From: Closterium sp. NIES-65
Taxonomy: Eukaryota > Streptophyta > Zygnematophyceae > Desmidiales > Closteriaceae
Assembly (NCBI GenBank): GCA_948144175.1
Contig: CANXME010002568.1
Span: 1,487,001 to 1,551,000, forward strand
Length of the DNA: 64,000 nucleotides
Direction of reading: 5' to 3'
In this document: positions 1 to 64,000 of the stretch, piece by piece
Position numbering within the stretch: position 1 is the first letter of the stretch
How the letters are laid out: each line of letters opens with the position of its first letter
Translations under genes and position numbers: made by a program
Notes under the pieces: model-generated
Told to the model about the DNA's origin: nothing
Seen by the model: the letters and a program-made list of their open reading frames with translations, nothing else
Databases searched by the model: none

Positions 1-1670
1 GTCCGGCCTCGTCACACGACTGCGAGTCCACGTTCCCCACCTTGTCGGCTGCCACTGCATTGCGCATCGGTACGTGTGTTTTGCCTGCGAAATAGAGTGT
101 CTGGTTAAACGTTATTTTGTGTTTCCAACTTATTCATGAAACGATCTTATTCATTGTTTTTAAGTTTTGCGTGCAGTGAAGCACTTGCTGTGAAGGAGAC
201 TGCCGGTGACGAGCGGTTCAAAGACTTTGGGATGGTAGACAAGGCCATCCGTGCAGTTGGCGAGATCGTGGGGAGATCCACGCCATGGTACGAGAGGTTC
301 AAAGAGCTCCAACTCGTGATCCACAGCACCAACCTCGAGCATCAGGGACTGTTCGACGTGCGCTGGCTCTCCCGTGCTGACGCTGTCAACCGTCTTGTCA
401 AAATTCTGGGGTCGGCAATCGTGCTTTTCCTGGAGTACAATCACAAGATCGCCGCGGTTGTGAAGACCCTGAAATTTCATTTTTGTCTGTACTTCCTGGC
501 AGACATTTTGGGGGAGTTAAACTCCCTGAATCGTTTCTTCCAACGACGCAAGGTAAATGAGGCCAAAAAGGCTTGTTGATACACACGTTTAACCGTGTTC
601 ATTATTATTTTTAACGCAGAGACTAACAAAAAAAAATACCCCGTGTCGACCCGGCAGGTGGAGGTGACGCAAGTCACAGAGGAGGTCGACCGTGTGGTCT
701 CCCTCATCGAGCACCGCTACATCGACTACGAGGGTGCTTTCGGGGCGGGTCTGAGCACCCACTTGTCTCCATTCATGGCACGTCTCAAGAACGGGGACAA
801 CAAGGTGAAGGTGGACGGTGTGGACGCTAGCGGCCGACCCGTTAGGCACACCTTCGAGCTCAACGAGTTGCCGGACAAAAAGCACAAGTTCGGCGGGTCC
901 CTGGCAGATTGCGTGAAGATGGGCAAGGCGTTCGCCCGTGAGGTAGTGTACAACCTGAAGCACCGCATGCGAGATCTTCGTCGAATGGGCGGCATGAAAC
1001 TGTTCAGGGTGGACAAGTGGCCATCGAATCCGGACACGCGTGCGAGACGATGTGCCACATGGCTCCGTGAGAACTCACAACTCTTCAGCCACCAGCTGCC
1101 AGGTATTTGGACATCAAATTTCGATCTTTTTTGTTTTTTTTTTCCTAAAATGCCTGTCGTAAATGTCTAACGAAAGTTCCCGTTCAAAGAAATGCCTCTG
1201 CTGTTCGTACTGTGTTGGCAGGATTCGACCTGCGGGCAGCCGAACTAGAACTGAAAACTTTCTGCCACATCATGAAGACGCACCACGAGGACGAGGACTT
1301 TTACCAGGCGCTGACGAACATGCTGAGGTCACGCGATTGGCCGCGAAGTTACCCCAACATCATGACCCTGTGGCAGGCGTTGGCCGTCCTGCCACTCAGC
1401 ACTGTCGAATGCGAGCGTGGATTTTCACGCCAGAACATCATCAAGAGCTGGCAGCGCACGACTCTCAACGACACGCGGCTCACTGAACTCATGAGCATCC
1501 ACATGCTCGACTACAACGTGGAGTGGCCAGATGTCGTGGACATCTGGCGCAAGCACAAGAAGAGGCGGCCGACAAAATCCCCAGCACCCTTCCAACCAGC
1601 GGCTGACAGGAAGAAGCCTGAGTCCAGTGCGGACGACGAGGAAGAGGCTGACGTGGCAGAGTTTGATTGA
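1..1670 (+). CDS. hAT-family transposase-like protein, 3' part (runs off the left edge)
   Basis: Four exons can be read: before the edge to 69, 177-552, 658-1102 and 1222-1670 (TGA). All three introns are GT-AG and about 105-120 bp, and the phases agree at each junction. The joined protein shows a C-x-C...AHREALAV stretch typical of the zinc-finger-862/hAT-like group, then a RWLSR...AVNRLVK block, and at the C-terminus the hAT dimerisation motif (LPLSTVECERGFSRQN, about 1395-1440). hAT transposases are DDE enzymes that move DNA transposons; many genomes also carry domesticated relatives. The acidic tail (DDEEEADVAEFD) is clean and there is no stop or frameshift in what is visible, so it may be an intact or domesticated gene. 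The N-terminal BED finger would lie outside the window. No terminal inverted repeat was found on the right side. Confidence 0.8.
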
Positions 1671-2604
1671 GCGGTAGTAGTAGGATAGGATAGGACATTG
1701 TGTACATCGTGTGTAAGAATTATACTTGTAACATTTTTAACTATGCAACAGCACAAAAACAAACGCGTACACACACAACAGGGTAAACGAAAAAAGTATT
1801 CTGAGGTGCCAGGGTTTTTAAACGGAAAGCCTGTGTTACACTGACATTTAAGAGGAAGGCTCGCCAAACACTCTGAATTTCAGAGTACAGCCAAAAACGC
1901 CTCTGGAAACCAGTGTACTCTAAAACGAAAAAAAACCCCTGCCTGGGACTGAGGTTTGGAAAGTGTCGAAGCGGAGGCCCGGAGCGCAGGTTACCAGCCG
2001 AGCCGTAAGGTCGGGGTGCGATGTGCGAAGATGGCGGGATGATTTTCGATGCGAGGATTGCGAGTGGTAACGGTGCTGACTGAGGTGCTACAGTGATGTA
2101 CGCGTTGAGCAGGGATGCGAAGTAAGGAAAAGGGATTTTCCTTACAGTATCATAAGATACCCAATTTTTTTGATGTGCTGGTTTATAGCTGGAGTATACT
2201 CGTTTCAAGTTCATGGCATGTTGTGGCACTAGCGCAAGCCGCGGCCTGCCGCGTCAAACGATTTCCAAACGCCCAGATTTCGACCAGAGAAGCGGCCAAC
2301 GAACTTCGACAATTGCGCAGGTGTGGGCCCACTGTGGTGTGCGTGACCAAGCAGCACGGCGTAACAGTCGGAAGCGTATTTGCGAGACATCTTGGCGTCG
2401 CAGGTTGGGTTTGTATTACTTCGCAAAAACACATAGTAGTCCAATCTCCCTGTCGTGAAATGTGCCTGCGAAACCTGAGCTAGAGGCGCAAGTCGCGGAT
2501 TTGATCTGGCGGGAACTGATTGTCCAGCCAAAACTAATCACATCCTTTTACACCCCCAAGACGAAAACGCTTTCGAGCCGCGTCCCCTCCCCCCCACCTC
2601 CACA
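1671..2604. other. intergenic, no gene seen
   Basis: There is no convincing coding signal. The short ORFs on both strands lack family features. The right half is the promoter region of the next gene. Confidence 0.5.
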
Positions 2605-2610
2605 TATAAA
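2605..2610 (+). promoter_or_regulatory. TATA box of the glycine-rich protein gene
   Basis: TATAAA sits in ACATATAAAAAC about 155 nt upstream of the predicted ATG at 2763, after a C-rich tract. The position suits a core promoter with a leader of about 120 nt. Confidence 0.5.
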
Positions 2611-2762
2611 AACATGCACTCGTCACTCACATCAGCATCCTCCCCAGTACTCTCACTCGAGCTTCTCGCAATTTGAGCTCTTGCCACTCGCACATTTCCA
2701 CTGTTCTTGAGCTCGTCCCTGCCTAGCACGTGTCCAGTAGCGGCGAGAATCGTTCCTGCACG

Positions 2763-3717
2763 ATGGGCTGCATAATTCGAGTCACGGCGTTGGCTCTTCT
2801 TCTACTCGCGCTTTTAGCGGCGCCGGGGTTCGTAACGCCGGGTGAGTGTCTCACTTTGGTGCACACTCTCCTGTCCTCTAATCACAGTCATTTCCATTTC
2901 GGTTTTCCTCCATTTCATATAAGGCCAATTCGTTTTTTCAACTCCATTTTAACTTGCGCCCTTATCGTGAATTCTATCCAAATCGACATTTACGATATAT
3001 GAACGTGTCTTGTCCATCGGAGCAGGATCCGCGAGGTCCCTCGCTCCGCGCCGCAGTCTTGCTCTTAAAGCCCAATCACTTCTAAAGGCAACAGCAATCA
3101 GACCAGTTTTGATAACTGCTGATTTGGGCGACGGCAATGAAGTTGATTTGGGCGGCAGCAGTGGCGGAGATCTGGGCGGCGACATTGGCGGAGATTTGGG
3201 CAGCGACATTGGCGGAGACTTGGGCGGCGGCGACGGCGGAGACTTGGGCGGCGGCGAAGGCGGAGACTTGGGCGGCGGCGAAGGCGGAGACTTGGGCGGC
3301 GGCGGAGGCGGAGACTTGGGCGGCGGCGGAGGCGGATACTTGGGCGGCGGCGAAGGCGGAGACTTGGGCGGCGGCGGAGGCGGAGACTTGGGCGGCGGCG
3401 GAGGCGGAAACTTGGGCGGCGGCGAAGGCGGAGACTTGGACGGCGGCGATGGCGGAGACTTGGGCGGCGGCGAAGGCGGAGGCTTGGGCGGCAGTGATGG
3501 CGGAGACTTGGGTGGCGGAGATTTTGAGCAGGGCGGTCCTGGCGGCGAGCAGGGCGGTCCTGGCGGCGAGCAGGGCGGTCCTGGCGGCGAGCAGGGCGGT
3601 CCTGGCGGCGAGCAGGGTGGTCCTGGCGGCGAGCAGGGCGGATCTGGCGGGAAGCTGGGCGGACCTGCATCGGAACCTATACCTGTGTGTCAAACAGCAT
3701 GCCATCCAGTGGCTTGA
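2763..3717 (+). CDS. secreted glycine-rich repeat protein
   Basis: Exon 1 is 2763-2841 and exon 2 is 3026-3717, joined by a phase-1 GT-AG intron of 184 bp (GTGAGT donor, GCAG acceptor). The sum is 771 nt, or 256 aa plus stop. Exon 1 encodes almost exactly a signal peptide (MGC, then a run rich in Leu and Ala). Exon 2 carries a short spacer, about 15 copies of an 8-residue GGDLGGGE-type unit (24 bp each, about 3155-3520), then six GGPGGEQ-type heptads (21 bp each, about 3532-3650), and ends in a short Cys-containing tail (VCQTACHPVA). Secreted glycine-rich proteins in plants are usually cell-wall or extracellular-matrix components; that role is inferred here. The first ATG giving a signal peptide was chosen. 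The second glycine-rich gene at 8697 shares the heptad. Confidence 0.75.
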
Positions 3718-3970
3718 TGTTTGATAGGCATCGCTGGGGAAGTTTTCGCGATGCCTGGGACTGGCGTGTTGCAATACACACTTACAGCGTGTCACCTGCA
3801 GGTTGATTTCAACATCCCATGCGGCATCATTCCCAACCCCAGGTTTCGCTCCACAATCGAACTCGCCATTTCCCAAAGCGCGCAAGTACTGTACAAAGCC
3901 AATTGCGGAAAAGGGTTCGGTACTCTTTTTTTCCGGGTTAAGAGTTTCGGGTTGATGCAAAACATTTGTG

Positions 3971-3976
3971 AATAAA
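3971..3976 (+). promoter_or_regulatory. polyadenylation signal AATAAA
   Basis: A canonical AATAAA lies 254 nt downstream of the glycine-rich protein stop codon, on the same strand, in an AT-richer stretch suited to a 3' UTR end. Confidence 0.4.
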
Positions 3977-4853
3977 TCGAAGCGGGACTGTTCGCAATCA
4001 AGTGACTCTACATTTTTCTAATATAAGCCTACGAAACAGTTTGAGAATTGAAATGGTGAATCATTGTTTTCGTACATAAACTCAAGCTAGCTTACAACGG
4101 ATCGTTTCGCGGCCGAGGCGGCGGTACTGTAGCTTTGTGGTTACCGAATGGTTGTTACAGTTTTCCATTTATTATGTTACATTTGTAACCGTATTAACAT
4201 TAGTCACCGTGGTTACCAAGAGTTCGAACAATTTATTTATTTCTTCATTACAGCAATCCGTACAAACTAATAATTGTCCTGGGGACGTAAACTGGGCCAG
4301 TTTCAATTACGAATTTAGCAACAGCAGCATTAAATAGAACCTGCACCACGACCAATACAGCAATTTGGACATACACGGCACGATAAATCCAAATTTTAAA
4401 TAATTGACGTCAACTCAACGAGCAGAAAACCAGCATTACATCACTATTGCGACCTAAAACAGGTACGTCCACGATCATGCATATTAGCAAGACTCCGGTC
4501 AAAACTCACTAATAGCAAACACACAGAGCGACAACCACCTGCCGTGCGGATCGCCGGGAATTCCGCAACCTTCAAAAAGAACACAGTTAGAAGAAAACAG
4601 CCTCACCACGGGTTGAGAAGCCTATGAAGACTCTTGTCATACGATTCCTGCGCAGTAAAGAGAGACAGAACACAAGCAAAGCGAGAAAACATTACGTCGC
4701 GCGGGCGCATTATGTAGGTTGGAAAATCAGTATAACACCGTGCAGAACTGCGCGACAACAAGGGAAACATTTTAGTGGTGAATGCATTTGAGTAAGACGC
4801 ACAAGTGCTGAACATACACAAAAAGCGAACGCAAAACAATGAATATGCACCAG
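3977..4853. other. intergenic, AT-rich
   Basis: No gene was recognised. The stretch is AT-rich with many stops in all frames. Confidence 0.4.
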
Positions 4854-5061
4854 AGAGTATCCTGGTAACGGCAAGGGGAAGGGCAGAAACCGAAAGGAAG
4901 GCGGCAAGGGAAACGGCGGCGGAAGAGACAACAGGAAGGGCGGAAGCGGAAAGGGCGGCGGGATCGGTGGCGGAATTCTGGGAGCGCTGACTGGCGGAAA
5001 CTCGACGAGCGGATGGGGCGCGGGAGGCATAGGGCTGCTACGACTGGCACCGCAGCGCTGA
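4854..5061 (+). pseudogene. possible fragment of a third glycine-rich protein gene
   Basis: In one + frame a Gly/Lys/Arg-rich peptide (NGKGKGRNRKEGGKGNGGG...) runs into a hydrophobic glycine tail and stops at 5059-5061. A CAG just before 4854 could be an acceptor. There is no ATG or signal-peptide exon in frame. Composition resembles the Lys-Gly tail of the protein at 8697-10043. It may be a broken copy or simply a low-complexity tract. Confidence 0.3.
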
Positions 5062-5994
5062 CGCTTGTCAAAGCAGAAAAAAGGCCGCAGAAGTGGAAAT
5101 GGCGAGTTATTGGGAGTGAGGGCTGAAGTTTTCTTGACTCGAACTCAGATAAGCAAGAGCCTTGGTGCTCTAGCGGGGTGGTGAGCAGGGCAACTTCGCT
5201 GCTGTGCTGGTTCACCAGGCAAGCTTCAAATTGCGAAGCTTGCAAGGTGACAACGGTTGTGATTCGTCGCCTCGATGGCTCACCCGCCGCCACCTCTCAT
5301 ATCGTCAAAGAAGGATGTGCACCAGCTGCGGTGGCAAAAGCGTGAGCAAGGATTGGTTGCAAAGGAAATTGCCGCGACAGCTGTCAAGTGTAGCCTTACA
5401 ACATTTCAGCTACCCAGAGGAGGGTCGCGTGGATATCTCGTCAGTAACAAGCAGAAGAGTCAAGATGTACAATATTGTGTGCTTACATACAGATTACATT
5501 TCAGAAGGTGTCTCACAGACATTCCATATTGAAAGCCACAGAATTGGCTAAGTGTTGGGATTTTTTTTTACGGTGTTTTTTTAATGCTCATTATTTATTT
5601 ATGTATCCTTTACCATACTACAATCGAAAACTTTGCAAAACAACACTTTTAAGAGTGGTTTGTGGCTCCAAATGCCCGCCTATTCAATACCTTTCAAGGG
5701 TGGTAACCACTTGGTGTGTGGTCCAAAACATCATTTTGATGGCTCTACCGTTTCTCTTGGACCTCCTCTACTGTTCTGGAATGGAAAGTTTTTTTGGTGA
5801 AATTCGGTGAAACCAACATATCAAGCTATACCAACAAAGCTCCTAGCACTTGACAACTCATTCTCTGGCTATCATTAACATGTGTTAATTTCAAGGATGT
5901 TAATTTGGGGTTCAGAACTATGTGCTGCGTCTATGACCTACTATGGTGGCAGTCTTCATCCATATGTTTGGTTGTTTCACTACCGTGCATGATA
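5062..5994. other. intergenic, no gene seen
   Basis: This stretch is mixed-composition DNA with no recognisable coding or RNA gene. Similarity to the 181-bp satellite begins only near 5995. Confidence 0.4.
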
Positions 5995-8398
5995 TTTCGA
6001 CGAAATTGCATGTTTTTACGACAAACAAGCGTCACGTGCTGTGTAGTTGTGCGAATGAACTCAAACCAGTTCCTATGGCTAGTGAAATGGATAAACTAGG
6101 GAAATGTGTGAAGAAATAGTGCTAAAAACAACATATAGACGATGAAACAGTGACATGTTGCGTACTGGCCTATCCTTGCACAGATTCCGGCCATCAAACG
6201 TGCAAACAAGCGTCACGTGCTGCGTAGTTGTGCGAATGAACTCAAACCAGTTCCTGTGGCTAGGGAAATGGATAACCTAGGGAACTATGTGAAGAAATAG
6301 GGCTAAAAACAACATATAGGCGACGAAACGGTAGCATGTTGCGTACTGGCCTATCCTTGCACAGATTCAGGCCATCAAACGTGCAAACAAGCGTCACGTG
6401 CTGCGTAGTTGTGCGAATGAACTCAAACCAGTTCCTGTGGCTAGGGAAATGGATAAACTAGGGAACAGTGTGAAGAAATGGGGGTGGAACCATCACCCAG
6501 ACGGTGAAACGGTGACATGTGGCGCACGGGCCTGTCTTTGCACAGTTCCCTGGCATCGTACGCACAAACAAGCGTCACGAGCTGCGTAGCTGGTCGAACG
6601 ATGCGAAACAACTTCCTTTGGCCTTGTAATAGGTCCTTTTAGGAAACAGTGTGAAGAAACGGGGGTGGAACCATCAACCAGACGACGAAACGGTGACATG
6701 TTGCGTACTGGCCTATCCTTGCACAGTTCCAGGCCATCAAACGCACAAACAAGCGTCACGTGCTGCGTAGTTGTGCGAATGAACTCAAACAAGTTCCTAT
6801 GGCTTGGTAATTGTTCCTAATAGGGAACAATGCAAAGAAACGGGGGTGGAACCATCATCCAGACGGTGAAACGGTGACATGTTGAGCACGGGCTTGTCTT
6901 TGTACAGTTCCCTGGCATCGTACGCACAAACAAGCGTCACGAGCTACGTAGTTGGGCGAACGATGCGAAACAACTTCCTTTGGCCTTGTAATAGGTCCTT
7001 CTAGGGAACACTGTGAAGAAACGGAGGTGGAACCATCAACCAGACGACAAAACGGTGACATGTTGCGTACTGGCCTATCCTTGCACAGTTCCAGGCCATC
7101 AAACACACAAACTAGCGTCACGTGCTGCGTAGTTGTGCGAATGAACTCAAACAAGTTCCTATGGCTTGGTAATTGGTCCTACTAAGGAACAGTGCAAAGA
7201 AACGGGGGTGGAACCATCACCCAGACGGTGAAACGGTGACATGTGGCGCACGGGCTTGTTTTTGCACAGTTCCCTGGCATCGTACGCACAAACAAGCGTC
7301 ACGAGCTGCGTAGTTGGGCGAACGATGCGAAACAACTTCCTTTGGCCCTGTATTAGGTCCTTCTAGGGAACATTTTGAAGAAACGGGGGTGGAACCATCA
7401 ACCAGACGACGAAACGGTGACATGTTGCGCACGGGCCTGTCTTTGCACAGTTCTCTGGCATCGTACGCACAAACAAGCGTCACGAGCTGCGTAGTTGGGC
7501 GAACGAGGTCAAAAGAGTTCCTATGGCTTGGTAATTGGTCCTACTAGGGAACAGTGCAAAGAAACGGGGGTGGAACCATCACCCAGACGGTGAAACGGTG
7601 ACATGTGGCGCACGGGCCTGTCTTTGCACAGTTCCCTGGCATCGTACGCACAAACAAGCGTCACGAGCTGCGTAGTTGGGCGAACGATGCGAAACAACTT
7701 CCTTTGACCTTGTAATAGGTCCTTCTAGGAAACAGTGTGAAGAAACGGGGGTGGAACCATCATCCAGACGGTGAAACGGTGACATGTGGCGCACGGGCCT
7801 GTCTTTGCACAGTTCCCTGGCATCGTACGCACAAACAAGCGTCACGAGCTGCGTAGTTGGGCGAATGATGCGAAACAACTTCCTTTGGCCCTGTATTAGG
7901 TCCTTCTAGGGAACAGTGTGAAGAAACGGGGGTGGAACCATCAACCAGACGACGAAACGGTGACATGTTGCGCACGGGCCTGTCTTTGCACAGTTCCCTG
8001 GCATCGTACGCACAAACAAGCGTCACGAGCTGCGTAGTTGGGCGAACGAGGTCAAACAAGTTCCTATGGCTTGGTAATTGGTCCTACTAGGGAACAGTGC
8101 AAAGAAACGGGGGTGGAACCATCATCCAGACGGTGAAACGGTGACATGTGGCGCACGGGCCTGTCTTTGCACAGTTCCATGGCATCGTACGCACAAACAA
8201 GCGTCACGAGCTGCGTAGTTGGGCGAACGATGCGAAACAACTTCCTTTGGCCTTGTAATAGGTCCTTCTAGATAACAGTGTGAAGAAACGGGGGTGGAAC
8301 CATCAACCAGACGAAGAAACGGTGACATGTTGCGCACAGCCCATCCTCGCACGGATACCAAGCATCCAATGCACGAACAAGCGTCACGAGCTGCGTAG
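5995..8398. repeat. 181-bp tandem satellite, about 14 units
   Basis: The anchor GCGTCACG recurs at 6029, 6210, 6391, 6572, 6753, 6934, 7115, 7296, 7477, 7658, 7839, 8020, 8201 and 8381. Spacing is exactly 181 bp at every step but the last (180). Two unit types largely alternate from 6572 on: one with CATCGTACG and GATGCGAAACAACTT, one with CATCAAACG and GAACTCAAACAAG. This gives a 362-bp higher-order period. The first three units are a more uniform type. The regularly spaced ORFs on both strands are by-products of the period. Confidence 0.95.
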
Positions 8399-8696
8399 AC
8401 CGAAGTAACCTATTGTGTGATTATAAAATGCTAAAAACACAATTATATACAAGAATGATGATACATCGACTACGACCAAACATTTAATAATTTTAGAAAA
8501 CGTGTCAAATAGTTAATAATATAATAAAAGTTTGCATAAAAAGCATTGGCAAGATATTGGCAATGTTCACACTAGCATTGGCAAGATATTTGTTTCACGA
8601 ATATCTCAATATCCACCGAATTATAATACCATGCGGGTTGACAAAAAAATGTAACATTACCAATTTAAGTTTAATAGCACTGTTTGTTACAACTTC

Positions 8697-10043
8697 ATGA
8701 AATATGAAAAGCGCGATGAACAGTTTGTTACCACGAAACCATCCAGCTGGGCCTGCGGAGTTGACTTCAAGTGCCCAGAAACACGCGCACCACTTCGAAA
8801 AACACGCAACACCCTAACAACACTCCCACGAATCATGCGAGCAACATTCTCGCATGATTCCCAACCCCTGAAAGACGAGGAAGATGCAAACAAGATTCGC
8901 GCATGTCACAATCCCCTCCCCCCTGTTTTGCGATGTGGCGGGAAGCAGGGCGGAGCTGGCGGGAAGCAGGGCGGAGCTGGCGGGAAGCAGGGCGGAGCTG
9001 GCGGGAAGCAGGGCGGAGCTGGCGGGAAGCAGGGCGGAGCTGGCGGGAAGCAGGGCGGAGCTGGCGGGAAGCAGGGCGGACCTGGCGGGAAGCAGGGCGG
9101 ACCTGGCGGGAAGCAGGACGGACCTGGCGAGAAGCAGGGGGGTCCTGGCGGGAAGCAGGGGGGTCCTGGCGGGAAGCAGGGGGGTCCTGGCGGGAAGCAG
9201 GGGGGTCCTGGCGGGAAGCAGGAGGGTCCTGGCGGAGAGCAGGATGGTCCTGGCGGCGAGGAGGGGGGACCTGGCGGAGAGCAGGGCGGTCCTGGCGGCG
9301 AGCAGGGGGGATCTGGCGGCGAGCAGGGGGGACCTGGCGGCGAGCAGGGGGGATCTGGCGGCGAGCAGGGGGGATCTGGCGGCGAGCAGGACGGACCTGG
9401 TGGGGAGCAGGGTGGACCTGGCGGAAAAAGTGGAGGCGGAAAGGCCGGAAAGGGCGGAAAGGGAGGGAAGGGCGGAAAGGGGGGTAAGGGGGGTAAGGGG
9501 GGAAAGGATGGATCTGGCGGGAAAAGTGGTCCCGGCGGAAAGAGCGGATCTGGCGGGAAGCAGGGCGGTGCTGGCGGAGAGCAGGGGGGTGCTGGCGGTG
9601 AGCAGGGGGATGCTGGCGGAGAGCAGGGGGGTGCTGGTGGGGAGCAGGGGGGTGCTGGTGGGGAGCAGGGGGGTGCTGGTGGGGAGCAGGGGGGTGCTGG
9701 CGGGGAGCAGGGGGGTGCTGGCGGGGAGCAGGGGGGTGCTGGCGGGGAGCAGGGGGGTGCTGGCGGGGAGCAGGGGGGTGCTGGCGGGGAGCAGGGGGGT
9801 GCTGGCGGGGAGCAGGGGGGTGCTGGCGGGGAGCAGGGGGGTTCAGGCGGGGAGCAGGGGGGTGCTGGCGGAGAGCAGAGTGGATCTGGTGGGACCGCTA
9901 ATCCTCAGCTTGCAGGTAGCAATTCGGGCTCAAAGAGTAATGCCAAGGGTGGCAAGGGGGGACAGGGGGGGAAGGGCGGCAAGGGGGGGAAGGGCGGCAA
10001 GGGCGGAAAAGGGGGGAAGGGTGGCAAGGGAGGAAAGAAGTGA
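8697..10043 (+). CDS. glycine-rich repeat protein with Lys-Gly tail
   Basis: This is an uninterrupted frame of 448 aa. After about 85 residues of ordinary composition come heptads GGKQGGA, GGKQGGP, GGEQGGS and GGEQGGA (21 bp each), broken in the middle by a GGKGGKGGK block near 9430-9510, and ending in a strongly basic GGKGGKGGKK tail. No signal peptide is visible from this ATG, unlike the gene at 2763; a missed upstream exon or a different start is possible. A TATAAAA at 8422-8428 lies about 270 nt upstream. The shared GGxGGEQ heptad and orientation make the two genes likely paralogues. The function is unknown; a structural or wall role is inferred only from composition. The +2 frame is also open because the repeat has no stops. 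Confidence 0.55.
   Translation: MKYEKRDEQFVTTKPSSWACGVDFKCPETRAPLRKTRNTLTTLPRIMRATFSHDSQPLKDEEDANKIRACHNPLPPVLRCGGKQGGAGGKQGGAGGKQGGAGGKQGGAGGKQGGAGGKQGGAGGKQGGPGGKQGGPGGKQDGPGEKQGGPGGKQGGPGGKQGGPGGKQGGPGGKQEGPGGEQDGPGGEEGGPGGEQGGPGGEQGGSGGEQGGPGGEQGGSGGEQGGSGGEQDGPGGEQGGPGGKSGGGKAGKGGKGGKGGKGGKGGKGGKDGSGGKSGPGGKSGSGGKQGGAGGEQGGAGGEQGDAGGEQGGAGGEQGGAGGEQGGAGGEQGGAGGEQGGAGGEQGGAGGEQGGAGGEQGGAGGEQGGAGGEQGGAGGEQGGSGGEQGGAGGEQSGSGGTANPQLAGSNSGSKSNAKGGKGGQGGKGGKGGKGGKGGKGGKGGKGGKK
8938..9900 (+). repeat. 21-bp minisatellite encoding Gly-rich heptads
   Basis: Units of the form GGCGGGAAGCAGGGCGGAGCT repeat head to tail with substitutions falling in blocks (AAGCAG to GAGCAG; GGAGCT to GGTCCT to GGTGCT). 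Runs of identical adjacent units point to recent unequal exchange. The period is a multiple of three, so length changes keep the frame. Confidence 0.9.
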
Positions 10044-10181
10044 AGGGGTTGTTATGCCACGAGTGAGTATCTGTTAGATGCCCTTTCGAAATGTGCCCTA
10101 GACTAGATTTGTTGTACGGTATTCCACTAGACTAGAAGTCCATATGTTGTAACTTAACCAAGAAAACTTTCTGATTCAACA

Positions 10182-10293
10182 CCTATCAAGAAAACCTCCT
10201 ATCAAGCTCTCACTGGAAAATTCCCTAAACCCGAAATCTCTCGCTACTTTACCAGGCAAAAGGCACAATCTTGATAGGAGGTTTCTTGATAGG
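10182..10293. repeat. near-perfect inverted repeat (hairpin)
   Basis: The left arm (10182-10206) and right arm (10270-10293) match over 24 of 25 positions, with one T missing in a T run. The loop is about 63 nt. Each arm itself holds two copies of CTATCAAG. It lies about 140 nt past the stop of the glycine-rich gene, so it could be in its 3' UTR, a foldback MITE remnant, or a small-RNA precursor. Confidence 0.7.
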
Positions 10294-11294
10294 AGGCCGT
10301 AGGAATACGCCCTAATGGCCCGTTGAATTTGATTCCAGGCAGCTCGCTTAGTAGTAGATTGCTTTAACCGCGATTGCGTGTAAAACCCTTCAACATGTCT
10401 CGTATGATTGCTTTATCTAGTATTAGGGCCGTAAAGCAGCGCATTACGCAATGGAGCAATTACTGCGTTCATAGGTGAGCTCACTATCAAATACCCACTA
10501 CCATGTATTACAAACATTTAGTACTTTGCTTTCGTTTACAAGGCCTAAACACAGGTAGGCAGGCGTGTGCCACCCTTCTGGCACTCTTTGATAGAATGAA
10601 GAAGTACCCCGCATAACATGACTCCAACCCTCTCGTGCCGTTCACGCTCGAGCACTCTGGCGCACCTCAAACCCGAGCGACCACCAAATACGGAGCAAAT
10701 GCCACAGTTGCCTTTATAGACCTCGAGCAAATGCCACGGGGTTGGACCTTGAGCAAATGCCCTGGCTGCTGTTGCTGAGATGAGTGCGGAGGAGGTGTCT
10801 AGGTTGTTCGTAACTTGCGGCAATAGTATCACAGGTCCACAAACTGGTGAATTACATACAGTTGATCCAAAGTTAACAAAAACTGTGTATTGCTACATAC
10901 ATCAGCTATGCTATCAATCACCTATTCATATTGGCTACCCACAAGGAGACGGGACTGCTTATATCGAGGATAAGGACTGTCCCCTCCATACGGCTTGTCC
11001 CCCCACAGCTGTGCACACGTCAGTACACCAGTGCCCATGTTCATATCAGGTTTGTACAAGTACACAATATTTGGGAAAGGGGGTCGGACCAAGGGGCAGG
11101 GGGGGTGGAGGTGAGGGGAAGGGCTAGAGCAGGAGGGATACCTACGGTACCTAGTAGTTATGGCTTAGAAGGCAACAAATCATCACTTTCTGGTTGGCAC
11201 ACCCCATGGGCCACAAGGCCTCTGTGCTGGCACACCCTGATTGCCATAACCTCTGCCAAGAATCACAGTGAGGGGCAGGGGAAGACGGATGGCC
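10294..11294. other. intergenic, no gene seen
   Basis: No coding signal was recognised. There is a G-rich tract near 11090-11120. Confidence 0.4.
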
Positions 11295-12032
11295 TCACTG
11301 CTGGCCCAGAAATTGGCAAGAAGGCCAGGCAGGGGCAGGAGGGTGCCACTGCTGCTGTTCCAGCACTTGGGCGAGCTTGGGAGCAGCGTCCTTGCGCGCA
11401 CTGGCAGGAAGCTGTAGGATGGACACCACACAAGATAAGAACAACGATGACAAGAACACACAGGAGAAAAGCATGAATCAGGCCATGGAAGGATTTGGAA
11501 GGCAAAGGAAAGGAAACATTCAATAGCTAGAAAGGCATGCAAAGAAATAGAATAAGAAATAGAAATAGGAAGGAAACAGAAACCTCGCAAGCCAGCCAGC
11601 CAGCAAGCAACGACGTAGCGCCTGCAGCACGCTGGCAACAGCCTGTGCCAGCCCGTCCACAATGCTCCCAGCGTCCCTCTCCCTCGTCAGCACCGCCGCC
11701 AGCCTCCCCCCCCTCAGACTCATCACCCTCCTCCTGAACCCCTCTGCATTCCTCCTCGTGCCCTGCACCCATGCCATGAACTGCTTATCATCCACCCACT
11801 CATCCCCATCTATCGCCACACTCGTCCGCAGCGCCTCACTCTCCCCCCGCTTCACCCGTTGCTCGTCCAAATACCACCACTTCACCTCTGAAATCAAATC
11901 AATCTTCCCCAGCCCGTCCACCTGCAGCATGAACTGCCTCGCAAGCCCGTCCTCCGCGACCTTCCGACACAACCTCGAGTAGAAATACGCCCTCGAGCTC
12001 TCCCAAGTGAAAATATCCCAGATCGCGCCCTT
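11295..12032 (-). pseudogene. duplicated 3' end of the acetyl-CoA carboxylase gene
   Basis: 11619-12032 is a close copy of the last 420 nt or so of the large carboxyltransferase exon of ACC1 (23371-25587), with a few amino-acid changes ([23 protein letters not shown] and others are kept). About 11412 and below copies the terminal exon (LPASARKDAAPKLAQVLEQQ). The donor between them is damaged: the true gene has GGCG|GTACGT, here GGCG|CTACGT. The terminal exon also has an insertion before its LGQQ-stop end. Nothing upstream of the copied segment encodes the rest of the enzyme. It is therefore a partial, non-functional duplicate lying about 11 kb beyond the true 3' end, on the far side of the Copia element. 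Confidence 0.85.
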
Positions 12033-12111
12033 AGTGTGTCCGGGTGTGTGAGACAAGGCTGGGTGTGTGAGACAAGGGCAAGACTACTTTGGCAAGCGAG
12101 AGAAACGACAC

Positions 12112-12403
12112 TGCTGTGGTTAGACTCGTAGTGGTCCTCATTGCTTGCCTGCTGTGGTTAGACTCGTAGAGGTGCTCATTGCTTTCCTGCTGTGGTTAGA
12201 CTCGTAGTGGTGCTCATTGCTTGCCTGCTGTGGTTAGACTTATAGAGGTGCCCATTGCTTGCCTGCTGTCGTTAGACTCATAGAGGTGCTCATTGCTTGC
12301 CTGCTGTGGTTAGACTCGTAGAGGTGCTCATTGCTTGCCTGCTGTGGTTAGACTCATAGAGGTGCTCATTGCTTGCTTGCTGTCGTTAGACTCACATAGA
12401 GGT
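12112..12403. repeat. 38-bp tandem repeat, about 7-8 copies
   Basis: The unit TGCTGTGGTTAGACTCGTAG plus AGGTGCTCATTGCTTGCC recurs at 38-bp steps (12112, 12150, 12188 and on) with a few substitutions. Confidence 0.9.
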
Positions 12404-12521
12404 GAGGTGATGGTAGGGGAGAAGGAAGGGAGGGGAGGTAGCATGTGTCAGTGTGTGTTCGAAAGCTTGATACTTCAGCAAAGGGTAGATGGCATGAGCA
12501 GAGAGACGAAAATGTCACCTG

Positions 12522-12594
12522 GAAGAAGTGGGGTATGGATCCCCATACCTCTCGCATGCTAAGCGAGAGCTCTACCATCTGAGCTACATCCCCA
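12522..12594 (-). tRNA. trnA-AGC: tRNA-Ala (anticodon AGC)
   Basis: The minus strand folds as a 73-nt cloverleaf: acceptor GGGGATG, D arm GCTC-AGATGGTA-GAGC, anticodon arm CTCGC-TTAGCAT-GCGAG with AGC at 34-36 (12561-12559), T arm TGGGG-ATCCATA-CCCCA, and acceptor 3' strand CTTCTTC. The G3:U70 pair that marks alanine tRNAs is present. Departures from normal are a U-U mismatch at 6:67, an extra G-U at 2:71, C instead of G at position 57 in the T loop (inside the B box), and C as discriminator. The gene may be slightly decayed. No T-run terminator stands out immediately downstream. Confidence 0.7.
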
Positions 12595-12918
12595 CGGTGG
12601 ACATGGCCATCTGTCACAAACTGTCATTGTCTATGTGGGGGAGAAACGGGAGGTGTGGAGGAAAAGGTTGCTTGCGCCAGCAATCCCTCAGCAGACCCTC
12701 TCTGTGTCGTTGACACTCTTCTCCTTGCACTTATCTCCCTCATTACACTACATCCTCTCACCCCACAATTTCCCTCCCTCTTTTTTCCACCCATCAGTGC
12801 CGAGCCGAGCGGCTACGTGCGCCGCCAGCATACCCTCTCGGTGCCGTTAGGACTCAGCTCCTGGCTGCCTCCCTCGTCGCCCTCTTCTCCCTTCCCTCCT
12901 CTCGTCTTGCCCCATCAG
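12595..12918. other. pyrimidine-rich intron-like stretch with an exon echo
   Basis: Long C/T tracts are present. At about 12797-12845 a sequence preceded by CATCAG repeats, with changes, the start of the putative exon at 12919 (GGCTACGTGCGCC...CAG...ACCCTCTC). Confidence 0.4.
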
Positions 12919-13299
12919 AGCCGAGTGGCGTTGTTCGAGGGCTACGTGCGCCAGCAGACCCTCTCAGCGCCGCCGCTAGTGAAAGCCTTTATCCCGCAAT
13001 GGGTGTGTCGGAGAATGTGAGTTGCATTTGGTCCTGAATTCAGTGGGTGCACAGGAGAGGGTGAGTAGACGGATGTAACCGTTTTGGAGGGTGGAAGTTG
13101 ATGAATGTAACCAATCCGGAGAGAGATGAATGTCACCGTTCTCCACCCTTCTCCACCCCTTTCCACCACTCCCCACCCCTCCCCATCCCTCTCCACCGCT
13201 CTCCGCCCATGCCTCTGCAGCTGGGTGGCAGTGCTTCTAGGGCCCACCATGAGTGACGGGCGCCAGAAATTCCGCCTCGTGCTCTACCCATCCATGGCT
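12919..13299 (+). CDS. two exons of an unrecognised gene
   Basis: Exon A is 12919-13016 (acceptor CATCAG, donor GTGAGT). Exon B is 13221-13299 (acceptor CTGCAG, donor GTGAGT). Exon A ends with two bases of a codon and exon B opens with the third, so the frame joins cleanly: SRVALFEGYVRQQTLS...QWVCRRI, then WVAVLLGPTMSDGRQKFR...YPSMA. I do not recognise the family. No start, stop or further exons could be assigned; a sequence near 13548 again resembles the end of exon B. It may be a remnant rather than a live gene. Confidence 0.35.
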
Positions 13300-13515
13300 G
13301 TGAGTGCATGCATGGCTGTGAGTGCATGCATGGCTGTGAGTGCATGCATGGCTGTGAGTGCATGCATGGCTGAGTGCATGCATGGCTGTGAGTGCAAGCA
13401 CGGCTGTGAGTGCATGCATGGCTGAGTGCATGCATGGCTGTGAGTGCATGCATGGCTGAGTGCATGCATGGCTGTGAGTGCAAGCACGGCTGTGAGTGCA
13501 TGCATAGCTGAGTGC
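13287..13515 (+). repeat. 18/16-bp tandem repeat carrying a donor splice motif in most units
   Basis: The unit ATGGCTGTGAGTGCATGC (18 bp) and the shorter ATGGCTGAGTGCATGC (16 bp) repeat about 12 times. The first unit spans the predicted exon B/intron boundary (ATGGCT|GTGAGT), so the array is a tandem copy of that junction. Confidence 0.85.
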
Positions 13516-13560
13516 ACTATTTATTCATCTTAAAAGTTGTCAGACATTCCGCCTTGCTCT

Positions 13561-13971
13561 CTACCCGTGGTACCGGCAGTTGCAGTGCCTAGGCACCGGG
13601 AGGGGGAGGCCTAGGCGGAAGGCGGCTGCAGTAGAGAGTTGCGAGGGGCCCATCCGGAGCGAGGGGATGAGGGGGATCGCCAGCAGCCAGTCCCCTGCTC
13701 CCGGGCCCAGCACTGATTGCATCCGCTGCGCGTGGCCAGAGAGGGGATTGGGGCGCATCCGCCTCGCCTCGTTCATCACCCGCAGGAAGCGGCGGGTGTG
13801 AACCGCCAGCGCCAGGGACTGCTGCAGCTTCAGGCCCTTTGGCTCCACTCTCCCTGCCTGGAGGGCCCCGAGTGCCTCGGGGGGGAGGGCCGCTTCAGCA
13901 GCTGCGAGGCGTGCTGGCAGGGCGTGGGTGGAGCCGTGGGCAGAGTCCAGGAGGGGTAGGAGCTCGGCCAC
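13561..13971 (-). pseudogene. LINE-like reverse-transcriptase-associated fragment
   Basis: A 136-aa frame contains HAQRMQSVLGPGAGDWLLAIP, then AFRLGLPLPVPRHCNCR. The order 'GxGAxxWLxAIP ... FRxxLRLGLPLPxPxxCxC' is a pattern I associate with the region after the reverse transcriptase in LINE-type elements of algae and protists. The frame breaks just after the C-x-C, where a Cys/His module would follow. No reverse transcriptase core is present nearby. The family call rests on pattern memory and needs a profile search. Confidence 0.45.
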
Positions 13972-14019
13972 CGCTGGGTGCAGCGAAATGAGTCAGGGAG
14001 TTCAGGTGGTGGGCCGTGC

Positions 14020-14126
<107 letters not shown>

Positions 14127-14454
14127 GCAGTTCTGTATTGATATGGCTCAAAGGTACAGGCATGGCATGTAGTGGCTAATAGGCTGTCTAAGCATGTAAG
14201 CAATGATGTAGCTAAACTAGCAATGCAAGCAATGCAAGCAACCAAACAACCAAACAACCCAGGAAGCAAGCAGGGCAAGGCTAGTGGAGCAAAAGCCACA
14301 AGACTCAGCCACCCACAACCGCCGCTGCCGAGACCACCTTTGCCTCTGAAAATCCCACAGTCCTCCTGTCCCGGTCCTACCCCTGAGACCCTTGTCTTCC
14401 ACCCTGCAACTCCCTACCCGCTTCCCAGCACACTTCTCCTCACCCCCGGCCCCT

Positions 14455-14721
14455 CTAGGCTGCCCTTGCTGGGGCGTGCCGCTCTTCGTACTCGTCTTCT
14501 AACGTCTGCCAGAGATCACCGAGCCGAGGTACCCATGGGTCTGTGGAGGCCTGTGGGAATGCCGCTTCTGCTGCCCAGTTTGACTTTGAGAGGAGAGAAA
14601 TAGCCTGGCTGCGTTGGAGCGTCACGGACCACCTCTGCCTGTAGTGAGCGTTGAGACGGGCTGCGGTGGTTGTGAGACGCCCCTGCCTGTATTTAGTTTT
14701 GGCGGCATAGTTGGCCAGCAT
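14455..14721 (-). CDS. unrecognised ORF, 88 aa
   Basis: The frame has protein-like composition (Arg/Ala/Trp-containing helix-like segments; DPWVPRLGDLWQTLEDEYEE near the end) and ends four bases short of the LTR start at 14725. It may be a remnant of a mobile-element ORF cut by the LTR insertion. No family was recognised. Apart from this ORF, 13972-14724 holds only the (TC)n run and unremarkable DNA. Confidence 0.2.
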   Translation of the reverse strand: MLANYAAKTKYRQGRLTTTAARLNAHYRQRWSVTLQRSQAISLLSKSNWAAEAAFPQASTDPWVPRLGDLWQTLEDEYEERHAPARAA

Positions 14722-14724
14722 GCG

Positions 14725-15058
14725 TGTTAGAGGGGTGTTTACTGTTCCCTTTGAACATTACTCCCAACCCCATCCTTATCCTTATCTTTTCAGATTTCCT
14801 AGTGCCACGTGGCACTCTACTTTTCTTACTTCTACTTTCTAGTCCCACGAATTACTTTCCATCATTCGATCTTGCATGCTATATCAACCTTGCTTGTATT
14901 CCCTCATATCAACCAATCGTCATTCAACTCTTTAATTACTCAGTTACTTCTTCGCCTATTTCGCCAACACTCTCTTTCGCCAAAGTCTTCCGTCGCGTTT
15001 ATCCTCGACTTAGTCGATCCCGCTAATCCTTAGCGGATTTAGGCCAGCAGGCCTAACA
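14725..15058 (+). mobile_element. truncated Copia-type element: 5' LTR (334 bp)
   Basis: The segment starts TGTTAG and ends CTAACA, a perfect 6-bp terminal inverted repeat of the kind that bounds LTRs. It is followed at once by a tRNA-iMet primer-binding site. No partner LTR or pol was found downstream, so the element is a 5' end only. Confidence 0.75.
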
Positions 15059-15060
15059 CT

Positions 15061-15072
15061 TGGTATCAGAGC
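15061..15072 (+). other. primer-binding site of the truncated LTR element
   Basis: TGGTATCAGAGC is complementary to the 3' end of initiator Met tRNA, the usual primer of plant Copia elements. It sits two bases after the LTR end. Confidence 0.85.
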
Positions 15073-15542
15073 CTTCGCGGGGAGCGACTTCCAACAAGCG
15101 ACCGTCAACGACAAGACTACGACGTCATCGTCCTACGATGCCGACTTGCAGACTTGGAGTCGTCGAGCCGACATGGATGAAACCATGAACGCTGTCCCCC
15201 GAGCCATGGCCCCATATGTTTCCACCGCCAAACCGAAGAAGTCGGCGTAGCTCGGGCGACCCTCATAAAGCCCGTGTTTCCCCTCCGATGCTTCCTCCCC
15301 TGCCCACCCCGGCGGTTTTCTAGCCCGCTCTCTCTCTCTGCCTTGTTTGAGCGGGGTGTTGGAATTCTGTACACCTCCTTCTAGTCCTACTACCAGTATA
15401 CTGGTATTGCACTCTACTCCACAAACAGTTATACGCAGTGGTACAATGTAGGATCTGCCAAAGGGGTCATGTTCAAGAGCACCCTTTATTAAATAGTGTA
15501 CTGACTAATATAAGGTGCCATACAACCAATCTATACCAATTA
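15073..15542. other. leader remnant of the truncated LTR element and flank
   Basis: An ATG frame starting near 15172 ends after about 25 codons, so any gag is lost. The rest is AT-rich sequence up to the target site of the Copia element. Confidence 0.4.
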
Positions 15543-15547
15543 TACGT

Positions 15548-15985
15548 TGTTGCGATCAGAAGTAGATCGTAACCAGGATCACCTCAGGAAGGTTCGCACA
15601 CTTCTAGTCTAGTGGTGGTGGGCCCTTGACCTCTATAGCAGAGTGAATGTAAAATGCTTGAGATAATAAAAACATGCATATACAACGATATAAATAAGAG
15701 TACAGGGGAATACGAATCGACCTAGCTAGCCATGTGCTCTAAGGGGTACATTCCCTTACTCAAATTCATTCCCAACCGTGCGGCGCGTACAGTTACGAAA
15801 CTGTTCCCGCCAGAATCCTTCTGCCTGCAGCTGCCCGATGCCATCTGCTTAGACGGTCCAGATGCATCTCAACCGTCTGACGTTTCAAGTCAATTCTGAC
15901 TCTTCACATTCGTTCTCGATACTGCATGCACCTTTAGCTGCGGTCGGGAGTGCACTGTAATCTTCATTCATTGCTATTCGTAACA
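15548..15985 (-). repeat. Copia 3' LTR
   Basis: A 438-bp LTR ending next to the polypurine tract (about 15986-15998 on the + strand as CCCCC CTTCACTC). Confidence 0.93.
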
Positions 15986-15992
15986 CCCCCCT

Positions 15993-17618
15993 TCACTCCT
16001 GGCCGCAGCTCGACTTGACCTGCTTGACCACTCCGCTGAGTTCGGAGCAATGCTGATACTGCTGGCGTGGCAGTCGCTTCGTGAGAAATTCTGCTGCCAT
16101 GTCACCAGTCGGGCAGTAGGTCAAGTTAACCTTGCCTTTGTCCACTTTGTCCTTCACGAAGAAATACCACAGCGCAATGTGCTTGGTGCGGTTGACGAAA
16201 CCAGGTTTGTTCGCGATGCGAATCGCGCTCTGGTTGTCGCAGTGGAGACGAAAGGTGGATGAAGCTGGAATTTTTGCCCCCTGCAGGAGTTCCTGCAAGT
16301 AGAGGCCTTCGCGAACTGCTGCGGTTGCTACGATGAATTCCGCTTCGGCTGACGACAGGGCAACCAGCTCCTGCTTCTGTGAATTCCTGGAGATTGGTCC
16401 CGTTGGCTCGAGTCGGAACAGGAAGCCAGTCCTCGACCGTCGATTGTCGGGATCTGCTGCGTGATCGGCGTCCACGTAGCTGATGAGATTGAAGGATGGG
16501 GTTAGTGCAGTTGAGTAGCACAACCCAATCTTGGGCGTTGAAACGAAGAACTGTAGGGCGCGCTGCAGGTCTAGAAGATTCTCAGCCGTTGGTTTGCGTG
16601 AGTACTGGGCCAGCTGACTTGCGATGTAGGAAAGGTCAGGCCTGCATGTGACAGAGGCAAAGAGCAGGCATCCCAGTTGTTGCTGGTAAGTCTGAACTCC
16701 GGCAGGGGATAGGGCTTTGTTGTCAGGTTTGTGGTTCGGTCCCGGAGTTCGGTAGGGAGTGGAGAGCGGTGCAGGTGAAATGTTGAACCGCTTCCCTAAC
16801 TCCTCTACGTACTTAGCCACTGAGAGGTGAATGGCCTCAGGTGCGTAGGAGACGTTGAGGCCTAAGAACTGCTTCACCTCTTAGTTGCACGTGATGTCGA
16901 CGCGCCCTGCCAGGCTTTTCTCGAACTGCTCGAGTAACTCGTTGCTTGATCCCGTGTAAAGCAGGTCGTCGACGTAGACTGTGAGGAGAATGTATTCGCC
17001 GCGGAAGTTGCGGCGGTACATTCCTGGGTCGTGCGGCATCTGCTTGAACCCGATTTCAAGCAAGATGTTGTGCAGATACTGCTGCCAAAGCCTTGGTGCC
17101 TGTTTTATCCCGTACAGAGATTTGCGCAGCTGGTACACGCGCGAATCTCCTTCGCCGTATGTGTGCGGCTGCTCCACGTAAATCACGGCGTCTACTAACG
17201 CGTACAGGAATGCGTTCTTCACGTCGATCTGGCGGAGAGGCAGATGCCTTGCTGCTGCGATGGCGAGCAGGATTCGGACGGAGGTGTGGCGGCTGACTGG
17301 GGCGAACGTCTGGTCGAAGTCGATGCCGTGCCTCTGGTCGTATCCTCGTACCACCCAATGCGCCTTGAAGTGCTCGATTGTTCCATCCGCTGCGGTCTTC
17401 ACGCGGAAGACCCATTTCCCCGAAAGAACTCTTGCTTCTTTGATTGCCGCACGGTCGACTAGCACCCAGGTGTCCCGGGATTCGAGCGCCTTGATTTCCG
17501 CGTCCATCGCGTCACGCCATTCTTTGCTATGTGGTCCAGTGAGAGCTTGGCACGAGTTTCGCGGCTCGATGACACGTGGCGCCTTCGAGGTTGCGGTGTG
17601 AAGCCCGAGCAGCTGCAA
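15993..17618 (-). pseudogene. Copia reverse transcriptase and RNase H
   Basis: The RT part (16881-17618) has the conserved opening (KEWRDAMDAEIKAL), VSRHTSVRILLAIAA, QIDVKNAFL and the catalytic YVDD block. A TAA at 16881-16883 then interrupts the frame (VDITCN-stop-EVKQFLGL). RNase H follows in the same frame with YVDADHAAD, LSSAEAEF and CDNQSAI, ending with the usual KRLPRQQYQH tail next to the 3' LTR. The linker to integrase (about 17.6-17.7 kb) changes frame. Confidence 0.9.
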
Positions 17619-17660
17619 TCTTGAGACGGTGCTGTCATGGCGACGTTGCGGGATGACTTC

Positions 17661-20600
17661 CTACACATCGTCGTCATCGCTCTCTGGTTCAGGTGGTGCA
17701 GGTGGTGCTGCACCACTGCCGCTTCCGCCTGCTCCGCCCATTCCTCCTCCGGAGGAGTCGTCGTCATTATTGTCGCTGCTGCGATCTCCCCGTGTGAACT
17801 CGCCCCTGGTGTCCTGCTCCAGGATTGCTGCCGCAGCTTCGTCCTCGGGCGTTGCGTAGCTGTGCCAATCATTTGCATAAACACGTTTTGCATTCGTCTG
17901 CACGTCGTGGCGGAACTGGTCGAGGAAGAGGCGTTCGTAGAAAATTACGTCGCGAGCGTGGGTGGTCTTCTGACTAAACAGGTCCAGCACGATCCACGCC
18001 TTGTGCTCGTGGCTGATGCCGAGGTGAATGCCCCAACGTGCGCGGCTGGCGAATTTGCCGATGGTTGACGTTGGCGGGCGGTATTGGACCATGCACCCCC
18101 ACACGCGGAGCATGGACGTGTCCCCCTTGGTCTCGGTCCACTTCACATGCGGGGACAGGTTGCCGGTGATGGCGGTAGTTGACAGTAAGTTGTGCACCCG
18201 CACGGCGTGGTGCATCGCGTAAGTCCAGTAAATCGGCAGCAGTTTTGACTTCTTCATCAATGCTCGCACTTTCGTCATCAGCGTGCGGTTCGTCCGCTCA
18301 GCTACGCCCTGCTGCTGGTGTGCGTAGGGGAGAGAAATATGGTGCTCGATCCCCTTTTGCGCAAGGTAACTCTGCATCTGGTTGCTCCTGAACTCCTTTG
18401 CGCCGTCAGATTGCCAGATTTTCAGCTTCTCCCCGGATTGCCGCTGCGCGTGCGCAAGCCAGAGGCGAAACACCTCATAGGCTCTGTCGCGTGTTTCAAC
18501 GTTCACGATCCACACATAGCGCGTTCCGGCGTCGATGAAGGTAAGCGTGTACATTTCGTCGTCGACTCCGCAGTGCCCCACGTTCAGGAAATCGTTGTAC
18601 ACCTTGTATAGCTTGGGGTAGCGGTTCATCCCTGGCTCGAGCAGCGGGAACGGCTGGTGGCTTAGCGCAGCTTCGGGGCACATGGTGCAGTTGCGCAGTT
18701 GTGTCGTACCTCTCACTTCGGTGCCGTCTGGGCGTAGCAGCGCCCCAAGAGCGAAGACTCCTGCGTCGATGTAGTTCTTCAGTGTCGCACGCGAAGGATG
18801 TCCGAGACGCTGATGCCAGAGCGCATCGTCAGCGCAAAAGCCGGAAGTGCGCATGTAGCGTGTGCGAGCTTCTTTGGGGTCCTCATCAGGTACAGGGGCA
18901 GGTGCTGCTGGTGCTTCTTCTGCTGCTTCATCTTCGTCGTTGGCGGTAGTCAGCATTAGCGCCAGAAACTCTCTGTCACGAATCTCAGAGAGAGGAATCT
19001 TAGTCCCAGGGATAGTTCCAAGGAAAAAGATCGGTTCGCGCGACTCGGGGGTAGACGGTGTGACGCGGGGTTGACGGTTCGTTGCCCCAGTCGATGGTGT
19101 CCCAGGGGTTGCGCTGCGGTGGGTTGTCAGGAGGAGGTAATGCGAGTGGAGTGCGGCGCGGATGACGACCAAGGGGAACAACTGCAGGTGTCGCCTCAAT
19201 TTCCTCTGCTTCATCCTCTCCCCCCTTTTGTTCTTTGCGGAAAGTCCCCCAGCCGCTGTTGTCGGCGCTAGATGCGGCGCCCCATCCTCCGCTTGCGTTG
19301 GCCCAGGTTCCGCCGCTGGCTTCCCATCTGCCGGTATCACTCGTTCCCCATCCACCAACGCTTCCCCACCCCCCTTCATTGGAGGCGCTTTCTTCCGCTT
19401 CGGCTCCCCATGCGCCGCAAGCGAATGTCCCGCGCGCTTCGGCAAGGATTTGTTGGCGGAGCTCCTCAGCTTCGCGCCGCGCCAGTTCTTCTTCTTGCTC
19501 CACGGTAAGTTTCTTCGACGGGTCGCGTTGATGAGGGTAAATTTCCAAAAACTTCTCGTGGGTGTAGGGTCGCGGCACCCCATGCGCATCAAAGGATCCG
19601 ACGCCAGTACCGCGCAGCATTCCTTGCAGGTGTTGGGAGGGGGGTCCGATGAGAGGGTGTTTTGGCGTGCCGAACACGCCCTGCGTGGTGACTTCAAGCT
19701 CTAGCTGTGACATTCCTTCCTCTGGCGGCGCATGCCGCTCGGCTTCGGCGATGACGGCAAGTTCGCGGCCGGCGAATGCGCTAGTCGACGCCGTCGGCGT
19801 GTGACAGTCCCTGCAGATGCCGTCTGGGTCAGGGTCATGCAGCGCTGTTTCGCATGGGTGAGGATGATGTGGTACCCACGGTCTGCCGTCAGGGTGCTTC
19901 CAATCCCTGCGGTGGATATGTTCGAAGCGCAGTGGCACGAGGTCGATTAACTTGTGCGAATCACCGCTGCAGTCGGGGATGTCAAAATCCAGGATGTACA
20001 CTCCGTTTTCGGAGTGTGCTCGTCCGATCTGCCTGTGGGGAAAAGTCTGTGATTCGTAGTGCAGCAGGATGTCGCGTGTTGTGCGGTTTGTGCTGAGATC
20101 AATGCCGCAGTCCATGAGCTGTGCGGCGGAAAGCAAGTTGAAGCGTAGGTTCTGGACGATCAGCACATCGTTGAGCATGATGTGCGTGCGGCTTCCCCGT
20201 GCCTTGAGCACGACAATACCTTGCGCGCTTGCGCGCAGGCGTATGTTGTTGGCCACGGTGACGTAGGTGACTGTGGGGGTGGCGACGACGTTGGATATGT
20301 AACGCTCGAAGCCCACCATATGCTGGCCGCAGCAGCTGTCCAGGTACCAGGTGTTGTAACGCTTGTTGTCGTCACGTGCGAGCAGCGCCAGTCGCGGCGT
20401 GACGATGTGCGGGTTGTCGAAATTCAGAAATTGCTCACGTGAGAGCCAGTCGAGTGGTGCCACCCGCATATCAAGTACGTGCGGGGGACTTTCAAGCAGT
20501 GGGACTGGAAGATTCCAGTCCTGGTCGTCGTCGTCGGTGAAGTCGCGGCGCGGACTGAACGGGTTGTTGTTGGAGAACGCGCCAATGGGGTGCGGTGCTG

Positions 20601-20884
20601 CCTCGGGTGAGGGTGAGCGCACGCGGCGACGACGCGACTCGCCTGTCATGGCCATGTTGCTCATGACGTTGCGTACTGGGGCAGTCGATGACGGCTGCTG
20701 CTGCTGATGCTGAGCCGCTGGGTTCAAGTTGCGCGCGGGTGGGGGTTGATACCCCTGGGCTGGACGCACGTCGCCTTGTGCGTCTTGTCGGGTGGACCAG
20801 TTACTCGGATTGGTCTCGCGAGGGCGAGATCGGGACTTGCATCGATCCGCCAAATGCCCGAAGTTTCTGCAGATTTTGCAGTAG
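17661..20884 (-). pseudogene. Copia zinc knuckle, protease and integrase
   Basis: The zinc knuckle CKICRNFGHLADRC lies at about 20838-20884. The protease follows: the catalytic site reads WYLDSCCGQHM where Copia enzymes have DSG or DTG, then LRFNLLSAAQL. After a long Gly/Trp/Glu-rich insert the frame shifts near 19.0 kb. Integrase follows with WHQRLGHPS and CTMC, then the D-D-E core residues in FIDAGTRY, WQSDGAKEF and QGVAERTNR. The Cys in place of Gly in the protease and the frame change both suggest loss of function. Confidence 0.88.
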
Positions 20885-21873
20885 AGGCGCCGCGGTCTTC
20901 GTTGTTGTCGCCGTAGAAGGCGAGCCGTTCACGTTCTTGTCGTGGCGCTGGTCGCTGCTGATCCATATCCCTTTGTTCGACGAGAAGGGCGGCGCAAAGG
21001 GCGGCCTCCGAGATGACCCCTTGCTGTCGGAGAAGCGCCTTGCAAGGCCGCCACTCTGGGCCGAGCCCTTGAAGCACAATATTAATGAAGATTTCTTCCG
21101 AGATCGAGCTTCCTAGCTTCGCGATTTGGTCGCGAAGGCTCCGACAGCGATTGATGTAGCTGTTGGCCTTCTCCCCTGGGACCATTTTGGTTTCCAGTAG
21201 CTGCTGGAGCAGCCGGCTTGAAGAGACTGAGTCTTTCGGCTGATACACGCCGTTGAGATGGCGCTAGGCGTTGAGGGCTGGAGCGGCCGATGTTTTGTAT
21301 GAGCGGATGCTCAATTGCTCCGCCGACGTCCGCAGAAGCACCCCGTACACCATCAGAGATTCGTTGTAATATCTAGCTTTGGCGTCGTCGGTGTCCTCAG
21401 CGGGCTCCGCGTAACTCCCGTCGAAATAGTGAAAAATCTGGGCGTTCTGCACCAAGAGCTCCAGCTCGAAGCTCCAGGTATAGAAGTCTCTGCCGTCAAA
21501 ACACACACTTGTCTTTTGTTTTTGATATGCTGAGAAACCTTGATTGAGCAAAGATAATTGCCTCTTCACTAGGACGGGGAGTCTTGGGGGTTGAACCATT
21601 TGTGTCGAGGGAGAATGTGTGCGGGGCGGCGTTCTGGCCAGTTGGGGCTGGTTGAGAAGGTTGCGAGGATGTTCCCGCGTCGCCGTTCCGCAATGTTTGG
21701 AGCCCTTGCTCCAAGCTGGTGAGTCGCTTAAGAAGTTGTGCGAGGACTTTGGTGCCGATCGTCGTCGTTCTCTCGCTTGTCGCAGCCGGGTTGGGTTGCG
21801 CTTCAGCCGTCAGATTGGTCTGACCACCAGATCCTCCGGCCATTCTTACACGCGAGCGTGTGCCGGACGCCAC
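20724..21873 (-). pseudogene. Copia gag
   Basis: Two overlapping frames cover the N-terminal leader (21496-21873) and the UBN2/retrotransposon gag domain (FDGRDFYTWSFELELLVQ, then PGEKANSYINRCRSLRDQI and LVEQRDMDQQ). A TAG at 21264-21266 falls in LNA-stop-RHLNGVY, where a Trp codon would be expected, so a TGG to TAG change is likely. A frame change near 20.9 kb precedes the zinc knuckle. Confidence 0.85.
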
Positions 21874-21924
21874 TTTCCGAATGTCGTAATTTTCGGGAGT
21901 GGCAGTGCGAAAGATTCCTGAGTC

Positions 21925-21936
21925 GCTCTCATACCA
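21925..21936 (-). other. Copia primer-binding site
   Basis: The minus strand reads TGGTATGAGAGC, one base different from the common iMet-complementary TGGTATCAGAGC, directly inside the 5' LTR. Confidence 0.9.
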
Positions 21937-22374
21937 TGCTGCGATCAGAAGTAGATCGTAACCAGGATCACCTCAGGAAGGTTCGCACACTTCTAGTCTA
22001 GTGGTGGTGGGCCCTTGACCTCAATAGCGGAGTAAATGTAAAATGCTTGAGATAATAAAAACATGCAAATACAACGATATAAATAAGAGTACAGGGGAAT
22101 ACGAATCGACCTAGCTAGCCATGTGCTCTAAGGGGTACATTCCCTTATTCAAATTCATTCCCAACCGTGCGGGGCGTACAGTTACGAAACTGTTCCCGCC
22201 AGAATCCTTCTGCCTGCAGCTGCCCGATGCAATCTGCTCCGACGGTCCAGATGCATCTCAACCGTCTGACGTTTCGAGTCAATTCTGACTCTTCACATTC
22301 GTTCTCGATACTGCATGCACCTTTAGCTGCGGTCGGGAGTGCACTGTAATCTTCATTTATTGCTATTCGTAACA
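21937..22374 (-). repeat. Copia 5' LTR
   Basis: A 438-bp LTR. Its outer end abuts the target duplication TACGT at 22375-22379, only about 540 bp beyond the ACC1 stop codon. Confidence 0.93.
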
Positions 22375-22379
22375 TACGT

Positions 22380-22899
22380 GAAGGCGTTAACAATGAAAAA
22401 GCTGATGAAAGCACAACTGCCAGTCCAGTGGTAGCAGGGCAGGCAAGGAGGACAGGATGAGGATGCCAGGAGGAGAGAAAAGAAAGCTTGTAACCAAAGA
22501 GCATGAGAGCATATCAAGAAACAGGAGGCTGGATAGGAGGCTGGACAGGACCTTACAAACATTGAAGCCCAGCAGCTAGATCGTGATGCACGCACAACTA
22601 CTCAGTCAACCTGGCAGTCACGACATGCACATACTAGCGTAAGTTCCTTTCAAATGGCTGTTAGGCGTGTGTAGCCTGGAGCTCTAGTTCTGCCTGAAGG
22701 TGCACCAATACCCATGCACCGGAATCATATCTCGTGGTTTGTACATGTGCAGTGCAGCTAAAAATTGCCCAAGAAGCGAGATGGGAGAGAGGTGAGCGTG
22801 GGAGGTATGGTAGCTATCAATAGTTTGCTAACAATTGTTTCGAATTCATAGCAAGAGTCAAGCGTCTTGACCCCATGGTTGAGAACATGTTGTCAAGGC
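22380..22899. other. 3' flank of ACC1, no gene seen
   Basis: No coding signal was recognised. This is the likely 3' UTR and flank of ACC1 into which the Copia element inserted. Confidence 0.4.
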
Positions 22900-22905
22900 T
22901 TTATT
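22900..22905 (-). promoter_or_regulatory. possible ACC1 polyadenylation signal
   Basis: AATAAA on the minus strand lies about 11 nt after the ACC1 stop. That is very close, so a site further downstream may be used instead. Confidence 0.3.
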
Positions 22906-22915
22906 GCTGGAGGGT

Positions 22916-25900
22916 TCACTGCTGACCCAGCACTTGGGCGAGCTTGGCGGCAGCATCTTTGCGCGCATTAGCAGGGAGCTGCAGCACAGAAACCAGAGAG
23001 ACAAACCATGGAGAAAAAGGGGGGGGGGGGGGGGGGGAAGAAGAAGAAAAGAGTGAGCACAAAAGAAAAGGAGGATGACTGTAAAAAGGCACCAAACCAA
23101 CAAGGTTGCAAGCCACGTCACAACCCTATGGATCATGCTGGACACACAGCCTGCACCAGCAGCATATATCCCCATGCACTCCCTCCCCCACTTGCACCCC
23201 CCATGTACTCCCATTAACTCCTTCCCACATACATTCCCACGCCACAAAGCCATCCCACGTACTGCCTGCAGCACACTCGACACAGCCTGAGCGAGCAATA
23301 TGCATTTCCATGTATCCCCATGCCACCACACCACCATGCAACCATGCCCCTACGCCACCATCCCACGTACCGCCTGCAGCACGCTGGCAACAGCCTGTGC
23401 CAGCCCGTCCGCAATGCTCCCAGCGTCCCTCTCTCTCGTCAGCACCGCCGCCAGCCTCCCTCCCCTCAGACTCATCACCCTCCTCCTGAACCCCTCTGCA
23501 TTCCTCCTCGTGCCCTGCACCCATGCCATGAACTGCTTATCATCCACCCACTCATCCCCATCTATCGCCACACTCGTCCGGAGCGCCTCAATCTCCCCCC
23601 GCTTCACCCTCTGCTCATCAAGATACCACCGCTTCACCTCCGCAATCGCGTCAATCTTCCCCAGCCCATCCACCTGTAACATGAACTGCCTTGCAAGCCC
23701 GTCCTCCGCGACCTTCCGACACAACCTCGAGTAGAAATACGCCCTCGAATTCTCCCAAGTGACAATATCCCGGATCACGCCCTTGGCCGCCATCCTCCGC
23801 GGGGTATCATGCAGCTCTGCAAACCGAACCGCAATCTGGGTATACACAGGCAGGAGCGCTTTCTCCCTCTGCGCAATCAGCCCCTCGGTCACCGTCACCG
23901 ACCCATTGTCACTCCCCTGCGCCTGCTGCTGCTTCGCCGCCCGTAGGGCCTTATCCAAGTCGATAATCTCCGGGTCTAGCCTGTGCATCGCGTCGATCAG
24001 CTCCTTTTTCCGGAACTTAATCTCCACCACTCCTTCCGGCTCCAGCACGGCTCCTCTCGCCGAATCCTCAGCGTACATCTCCACCATGTGCGGGTTGATC
24101 CGATGGTCCACAACGACCCACGCGCCGCCCCGCAGCTCGCCCTTCCTTGGGATGTACACAAACACCGGCTGATCATACGTCCTCAAATGCTCCACTATAA
24201 GCGACCCCGCTTGAAGCACCCCTTCAAATAGATCCCTCTGCCCTCCGGAAAACCCGCGCCAGTTGGCGAGAATAAACAACGGGAGCCCCTCCAAACGCAG
24301 GTCTAGAAGCGCCTGGGCCGTTTTCGCAGCGGAATCCGGATACCACACTTGCCCAGCCTGCGGCAGCACCCGCTCATGCGAATCCGGCTGCCCGGGATCC
24401 GCCGGAATGTTCTGGAACACAGTCTGTGTCTCCACCGCAATCACCCCGACAGGAATGCCGCCCAGCCGCGCCCGCCCCACAACCACCGTCTTCGCCCACC
24501 CGTCCAGCATTTCCATGAAGCTTCCCTCGTCGAAGATCCCCCGGAGGAAGCGGGTACCAGACTGGGTCCCGGCCACAGCAGCGCGGGGATCACAGGAGGT
24601 CGTAGGGTTGTACTCCACCTTGCGCGACGGCGGGTCGAGCGGCTTCGGGACAATCGGCAGCGGGCGGTTAACGGCCGCCGGGACGTATGACAGCCAGCGG
24701 AGGATCGTCAGAACGCCGTCGAGATCGTTCGCGACGGTGTTGTGAACCACGCCGTTGACAGCCATAACCTTGGGTCCTCCCAGTTGCATGTGCGACGAAT
24801 ACACGTCCCTCCCGAGCAGCTTATTCAGCGCAGAGAACCCTGTCAGAATAATCGGCTGGTCCTGCCTCTGTATCACCCGGCTGCCCAGCCGCGCCAGGTA
24901 CGCGCCGATACCCACCGTCCGCCCCGTGACAAATGTCAGCGTGAACGTCTCGTGGAAAGCGCGCGAGAACACGCTCGCGATCGCACCACTCCCGGACAGA
25001 TTCTCCACACCAAGACCTTCCTCAGCGCCGATAATATCCGTCAGCACCCACCTCCGCTCCCCTGACGGCTCCATAACCACCTCATGCGCCACCACAGACG
25101 ACCGCACTCGAGTGTAGTCCTCCGGAGTGAGATACAGGTAATGGAACCCTCGCTCGGGGTTCTTCTCGTCCAGCCACGCGGCATGCAGGCACCGCTTCAC
25201 CTCCTCTGCGATCCCAATCCTCGCACCCGAGTTCGCAGCGAGATACAGCAGCGGCGCCTTGTTCTTGATCGCCTCGAGAGTAATCGCATGGAAAAGCATG
25301 TCCTCGTGCAGGCCAAACGCGCCGGCCCCTCGGGTAACATCGTTTGCCACGATGTAGACCGTGCGACCGTCAGGGAATTCGGGAGTGCGGAGGGTGAGCC
25401 GCCAGCCGACCATTGCGATGCTGTTCAGCCCTGCCGGGCGGCTGGTTTCCTGTAGCTTTGCGTCCCATGCGATGTTTGGGTCGGCGAAGATGAGCTCCTT
25501 GTAGGTGAGGTGCGGGGCGGGCGGCGCCGTGTGCGTGCCCTTGGCCTCTGCTGCCGCCCAGATCTGCTTCAACGCCTCCTCGAAGATCTGGAGGGGAGAA
25601 CAGGAGAGGTAAAAGGGGAGGTAACGAGATGGCTTAAAGAATGAAAACATTACTTGTTCATTGTCACATTTCTGTTGGAACCACTCTGCTACCGCCCAGA
25701 TCTGCTTCAGGGCCTCCTCGAAGATCTGCAGGGGAGCACAGGTGGGGCGACGGAAGGAAAGGGAGGACTAAAAGGGAGGGGAGGCCATGGGAATGGGAGG
25801 CAAATGGGAGAAACCAAGGTTGATGTAGGGCACAAAAACGGGTTCCATATCACAAGCTACTTTTTTCGCCACTACCACAGACAATGCCACAACAACGACA

Positions 25901-28900
25901 AGCAGCCAAAGCGCACCCCCACCACCACCAGCACCCCCACCACCAGCAGCACCCCCACCACCAGCACCCCCACCACCAGCACCCCCACCACCACCAGCAC
26001 CCCCACCACCAGCACCCCCACCACCAGCACCAACAGCAGCAGCACCACCACCACAACCCCAAGCGGCACTCACGGAGAGGAAGTCATAGCAGAAGGTGGT
26101 CCCGGCCTTCCTAGCCGCCAGCCTCCTCTTGTCAATGGAGCTCAACGGACCATACGGCGCGGAGAGCGGCGTGCCATGCAGCGGGCCCATGCCCTTGAGG
26201 GTCATCGTGGTGCCACCACCCCCCGGGGGGCCGGAGGGGGACGGCATGGGCAGCAGCGAGGAGGTGACGCGCACGGGGAGCGCGGCGGGCGGGAGGATGA
26301 GTGCGTTGTCGGGCCATGATGGCATGTCGGTGCGCGGCAGCTTGGGCGGCGAGGAGAAGTAGACAAAGTTCTTGCCGGCTGCGTCGTCGGCTTCCATGTA
26401 GGCCTGGTGTGTGGGAGTGCCGGAAAAGGATAGGGGTATGGGGGATAGGGTAAGAGGAGATGCACATGGTGAAGTAGACAAGTTCTTGCCGGCCGCATCG
26501 TCGGCTTCCATGTACGCCTGGTGTGTGGGAGTGCCGAGGAAGTGCAGGAGTTACAGGGAAGGACAGGAGGGGAAAGTTCAGGGGTAGCGAAGAGGGGTTG
26601 ACAGGACTAGAGAGCGTGGCAGGATAGGGAGGTGAAGTATAGTGGAGGAGACAGGAATCATCGGTAGAAGACTGGGTAAACCCCAAGCTCACCTGCACGA
26701 GACAGGCGTGGCCGCTGGGGTTCTCGGCCACCAGACGCCAGGCGCCAGAGCCCACGCCCACGCCCTTCACCTTGACACGCGCCTCCCACATGCACAGCGC
26801 CAGCGAGCGCATGCGCGGGGCCACCTTGGCGTCTGCCAGGCGGCCCAGCCCGCACAGCATGCGCTCCACCTCCGCCAGGTTGAAGCTGGAGCGAGGGGAA
26901 GGAGAGGGGGGGCAGTGGTAAGAGGAGGGAAGGAGTTAATGCGAGCGCATGCACGGGGCGACCTTGGTGTCTGCCAGGCGGCCCAGCCCGCACAGCATGC
27001 GCTCCACCTCGGGCAGGTTGACGAGGGGAAGGTGGGGAGGGCGAGAGGGTGGTTAGAATGGGGACATTTAAAGTCAGAGGCAGACTCTTACCTTGGTGCA
27101 CCAACTTTACCCCTGGTGCGCAAAAGCTCATGTCAAACTCACCCAGATGCACGGGGGCTCATCTCGAACGACAGGGATCCCAGGAGAGCCATGAAGACAT
27201 GGGCATGGTCCGCCTTGAGGGTCGTCTCCAGCTCCGGCTCATCCAACGCCTCCTGGATCGCCCTCTGAGGCGAGCTTTTGTACGAGGCCCTTTCATAAGC
27301 AGCTTACCCTGAGGCGAGCTTTTGTACGAGGCCCTTACATAAGCAACTTACCCTGAGGCGCGGGGGCTCATTTCGAATGACAGTGACCCCAGCAGGGCCA
27401 TGAAGATGTGGGCATGGTCCGCCTTGAGCGTTGTCTCCAGCTCCGGCTCATCCAATGCCTCCTGGATTGCCGCCGCCAGCGTCCGCGCCGCCACCTCGAT
27501 CTGAACCGTACATTCGCTCACCAGCGAGTCCGAAAACGACGGCTCACGCGTCACCTCCGCCCCACCACCCACAGCACCACCATCGGCACCACCACCGCCG
27601 ATCCAGCTGCTGCTGCCTCCGCTGCTGCCGCCAGGGGGGCTGGTGTCGCCTCCTCCGCCAGTGGCGGATTTGGGGAGGCGCACGACGGAACGGAGGAAGA
27701 GGCGGCGAATGCCAGAGGGCTTCTCGGTGGTGGAGTAGATGTGCCAGTGGCGGTTGCGCGACCGCTTGTACTGCATCTCGCCGAAACTCATCAGCTTTTG
27801 CTGTTTTTGAAAAGGGGAAGGGGGGGGGGGGGGAAGAGGAGGAAGGGGACGAGGGACCGAACAGGGTGAGAATGGAGGCATGCGAAACCCGAGTACAGCA
27901 AGAATCCAGCATACCCATAACCGAATGATAGTATACCAAGAACCCAACCAGGCCCACGATCCCATGCACCACAGAACACAACCCTCGGCACGAACCAGTT
28001 CCAGCAGGTCGGAGAGAGGCGGCTCCACGTGGCGCATGAGAGGCCACTCTTCGAAGGTTTCCCTCTCCTCGCTCCAGTGGAAGCAGTGCCTGAGAGGCGC
28101 ACGGCCCTGCCCGTGCTGCACCACGATGCAGCTCACGGCCGTCACGCCCGCACCGTGCAGCGTGGAGGCCGCATCCGCGTCCAGCAGGGACCGGCGCAGC
28201 GTGTGAATGCGGTCCTCCATGCGGAAGGTGGACGGGCTGTCCGCACTGTGTTGTGGGGAGGGAAAGCAATCAAGGATGAGAGAGGATGGCTAAGGGAAAA
28301 GGAAAGGCAAACGGGGATCTGATGTGCAGGCTCTCGTTCATCCACCACAAAGCGTTAATCCTTGTGGGGATACAAGAGTGTATTGCTGCCGCTTTATTGC
28401 CATGACTAGAAAGCAGATTGCGCAGAGCAAGGGAGCTTACAGGCTGTCGAGTTTGGGCAGCAGAGCCACATGAGCAACATTCCCCGCCCCGAACGGGATC
28501 CCCAGGAACGTGCGAATCCGCTTCATGCCCCCAAACGGCAGGTCCTCCGCACTGGCCTTCCTAGTGGCAGCCACGCGCGTCTGCTTCCCATCCACCGCAC
28601 TCAGCAACCACCCGTCCGGCTGCGAGATCACAGGCCGCAGCAAATCCTTCACCTCCTGCAGCGTGGACGCCACCACCATCACTCCCCACCGCTTCACACC
28701 CCCCGTAGATGGCGCCTTGAACGTGGGGCTATCCGGGCCCTCCTCTAGCTGCTCGATCGACGGCGGTGGTCCTTCCTCCCAAAACTCCCACGAGGCAACA
28801 ACAGACTTGTTGTTCCCGGCAACCACCGTGACAGAGTCCTTCACAATATACGGCTGGTACAGCCGCCGAATGTACGTCTCGACCGCCCGGGACTGCACGT

Positions 28901-31900
28901 CAGCATCCATGTAGTCAAAGAGGGACGTCAGCGCGTCGTCGATGGCCACCGGCGCGTCTACAAGCCGCTCCATACGTGCATCTAGAGACTCCTTCACCGC
29001 CTTCGGATCCAGAGATCTGGGAGTCAGCAGGTCTGCCGCGTCTCCTCCAGCCCCTCCTGCTACTCCGCCTCCTGCTCCTCCTGCTGCGGAAGATGATGTG
29101 GAGGAGAGCTCCTGCTTGCTGCTGGCGGAGGAGAGGGCGTCCTCGGAGATGTCGAGGTTGGAGAGGTTGTGCACCACGCCGGCCTGGAGCTCTGTCAGTT
29201 GGACCTGCTCCAGCAGGAGCTTCGCCTTCACCAACACCTGGGTGAAAAGAGGAGGGGGAGGTGCAGCAGCACATCAAGCTGATCAGAACGAGGAGAGGAG
29301 CAGAGAGGCGCAGCTCCTCGGGCTTTGAATGAGTGCAGAAAGGGGAGAGACGCGGGGAGGGAGGAGGAGAGCGGAGAGAAGGGAAGGCGGGCGGGCGTAC
29401 CTTGGAGTGCTTGACATTGGAGAGCGAGGAGAGCTCTTTGAGCATGGCCTTGTGCTTGCTGGGGTTGGGAGCCACCATGCGGTCCAGAATGGCCACCACC
29501 AGGTCGTTCTTGCGCGCCACGCCCTGGTGGGACAGCACCACGTCCACCACCTTGGCCAGGTCCTTCTTGTGCGTCTGCCTCAGACCCTCAATCACGTCCG
29601 CCTGTGGGGAAGGACGAACGTGTGTGGGCGAGAGGAAGGAGGGGTAGGGGTGTGTGGGTTTGTTTGGTTTTGGCAGCTGTGTCTGGTTTTGGCACATGAA
29701 TGGTTTAGGGCATGTGTCTGGCATGAATGAAAGTGGATGTGGATTCCGTACAGAGCTTCTCCCACCCTCACAACTCTAAACTCTCATCTCTTTCCCAAAC
29801 CCACCTGTGGCGTCTCACAGAAGTTCTTCTCCACGCTCAGGTATTGGCTCAGCAGGTCCTGGATCACCGTCAGCCCAAACTGCTCCCTGCCCCCTGCATG
29901 CAGCTCAGCTACTCCACTCATCCCCACACTCAAATCACTCACTCCTTCAACCACGTTCAGATAATTCCCACGCTCATTCACTCCCAAGCCCCTCCAACCC
30001 ACCTGCGGCGTTTCACAGAAGTTCTTTTAACTCAGGTACTGGCTCAGCAGGTCCTGAATCACCGTCAGCCCGTCACTCCCTCAGTCACTCAATCCCACAC
30101 TTTAACTCACCTGCGGCGTCTCACAGAAGTTCTTCTCCACGCTCAGGTACTGGCTCAGCAGGTCCTGAATCACCGTGAGCCCAAATTGCTCCCGGCCGCC
30201 CGCATGCAGCTCAGCCACTCGCAGCAGCGGCGCCACGAGCTGCTGCTGCCCCATGCGGTCCTTGGCAGGCAGGCGGTCCAGGAACGAGCGCAGCACATGC
30301 AGGCACTCGGGCGCGGGGAAGGAGAGCAGACGCGGGGAGGACGTTCCTTGGGTTGATTCTGACGCCTTCAGCAGCGCATCCAGCTGAGAAGGTTGAGGGA
30401 TGGTTGAGGGATGGGTGGGGGATGGGTGGGGGATGGGTGGGGGATGGGTGGGGGATGGGTGGGGGATGGGTGGGGGATGGGGGGCGGAGGGTGTGGGAGG
30501 AGGAGAGAGAAAAAGGGGGTGGGGAAGTGAGGAGAGGGTTTTTGATAGCTTGCCACCAACGGCATCCCGGCAGCAGCGGCGCCACGAGCTGCTGCTGCCC
30601 CATGCGGTCCTTGGCGGGCAGGCGGTCCAGGAACGAGCGCAGCACATGCAGGCACTCGGGCGCGGGGAAGGAGAGCAGGCGCGGGGAGGACGTTCCTTGG
30701 GTGGACTCGGACACCTTCAGCAGCGCATCCAGCTGAGGGGTTGCCCAGGGTGTGGAGTGGGGGAGGGGGTGGAAAGGGGAAAATTGGAGTAGTATACGGG
30801 AGAAGGCGGAGATGAGAAGGCGGATGGGGAGGTGCGTGGAAAGTCCCTAATCGCCTGCTCCCTGTCACCTGGCCGCGGGAAGGAGAGCAGGCGTGGGGTG
30901 GACGCGCCCTGGCTTGACTCAGACCCCTTCAACAGTACCCACAGCTATGGCACGTTTCAACACACACTGCATAACCCTCACACACACACACACACATGCG
31001 CGCGCGGCTTACCTCGGCCTTGAGCTCCTTGGGCAGGCGCGTGGCGAGCACAGACGCCATCTCCTGCCACTGCAGCGCCGGCACTGACTCGTCCTTGATC
31101 CCATGAATCAGCTCCTCCACCACCTAATGGATGTGTTGACAAAGAAAGGAGCAGAGGATAAGAGGAGCAGAGGGACAGAGGTTGACATGCTTCGGAGATC
31201 CGGAAAATCTACCATGAAGAAGAGGTTGATCTTCAGCACAACTCATCCCGATTCTTGCCTTCTCCCGCATCATCTACCCTCCTTCACGCAACTACACTCC
31301 CCACCATGCATCCACCCAGCCTCACCTCGGTGCTGTTGTGCTCGTATCCAGCCAGGATCAGCCCGGCCTTCTTGAGCGCCTCCGCAAACCGGTGGTGCGC
31401 CTTGTCTGGCTGCACCGTGGGCGTGCCCAGCTCGGGGAAATCCCCTGTGAACTGCTGCACGACGTTCCTGGCCGTCAGATCGTCCAGATCAAGGGTGGCG
31501 ATCAGATCTCCTGCGGTCATGGTCTGGCCCTCGGAGATGCGCCAGTGGATGCAGCCAGAGGCCGGGGCGAGCAGCGGCATGCACATCTTCATGACCTCCA
31601 CCTCGGCGTATGGCTCGTCCATGTTCAGGTGGCCCCCTTCCTCTACCAGCTGCCGCATCAGCTTGCATGGGGTTTCGGCCACCAGCTTGGACGGGTCGTG
31701 CTCGTTCTGGAGTGGTTGAGAATGGTTGTGAGGAAAGAACAGAAGGTGAGCGGGAAAGAGGGAGTGGGATGAAATCTGGAGGAACTAGGGAACGGGAAGC
31801 TTCACACATCCCAAAGTCCCAACTGGCGTAAGAAGGCAAACCCACGCAAACACCCATACAGAGAAACTCACCAGGTCAGCAAGCCTCTACCAGGAAAAAG

Positions 31901-34900
31901 CACAGGTGACCTTCTTCATGATGAAATCTCACCTGGAGCAGGCACGGACGGCCCCCAATGAGCAGGCGGGTCCCCGCAGCCTCTTCCTCTGCGTACACGA
32001 TGTAACTGTTGCCGTCCAGCTGGAAGCGGAGTGGGGGCGGAGAAGTGGTAGGTGGCTTAGAGTCTGTTCTGTCTTGAGTGTGTACACCTCTGGTACGAAA
32101 CGAACGTTTCGGCAAGTATCAAAAAAGCCATTCCTAAGAGCATTGAACTGGGTGAAGCTTACTTGGCACAGCAAACCGCCGTCCCTGAGTGTGTGCACCT
32201 CAGCCAGCACCTCCTGCTGGTTCATGCGGATCTTGTAGCTGCCAGGGCCCTGCCTGCTCAGGGCGAGCTGGTAGGGGCGGAGCAATGGGCGAGGGTCGGT
32301 GTGGGGTGATGGTAAATTTATTGCAACAACTGGGAGCAGTGATTGCAGCAACAGGAAGAGGCAGAGTTGAGACGGTAAGGGAGACGAGACACACCATGTA
32401 GGGCGCTCACCATGTACTTGACGTTATCAATGTTGAGAACCAGGTTGAAGTGTACAAGTGAGATGCTCTGCAAACAACCAACCAACCAACCAGCCAGCCC
32501 ACCAGGCACAGAGAAGGAAAAAAAAACAAGGGAAATTGATTCTGTGAGTGTTGGTTCAGCCCAAAGAGGAGGAAGAGTGGCAAAACCCACACAAGAGGTC
32601 TCAGTCTGGCATGATCAGATTCTGGTGATACAACCCAGTAATCACACCAGTACTCACACGGCTTTTCGCCAGGGACACAGACGTGCCTAGGCTCTGCATA
32701 CGCCTGCGTGCATGCAGCTAACCTCATATCTCTAATCCTTCTCAAGACCCAAGACTCACCACTGGGGGGATCTGCCCCTTCTCGAGGTACCCCATGTACT
32801 CTGACACACGGGCAGCTGCAGTGCGGGACGCCATCTGCCCACGCAGGAGAGGGGTTGGGAGCAGGGACGCAAAAGTGCGTGCTTAGACATCACGTGGCGA
32901 AATCAGACGGCCCCGAGTCTCAGGGGACAGGCATGGAAAACAGGGCGGAAATGGTGCAGAGGGTGGGCGACACAGGGGGTTGGATGGGGGTTTGAGGTGG
33001 CGGTGAAGGGTGGAGTGAGAGGTACTCACGAAGAGGCCTCCAGCAATGACGCAGATGTGCCAGGGAGGGCGCTGCGTCTTAATGCGCATGGCAATGCGCG
33101 AGTCCAGCCAACCTGTGTGAATCACGTTGTTCTTGTACTCCTTGTCCTGCCAGATGCACACACGGGACGGGACCACAAGAGTTGCAGCAAGCACAGGGGT
33201 GGATCGTGGGATACAGGAAGCAAAAAGACGGATGAGTTAGAGGGGAAGACTGCGCTTTGGGCGCTGCGTCTTAATGCGCATGGCAATGCGCGAGTCCAGC
33301 CAGCCTGTGTGAATCGTGCTGCTCTTGTAATCTTGTCCTGCCAGATTCTCGAGAGGAATACACAGGTACCCACAACCGGTAAAACAAGGGTAAATCACGA
33401 GGCACCACAAGCACAAGAATGGTGAGCTGGAGTGAAAGGATGGGCTTTCGGAGTTCAGCCAGCCTCTGCAGCCAGATGGCAGTGCGAGCCATCAGTCATA
33501 GATTGGCAGGGTTTGATGATCTGGACTCGAGATTCGAAGTTATGGGTTAAGAATTTGGGGTTCAGGGTTGAGGGTTTGGGATTCGGGATTCCAGGTTCAA
33601 GGTTCAAAGTTCAGAGTCGTGGGGCGAGTGAGCGAATAGCGGAAAGGGGGTGAAGGAGCGAACGAGAGGCACACCTGGAGCAGGTCGGCGGTGTAGTCAA
33701 CGTTGGTGTGTATCTCCCCTCGGATCTGCACCGACTTGAGCGCCAGCACCATGTTGGCTATGGCTGCCGGCCTATCCTGCCCGAATGCAAACAGGTGGCC
33801 TGCGTGTACGGGGGGAGTCGTGACAGGAGGGAGGGGGCGAGAAGAGATGGGAGGAGAGACAGAAGACTTGAGCGCCAGCACCATGTTGGCTATAATTGTG
33901 GGTCGGTCCTGCCCGAATGCAAACAGGTGACCTGCATGTACAGGTAGAGTTGTGGCAGGAGAGAGGGCGAGATGAGGGAAACGGAACGATTTGAATGCCT
34001 GGCCACTGCTGGCTGGTGTCACCCTTTCAACTCCGCTCTAACCTCAGCTCCCACCGCTCTGTGACTCATCAGACTGATCCGTGACTCACCAAACTGAGAG
34101 TCAGAGAACTCGTGGATTTGGCCGCCCGCCTTGATCGAAAAGTACGCCCACACATCCGGCTTGCTCCTGAAGCTCAGCTCCTGCACGCGTCCACTGGTGG
34201 GCTTGAACCCGTTCTCGGGGTCTTCACTCGTCACCCTCACCGCCACCACATGACCCTTAGGCTTCGTGGAGGTCACATCGTCGAAATTGAACGATTCCAG
34301 GTCCGCGCAGCTGCGCCAGTCGCTAGAGCCCCCGCCTCCCTGGGCGTAGAAGCGGCGGATCTCGGGGAGGCGGAAGAGCGGGATGCCCATGGCGATGGAG
34401 AGCTGCGTTGCTGGCAGGTTCACCCCGGCGATCCACTCCGTCACTGGATGCTCCACCTGGGAGGGGAAGTGGGGTGTGGAGGTAAGGGGGAGGACCAAAT
34501 CAATTCAGAGAGCAGCACACAGCTATGGCGATGGAGAGCTGCGTTGCGTCACTGGATGCTCCACCTTGGAGGAGGGGTGGGTTAAGGGGGTAGGAGGAAG
34601 GAACGAGTTTGGGTGGACAGGCAGAAGGTTAGGCCAATGGAAAGAGCTGCAGCCGCTGGTAGGTTCACCCTTACTAGCCACTCTGTTACCGGATGCTCTG
34701 CATGGGAAAGGGGTTACGAAGGGGTTTGAGAGGGTTTACGGGGTCATGAGGGGGTTTAGAAGGGGTTAGGAAAGAAAGAAGCTACGAAGGGGGGAAGAGT
34801 TTACTTTGAGAAAATTTGGCCGCAATCTTCCCTTGACCTCAGCCACCAGGATAAACCAAGGCCAGGACGAGCCTACATGCGGGCCAGGCTAACATTAGCG

Positions 34901-37381
34901 TACCTGGAGGCGCGGGTTGACTTCGAGGAAGTAGAAAGAGTTGCCTGCCATGCTGTAGAGGTACTCCACCGTCGCCACACCGCAGTACCCCACGATCTTG
35001 GCCAGCCGCCGCGCGCCCTGCTCCAGCTCGTGCACCACGTCGGGGGGCGCCACGGTGATCGGCCCCTCCTCTATGATCTGCGCACACTCAGGGCACAGTC
35101 AACGCACAGGCAGAACACTATCAGCACACAATCAGCGCAGTCAACGCAGTCAGCACACAATCAGCGCAGTCAACGTAGTCAGCACACAATCAGCGCAGTC
35201 AGCGTACAGTCAGAGATGAGTCAGCAATGAGTCAATAACGGAATCGTAATGGTTCAGCGACGGCTCAGTGAAGAGCATATCAGCGCACCAATAACAGAAG
35301 CTGGGCTGGCTGTTCGACTGTGCCTGAAACCTGCCTTCCTCGCATTTATGTTAATGTTTAGCTTGGTAAGCGATTAATCCCCTCATTCACGCTGTCAGGC
35401 TCTCGCAAACCCACATGGCACAGCATAATATGCTCCTTCGCTTCTCCTCGCTTTGAGCTTGGCTACTTACTAACTGTTCGTTCGTGGGCTTTGTACTCGT
35501 TATAAGACTCACAAGAACACAAACCCACCTTCTGGTGCCGCCTCTGGATGCTGCAGTCCCTGCTGTGTAGCGCCACCACGTTGCCATGCGCGTCGCACGC
35601 CAGCTGCACCTCCAAGTGCCGACTCTGCGGAGTAGTGCATGCGAGGGGCAAAGGAAGATACAGTACAGTTATGGAACTGGCTGAGAGTAGAAAAGAAGAA
35701 AAGGAGACCAGGGCGAAATGCGGTTTGGAATTCAAGACTTGTTTGTTTGCGAAAAGCAGCCCCAGTGCTGCGCAGTGCAGTGTGTGGCGATGCCTCGTTC
35801 AAGATTCTCCAAACTCGTTTGTAACTTATGCCCTGAACGCGTTTCTGATTCTACCAGAAAACACTTACCAGGGCTGCCACCTTCATGACGAATACAGGCG
35901 AGCCGGGCACTTCGCCTTGCACTTGCTTGAACAGGGTTACCACCTCCTCCTCGTTGTGCACCTGCACTCGCCGCCACAGCCATTTATGGAAAGCATCACT
36001 CATCAGTCGTACTCAACCGGCCATTCTAAGCAGAAACAATCAGAGACAAGAAATCAACCAATCAAACAAACAACCAAAAGAAAGCAACAGTCAGTGAGTT
36101 CACCTTGCGGATACCCTTGCCGCCACCACCCCAGGAGGCCTTGATCATGGCCGGGTAGCCGACGCGGTTGCAGCAGTCGAGACACTCCTCCGTGGTGCGC
36201 ACGCACGCCTGGTGGTACAGCTCCTCCTCGATCTCCGTCCTGCACTGGTCGTCCGGCAGGATAATCTGGTGCGCGCGAGGAGGCCGCACAGACAGTAGGG
36301 TAAAACGAGTGAAGCCGCATTAGTCGGTTGAACTGAGTGTGAGATATGCTAGAGCAAATGTGTTTACCGGAAGGACTCTCACAAATGATGACGACGCTTC
36401 ACAATAAAAAACTAAAATGATTCAGGAACCACGACAACAACTATGTGAATTCTCCCAAGTGGCCTGCACTTACGCTGGAACCACTCCACGGGAGCGTTGG
36501 AACTCACGACAACAAGTACGTCATGTTTTTTTCTCTCTCTCTAATGTGGCTTGCACTTACGCTGGAGCCACTCCACGGGATCGTTGGAACTCGGGCCGTC
36601 TGCGCTATAAGCGTGGAGCCGATTTTGTCGCCTAGTGCCGCCATGGAATGCGCCGAAGGGCCCAGGAACGCGATACCCTTAGCCGAGAGCGACTGCGGAA
36701 GATCCGGGTTCTCAGACGCGTGACCCCAGCCAGGCCACACGGCGTCCACTTTAGTTCGCTCCGCGACCTGAAAAATGACATCAGATTTGCAAATTATTGC
36801 TGTACAGAAACCACGTAAGCTGAGCAATACAGACTGAGATAACAAGTTTAAGCAGTCATTTCATGTGATACACACGGACTTTAGTCATACCTCGACGATA
36901 AGCTGCACGTTAGCGTAGTTGTTGTTGTTAGTCCCACCAGGAACCTCAACGAATGTATCCGCCATGCGAATGTGTTCGGCATTCGCACGCATGTCTTCCG
37001 GCGTAGCCATTGCAACCAGCTGTATAGCTCGCTCTTGACCAAAGGTCTCGAATGCCCATGATCTGACGAACGAGGGTTAGAAAGTACCGTCGGAAGGTAA
37101 AAATTAGCTACCTTAGTACTTATGATCAGGATTAACAAGAAACATGCGCATTGAAAACTGCAACAACAATCTCCGTTCCGCTGTTTTGTGGCTCTTAAAC
37201 GCTTCTTCGTAATGTTATTTTTGGTGTCTAACCTTATGCTGTTGATAAACTTGACCGCTGCGATGCCATTGTTGGCAATAAGGACGCTGTTGATGGGCCG
37301 TGTTCCCCCAAGGAGACGGCAGTATTCAGCCACCATGCTTGGCCCTCCGCTGAACGCGGCTCCATTAGCTACAGGCAACAT
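22916..37381 (-). CDS. ACC1: homomeric acetyl-CoA carboxylase
   Basis: The enzyme makes malonyl-CoA from acetyl-CoA, bicarbonate and ATP. I read 25 exons, the first at 37233-37381 and the last at 22916-22978; they sum to 7251 nt (2416 aa), and each junction is GT-AG. Biotin carboxylase covers about residues 30-530 ([31 protein letters not shown]; glycine loop [28 protein letters not shown] across exons 7-8). The biotin-carrier lysine is about residue 702 in [11 protein letters not shown] (exon 15, 31326-31706). The ACC central region spans about 790-1550. The carboxyltransferase is almost entirely one 2217-nt exon (23371-25587) with [29 protein letters not shown] and [14 protein letters not shown]. 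The N-terminus has no transit peptide, so a cytosolic enzyme is inferred. ATG 37379-37381 opens just before the conserved start. Confidence 0.93.
25683..25737 (-). repeat. 5' echo of the ACC1 carboxyltransferase exon
   Basis: Copy of the first 35 nt or so of exon 24 and its acceptor (TGCAG|ATCTTCGAGGAGG) in the upstream intron. Confidence 0.8.
25918..26045. repeat. CCACCA/CAGCACC trinucleotide-type repeat in an ACC1 intron
   Basis: Imperfect (CCACCACCAGCACC)n tract between exons 23 and 24. Its long ORFs on both strands are not genes. Confidence 0.85.
26469..26536 (-). repeat. 5' echo of ACC1 exon 23
   Basis: Copy of the exon start ([12 protein letters not shown]) with acceptor and intron tail. 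The true edge is at 26403. Confidence 0.85.
26939..27023 (-). repeat. 5' echo of ACC1 exon 22
   Basis: Copy of the segment encoding [23 protein letters not shown] sequence, upstream of the true exon at 26693-26885. Confidence 0.8.
27156..27345 (-). repeat. 3' echoes of ACC1 exon 21
   Basis: A long copy (about 155 nt) repeats the exon end ([19 protein letters not shown]...[10 protein letters not shown]). A second short copy of the donor edge is separated by the phrase CTTTTGTACGAGGCCCTT. Confidence 0.85.
29804..30071 (-). repeat. two 3' echoes of ACC1 exon 17
   Basis: 29804-29917 and 30001-30071 repeat the exon end ([23 protein letters not shown]) with its donor, downstream of the true exon 30111-30383. 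The nearer copy has a small deletion. Confidence 0.9.
30395..30482. repeat. 12-bp GATGGGTGGGGG repeat in an ACC1 intron
   Basis: Seven or so tandem units directly upstream of exon 17. Confidence 0.9.
30571..30933 (-). repeat. two 5' echoes of ACC1 exon 17
   Basis: 30571-30736 repeats the exon start ([16 protein letters not shown]...[10 protein letters not shown]) with acceptor. 30877-30933 is a shorter, more diverged copy ([18 protein letters not shown]). Confidence 0.88.
33257..33344 (-). repeat. 5' echo of ACC1 exon 10
   Basis: Copy of the exon start and acceptor (CTTGTCCTGCCAG on the + strand) with an internal deletion that shifts the frame. Confidence 0.85.
33866..33980 (-). repeat. 5' echo of ACC1 exon 9
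   Basis: Copy of [23 protein letters not shown] plus acceptor and intron tail. The copy has no donor after LALKS, so it is not a complete alternative exon. Confidence 0.85.
34522..34707 (-). repeat. 5' echoes of ACC1 exon 8
   Basis: Two copies (about 34522-34570 and 34651-34707) of the start of exon 8; the first has an internal deletion, the second is more diverged. Confidence 0.7.
36461..36511 (-). repeat. 3' echo of ACC1 exon 3
   Basis: Copy of the exon end (PWSG-coding) and donor GTAAGTGCA, downstream of the true edge at 36561. Confidence 0.88.
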
Positions 37382-38568
37382 ATTGGAGTATCACACGAAG
37401 GAAATCTAGAGCAGAAATAACTATGTCTCTAGACAAATGTTATTCCAGGTTAAGCCAGAATCGCATCTCTTAGCAGCTAAAGCTGAACTACTTAAGAACC
37501 GCCAGTCTCGCGGGAGAAGTAGACAGGCCTGTCAAACCTAAGCAGATCCGCCTATCACTACCCCGTCACGCTGAGCAGGCAGAGAGACGCAAGTCTTATG
37601 CGTTGATGTGCATCGATTGAAACGGCGACAGAGAGCGACGATCCGTCACTTTCAACGGCTGTTAGGATTGAACATTGAGCTAATGGATAGGGGGATGCAA
37701 GGCGAGGTGAAGCAAGGCCACATAAGGATTTGGCCACCAGATTCAGGGAAGAATGGCGGTCAGGGAAGCACGGTGATTCGCAGGACTCAGGGAGTTGAAG
37801 GGCAGCAGAAATGAAAGGCGGGAAACACCTTGAGATCATCCTCAATCCGTCCTGTCAGAAAGCACACTATCGCGAGCAAACGAACACGGGTTACCACAAT
37901 ATCGTGAGTACTCGCAACTGTGCGAGCAGTTGGAGGAATTTCCCAAGGGTCGCTGTCTGTTGCTTCCACCGATTCAAAACGTCAGCAGCAGCGGCTTGAG
38001 GATTTCATTGGACGAAAGGGAGCAAGTGTGCAAAATGTCGTGCTCGTGTGGGAGGGATGTGGCAAGAGGTTTACGAATGTTACATCTGGCCAGCAGAGAC
38101 CAATATGCGTTCCGTCTATTGGCTGCGAGAAGCGGCGTGTTCGTATCATGTGACACTCTTGTGCAGTATTGGTCCAGACGCCAGATCGCAAGAGGTGTCA
38201 GAGAAGTGCGGGTTTGCATGCCGTGGAAGCATACGCAGACGCGACGCGACCACCTAGCTAGGGGTTCTGGCTCGGATACATCCAGACCTCGTTTTCGAGA
38301 ATCGTGGAAAGCAATGCGAAAATGGGGCTACAGAGAAACGCGACACAAACTCGTACACAATGTCAAACAAAAGGTATATTGCTTAGGCCGGAAAAAACCT
38401 AAGTTGTAAATATTGCTAAACACATTTCTATTCTATATGGGAGCAAAATCCACAAGCAGAAAAAACACAACCTAAGGTGGATTAAATGTTGATCGCAATC
38501 CCAACCTCTAACAAACGAGATAGTATTACCTTCTTGTGCTAAGAAGTACATGTCCACATGTGCAACCC
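37382..38568. other. ACC1 promoter and PPK2 3' flank
   Basis: 1187 bp separate the PPK2 stop from the ACC1 start, both genes on the minus strand. No convincing gene is seen; the 159-aa + frame at 37930-38409 has no family features and shares its span with several other open frames. Confidence 0.5.
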
Positions 38569-40253
38569 TCAAAACAACTGTGGAACAAAGGTCTGGTCCG
38601 TGACTGGTGGTCGCACATAATAATCCTCCTGGAGCGGCGGAATCTTCACGTCATTCGGCTCAATCAGATCCTCATACGGGATCAAGCTGAGCAAGTGCGC
38701 CATCACACTCAGCCTCGCCGCCTTCTTATCATCCGACGGGACCACATACCACGGTGCCTGCTTGATATCACAATACCCAAACATCACATCCTTTGCGTAC
38801 GAATAATCCGCCCACCGCGCCCGTGACTGCAGGTCCATGTCGCTGAGCTTCCACCGCTTTTCCGGCCGATCCAGCCGCTCCTTAAACCGCTTCTCCTGCT
38901 CCTCGGGACTCACCGAAATCCAGTACTTGACCAGAATAATCCCCGACCGCACCAGCATGCGCTCAAACTCGGGGCACGACCGGAGAAACTCGCGATACTC
39001 TTCGTCCGTGCAGAACCCCATGACCCGCTCAACCCCCGCGCGGTTATACCAGCTTCGATCGAACAGAACCATTTCGCCCGCAGCCGGAAGGTGGGCTACA
39101 TAGCGCTGGAAGTACCACTGAGTGCGCTCGCGGTCCGAGGGGGTTCCCAGAGCCTTGATGCTGCACACACGCGGGTTTAGCGGCGCCGTGATGACCTTGA
39201 TAATACCACCCTTGCCGGCCGCGTCGCGCCCCTCGAATATGACCACGACGCGCAGGCCCTTCTTCTTGATCCACTCCTGCAGCTTCACCAGCTCGAGCTG
39301 TAATGGGGGGCGGTGGGGGAGTGGGGGGGAAGGGATGGGGTTTAAAGGGATGTAAGGACCTCTAGCGCACGTGCGGGCCCTTCTTCTTGTTCCACTCCTG
39401 CAGTTACTTTCAAGCGCCCGACCTGGCAATGGGGGAGAGAAGAGAAGAAAGGAGGGGGAATGATAAAGGGGGGAGGTTGAAGGCATGAAAAGGGTTAAGG
39501 GGCCCTTCTGCTTAAACACTCCCCCCCTGGCATGACAACACTCCGACGATGAGCACCACATGAGGAGTGTTAAAGAGGAGAGGAGAAGAGGAGGGGGAGG
39601 AGGGGGAGGGAGGGGGAGGAGGGGAAGCAGGGGAAGGAGGGGAAGGAGGGGAAGGAGGGGAAGGAGGGGGGAGGAGGGGGAGGAGGGGGGAGGAGGGGGA
39701 GGAGGGGGAGGAGGGGGAGGAGGGGAAGGAGGGGGAGGAAGGGGAGGAGGGGGAGGAGGGGGAGGAGAGGGAGGAGAGGGGAGGAGGAGGGAGGAGGAGG
39801 AGGAGGAGGAGGAGGAGGAGGAGGAGGAGGAGGGAGGAGGAGGAGGAGGAGGAGGAGGAGGAGGAGGAGGAGGAGGAGGAGGTGGAGGAGGAGGAGGAGG
39901 AGGAGGAGGAGGAGGAGGAGGAGGAGGAGGAGGAGGAGGAGGAGGAGGAGGAGGAGGAGGAGGAGGAGGAGGAGGTGGAGGAGGAGGAGGAGGAGGAGGA
40001 GGAGGAGGAGGAGGAGGAGGAGGAGGAGGAGGAGGAGGAGGAGGAGGAGGAGGAGGAGGAGGAGGAGGAGGAGGAGGAGGACATAGCTTGTGCAAGTGAA
40101 GCTCTCATAAGAACCAAGTTCAAAATGCCTACACCATTTCCCCAAGTTTCGCGCACATGGTGGTGCATTGTGCTTCAAACGGAGTGTGCTTAGAATAAGT
40201 TTTTAATATATTTTCTATCCTCTTCCTCTTAAACACGCAACAAACTTGTGTAC

Positions 40254-40286
<33 letters not shown>

Positions 40287-41124
40287 TTTCTTCCTCTCCA
40301 TCCCCCACCCCTTTCTCCTATACCCTCCCCATTTTACCTAACCCCGAAAAAACACCTGGTACCCGTTATAAGCTCACCTGCAGCCTCTCCAGTTCGTCCT
40401 CGTAGTTGTAGTTCTTCTTCTTCTTCCCCTTATCCTTCTCCGCCGCCTTGGCGTGCGACGAAAGGTCGTCCGGGTAGTGCCCCGTTGGCTCCACCCCGCG
40501 GCTGCGACCGTTCTTGTCCTTCTCCTTCTCCTTTTTCGACTTTTTCTTCCCTTCGCTGCCCGATGAGCTGCCCGTTTCGCTGCCCGAGGAGCTGCCCGAG
40601 GAGCTACCCGTCACGGGGCTTGTCACCTCCTTCGTCTCGCTCTCCACCTTCCCCGCCGCTACCTCCGCCTTCGTTCCATCCTCAACCTCCTCTGCCGTGT
40701 CGCCCTTTTTCTTCTTCTTATCTCCCTTCTTCTTCCCCTTTCCGCTCTTTTCCAGATCGCTCAAATAAAGATCTTCGTGGTGGTACACCCGAGGCGCCCA
40801 CCCGCCGCCGTGAATCGCGCCGGCTTCGTCGCCGTCGTCGCCGCCGGGCCTGCCGCCGCCCACCGCGGGGATCTCGAAGTCGTCGAGTCGCGGGCTTTTG
40901 GTAGACGAGAGCGCGACTCCCGCGGGCGCGTCGTTCTCGGGCTCGTCCCCGTCCTTCTTCGCACGCGAGGTTACCACTCGAGCGGCATTCCTTCGCCTGC
41001 TTTCGCCAAGCCGCAGGAAACCGGGCGGCGACGAGTGGCCAAGAGGACGGCGAGACGCGAGAAGAGAGTGCGACGGCCTTTCGGATAGCCCAGGAGATGC
41101 GGAGACGAAGAGCGTCGCAGGCAT
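38569..41124 (-). CDS. ppk2: polyphosphate kinase 2 family protein, plastid-targeted (predicted)
   Basis: PPK2 enzymes transfer phosphate between polyphosphate and nucleotides. Exon 1 is 40378-41124 and exon 2 is 38569-39297, phase 0, giving 491 aa. The catalytic domain fills about residues 240-480: Walker A GRDAAGKGG, TERTQWYFQRYV-like segment, Walker B and lid in EMVLFDRSWYNRAGVERVMGF, then KYWISVSPEEQ and KRWKLSDMDLQSRARW. Length and motifs match one-domain bacterial class I PPK2. The first 60 or so residues are rich in Ser, Arg and Ala with few acids (ending ARVVTSRAKK), which looks like a chloroplast transit peptide. A low-complexity Lys/Ser/Glu linker follows (about 65-235). The intron falls inside the domain's first helix, so the gene is properly eukaryotic, not contamination. 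A bacterial origin is inferred. Confidence 0.92.
39363..39411 (-). repeat. 5' echo of PPK2 exon 2
   Basis: Copy of the exon start region (GGGCCCTTCTTCTTG...CACTCCTGCAG on the + strand) in the PPK2 intron. Confidence 0.75.
39573..40081. repeat. (GGA)n-rich purine tract in the PPK2 intron
   Basis: About 500 bp of purine-only strand. It begins as GGGGA/GGGGGA mixtures and becomes nearly pure (GGA)n from about 39795, with three isolated T interruptions. Poly-Pro, poly-Ser, poly-Leu and poly-Gly ORFs here are artefacts. Confidence 0.97.
40255..40285. repeat. poly-C run in the PPK2 intron
   Basis: An uninterrupted C homopolymer of about 30 bases. Confidence 0.95.
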
Positions 41125-42257
41125 TATTCCCGGCTTGAGTGTACCAGAAAAAGCGTAGCAACTACGAAGTGATTACTGGTAAAGCTTTCTCACTTGCCAG
41201 GAGCGCAAGGTGAGTTCCGGTGCAATGCAACAACGGTACAGTCAAGGTCAGAGGTGCCTTGGAGTCGACTCAAAAGTCACCGCGAACAGCAACAACGGAA
41301 AGAAAAGCTTGCGGGAGCCAACTGAAGCCGAAGCCGCTTCGAGGGACGAGTGCGTTGGGTGCAGACAGAGATGCCGCAGATTCGAGTTGAGTTGCGGTGA
41401 ATGCAAAGCAAGCAGAGGAGGCAAGCGTGTGTAAAGCGCTTGGTCTGATTTCCTGGGAGGTTGGAATTTTTGCTGCTGCTGATCTTGTCGTTGCTTCCTC
41501 ACAACACAGTGCGCGAATTCGTCGGAAGGACGGATGACGAGTTTCTGCGGCGAATGAGCAAGTACAATACAGTGGGAACTGAGGATTGGTTCCTGGTTTG
41601 CGAAACTTAGGAGGTGGCGTAGAGAAACTTACGAAATGACATTTATGATTCTCACTTCTGTTCACAGTGCTGAAGGAACTCTACACTCGATGTTTGCAGC
41701 TCCCCATTGTTCCCAGCAAGAAAAATGCGTCCCACATTTGGAATGGATATCTATCTGGTCAAGCGCTCTACACTGTTATAGGCAGGGACCAACTGGTTGA
41801 CAGCGCGGAAGCGATGCGCTGGCGCTGACAAGGCAGCACCTTATTGGTGATACCTGACGTGTCAAACACCAATGAAAACGGGTACTTCGAGATCTTTGTG
41901 CGTCCTTGCACAAATCATGCGTGCTGCGTATATTCGTACGCCGGTATGCGTGGCGAGTGTATCCTCAATATATGCCAGCAATAAGAGGGGAGGGAGCATG
42001 AGAATTGTGCATGCTCCTGTGGCAGCAGGAAAAACCAACTGCAGAAGGGAAATGGGACACTGGTTGAGTTGAGAGAGATATCGGCTTCTGTTGACAAATA
42101 ATGGAGTTGTTAGTCTACCTTGAGACCAAAAAAAATATCTTCAATGTGTCCTGTTTCTTGCACGCGTCCCTAAAACTGCTTTCACTAGTGTGGGGTCGTT
42201 TTCTTCTATGACAACCAAAAAAAATATCCTACCTAAACAATGCGGTCGGCTTGCAAA
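41125..42257. other. PPK2 5' flank and villin 3' flank
   Basis: No gene seen. The stretch contains one member of the TTTTGAG/CTCAAAA palindrome family (GAGTCGACTC at 41262-41271). Confidence 0.5.
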
Positions 42258-45200
42258 CTAGAAGAGCCCGAGAGAGCGCTTTCTCTGGTCCTGCTTCCAC
42301 TTGGGCATGGCATAAAACTTACCCTTGTCGTACCCAAATATGCGGAGGAAATCCGCCTCTGACAGGTACGACTGGACGGGGGAGGGAGGGGATAAAGAGG
42401 AGGGTAATTGTTGAGGAGCTTTGAGGAATAGAATCTCCGAACCAAGGCATCCAGGACGGGTAGGGAGGGAATCAGAGAGCCGGAAGCGTTGATTTTGGTT
42501 AGGCCAAGGGGACTGCAGGGTGGGGGGACTGCAGGGCAGGGGGACTGCAGGGTGGGGGGACTGCAGGGCAGGGGGACTGCAGGGCAGGGGGACTGCAGGG
42601 CAGGGGGACTGCAGGGCAGGGGGACTGCAGGGCAGGGGGACTGCAGGGCAGGGGGGCTGCATGTGAGGACACGGGATAGGGGAAGGCACTCGAGGAAGGG
42701 CAATGGAATGGAGGTGGCGGATGACAATGTGAGTTGCAACTGCGACTCTTCTGACAGTCTCGGTTGTTGAGAATCCTCCTGACAGTCTCGGTTGTTGAGA
42801 ATCCTTCTGACAGTCTCGGTTGTTGAGAATCCTCCTGACAGTCTCGGTTGTTGAGAATCCTCCTGACAGTCTCGGTTGTTCAGAATCCTCCTGACAGTCT
42901 CGGTTGTTGAGAATCCTCCTGACAGTCTCGGTTGTTGAGAATCCTCCTGACAGTCTCGGTTGTTGAGAATCCTCCTGACAGTCTCGGTTGTTGAGAATCC
43001 TCCTGACAGTCTCGGTTGTTGAGAATCCTCCTGACAGTCTCGGTTGTTCAGAATCCTCCTGACAGTCTCGGTTGTTGAGAATCCTCCTGCGTGTACGATT
43101 GTGTCGCCACACCATTGGCTGCCACCTCCTGCCTGCCCTTCCGAATCATCGCGTTCCGGCACGCAGCAGGATTCTCCATGATTGCAACTCACATTGTTGT
43201 CTTCCATTAACGATCGACACAACCCCTCAACTGCTGCCACTCGCTCTTTTCAATCCCCCCCCCACTCTCCCCGCCCTCCCCCCTCCCTCCCCCACTCTCA
43301 CCTCTCTTCTTGTAGTGTCAATCCCTCGAATCGGGTTCTTGCTGTCAATGATCAGCCTGTCAAATGAATAACACACCCCCTCCACTGCTGCTTCCCCATT
43401 CCCTGCTCCTCCTGCTCCTCCTGCTCCTCCTCCTGCTGCAGCTGCACTGTCACTGCTGCCACCGCCGCCCTTCTTCCCCTCCTCCTCGCCATCCTCGCTA
43501 TCATCATCCTCGTTATCCGCTTCATGCACCGAGCCTGAGAGAGAATTTCCCCTGGCGAGCTTGAGAGGCTCTGTGAGGGCCGGAGAGCGACGGGGAGGGG
43601 GAGCGGACAGGGAAATGAGTTGTATGGATGAGCCTTCTTCCCCTCCTACTCAAAACTCGACTTATCACACACGAGGGGGAGTGGGCAGGGAAATGAGTTG
43701 TATGGATAAGCCTTCTTCCCCTCCTCCTCGCCCATCCTCACTATCGTCATCCTCATTACCCGCTTCATGCACCGAGCCTGCGAGAGAGTTTCCTCTGGCA
43801 AGCTTGAGAGGCTCTGGGGGCGAACGGGAGAGGGACGGGGAGGGTGATCAGGGAGAAGGGTGGGTGGGGAAGGAGGGGAAGGAGAGGGGTGGAGAGGGGT
43901 GGAGATGGAGAGCCGGGAGAAACATAGGTTGTATGGATGGATGAGGCAGGGCTATCATCATCCTCGTTACCCGCTTCACGCACCAAGCCCCAGAGAGAGT
44001 TTCCCCTGGCAAGCTTGAGAGGCTGAAGAGAGGCAGGGGAGATGGTGAGCGCAGAGAGAGAGGGCTTGGCGGAGGGGGAGTGGTGGCAGACCTGAATCCA
44101 ACCTAACACCTGTAGACTGTGCCGCAGCACTTACTGATTCTTGAGGCAACTCGACTGTCCCTCACCACTCACCCAGTTTCTCCCCTTTGAGCGCGCCAGT
44201 CAGCGCAGCCATGGCAGCGGCTCGCTGGGTTGAAGGGGACGGGCCGGGGGAGGGCCCCCTCCTGCCCGCCAGCCCCTTGATGAGCGCGGGGGAGATGGTG
44301 AGCGAGGAGAGGGTGGGCTTGGCGGAGGGGGAGTGGGGCGTGGAGGAGGAGCGAGGGGTGGAGGAGGATGACGTGGCGGATGGGGATTGGTGCGTCAGTG
44401 CTGCGAGCCGACGCTTGGCCGTCTGGGGAAGGTACGGGGAAAGTGGGGAACAGGAGCGGATGCAGGGTTGGGGAGGGGAAAGTGGGGAACGGGAGTGGAC
44501 GCGGGGTTGGGAAGGGGAGTTTGTGGAGGGGAAGGGATTAGAGCGGAACGGGAGGAAGGTAAGGAAAAGAGGGGATTATGGATGAAGGTTCAGCAGATAC
44601 TGATATGAAATGAAGCCCCTCTTCAAGCAAGAAATGAAGAGCGGGGTAGAGGAAAGGAGGAGGAGGAGCAGGGCAAAGGAGGTATGGGAAGAAGAACGGG
44701 GGAACAAACAAAGTGAAGCGTGAGGGAGGGCAGCATGTGAAGGGAGGGCAGGGAGGGAAGGAAGGGATGGCAGGGGCAGGAAGGGAGGGATTCACATCAG
44801 AGACCTCGAGCGATTCTCCCTGCAGCAACGCCAGCTTTGCTTTTGAGAATTCTCAAAAGCAACACCAACAGGGAGGGAGGGAGGGATTAGGGTTTGAAGG
44901 ACTCACATCGGAGAGCTCGAGCGATTTTCCCTGCAGCAGAGCCAGCTTGCGGTCATAGGGGTCTGCTAGGGTCTGGAGGGGTGAGGAGGGACAAGGAGCA
45001 TAACAGCAAGGGCAAGGGGGGGAAGCGAACAGGGATGCAGGGAGCATGATCAGAAACCAAGATGGGGAGGAAGCGATGTGCCCTGCAGCAGAGCCAGCTT
45101 GGGGCCTGCTATGCTAGGGCCTGGTGGGAGAGAAAGAGGAAGTGGGAGGGAGGGAAGCGGGTGAGTGCCGCTGCCAGCTCTGTGCTCAGAGCTCTATGCG

Positions 45201-48200
45201 ACACGCGCTGCACATAACACATGACACACGCATTGAGGTCGTTTTTTAGGCGCCTCAAAAAAGAGCCCTATGCATCACGCGCTGCACATAACACATGACA
45301 CACACGCACGCACCACATTCGCAGCAGTTGCCCTGAGCTTGACTCATTGCAGTTGAAGCGTGTTCTCAGTGGGGGTGGGGAGGGAGTGCAGTGAACACGG
45401 GGGGCTCGTACCCCTCCACTCCACTCCACTCCACTCCACTCCACTCCACACTACTCCAGCCTTGCAGGTATTGCTGATGCACATACACATGCCACACACA
45501 CCACATTCGCCCATGCACACTCACCACGCTCGCAGCATGGTCCCAGAGAGGAAAGGGCGCCGTGAACATCAGAGGCTTGTGCCCCTCCACCACACTCCAC
45601 CACTCGCACCACCCGATTTCCTTCAAAAAAAGCTGCCCCAATTGCCCTAACTGTGACTTACCGCGCTCGCAGCATGGTCCCAGTGGGGGAAGAGCGCCGT
45701 GAACATGGGGGGCTCGTACCCCTCCACCACTCGCACCACCGTGGTGTCCTTTGACCGCCCTTCCGTTGCTGCCACTCGATCCAAGTAGCGCTGCAATGAG
45801 GGGCCAAAGGAGACAAGATGGGGGCGGAGAGGGTGGAAACAAGGGAGGGTGGACGGACATGGGGGGCTCGTACCCCTCCACCACTCGCACCACCGTGGTG
45901 TCCTTTGACCTCCCCTCCGTTGCTGCACTCGATCCAAGTAGCGCTGCCACAGGGAGAAAGAGGGGAGGGAAGGGTGAGGTAGAGTGAGAGGTGCACCACA
46001 CACATGCAAGTGGGGGGCTCGTACCCCTCCACCACTCGCACCACCGTGGTGTCCTTTGACCTCCCCTCCGCTGCTGCCACTTGGTCTAGATAGCGCTGCC
46101 ACAGGGAGAGGGAGGAAGGGAGGGGCGCGGGAGAGAGACTTGGGAACCCTACCCCGCCTTCAAGTCTTACCAGTATCAACCCCTCATAGACTCACCCTCA
46201 CCAGCGCATAGTTGACTGCCTCTTTTACCAACTCATACGAGCTAGCTACCGCCTTCAACGTCTCTCCACCTTGCAGCACCTCACCAGCGCATAGTTGACT
46301 GCCTCTTTTACCAACTCATACGAGCTAGCTACCGCCTTCAACGTCTCTCCACCTTGCAGCACCTCACCAGCGCATAGTTGACTGCCTCTTTTACCAACTC
46401 ATATGAGCTAGCTACCGCCTTCAACGTCTCTCCACCTTGCAGCACCTCACCAGCGCATAGTTGACTGCCTCTTTTACCAACTCATACGAGCTAGCTACCG
46501 CCTTCAACGTCTCTCCACCTTGCAGCACCTCACCAGCGCATAGTTGACTGCCTCTTTTACCAACTCATACGAGCTAGCTACCGCCTTCAACGTCTCTCCA
46601 CCTTGCAGCACCTCACCAGCGCATAGTTGACTGCCTCTTTTACCAACTCATATGAGCTAGCTACCGCCTTCAACGTCTCTCCACCTTGCAGCACCTCACC
46701 AGCGCATAGTTGACTGCCTCTTTTACCAACTCATACGAGCTAGCTACCCCGCCTTCAACGTCTCTCCACCTTGCAGCACCTCACCAGCGCATAGTTGACT
46801 GCCTCTTTTACCAACTCATACGAGCTAGCTACCGCCTTCAACGTCTCTCCACCTTGCAGCACCTCACCAGCGCATAGTTGACTGCCTCTTTTACCAACTC
46901 ATACGAGCTAGCTACCGCCTTCAACGTCTCACCACCTTGCAGCACCTCACCAGCGCATAGGTGAGTGCTTCTTTTTTCTCCTTGTCAGGTACATTAACCC
47001 CCCCGTCCATGCAAACACCTCTGTGTGTGTGAGCAGCAACTCAAACCACCATGCCACCGCTGTCAACTCATGCCTCGAGCCTTACGATGTCACAACCGTG
47101 TGCCACCCCGCCTTCAACCTCTCACCACCGCTCACGAGGGCATAGTTGAGTGCTTCTTTATTTTACCTGTCTGGTACGTTGACCCCCGTCCATGCAAGCA
47201 CCTCGGTGTGTGTGTCTAGCAGCATCACAAGTGGTTATTGCTTCATGCATTGCGTGTGCACTGTGCACCACCACTACGTCCTTTTAAAAGCGCTACTGTG
47301 TTCAGCTCCTCACTAGCCTCTCAACCCCTCACTAGCCTCTCAACCCCTCACCACCACCTTGCAGCACCTCGCCTCACCACCTTGCAACCACTCACCAGCG
47401 CATAGTTGAGTGCTTCTTTTTTCTCCTTGTCGGGTACGTTGACCCCCGTCCATGCAAACACCTCCGTGTGTGAGTCCAGCAGCATTACAAGTGGCTCAAG
47501 ATTCATGCCTTACAAATGCACCTCACCTCACCACCTTGCACCGCCTCACCACCTTGCACCGCCTCACCACCTTGCACCGCCTCACCACCTTGCAGCACCT
47601 CACCAGCGCATAGTTGAGTGCTTCCTTCTTCTCCCTGTCAGGGACGTTGACCCCCGTCCATGCAAACACCTCCGTGTGAGAGTCCAGCAGCATCACGTCT
47701 TCACTGATCAGATCGTCCTGACTGTACCCCGGCACCTCCAGCACCTGGCAGGTGGGGAGATTCGACGACAAGGGAAGATGTGGCAGTGTTATCAAAGGCC
47801 GATGAGTGTCCAGCCCAGCAGCATCACGTCTTCACTGATCAGATCGTCGTGACTGTGCCCCGGCACCTCCAGCACCTGGCAGGGAATATGAGAGGGGAGC
47901 GGTGAGGATTGAGGCTTTAAGGCTGATGCATCAGACGAGCTCGCAAGCACCTCCACACCTCCGTGTGAGAGTCCAGCAGCATCACGTCTTCACTGATCAG
48001 ATCGTCCTGACTGTGCCCTAGCACCTCCAGCACCTGCACGGTTCGTGGGAGGGCAGATGCCACACGGGGAGGGGAGATGCCACACGGGGAGGGCAGATGC
48101 CACACGGGGAGGGCAGAGAAAGTGGCACAGTATTCAGGTGTGTTAGAGCTGATAAACACCTCCGCATGTAAGCGTCCAGCAGCATCACGTCCTCACTGTC

Positions 48201-49062
48201 CAGATCTTCCTGGCTGTACCCTGGCACCTCCAGCACCTGCAATGGATGGAAGGGGCGGATGGGGAAGGTCACCACAGGGGTTCAGTCTTCAGAGGCGCCT
48301 CAGAGGGAATACGTGTCCCCCGGCTGACTGCACCCAGCAGCATCACATCTTCACTGATCAGATCGCCCTGGCAGTACCGTGGCACCTCCAGCACCTGCAC
48401 AGTGGGGAACGTGGGGAAGAAATGACAGGGAGGGGATGTGAGGTGCCTCGGAAGCAACACGCACCTCCCGGCTGACTGCATCCAGCAAAATCACATCTTC
48501 ATTGATCAGGTCGTCCTGGCAGTACCGTGGCACCTCCAGCACCTGCAGGGTGAGGTGGGGTGGGGCGATGCCACATGGGGAGGGGAGGGCAGGGAGAACG
48601 GCACTGTATTCAGATCTAGCAAGCACCTCACTCAGAAGCTAGGGAGAAGTACCTTGAAGCTGACCAGAACCCCTGACTCTCACTCACCCCCACTATCGTA
48701 CCTTGGAAACCCCTCAAACCCCTTCCCTCTCACAGTCATCATCATCATCATCATCATACCTTGAAGCTGTCGCCACTGCCCGTGACTTGAAACAGCCTGC
48801 CGTCCCGTGCTGCCTCCCTGGCCTCTTTAGAAGCGGGGTACTCCCCCTTGCTGCCCAGATGCTGCCAGAACACGGACGTCTCCTTTCCCTCCACCACTTG
48901 CTTCACCAGCGCGCCGGGCTGTAGACAAGAGGGTAAGAAGGCAGGGGGGAGCCGGAGAGGGAGGCCAAGAGAGGAGCGAATGGGAGAAAATGAGATAACC
49001 ACGGACAGACCACTTGTGCGAGTACCACAAATCAAAGGAGAGGGAATGCAAAGTCATTTGAG

Positions 49063-49155
<93 letters not shown>

Positions 49156-49374
49156 GAGGGGGGGCCTGGGGCTGGGGTAGTGCGGGGTTAGCTGTTGTTT
49201 TGCTGTAGCCTTGCTGTGAGATTGCTGTAGCCTTACCATGTGTGTACCTTGCTGACATTAATACCAAGGACCGTTCGAGAGAAGAGGGGTGAGTTGATGG
49301 GCTTATGGTATTGAGGTTATCATGGATAGAACTGCATGTCTGTACCCCTGCTGAATTAATACAACGGACCATTT

Positions 49375-49471
<97 letters not shown>

Positions 49472-52400
49472 ACAGATTGAGAGAAGACAGAGGGCAACCC
49501 AAGCCGACTTTTGAGTCGACTCAAAACTCGACTCATTACACGAAGACAGAGGGCAACCCAAGCAAGATTATCACCTTGATCCATTTCGAGACGTCTCAAA
49601 AAATGTTATTACCTTGATGAATTTGGCAGCAGCAGCGACAACATCCTTGTCAGCCGCACTGCTGCTAGGCATGATCATAGTGCCCCGGCGGGTCGGGTCG
49701 ACCCGACCCGACCCAGGTTTTGACCCGGGTCGGGTCAGGGATTTTGACGCGCTGACCCGGCCGGGTCGGGTCGACTCGAGACCCGAAACCGGGTCGGGTC
49801 GGGTCGGGTCGGGTCGGATTCCGACCCGACGTTGCACCCGACTCGGTTTCGGGTATCGCGCCCTAAGTCGGGTAGAGTAATTGGCCTGACCCGACATTTC
49901 CCCTCTCAACAAATCGAAGAAAAGCAGATCGCGAAGTCAATGTCTAGGGTTTCTTTGTTCCCTCGACGTTGACATCGATCTGCAATACCTAGGTAGCTAG
50001 CAAGCAATATTTCTCAAGCACTACTACTCTCTAAACCTGCGCCAATGTTTAGGAACACCAATACTAATGTTTCCATGTTGGCGTAAGGGTTTTTAACCTA
50101 GCGCGACCAGGCCTAGATGTTCGATTTTATAGTAGTAGTTATTCTTAGCTCTCACAAGCGACTAAATTCTGGCCCCGCGTTCTAATGGCCCCCTGCGCGC
50201 CTACCAGGCCCGCATCAATAGGGACGCGACCCCCATAGTCTAGGGCTGCGCACTTCCTCTAACGTCGCGACTCCACTTTAAGCAAACGTTCAATCTTTGC
50301 AACACTGGACAGTAGTAAGGAGAACCTCTTACACTGCATATGGGGTTCTGGCCCGACCCGACCCGACCCGGCCCCTACCCGACCCGACCCGGGGGCGGGT
50401 CACGCCTGACCCGGCACCCGATACCCGGGTCAGGCCAGGATTCCTAGAAGTTCCGACCCGACCCGACCCGACCCGGAACCCGGCTGGCCCGCCCAAGTCG
50501 GGTCGGGTCGGGTCGGGCCTAATGATCATGCCTGACTGCTGCCACAGATAACTCTGGGATGTTTCACCTCGACTAGATAGATTTCATATTAAGTAGAAAA
50601 AACATCACCTTGATAATCTCGGCCGCAGCTGCCACAGCATCCTTGTCTGCCGCACTGCTGCCATTGCCAAGCCACAAAAACGGGCTGGACGGCGTCTGCA
50701 GCAAGAAGCAATCCTCTGAGTTCAGCGACTTGGCCACTGGATCCATCTGAACCGCTTTGAACAGCGCTGCACCACCCGCGCCAGTAGATGCCGCCCCCCG
50801 GGCACGCACGCGGAAAAGAGCCACGCCTGCCGGGTCGTATGTGTCGTCGGAGCCGCCCTGGGCGGCGATCTTCGCCTTGTAGCTCGCACTGCTGCCGCCC
50901 TGGTTGGGTGGAGTTGGTAGGGTTTGACAGGTGTGCGGCGGCAGGCAGGGGAGTAGACGGATGGGTGGGATGGTGTGGCATGGAATTGACAGGACAGGCA
51001 GTAGGGGGGTTTCCCATAAAATTCACACTTGGAGATCAAAAGTTGGGTGTGGAGATGGATGGGTGTCCCTCCCAACCTCGTTTCTTTTCTTAAGCCAAAA
51101 ATCGGAGCTTGGCATTCAAATCGACTCGGGATGAGCACGATGACTTTACCTTCATAGAGTTTGAGAATTCCCAGAAGTGATTGATTCGGCCTTACCTTGA
51201 GAAAGAAGAGGTGTGCCTTAAACAAGGAGAGCAACAAGGAGAGGTGTGAAGTGAGACGGTTCCCATGTGCCTACAATATTCATCCTGCCTTGTATATCCA
51301 TCTTGAATCGACTCCAACCAGGCCAGGCCTTACCTTGAGGAAGAAGAGATGGGTTCTGAACAAGGAGACGAACTGCTCGGGTTCCCTCCCCTGCACCACC
51401 CGCACCTGTCAAGTTGAAAGGCCAAGGGGGAGGCGGGCAGGGAGGGGAGGGGATGCAAAAGAGGTAAGGGAGAGGAAGGCAGATGGGTAAGAGAGGAAGG
51501 CAGATGGGTAAGAGAGGAAGGCAGATGGGTAAGAGAGGAAGGCAGATGGGTAAGAGAGGAAGGCAGATGGGTAAGAGAGGAACAGTTAAGGGAGAAGCCA
51601 TCAAGGGAGAAGCCATCAAGGGAGAAGCCATCAAGGGAGAAGCCATCAAGGGAGAAGCCATCAAGGGAGAAGCCATCAAGGGAGAAGCCATCAAGGGAGA
51701 AGCCATCAAGGGAGAAGCCAGTGAGTGAGTGGGTTGGATTGGAGGCAGTGGGTGGGTGGGTTACTAGACAGACAGACAAACAGACACCACATGGCACATA
51801 CCAGAGTGGCGTTGCCTCTGAGAGCGTCGACTGCCCTCTTAGCAACACCAAGAGCAGACGTGCGCTCCTCCTGAGTGCTGTCTCGGCCCATCCACAGGAA
51901 CACCACGTATTCAAGCGTGCGACAACTGTCCTTGTGGCCACAGCAAGAGCCGACGTGCGCTCCTCCTGAGTGCTGTCTCGACCCACCCACAGGAACACCA
52001 CGTACTGAAACTTGCCCTCGCTTACACCTCACATCAGTACCCTGTTACCGGGCACACACTGCATGCGTGCGTACATACATACCAGAGTGGCGTTTCCTCT
52101 CAGTGCGTCTACTGTCCTTGTAGCAACACCAAGAGCAGACGTGCGTTCCTCCTGAGTGCTGTCGCGGCCCACCCACAGGAACACCACGTATTCGAACTTG
52201 CGGTCGCGCGTGAAGGTGTATTGCACAACGTAGCAGTCGCCGCTGTGGAACCGCCCCATGTCCTCTGCTGCTACTAGGGTCTTGTTGCTGCCGTTCACCC
52301 TCCACACCTGCTTCACAGAGAGGGGAGGAGGGTGGGCAAGTAAAGAAGAAGACAACTTATCTACATTCAACTGCCACACCTGCTTCTTAAGGAGGGGAGG

Positions 52401-55400
52401 ACGGAGAAGATTTTGGTCAGAAAGCAGCGTAGTTGCTCGGCTGCAAGAGGAGCTCGGCTGCAAGAGGAGCTGCATGTGGTGGAATGGAACTGCTGCTCCT
52501 ATTGCAATTATGGAAATGCTCCTATTGCAATTATGGAAATGCTCCTATTGCAATTATGAAAATGCTCCTATCGCAATTATGGAAATGCTCCTACCGCAAT
52601 TATGGAAATGCTCCTATCCCCCAGTTATGGCAATGCTCCTATTGCAATTATGGAAATGCTCCTATTGCAATTATGGAAATGCTCCTACTGCAATTATGGA
52701 AATGCTCCTATCGCAATTGTGGAAATGCTCCTATCCCCCAGTTATGGCAATGCTCCTATTGCAATTATGGAAATGCTCCTATTACAATTATGGAAATGCT
52801 CCTATTGCAATTATGGAAATGCTCCTATTGCAATTATGGAAATGCTCCGATTGCAATTATGGAAATGCTCCTAATGCAAATCGCAAATATGGCAATGCTC
52901 CTATCCCAATTATGGAAATGCTCCTATCATCAAACTGAATAGATGAGGGTGGCAACTCTGTTGCTTCCCTCATGCCATGGAAATGGAACGACTTGCAATA
53001 CGCTTCAATGAACTGAGACGATGGACTGAGGCGCCTCAAAAGTCATGCGATGGAAATGGAACGACTTGCAAGACGCTTCAAAATTCCCTTTTGAGAATTC
53101 TCTTTTGAGAGTCACTTTTGAGAACTCTCAAGACGCTTCGAAATTCCCTTTTCAGAATTCTCTTTTGAGAGTCACTTCTGAGAATTCTCAAGACGCTTCA
53201 AAATTCCCTCCATAGCAGCACAGCACTTGCCTCCTCTGGTCTACCTCTCCCCCCCCCTTCGCTCTCACTATCCGCCTCCTTGCCTCACCTTCATCTCGCC
53301 AGCAACATCAGCGAGAGGAGGCGGTGGCGGCTCTGCTGCCCCTGCTGCTAGTTGTTTTTTTTTATTCCCAGAAACTGACTAGTCTTTCTTTACCACACCC
53401 CCCACTCACCAATTCCCTTTTTCTTGCCTCGTCCTCACCTTCATCTCCCCGGCAACATCAGCGAGAGGAGGCGGTGGCGGCTCTGCTGCCCCTGCTGCTG
53501 CCTGCGGCCCCCTCCCCACTGCCTTGTCCACCATGCCTGACTGCCGCAGCATGGCTGTTGGGGGAGGGGAGAGATGGAAAAAGGAGGGGGGAAGGTGGTG
53601 GGGTGGGGAGAGGCGTGGTTGGGTTCTAATGCACACAAGTGCCTCTGCTGCTGCCACTTCTGCACCCACCCCTGCCCAAAACTGCCTTGTATCCAACTGC
53701 CAGCGCATGGCAAGCAGTTGGAGACAGGGGGCAAGGCAAGCAGCTTTGGCAAGCAGCTCTGGCACGAGACAGAGCTGCTTGCCACACCTGCGCCCCGCAG
53801 AGGGATGGAGGTTCGAGTGGCTGCTGTTACGCTGAGGTGCTTTTGCAGGGTGTAATGGATGGAATGGATGGAATCATCTCAAAGAACCTCACCTGCGCCC
53901 TGCTCCTCTGCTCTCCTCTCCGCTCGCCTTTGAGCTTGCTGGCCCTGCCTTCCCACCGCTCATGCGTGTCAGTGTCACGAGCACCGATGGGATAGAAGGA
54001 TGGTTGGTGGTTGATGATACAAATGTCTTTAGAGACACCTCAAGAGCCCGCCTCCCCTCTCACCTTTGAGCTTGCTGGCGCCTCCCTCCCCACCGCCCAT
54101 CACAGGGGCGAGAGGCCACTCTGCAAAGGCCGCCTTGAAGGCTGCTGTCTCGCCTCGCTCACTCATGCGTGTCACTAGCACTGAGGGGGGGCGGCTGGAC
54201 ATATGCGCCTGGTATGTAGTAGGGACGGGGAAGGTGGGTGGGGTGGGTCTTGAGTGGGCAGTCTACAAGCATGACTGAGTGGGCCTTGAAGGCTGCTGTC
54301 TCGCCTCGCTCACTCATGCGCGTCACTAGCACTGAGGGGGGGCGGCTGGACATATGCGCCTGGTGGAAGGTAGGGACGGGGAAGGGAGGAAGGAAGGGAG
54401 GTGGGGGGAGGGGGGAATGGGGGGAAAGGGGGGGAAGGTGAGGGCTTGTTGAATGGACAGATTACAAGCAGGGATGAGCGAGGCTTGAAGGAGAAGCACT
54501 CAATCAAACCACACTCTCACTCTTCTTCACACCACACTCACCCTCACGCTGCTCACTTCTCACACCATTCACTCACTCAACCCACCCTCACAGTCCTCGT
54601 ACCACTCCCCCTCACACCAGTCCTCCTCCACTCCTCGCACCACTCCCCCTCACACCACTCCACTCCCCCTCACACCACTCCTCACACCACTCCTCACACC
54701 ACTCCTCACACCACTCCTCCACTCCTCACACCACTCCTCACACCACTCCTCCACTCCTCACGCCACTCCTCACGCCACTCCTCACGCCACTCCTCCTCAC
54801 ACCACTCCCACCTCACACTGCTCACCTCTGCAGCCACACAGGCCGCCCGCCTGTCAGGAACGGTGCTGAGCTGCCAAAACCCTCACGAGTCACACCACTC
54901 ACTCACACCCCCTCCACTCACTCATACCCTCACGAGTCACACCACTCACTCATTCCCACTCACACCACTTTCCCTCACACCACTCACCTCTGCAGCCACA
55001 CAGGCCGCCCGCCTGTCAAGCACGGTGCTGAGCTTCCCGAACCACACAAAGAGGTTCGGGCCCGTGTCAAGCAGGTAGCACTTGCTGCTCTCAAGCAGAT
55101 TCTTCTTGAGAGGCGCCTTGGCTTGCTCTTGCAGACCGCTGGAGGTGACGCTGGAGAGGAGTAGGGAGAGAAAACGGGGAAGGGGGAAAGGGAGGAGCAA
55201 TTGGCAAAGCAAACCACAAAGGTGGTGTGGCACTTGCTGCTCTCCAGCCGACTATTCTTGAGAGGCGCCTTGGCTTGCTCCTGCAGGCCGCTGGAAGTGA
55301 CGCTGGAAGGGAGTAGGGAGAGAAAGGCGGGAGGGGGGTAAGGGAGAGAAAGTTGGGGAAACAAAGGAACATGGTAGCACTTGCTGCTCTCCAGCCGACT

Positions 55401-58400
55401 CTTCTTGAGAGGCGCCTTGGCTTGCTCCTGCAAACTGCTGGCAGTGACGGGGTGGAAAGGGGGGAACAAGTGGTAGATCACACTGCCAGGAAGGAAAAAC
55501 TGACTCTGGCATGCATGCACGCACGCACACACACACGCACACACACACGCACACACACACGCACACACACATGCATGTGCACTCACGGGTAAGGAGTGGG
55601 AGGCAAAGCGGCGGCATATACGACTAGGTATATTCAGTGGCATAACACAAGCACACATGTGCACTCACAGGTAGAGCGTGGGCGGCACGGCCTTGGCCTC
55701 CACATCGTCCTCACTGACACTCTTCTTGGCGATGGGAGCAAAACAAAGAAGTGGTATTCCCTACCTTCTGGGTAGGTACATACCCACAAGCAACCACACA
55801 TGTGCGCTCACAGGTAGAGCGTGGGCGGCACAGCCTTGGCCTCCACATCGTCCTCACTGACACTCTTCTTGGCGATGGGAGCAAAACAAAGAAGTGGTAT
55901 TCCCTACCTTCTGGGTAGGTACATACCCACAAGCAACCACACATGTGCGCTCACAGGTAGAGCGTGGGCGGCACAGCCTTGGCCTCCACATCGTCCTCAC
56001 TGACACTCTTCTTGGCGATGGGAGCAAAACAAAGAAGTGGTATTCCCTACCTTCTGGGTAGGTACATACCCACAAGCAACCACACATGTGCGCTCACAGG
56101 TAGAGCGTGGGCGGCACAGCCTTGGCCTCCACATCGTCCTCACTGACACTCTTCTTGGCGATGGGAGCAAAACAAAGAAGTGGTATTCCCTACCTTCTGG
56201 GTAGGTACATACCCACAAGCAACCACACATGTGCGCTCACAGGTAGAGCGTGGGCGGCACAGCCTTGGCCTCCACATCGTCCTCACTGACACTCTTCTTG
56301 GCGATGGGAGCAAAACAAAGAAGTGGTATTCCCTACCTTCTGGGTAGGTACATACCCACAAGCAACCACACATGTGCGCTCACAGGTAGAGCGTGGGCGG
56401 CACAGCCTTGGCCTCCACATCGTCCTCACTGACACTCTTCTTGGCGATGGGAGCAAAACAAAGAAGTGGTATTCCCTACCTTCTGGGTAGGTACATACCC
56501 ACAAGCAACCACACATGTGCGCTCACAGGTAGAGCGTGGGCGGCACAGCCTTGGCCTCCACATCGTCCTCACTGACACTCTTCTTGGCGATGGGAGCAAA
56601 ACAAAGAAGTGGTATTCCCTACCTTCTGGGTAGGTACATACCCACAAGCAACCACACATGTGCGCTCACAGGTAGAGCGTGGGCGGCACGGCCTTGGCCT
56701 CCACATCGTCCTCACTGACACTCTTCTTGGCGATGGGAGCAAAACAAAGAAGTGGTATTCCCTACCTTCTGGGTAGGTACATACCCACAAGCAACCACAC
56801 ATGTGCGCTCACAGGTAGAGCGTGGGCGGCACGGCCTTGGCCTCCACATTGTCCTCACTGACACTCTTCTTGGCGATGGGTGCAAAGACGTGGCAGGCAT
56901 ATACTAGCTACACACACACACGCACAGGGACACACACACTGCGCTGAACTCACAGGTAGAGCGTGGGCGGCACTGCCTTAGCCTCTATGTCGTCCTCACT
57001 CGCACTCTTCTTGGCGATGGGAGCAAAGCCGCCAAAGAGGTCCCAGAACTCGCTGGAGCTCGCATCGTCCGCCTTGCCGTCATCTGGAGGAGAGGAAGAG
57101 GAAGGGGAGGGAGGAGGGAGGCAGAGCATGGAGAGAAGCAGGGGGAGGGGCGTGCAACTCTTCTTGGCGATGGGAGCAAAGCCGCCAAAGAGGTCCCAGA
57201 ACTCGCTCGAGCTGGCGTCGTCCACCTTGCCATCGTCTGCGATGTAAAACGAGGGGACGGGATGCGGAAAAAGGGGGGTGGGGAGGCGGAAAAAGGGGGG
57301 GTGGGGAGGCGGAACAGGGGGCATGGGGAGGCGGAACAGGGGGGGTGGGGAGGCGGAACAGGGGGGGTGAGGAGGGCAGGAAGGATATGTCAATCCAAAA
57401 CCCTCAAACCTGAAACCCAAAAAATACTAAACCCTGACCAGCACAGAGAGTGGCGACTGGCGCTTGAGCAGCAGAGTGGCATCGGTGGCTCGAACTCGTT
57501 CCTGCTCTCAGGAGGCAGCAGCTAAGGCGCACTTCCAAGCAGCTGAGTGGAGTCGGTGTTTGAAAATTCTCAAAAAGGAGTCGGTGGCACACAATGGGCT
57601 TACCTGCAACCGCACCAGCTCACCTTGAACAGCAGCACAGGCTTACCAATCACAGCGACGGGCATGCTGCCGTTAGGTGACTGGCTCTTGAGCAGGAGAG
57701 TGGCGTCGGCGGCTCGAATGCGCTCCTGTTTGGCGACATTGGCACCGTTGAACTGGTAGAGCTTGGAGGGCGCTTGCAGCACAAACACGTCTGAGTGGTT
57801 CAGGAAGGAGCGCGCGAAAGGCACCTGTGGGATGGGACGCAGAGGGAGGGGTATCGGATGAGGGGTGGAGGCACACTCAACGGGGAAATTTGGGGTGAAG
57901 AGCTTGGAGGGCGCTTGCAGCACAAACACGTCCGAGTGGTTCAGGGAGGAGCGCGCAAAAGCGACCTGGGATGGGGAAAGCTCAAAGAAAAATCGTTTAG
58001 TGAGAACGCCTGGCCCCTTTCCCCCACGAGGGGGATGATGCAGGGGCGTAAGTAAGACAGGAACTGCAGCGACTCGTGCTGGAACTGTGCCATACCCACC
58101 TGACCTGATGCTAGTCCCACTATCGGTGCAACTTTCGGTGAGATTTCTCCTGCCTCTCACCTGTCGCACGTGCAGGAACTGTCTGCCTTTTAACCTGGTA
58201 CAGCCTCGGCTCTCCCCACTCGCCCCGTCCGCAATGGGGATAATGCAAGGGCGGAAGTAGGACAGGGAGAGCGGCGACTCGTGCCCTGCTGCTAGCCCTC
58301 CTCTTCCCAACCACCCATTGTGAGACCCCCTCACTCACCTGTCGCACGTGCAGGAACCGTCTCCCCTTGACCTGGTACAGCCTCGGCTCCCCAGTTGGCC

Positions 58401-59984
58401 CGTCCGCAATTGGAATGACACAGGGGCGGAAGTAGGACAGGAACAGCGGCGACTCGTGCCCCTGCTGCTCGCGGTGCTGCGTTGACTTGCCGCCCACGGC
58501 AATATCTAGGTCCAGCGCCTTGAGCGCTGCCCGAGACGCGTCCTCTGGTGTGGCTCCCTTGCCCAGCCAGTAGTGCACGGCGTGGGTCACGCCGCCTGCC
58601 GCTTTGGAACCCGAGATCTGAGGGAGAGACAAATGAGGGAAGGGAGGATAAGCAGAGGATGAAAGACGTGTGAGACACGTGAGAGACAGGAAGACGCTTC
58701 CTCTGGTGAGGCCCTCTTGCCCAGCCAGTAGTGCACGGCGTGCTTTGAATCCCGAGGTCTGGGGGAGAGAGAAGGGAGGGAAAAGGTGGAAGGGAGAATT
58801 TTTTTAGGGTGAGAAAAGAGACACAGCGAGTGATTTTTGAGAATTCTCAAAAATCACATGTGAGGGTGAGAAACGAGACACAGAAAAACGCGTCCTCCGG
58901 TGTGGCTCCCTTGCCCAGCCAGTAGTGCACGGCGTGAGTCACGCCCCCTGCCGCTTTGGACCCTGACGTTAGGTGGTGAGAGAAGGGAGGGACGGAGGGA
59001 ATGAGACACGTGAGAGTGTAAGGCTTGCCCAGCGGGAGAAGCATGGCGAGGGTGATAACTAGGTGACTTTTGACTCGATTCAAAAGTCACCTCGTTACAG
59101 TGGCACACGACACATTTTGAATCAACTCAAAAACGAGACGCGTGAGAGTGTAAGGCTTGCCCAGCCGGGGAGGCATGGCGTGGGTGCCCGTGACGTTGCC
59201 AGACGATGTGGATAACTTCTAAATTCCAGACGATTTAACTTCTGATGCCTAAGGTTGTGGAATCGAAGAACCTCACTTAGAAAGGCTCAGGCACAATGTA
59301 GGTGTTGGTGTTGCCATACCTGGCCTACAGAACGAGAACTACTTTACCCTAGACAGATTGAAGTGTAGCTAGGTTAAAATCCGCGTTATAGCGCACCTTG
59401 AGCACAATGTAGATGTCTCGGGTGTAGAACTTGCCATGTTCGGCCTTGGGAACAGGAACCACCTTGCCCTGCTCCAATCGCCATACGTCCAATCCCCTGA
59501 AAACACGGAACCGCCACGTCAGCAGGTCAGTACCATAACGAAACCAGTCACGGGAGCCATGTGCGACGGTATTAGTGTTGTCCCCGTTTTAGGACAATGG
59601 TCGCGGTATAAGACAATGACCGCGCCTTGTCACTCAATGTCCCCATTTCAAAACAATGTGCGTCCTTGGAGAAGGAGATAATGCCAGCATTCCTGTCATT
59701 GATTAATAATCGGATGTAAGATGTCTGACCGACACGCAATGAAGCATCAATGCTCGGAAAAGACACGCAATTTCGGCCAGATAGTCTTCGGTTCATGCTT
59801 TATCGGCCCGAAGGCAGGCATGCGGCGCTACTAAACAGCAAGCTTTCCAGTTCCTACGCACGCCGATGTGTATACTACATCAAGAAATCAGAATTCCCTT
59901 TCGCTGGAAAGAACGCAATGTGCGGTTGCAAGAACGCGGAAATTTCACCAGCACGAGAGCGGGCACTTACGTAAGCGACGTCAT
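42258..59984 (-). CDS. VLN: villin (six gelsolin repeats plus headpiece)
   Basis: Villins bind, bundle, cap and in some forms sever actin filaments in the cytosol. I read 18 exons; the first is only 14 nt (59971-59984: MTSL plus two bases) and the last is 42258-42371. They sum to 2841 nt (946 aa) with matching phases. G1 opens [25 protein letters not shown] and includes [16 protein letters not shown]1-G3 cover about residues 5-330 ([17 protein letters not shown] in G2; [11 protein letters not shown]). G4 starts near 376 ([23 protein letters not shown]). G5-G6 run to about 720 ([54 protein letters not shown]). A Ser/Pro/Gly-rich acidic linker follows (736-890). The headpiece core is [11 protein letters not shown]...[16 protein letters not shown], with the actin-binding KWKQ patch intact. 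Nearly every intron carries copies of the adjacent exon edges. Confidence 0.94.
42513..42660. repeat. CTGCAGGGCAGGGGGA-type tandem repeat in a villin intron
   Basis: About nine units of 15-16 bp in the intron before the headpiece exon. Confidence 0.9.
42755..43088. repeat. 28-bp tandem repeat in a villin intron
   Basis: The unit CTCGGTTGTTGAGAATCCTC plus CTGACAGT repeats about 12 times. The 285- and 335-aa frames through it join the headpiece frame only by chance. The minus-strand CTGTCAGGAGGATT faintly resembles the start of the headpiece exon (CTGTCAGAGGCGGATT). Confidence 0.93.
43770..44090 (-). repeat. echoes of villin linker exons 16 and 17
   Basis: Copies of LARGNSL...[13 protein letters not shown] (exon 17 start, about 43725-43815 and 43955-44030) and of [14 protein letters not shown] (exon 16 internal/end, about 44035-44085). 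Confidence 0.75.
44787..44840 (-). repeat. 3' echo of villin exon 15
   Basis: Copy of [12 protein letters not shown] plus donor, downstream of exon 44907-44972. Confidence 0.85.
44837..44862. repeat. 26-bp perfect palindrome, centre AATT
   Basis: Arms TTGCTTTTGAG / CTCAAAAGCAA around AATT. Member of the TTTTGAG-N4-CTCAAAA family. Confidence 0.95.
45060..45125 (-). repeat. echo of villin exon 15 in the upstream intron
   Basis: Diverged copy (KLALLQGT) with a trailing CTAGGGCCTGG that resembles the acceptor side. Confidence 0.6.
45242..45262. repeat. palindrome, centre GCGC
   Basis: TTTTTTAGGCGCCTCAAAAAA; one arm lacks a G. Confidence 0.75.
45366..45640 (-). repeat. two 3' echoes of villin exon 14
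   Basis: 45524-45640 ([21 protein letters not shown]) and 45366-45470 ([10 protein letters not shown]), both downstream of exon 45662-45790. The second carries an expanded CCACT pentamer run. Confidence 0.85.
45860..46108 (-). repeat. two 5' echoes of villin exon 14
   Basis: 45860-45950 (single-base deletion shifts its frame) and 46014-46108 ([27 protein letters not shown], frame intact), each with acceptor GCAG|CGCTA. Confidence 0.9.
46199..46980 (-). repeat. 83-bp array, 10 copies: 3' echoes of villin exon 13
   Basis: CCAGCGCATA starts at 46201, 46284, 46367, 46450, 46533, 46616, 46699, 46784, 46867 and 46950: 83 bp each time, once 85. On the minus strand each unit ends NYALV-like coding sequence at a CTG|GTGAGG donor, as in exon 13 (47604-47744). 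Units are nearly identical to one another but diverged from the exon. Confidence 0.93.
47125..47490 (-). repeat. two further 3' echoes of villin exon 13
   Basis: About 47125-47210 and 47390-47490 keep [20 protein letters not shown] sequence, closer to the true exon than the 83-bp units are. Confidence 0.85.
47809..48550 (-). repeat. five 5' echoes of villin exon 13
   Basis: Copies at about 47809-47885, 47957-48038, 48163-48246, 48326-48402 and 48465-48550. Each begins at an AG acceptor followed by VLEVxxxxQxDLxxEDVxLL and breaks off after 25 or so residues. Confidence 0.9.
49066..49149. repeat. (GA)n microsatellite
   Basis: About 84 bp in a villin intron. A second (GA)n run occurs at about 49374-49468. 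Confidence 0.97.
49374..49468. repeat. (GA)n microsatellite, second run
   Basis: About 95 bp with one AA interruption near its start. Confidence 0.97.
49509..49526. repeat. 18-bp perfect palindrome, centre TCGA
   Basis: TTTTGAGTCGACTCAAAA. Confidence 0.95.
49585..49600. repeat. palindrome, centre ACGT
   Basis: TTCGAGACGTCTCAAA; 10-bp perfect core GAGACGTCTC with one arm mismatch outside it. Confidence 0.8.
49608..49670 (-). repeat. 3' echo of villin exon 11
   Basis: Copy of [18 protein letters not shown] and donor, separated from the true exon end (50609) by the inserted element at 49679-50521. Confidence 0.85.
49671..50529. mobile_element. non-autonomous hAT-like insertion in a villin intron
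   Basis: The 8-bp word ATGATCAT flanks the segment on both sides (49671-49678 and 50522-50529), the target-duplication length of hAT transposons. The 843-bp interior has dense GGGTC/GACCC arrays at both ends (about 49688-49860 and 50350-50518) and no coding sequence in the middle. The outermost bases (AGTGCCCC and TAGGCCCG on the other strand) match only weakly as inverted repeats. Confidence 0.6.
51193..51232 (-). repeat. 3' echo of villin exon 10
   Basis: Copy of [10 protein letters not shown] with the GTAAGGC donor, downstream of exon 51334-51405. Confidence 0.85.
51475..51722. repeat. two adjacent tandem repeats (21-22 bp and 15 bp) in a villin intron
   Basis: GGCAGATGGGTAAGAGAGGAA x5, then GGGAGAAGCCATCAA x9. 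Confidence 0.93.
51796..52015 (-). repeat. two 3' echoes of villin exon 9
   Basis: One copy is [20 protein letters not shown]...ALRGNATL with donor; the other lacks the end. Both lie downstream of exon 52083-52307. Confidence 0.88.
52366..52392 (-). repeat. 5' echo of villin exon 9
   Basis: Short copy (VWQLN) with acceptor AAGCAG. Confidence 0.65.
52504..52930. repeat. 23-bp AT-rich minisatellite in a villin intron
   Basis: The unit GGAAATGCTCCTATTGCAAT plus TAT repeats about 18 times. Two units share a CCCCCAGTTATGGC variant, indicating block duplication. Confidence 0.93.
53027..53038. repeat. palindrome, centre GCGC
   Basis: TGAGGCGCCTCA followed by AAAGTC on the right arm. Confidence 0.8.
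53075..53210. repeat. 60-bp duplication built of TTTTGAG/CTCAAAA-type half palindromes
   Basis: Two tandem copies of a segment containing CCCTTTTGAGAATTCTCTTT and ACTTTTGAGAACTCTCAAG. Confidence 0.85.
53286..53350 (-). repeat. 3' echo of villin exon 8
   Basis: Copy of the [23 protein letters not shown] end with GTGAGG donor, downstream of exon 53439-53554. Confidence 0.88.
53930..53990 (-). repeat. 3' echo of villin exon 7 (rearranged)
   Basis: Carries GCCTTTGAGCTTGCTGGC and CTCATGCGTGTCAGTGTCAC pieces of exon 54064-54208 joined with the middle deleted. Confidence 0.65.
54276..54365 (-). repeat. 5' echo of villin exon 7
   Basis: Copy of [20 protein letters not shown] with acceptor. Confidence 0.9.
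54822..54885 (-). repeat. 3' echo of villin exon 6
   Basis: Copy of the exon end (AACVAAE-coding) with donor. The intron to its left is a CTCACACCACTC-type repeat (about 54520-54810). Confidence 0.88.
55224..55450 (-). repeat. two 5' echoes of villin exon 6
   Basis: 55224-55310 and 55374-55450 repeat [15 protein letters not shown]...LESSKC with acceptors. Confidence 0.9.
55669..56953 (-). repeat. 143-bp array, 9 copies: 3' echoes of villin exon 5
   Basis: AGGTAGAGCG starts at 55669, 55812, 55955, 56098, 56241, 56384, 56527, 56670 and 56813; the true exon edge is at 56954. On the minus strand each unit is intron head, then [23 protein letters not shown] and a CT|GTGAGC donor. Units are almost identical. 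Each also holds the inverted repeat CCTACCTTCTGGGTAGG. Confidence 0.96.
57160..57245 (-). repeat. 5' echo of villin exon 5
   Basis: Copy of [19 protein letters not shown] with acceptor GCAG in the same splice phase as the true exon (56954-57083). Confidence 0.9.
57446..57510 (-). repeat. 3' echo of villin exon 4
   Basis: Diverged copy of the [20 protein letters not shown] segment. Confidence 0.75.
57893..57980 (-). repeat. 5' echo of villin exon 4
   Basis: Copy of [20 protein letters not shown] with acceptor, upstream of exon 57647-57824. Confidence 0.9.
58020..58300 (-). repeat. two 3' echoes of villin exon 3
   Basis: 58154-58300 copies the exon end ([19 protein letters not shown]... to LHVRQ and donor). 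58020-58090 is a shorter copy. Confidence 0.88.
58690..58980 (-). repeat. two 5' echoes of villin exon 3
   Basis: About 58690-58765 and 58885-58972 repeat the GSKAAGG...[21 protein letters not shown] start, separated by a perfect 28-bp palindrome (58830-58857). Confidence 0.88.
58830..58857. repeat. 28-bp perfect palindrome, centre AATT
   Basis: Arms GTGATTTTTGAG / CTCAAAAATCAC around AATT. Confidence 0.95.
59061..59092. repeat. 32-bp near-perfect palindrome
   Basis: Arms AGGTGACTTTTGA / TCAAAAGTCACCT; one mismatched pair near the centre. Confidence 0.9.
59283..59355 (-). repeat. 3' echo of villin exon 2
   Basis: Decayed copy of the exon end (GCACAATGTAG...TTGCC on the + strand). Confidence 0.65.
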
Positions 59985-61037
59985 GGACGGGAGAATGGAA
60001 TGGTCGGTATGAGAGTAACGGCGAAAGACCGAGTCTTACGCGTGGGGGTTCCATCCGAGCGGGTCTTACGGTTTATGGCTGATTCCTTGAAATGCGGGGT
60101 CCACATCTTTGGCCGACATGGCCAAGCGTCCAACCAGTGGTAGCAACGGAGCAGACTATACCGAATCACCTAACAGGTAGGCCGGCACAGTTATAGGGCT
60201 TTCGACACGGGCTGGATAATGAGCTTCAAGAGCTTCGGGGTGAACGCCAGGCGAGACGAATCAATGTTATAGACATTCACTAGACGTCGAACTGAACTGA
60301 ACACCTAAATTAAACACCTATCCAGCCCTAGTGGAAGCACCTAGTAACTAGTCCAGAAAGAAATGGCAGCCAACAAGTTCTAGAAAGAAATGTGGTGGTG
60401 CGCATGCCTTGCGGGGCAGGTGTAGTGGCGTGCGTGACGTGCTGGCAAGGGTGCTCCGCTGGTCTCATGCAGCGTTTACACACAAGTATGACTACCACGA
60501 GACATTACCATCTCCATTTGGTTCACATGCAACTCGTTCCAAGTTCTGAATCTGTTTAAAAAATAAACGTTTTGCCACTGAATGAAACTGATTCTCAGGG
60601 CGACGTCAGGTTATACATTTCACACGCGCTTCCAGTTCATGTATCCTGTTTCATGACGGTCCAGCACGGTGAAAAGCGATTCTCGACAATTACCGCTCTG
60701 CACCTTGTTAAAACAAAATTTACTGGAGAGGGCGTACAAAAAGCTGTACAGCCTGACGTCGCCCTCAGAGACGGAGAAGGTTTGCGCCCTCGTAATTCTC
60801 ACGGTTGGTTAGCGCGCGAACGGGGATGGGGGGACATGAGCGAAGCCTACGCGAAACATGGCGCCCACGACAACGGCTCAGAGCAGGAACGTGGCGGCGA
60901 AGCGATGCGTTACAGAGTTCGTACGACAACATACACGAGTTATAAACGGTACCAATTACCTCCGTCAAAACACAAGTGGAAACAATTAGCTCTAGAGTGG
61001 GTGCTAGGTACAGTGTCATAGGATCTATAAAAATTGC
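59985..61037. other. villin promoter region and 3' flank of the next gene
   Basis: About 1.05 kb without a recognisable gene. It should contain the villin 5' UTR and promoter. No TATA box stands out near the start codon. Confidence 0.45.
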
Positions 61038-64000
61038 CTACAGCTGTGGTGATAAGTGTTTCTGAAAGCACCGCCAGTCATACTCCACTTGTCGCGAGTA
61101 ACTCAACGCCACCTCCCACACAAGCTCCTCAAACTCGTTCTTAGCCGCTGCCTTAGACAGAAGTGCAAGCTCCTGGCACAATGCTGGCCGTTGATCTACC
61201 GGTGGGTCAGGATCTAGCAGACTAGCAGCAACAGCATGCTGTGATGCTAGTATGCGCGCCCAGTCCTCTGCAAGCTCCACTAACCCCTCCTGTAGTTTGG
61301 TTGGACAAAGGGGGGGTGGACCGTGGATGGAAAGAGCACTGCGTAGATCAGCCTGATAGCAGGTTGACAGGGACACCAATTTGAATGGGCAGTCTGCAAA
61401 ACAGATAACGAGCAACAGGTTACCACATACGGTAAGCCCTACCAGCACACGGAGGGTTATCTTGTCGACAACAGCGACCCACCTGAGCTGTGAGGACGAA
61501 CCCACGTGGGTAGTGAGGGCAAACCCACGTGGGTGTGTGAGGGCAAACCCCCGTGAGTTCTGAGTCGACTCAAAACACTCATGTTGCTGTCACGTGCAGC
61601 AGTCATGGCACCCAAATGGTGTTCACTCAAACCCACGTGAGTGATGAGAACGAACCCCTTGAGTGCCAAGTAAAAATCAAAACACCCAAATGGTGTTACC
61701 TATGCTGCTGCTACATGCAGTCATGGCACCCAAATGGTGTTCACTCAAACCCACCTGAGTGGTGAGAGCAAACCCCTTGAGTTTCGACTTGACATCTGCA
61801 GACACAGCGGCTGGGTACTCCTCCTCATAAGGCGACACGTCTCTCACTGAGTACCGCCCGGCAGCACTCGGGTGCACACCCTCCTGCACGGAGGAACAGA
61901 AAGGAAATCAAGGCATTTTATACGCAATGGCTGTCATTACTCTGAGAAGTGGGGTTCCTCTGTAACCTCACAGCAGCCGGGTACTCCTCATAAGGCGACA
62001 CGTCTCTCACCGAGTACCACCCGGCAGCACTCGGGTGCACACCCTCCTGCCAGGAAGAGCAGAAAACGGGATTAAAAGGGCGTGTGCACATTCAACTCAG
62101 AGGATTCAGGCGAAAACAGTGCATTTGCTGTGGCATTGCTGTGCACACCCTCCTACATGCCCCTTCACCCTCCACCCACACTCCACCCCTCACCTGCAGC
62201 TCCATCCATCCAATGCTGCTGCCGTCATGTGAAGAGCACAGAGCAGTGCTGGCTTCCAAGAAGCGATCCGTCTCGTGGGGGAAGCGGTGGCAGCCCCACC
62301 TCCCACCTCCACCTCTCCACCTCCTAACCTCACACCCTCATTTGCACCGGCCCTCACCTGCAGCTCCATCCATTCGATGCTGCTGCTGTCGTGTGACGAG
62401 CACAATGCAGCGCTGGCCTCCGAAAGCAGGTTTGTCTCGTGGGGGAAGCGGTGGTCCCCACCTTACATCTCCGTCTCTCACCTGCGTATTCTCCCCTCAC
62501 CCACACCTGCATCCCTCACCTTCGTTTCACCCCTCACCTGCAGCTCCATCCATCTGATGCTGCTGCTGTCATGTGAAGAGCACAGAGCAGCGCTGGCCTC
62601 CAAGAAAGCGGTCCGTCTCGTGGGGGAAGCGGTGGCAACCCCACCTCCCACCTCTGTGTTCTGTCCCTCAAATGCATTTCCTTCCCTCACCTCCACCCAA
62701 TCTCTCACCTGCAGCTCCATCCATCCAATGCTGCTGCTGTCATGTGAAGAGCACAGAGCAGCGCTGGCCTCCAAGAAAGCGGTCCGTCTCGTGGGGGAAG
62801 CGGTGGCAACCCCACCTCCCACCTCTGTGTTCTGTCCCTCAAATGCATTTCCTTCCCTCACCTCCACCCAATCTCTCACCTGCAGCTCCATCCATCCAAT
62901 GCTGCTGCTGTCATGTGACGAGCACAGAGCAGCGCTGGCCTCCAGGAACCGGTCCGTCTCGTGGGGGAAGCGGTGGCGGTACGCGCGGCGCTCATCAGGG
63001 TTCATGAAGTGGTAGGCGGTGGGGCGCTGCTGCATGCGCACGTCCAGCACATGTAACTCCCCGCTGCTCGTTTCAGTCTGAACACATGTAGATGTACCGA
63101 GGGGGGAAGAGGGGGGGGGGATTGAGGTGAGATGAGGTGAGGTGAGAGAGTTGTGATCTGCCCTCGGCGCTCATCAGGGTTCATGAAGTGGTAGGCGGTG
63201 GGGCGCTGCTGCATGCGCACGTCCAGCACATGTAGCTCCCCACTGCTCGTTTCAGTCTGAACACATGTAGATGTACCGAGGGGGGAAGAGGGGGGGGGGG
63301 GGGGGATTGAGGTGAGATGAGGTGAGGTGAGAGAGTTGTGATCTGCACTGCTGGTTTCAGTCTGAAAACATGTAGCCACGGGGGAGAGATGAGTTGTAAT
63401 GACGTGAGATGAGGTGAGGTGAGAGAGTTGTGATCTGCCCTCGGCGCTCATCGGGATTCATGAAGTGGTAGGCGGTGGGGCGCTGCTGCATGCGCACGTC
63501 CAGCACATGTAACTCCCCACTGCTGGTTTCAGTCTGAACACATGTAGCCACGGGGGAGAGATGAGTTGTAATGACGTGAGATGAGGTGAGATGAGGGGGT
63601 TGTGCTGTGCGCTCGTCCGGGTTCATGAAGTGGTAGGCCATGGGGCGCTGCTGCATGCGCACGTCCAACTCGTTTAGCTCGCCACTGATGGTTTCAGTCT
63701 GGCGGTTAGAGGGTGAAGAGGCAAGAGATGGGAAGAGATGAGCAGCTGAGCATGCTATGCTCTGCACTCATACGCGTTCATGAAACGGTAGGTAGGCTGT
63801 CGGGAGCTGCTGCATGCACACAGCTATATTGAAATCACTTTTGAGAATTCTCAAAAGCACGTCTGAACTCCCCACTGCTCGTCTCAGTCTGAACACACAG
63901 GCCAGGGTGGGAGGTGGGATGTGGTGTGAGAGGGATGTGGTGTGAGAGGGATGTGGTGAGAGGGATGCGGTGTGAGAGGGATGCGGTGTGCACTTGTGGG
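61038..64000 (-). CDS. unrecognised protein, 3' part (runs off the right edge)
   Basis: Clear exons are 62880-63077 (66 aa: TETSSGELHVLDVRMQQRPT...GWMELQ) and 61755-61883 (43 aa: EGVHPSAAGRYSVRDVSPYEEEY...), both phase 0, and a terminal exon near 61038-61393 (DCPFKLVSLSTCYQ...RCFQKHLSPQL, stop at 61038). The phase between the last two exons does not join simply, so an exon is missing from my model or a splice site is misread. The protein looks soluble and partly helical; I do not recognise the family. Introns carry multiple exon-edge echoes as in villin. Upstream exons lie beyond 64000. Confidence 0.6.
61455..61685 (-). repeat. 3' echoes of the 43-aa exon
   Basis: Copies of LKGFVLITHVG-like sequence with donor (AAACCCACGTG on the + strand), downstream of exon 61755-61883. 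The phrase CACCCAAATGGTGTTCACTC also recurs. Confidence 0.75.
61970..62055 (-). repeat. 5' echo of the 43-aa exon
   Basis: Copy of EGVHPSAAGWYSVRDVSPYE with acceptor, upstream of the true exon. Confidence 0.88.
62190..62790 (-). repeat. four 3' echoes of the 66-aa exon
   Basis: Copies of ASAALCSSHDSSSIGWMELQ and its GTGAG donor at about 62190-62290, 62355-62445, 62535-62635 and 62705-62810, downstream of exon 62880-63077. The two nearest the exon share a 177-bp period and are almost identical. Confidence 0.92.
63165..63790 (-). repeat. 5' echoes of the 66-aa exon
   Basis: Copies of TETSSGELHVLDVRMQQRPT...NPDER with acceptor at about 63165-63262, 63345-63365 (short), 63440-63540 and 63608-63705, and a decayed one after 63765. 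One of these might instead be a true upstream exon. Confidence 0.85.
63838..63857. repeat. 20-bp perfect palindrome, centre AATT
   Basis: CTTTTGAGAATTCTCAAAAG. Confidence 0.95.

What the first reader, a model, noticed from the sequence alone, without database searches (positions are those of the whole stretch)
42258..63790. Splice-junction 'echoes': introns built from tandem copies of the adjoining exon edges
Seen: in villin, almost every exon from 2 to 17 has one to ten extra copies of its own edge in a neighbouring intron. Copies of the 5' edge (intron tail, acceptor, exon head) lie only upstream. Copies of the 3' edge (exon tail, donor, intron head) lie only downstream. The same rule holds for at least nine ACC1 exons, PPK2 exon 2, and the gene at the right edge. 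Inference: tandem duplication across a splice junction is tolerated when the splicing machinery keeps using the copy next to the exon body, so the extra copies become intron. That would be a continuing mode of intron growth and a source of alternative splice sites. I know of no named system that matches it at this density.
Basis: partly seen in the sequence, partly recalled or inferred. Interest (0 to 1): 0.88.

Follow-up and report, generated by a model that had tools for sequence, protein, structure and literature searches.

The report
Exon-edge copies stacked in algal introns
In four neighbouring genes of a green alga (Closterium), many introns carry extra copies of the edge of the exon next door, including its splice site, which looks like repeated small duplications across exon borders that lengthen introns without changing the protein.

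Summary
The window is most likely Closterium sp. NIES-64 (villin protein 100% identical over 98% of the query). Clean GT-AG models were built for villin (18 exons), ACC1 (24), PPK2 (2) and a right-edge gene (3 visible); villin and ACC1 agree with deposited proteins. Same-strand exon copies lie in an adjacent intron for 34 of 86 exon-intron pairs, against 0 of 780 non-adjacent pairs and 1 of 1155 cross-gene pairs. 25 of 29 upstream matches reach the exon's 5' edge, 29 of 33 downstream matches its 3' edge; none covers a whole exon. Best reading: recurrent tandem duplications of about 150 bp across splice junctions, kept as intron because the site touching the exon body is still used. The one-sided rule follows from geometry. 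The kind is known; the density is new to me. Unexplained: the intron side of copies is far more diverged than the exon side, and exon/copy differences look coding-like (d0/d4 0.24). Whether junctions are duplication hot spots is open; genome-wide frequency and RNA use were not testable.

The parts
42258..60119 (-). villin gene, 18 exons, 17 introns (14,985 nt of intron)
   Evidence: GT-AG model, one terminal stop; 941 residues aligned to P0001 of Closterium sp. NIES-64 with 0 differences; exon 1 is not in P0001
23350..37381 (-). acetyl-CoA carboxylase ACC1 gene, 24 exons
   Evidence: Pfam Carboxyl_trans, ACC_central, Biotin_carb_C; protein agrees with NIES-54 P0241 across all 23 junctions, 2401 residues aligned, 70 differences, one 1-residue gap inside
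38569..41172 (-). PPK2 gene, 2 exons (exon 1 taken from the open frame; start codon not fixed; not compared with a deposited protein)
   Evidence: Pfam PPK2; splice sites
61038..64000 (-). right-edge gene, 3 exons visible (63077-62880, 61883-61755, 61289-61038), runs off the window
   Evidence: tblastn with P0002, whose entry lists PF10009
59291..59350 (-). weak 3'-side copy of villin exon 2
58692..58966 (-). 5'-side copies of villin exon 3
58032..58296 (-). 3'-side copies of villin exon 3
57899..57961 (-). 5'-edge copy of villin exon 4
57452..57504 (-). 3'-side copy of villin exon 4 (29 nt short of the edge)
57157..57234 (-). 5'-edge copy of villin exon 5
55669..56890 (-). nine 3'-edge copies of villin exon 5 (tail + donor), period about 143, in intron 5
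55227..55449 (-). two 5'-edge copies of villin exon 6
54826..54881 (-). 3'-edge copy of villin exon 6
54283..54359 (-). 5'-edge copy of villin exon 7, 98.7% identical
53928..53963 (-). 3'-edge copy of villin exon 7 (GC where the donor has GT)
53289..53349 (-). 3'-edge copy of villin exon 8
51802..52021 (-). two 3'-side copies of villin exon 9
51196..51230 (-). weak 3'-edge copy of villin exon 10
49613..49665 (-). 3'-edge copy of villin exon 11, 996 nt away
47812..48542 (-). five 5'-edge copies of villin exon 13, each preceded by AG
46951..47488 (-). three 3'-edge copies of villin exon 13
46196..46975 (-). 83-bp x 9.4 array; unit holds an exon 13 tail/donor fragment
   Evidence: array; unit pairs with 47566-47627 across the exon 13 end
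45857..46095 (-). two 5'-edge copies of villin exon 14
45375..45603 (-). two 3'-side copies of villin exon 14
45072..45104 (-). 5'-side copy of villin exon 15 (20 nt short of the edge)
44796..44837 (-). 3'-edge copy of villin exon 15
44030..44087 (-). internal (non-edge) copy of villin exon 16, an exception to the rule
43711..44024 (-). two 5'-edge copies of villin exon 17
63165..63888 (-). five matches to the right-edge gene's first visible exon on its upstream side, four starting at exon base 1
62194..62807 (-). four 3'-edge copies of the same exon
61969..62046 (-). 5'-edge copy of right-edge gene exon 2
61638..61664 (-). 3'-edge copy of right-edge gene exon 2
39369..39403 (-). 5'-side copy of PPK2 exon 2 (15 nt short of the edge)
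36474..36505 (-). 3'-edge copy of ACC1 exon 3
34525..34698 (-). 5'-side matches of ACC1 exon 8 (three)
33865..33929 (-). 5'-edge copy of ACC1 exon 9
33259..33337 (-). 5'-edge copy of ACC1 exon 10
30570..30935 (-). two 5'-edge copies of ACC1 exon 17
29805..30071 (-). two 3'-edge copies of ACC1 exon 17
27143..27262 (-). 3'-edge copy of ACC1 exon 21
26941..27021 (-). 5'-edge copy of ACC1 exon 22
26468..26517 (-). 5'-edge copy of ACC1 exon 23
25684..25725 (-). 5'-edge copy of ACC1 exon 24

Best explanation
Small tandem duplications (typical unit about 150 bp, roughly half intron and half exon) that straddle a splice junction arise again and again in these genes. After such an event the exon body touches only one copy of the junction. 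The splicing machinery goes on using that copy, the protein is unchanged, and the other copy becomes intron. Further rounds, or expansion of one unit, give strings of up to nine copies. The same geometry explains why 5'-edge copies are only upstream and 3'-edge copies only downstream. Shown: position, orientation, order, divergence, and longer ACC1 introns. Inferred: that each began as a junction-spanning tandem duplication, and that the exon-proximal site is the one used in RNA (it agrees with deposited gene models; the strain's paper says its annotation used RNA-seq, but RNA support for these genes was not seen). What makes the duplications (slippage, unequal exchange, repair of paired nicks) is not determined.
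For: Adjacent pairs 34 of 86, non-adjacent 0 of 780, other genes 1 of 1155, same strand. Edge-anchored 54 of 62, none a whole exon. In all 8 introns holding both kinds, tail copies of the upstream exon precede head copies of the downstream exon. Homology runs past the junction: 0.53-0.58 identity at -20 to -7 against 0.37-0.40 in controls, 0.48-0.58 at +7 to +20 against 0.25-0.31. Intron part also matched in some units (villin exon 6 upstream 64 nt at 80%, right-edge exon 1 72 nt at 100%); top-ranked distal homology in 9 of 45 units, 2.1 expected. Intron part of the nearest upstream copy is never under 55 nt (18 copies, median 75) while downstream it goes down to 39 (15 copies), as I would expect if the kept acceptor needs its own branch point and pyrimidine tract. 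ACC1 introns: 9 with copies, median 466; 14 without, median 195; one-sided p 0.0002. Villin and ACC1 models agree with deposited proteins.
Against: Most units show no clear homology beyond 30 nt into the intron (36 of 45 not top-ranked); the intron part passes the blast criterion in 4 of 34, though exon parts have a median identity of 0.90. Copy-to-copy pairs show the same step (0.883 against 0.725, controls 0.67-0.70; 27 pairs). 8 of 62 matches and the exon 16 copy are not edge-anchored. d0/d4 of 0.24 (0.17-0.33) is below the 0.5 I expect for neutral copies of a constrained exon. Villin introns with and without copies do not differ significantly in length (p 0.17).
Confidence: 0.75

Rival explanations
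1. Copy-paste: exon edges plus a few intron bases are copied into the nearby intron as templated insertions during break repair, rather than by tandem duplication.
For: Homology often ends within a few to some tens of bases of the junction although the exon part is up to 98.7% identical; only 9 of 45 units keep top-ranked distal homology.
Against: Templated insertion has no reason to respect side or orientation, yet there are no wrong-side copies and the one inverted match lies in a trinucleotide repeat. Some units are plainly tandem (right-edge exon 1, 72 of 72 flank bases).
Confidence: 0.12
2. The copies are functional: kept by selection as decoy or alternative splice sites, or used as alternative coding segments.
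For: Splice dinucleotides largely kept (AG 20 of 26, GT 20 of 21); 9 of 26 and 8 of 21 score at least as well as the real site. 211 of 353 mismatches at third codon positions; d0/d4 0.24, interval 0.17-0.33; changes seen in a single copy are still 62 synonymous to 64 not (part of these may belong to the exon's own line). The predicted Naga37s-1 protein includes an exon 13 echo.
Against: Stops are not depleted (4 stop against 132 nonsynonymous changes; expected ratio 0.029 to 0.677) and 15 of 17 indels shift the frame. Reading on from the copy meets a stop in 18 of 26 upstream and 18 of 21 downstream cases. In the exon 13 upstream family 14 of 20 variable sites are nonsynonymous.
Confidence: 0.08
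3. Ordinary genome-wide tandem duplication with no link to splice edges; exon-edge copies stand out only because the exon part stays recognisable. (Not exclusive of the best explanation: it concerns why edges are hit.)
For: The intron part of the same units is detectable in only 4 of 34 cases, so intron-only events would mostly be missed. Under uniform placement the expected edge share is 0.22 in villin and 0.55 in ACC1.
Against: Setting aside minisatellites, pentamer repeats, echo flanks and a palindrome repeat among the 21 pairs listed, I count 2-3 intron-only long-unit repeats in villin against 20 exon sides with copies. About 20 kb without an identified gene held five clusters, mostly minisatellites.
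Confidence: 0.45
4. Assembly artefact of noisy long reads.
For: Copy numbers of the near-identical 143-bp and 83-bp arrays could be wrong.
Against: Outside those arrays copies mostly differ from the exon by several per cent. The exon 13 downstream echo with some of its intron flank is read in the predicted protein of another strain, Naga37s-1 (39 residues identical by eye). If the window is from the published NIES-64 assembly, that used 107 Gb of PacBio reads with N50 30 kb plus polishing (PMC10407611, passages).
Confidence: 0.02

Closest known systems
Tandem genomic duplication of parental intron-exon structure, potato RdRp (PMC4974935; passages)
   Same: A tandem segment carries putative branch site, pyrimidine tract, 3' splice site and exon start
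   Different: There it made a new intron and an inserted exon sequence in one gene; here the protein shows no insertion and the spare copy joins the old intron, on 34 exon sides
AGGT-type intron gain (Rogers 1989; as described in PMC4974935 and PMC2891723, passages)
   Same: Duplicated exon sequence ends up as intron
   Different: Purely exonic unit; the order expected inside the intron (my derivation) is the reverse of the 8 of 8 seen here
Internal tandem repeats at exon-intron boundaries in human segmental duplications (PMC2812944; outline and passages)
   Same: Tandem units at the boundary, partly spliced out, novel introns
   Different: Headed there as minisatellite expansion, 80 modifications in 210 loci; the passages seen do not describe one-sided edge copies through a whole gene
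Human introns from tandem arrays (Zhuo et al. 2007; seen only as a citation)
   Same: Title concerns introns from tandem arrays
   Different: Not read, so no claim

Membership tests
AGGT-type tandem duplication intron gain | New intron position absent from relatives | not testable with these tools
   Only proteins of relatives were held; agreement with NIES-54 ACC1 says nothing about intron positions there
AGGT-type tandem duplication intron gain | Inside the intron, head copy of the next exon precedes tail copy of the previous exon (my derivation) | tested here: not met
   Opposite order in 8 of 8 introns
Junction-spanning tandem genomic duplication | Copy contains intron flank, splice site and exon edge, same orientation, nearby | tested here: met
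   distal intron flank clear only in a minority
Junction-spanning tandem genomic duplication | Unduplicated state known in a relative | not testable with these tools
   No Closterium DNA outside the window was obtained; the genome search did not complete
Duplicated / mutually exclusive exons | Whole exon copied with both splice sites | tested here: not met
   0 of 62 matches cover a whole exon
Introner elements | Same sequence in introns of unrelated genes | tested here: inconclusive
   Exon-to-intron matches across genes: 1 of 1155 same-strand pairs, E 0.007; intron-to-intron comparison across genes was not run as a test, and only four genes were examined

The most novel reading that the evidence does not exclude
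In Closterium, exon-intron junctions are themselves duplication hot spots: a transcription- or splicing-linked process repeatedly copies about 75 bp on each side, so introns grow outward from exon edges and keep a fossil record of earlier exon versions. In villin, at 4 of 4 residues where NIES-64 differs from Naga37s-1 inside copied codons, some copy carries the Naga residue (two of the four rest on the end of a partial Naga model); in ACC1 1 of 4 against NIES-54.
Probability: 0.25. Interest if true: 0.9.

Novelty: new variant of a known kind. Interest (0 to 1): 0.7.

Why it matters
How introns lengthen other than by transposons is hard to document because intron sequence decays fast. Here exon-derived copies act as dated markers, so the rate and direction of intron growth could be measured within a species complex. 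It would also be a natural test of how the spliceosome ignores many good-looking splice sites beside the right one, and a warning for gene prediction: the Naga37s-1 villin model includes an echo as coding sequence.

Tried and rejected
Considered and set aside: whole-exon duplication (0 of 62); AGGT-type intron gain (wrong order); introners (no family seen across the four genes in exon-intron matches; not fully tested); intrinsic hypermutability of intron flanks as sole cause of the step (among the inner 7 copies of the exon 5 array the 60-nt flanks differ by 0.0000 and the exon parts by 0.0048); structured RNA (Rfam at gathering thresholds found one tRNA only, 12521-12593). Gene conversion from exon to copy would explain the step but, by my reasoning, not d0/d4 under 0.5. 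I suspected a nucleosome-sized unit (medians 151.5 and 150), but detection and splicing limits could give the same, so I do not claim it. A first palindrome pattern was mis-specified (0 hits) and was corrected.

Rows dropped: inner copies of the villin exon 5 array and most of them in the pair table; matches not reaching within 4-21 nt of the edge (the cut differs by call); also units with 260 nt or more, or under 25 distal nt, between copies. One search uses 34 exon sides; the profile uses 24 upstream and 21 downstream copies.

Literature: nine searches (two returned no paper) listed no title on one-sided exon-edge copies in introns; only passages of PMC10407611, PMC2891723, PMC3488318, PMC4974935 and PMC2812944 were seen, and the library lacks most subscription journals.

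Full report
What the locus is. The window's villin protein matches Closterium sp. NIES-64 P0001 at 100% over 98% of the query, so the sequence is most likely from that zygnematophycean alga (lineage) or a near-identical strain. The published NIES-64 assembly used PacBio Sequel reads (107 Gb, N50 30 kb), Canu, Arrow and Pilon, with a mean intron length of 488 bp (PMC10407611, passages only). Genes run on the minus strand: right-edge gene, villin (60119-42258), PPK2, ACC1 (37381-23350); Copia-type pieces lie at about 17-21 kb (Pfam). All four models have GT-AG introns throughout and one stop, the last codon. The villin model has 0 differences from P0001 over 941 aligned residues (exon 1 is not in P0001). 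The ACC1 model matches NIES-54 P0241 through all 23 junctions (2401 residues, 70 differences, one internal single-residue gap, and 23 extra residues at the NIES-54 end). The right-edge exons rest on tblastn with P0002; PPK2 was not compared with a deposited protein.

Anatomy. The nearest copies lie a median 151.5 (upstream, n=18) or 150 (downstream, n=15) bases from their original; the intron part between copy and exon has a median of 75 (minimum 55) upstream and 72 (minimum 39) downstream. AG is kept in 20 of 26 upstream copies and GT in 20 of 21 downstream copies; 9 of 26 and 8 of 21 score at least as well as the real site on matrices made from these 43 introns. In all 8 introns with both kinds, tail copies come first. 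The stretch from exon edge to farthest copy takes up 10,516 of 24,349 intron bases, the copies themselves 4,508. In ACC1 the 9 introns with copies have a median of 466 and the 14 without 195 (p 0.0002, one-sided); in villin 14 of 17 introns have copies and the lengths do not differ significantly (p 0.17).

Why the side rule is not extra evidence. A tandem duplication holding intron tail and exon head leaves the exon body touching only the last copy, so spares can only be upstream; the mirror case holds for donors. The rule therefore bears on mechanism (it disfavours copy-paste insertion) but not on selection or function.

The unexplained step. Exon-side identity is 0.78-0.94 in the 30 nt next to the junction; beyond the splice consensus intron-side identity is 0.48-0.58 and approaches control level by 30-60 nt (ungapped). 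Copy-to-copy comparisons, where neither side codes, show the same (median 0.883 against 0.725, controls 0.67-0.70; n=27). Homology more than 30 nt into the intron is top-ranked in 9 of 45 units (2.1 expected). Either intron flanks turn over by insertion and deletion far faster than exon-derived sequence, or many copies carried little flank at birth, or the exon parts are held back. The last is hinted at by codon effects: 211 of 353 mismatches at third positions and d0/d4 0.24, bootstrap interval 0.17-0.33, where I expect at least 0.5 for a neutral copy of a constrained exon. But stops are not depleted, 15 of 17 indels shift the frame, and in the exon 13 upstream family 14 of 20 variable sites are nonsynonymous. 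Changes on the real exon's own line contribute: in villin, copies match the more distant villins of NIES-68 and NIES-54 at 12 and 14 of 92 residue differences (the real exon matches 44 and 42). Birth from diverged alleles or paralogues would also fit; this was not tested.

Age. Villin copies carry Naga37s-1 residues at 4 of 4 testable sites, two of them resting on the end of a partial model. In ACC1 one copy (exon 10) carries the NIES-54 residue, two (exons 3 and 17) share the NIES-64 residue, and one matches neither. So some copies seem to predate and some to postdate strain splits; that growth is old and continuing is an inference from these few sites.

Hot spot or not. Under uniform placement 22% of tolerated duplications in villin should touch an edge; observed are 20 exon sides with copies against 2-3 intron-only cases by my count of the 21 pairs listed. 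But only 4 of 34 intron parts of the very same units are detectable, so the excess cannot be trusted without a closely related genome. Stretches without an identified gene (about 20 kb) had five clusters of long-spaced repeats, mostly minisatellites and one 181-bp satellite.

Limits. Four adjacent genes of one strain; no RNA; no DNA of relatives; own-genome search unavailable throughout.

Noticed in passing
window, 14 sites incl. 44841-44858, 49509-49526, 58835-58852, 63839-63856: Dispersed palindromic motif TTTTGAGNNNNCTCAAAA with varied, mostly palindromic cores: 14 matches with up to 2 mismatches (4 exact) against 0.21 expected in shuffles. All 14 lie between 41 and 64 kb, by my models in introns or outside exons; possibly a tiny mobile or hairpin element.
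   Followed up: partly
6017-8398: Satellite of 13.2 copies with a 181-bp unit, 85% matches.
   Followed up: no
16884-20928: Copia-type retrotransposon pieces in three consecutive or overlapping open frames (RVT_2, integrase core, Pol_BBD).
   Followed up: no
about 49680-49870 and 50340-50525: Two clusters of CGGGT-type pentamer repeats inside villin intron 11.
   Followed up: no
P0002 (Closterium sp. Naga37s-1): The predicted protein joins the right-edge gene to villin and includes the exon 13 echo as coding sequence, so echoes can mislead gene prediction.
   Followed up: partly
12521-12593: tRNA gene, minus strand.
   Followed up: no
introns of the four genes: Introns look purine-rich after donors and pyrimidine-rich before acceptors (read by eye), which makes flank alignment unreliable.
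   Followed up: no
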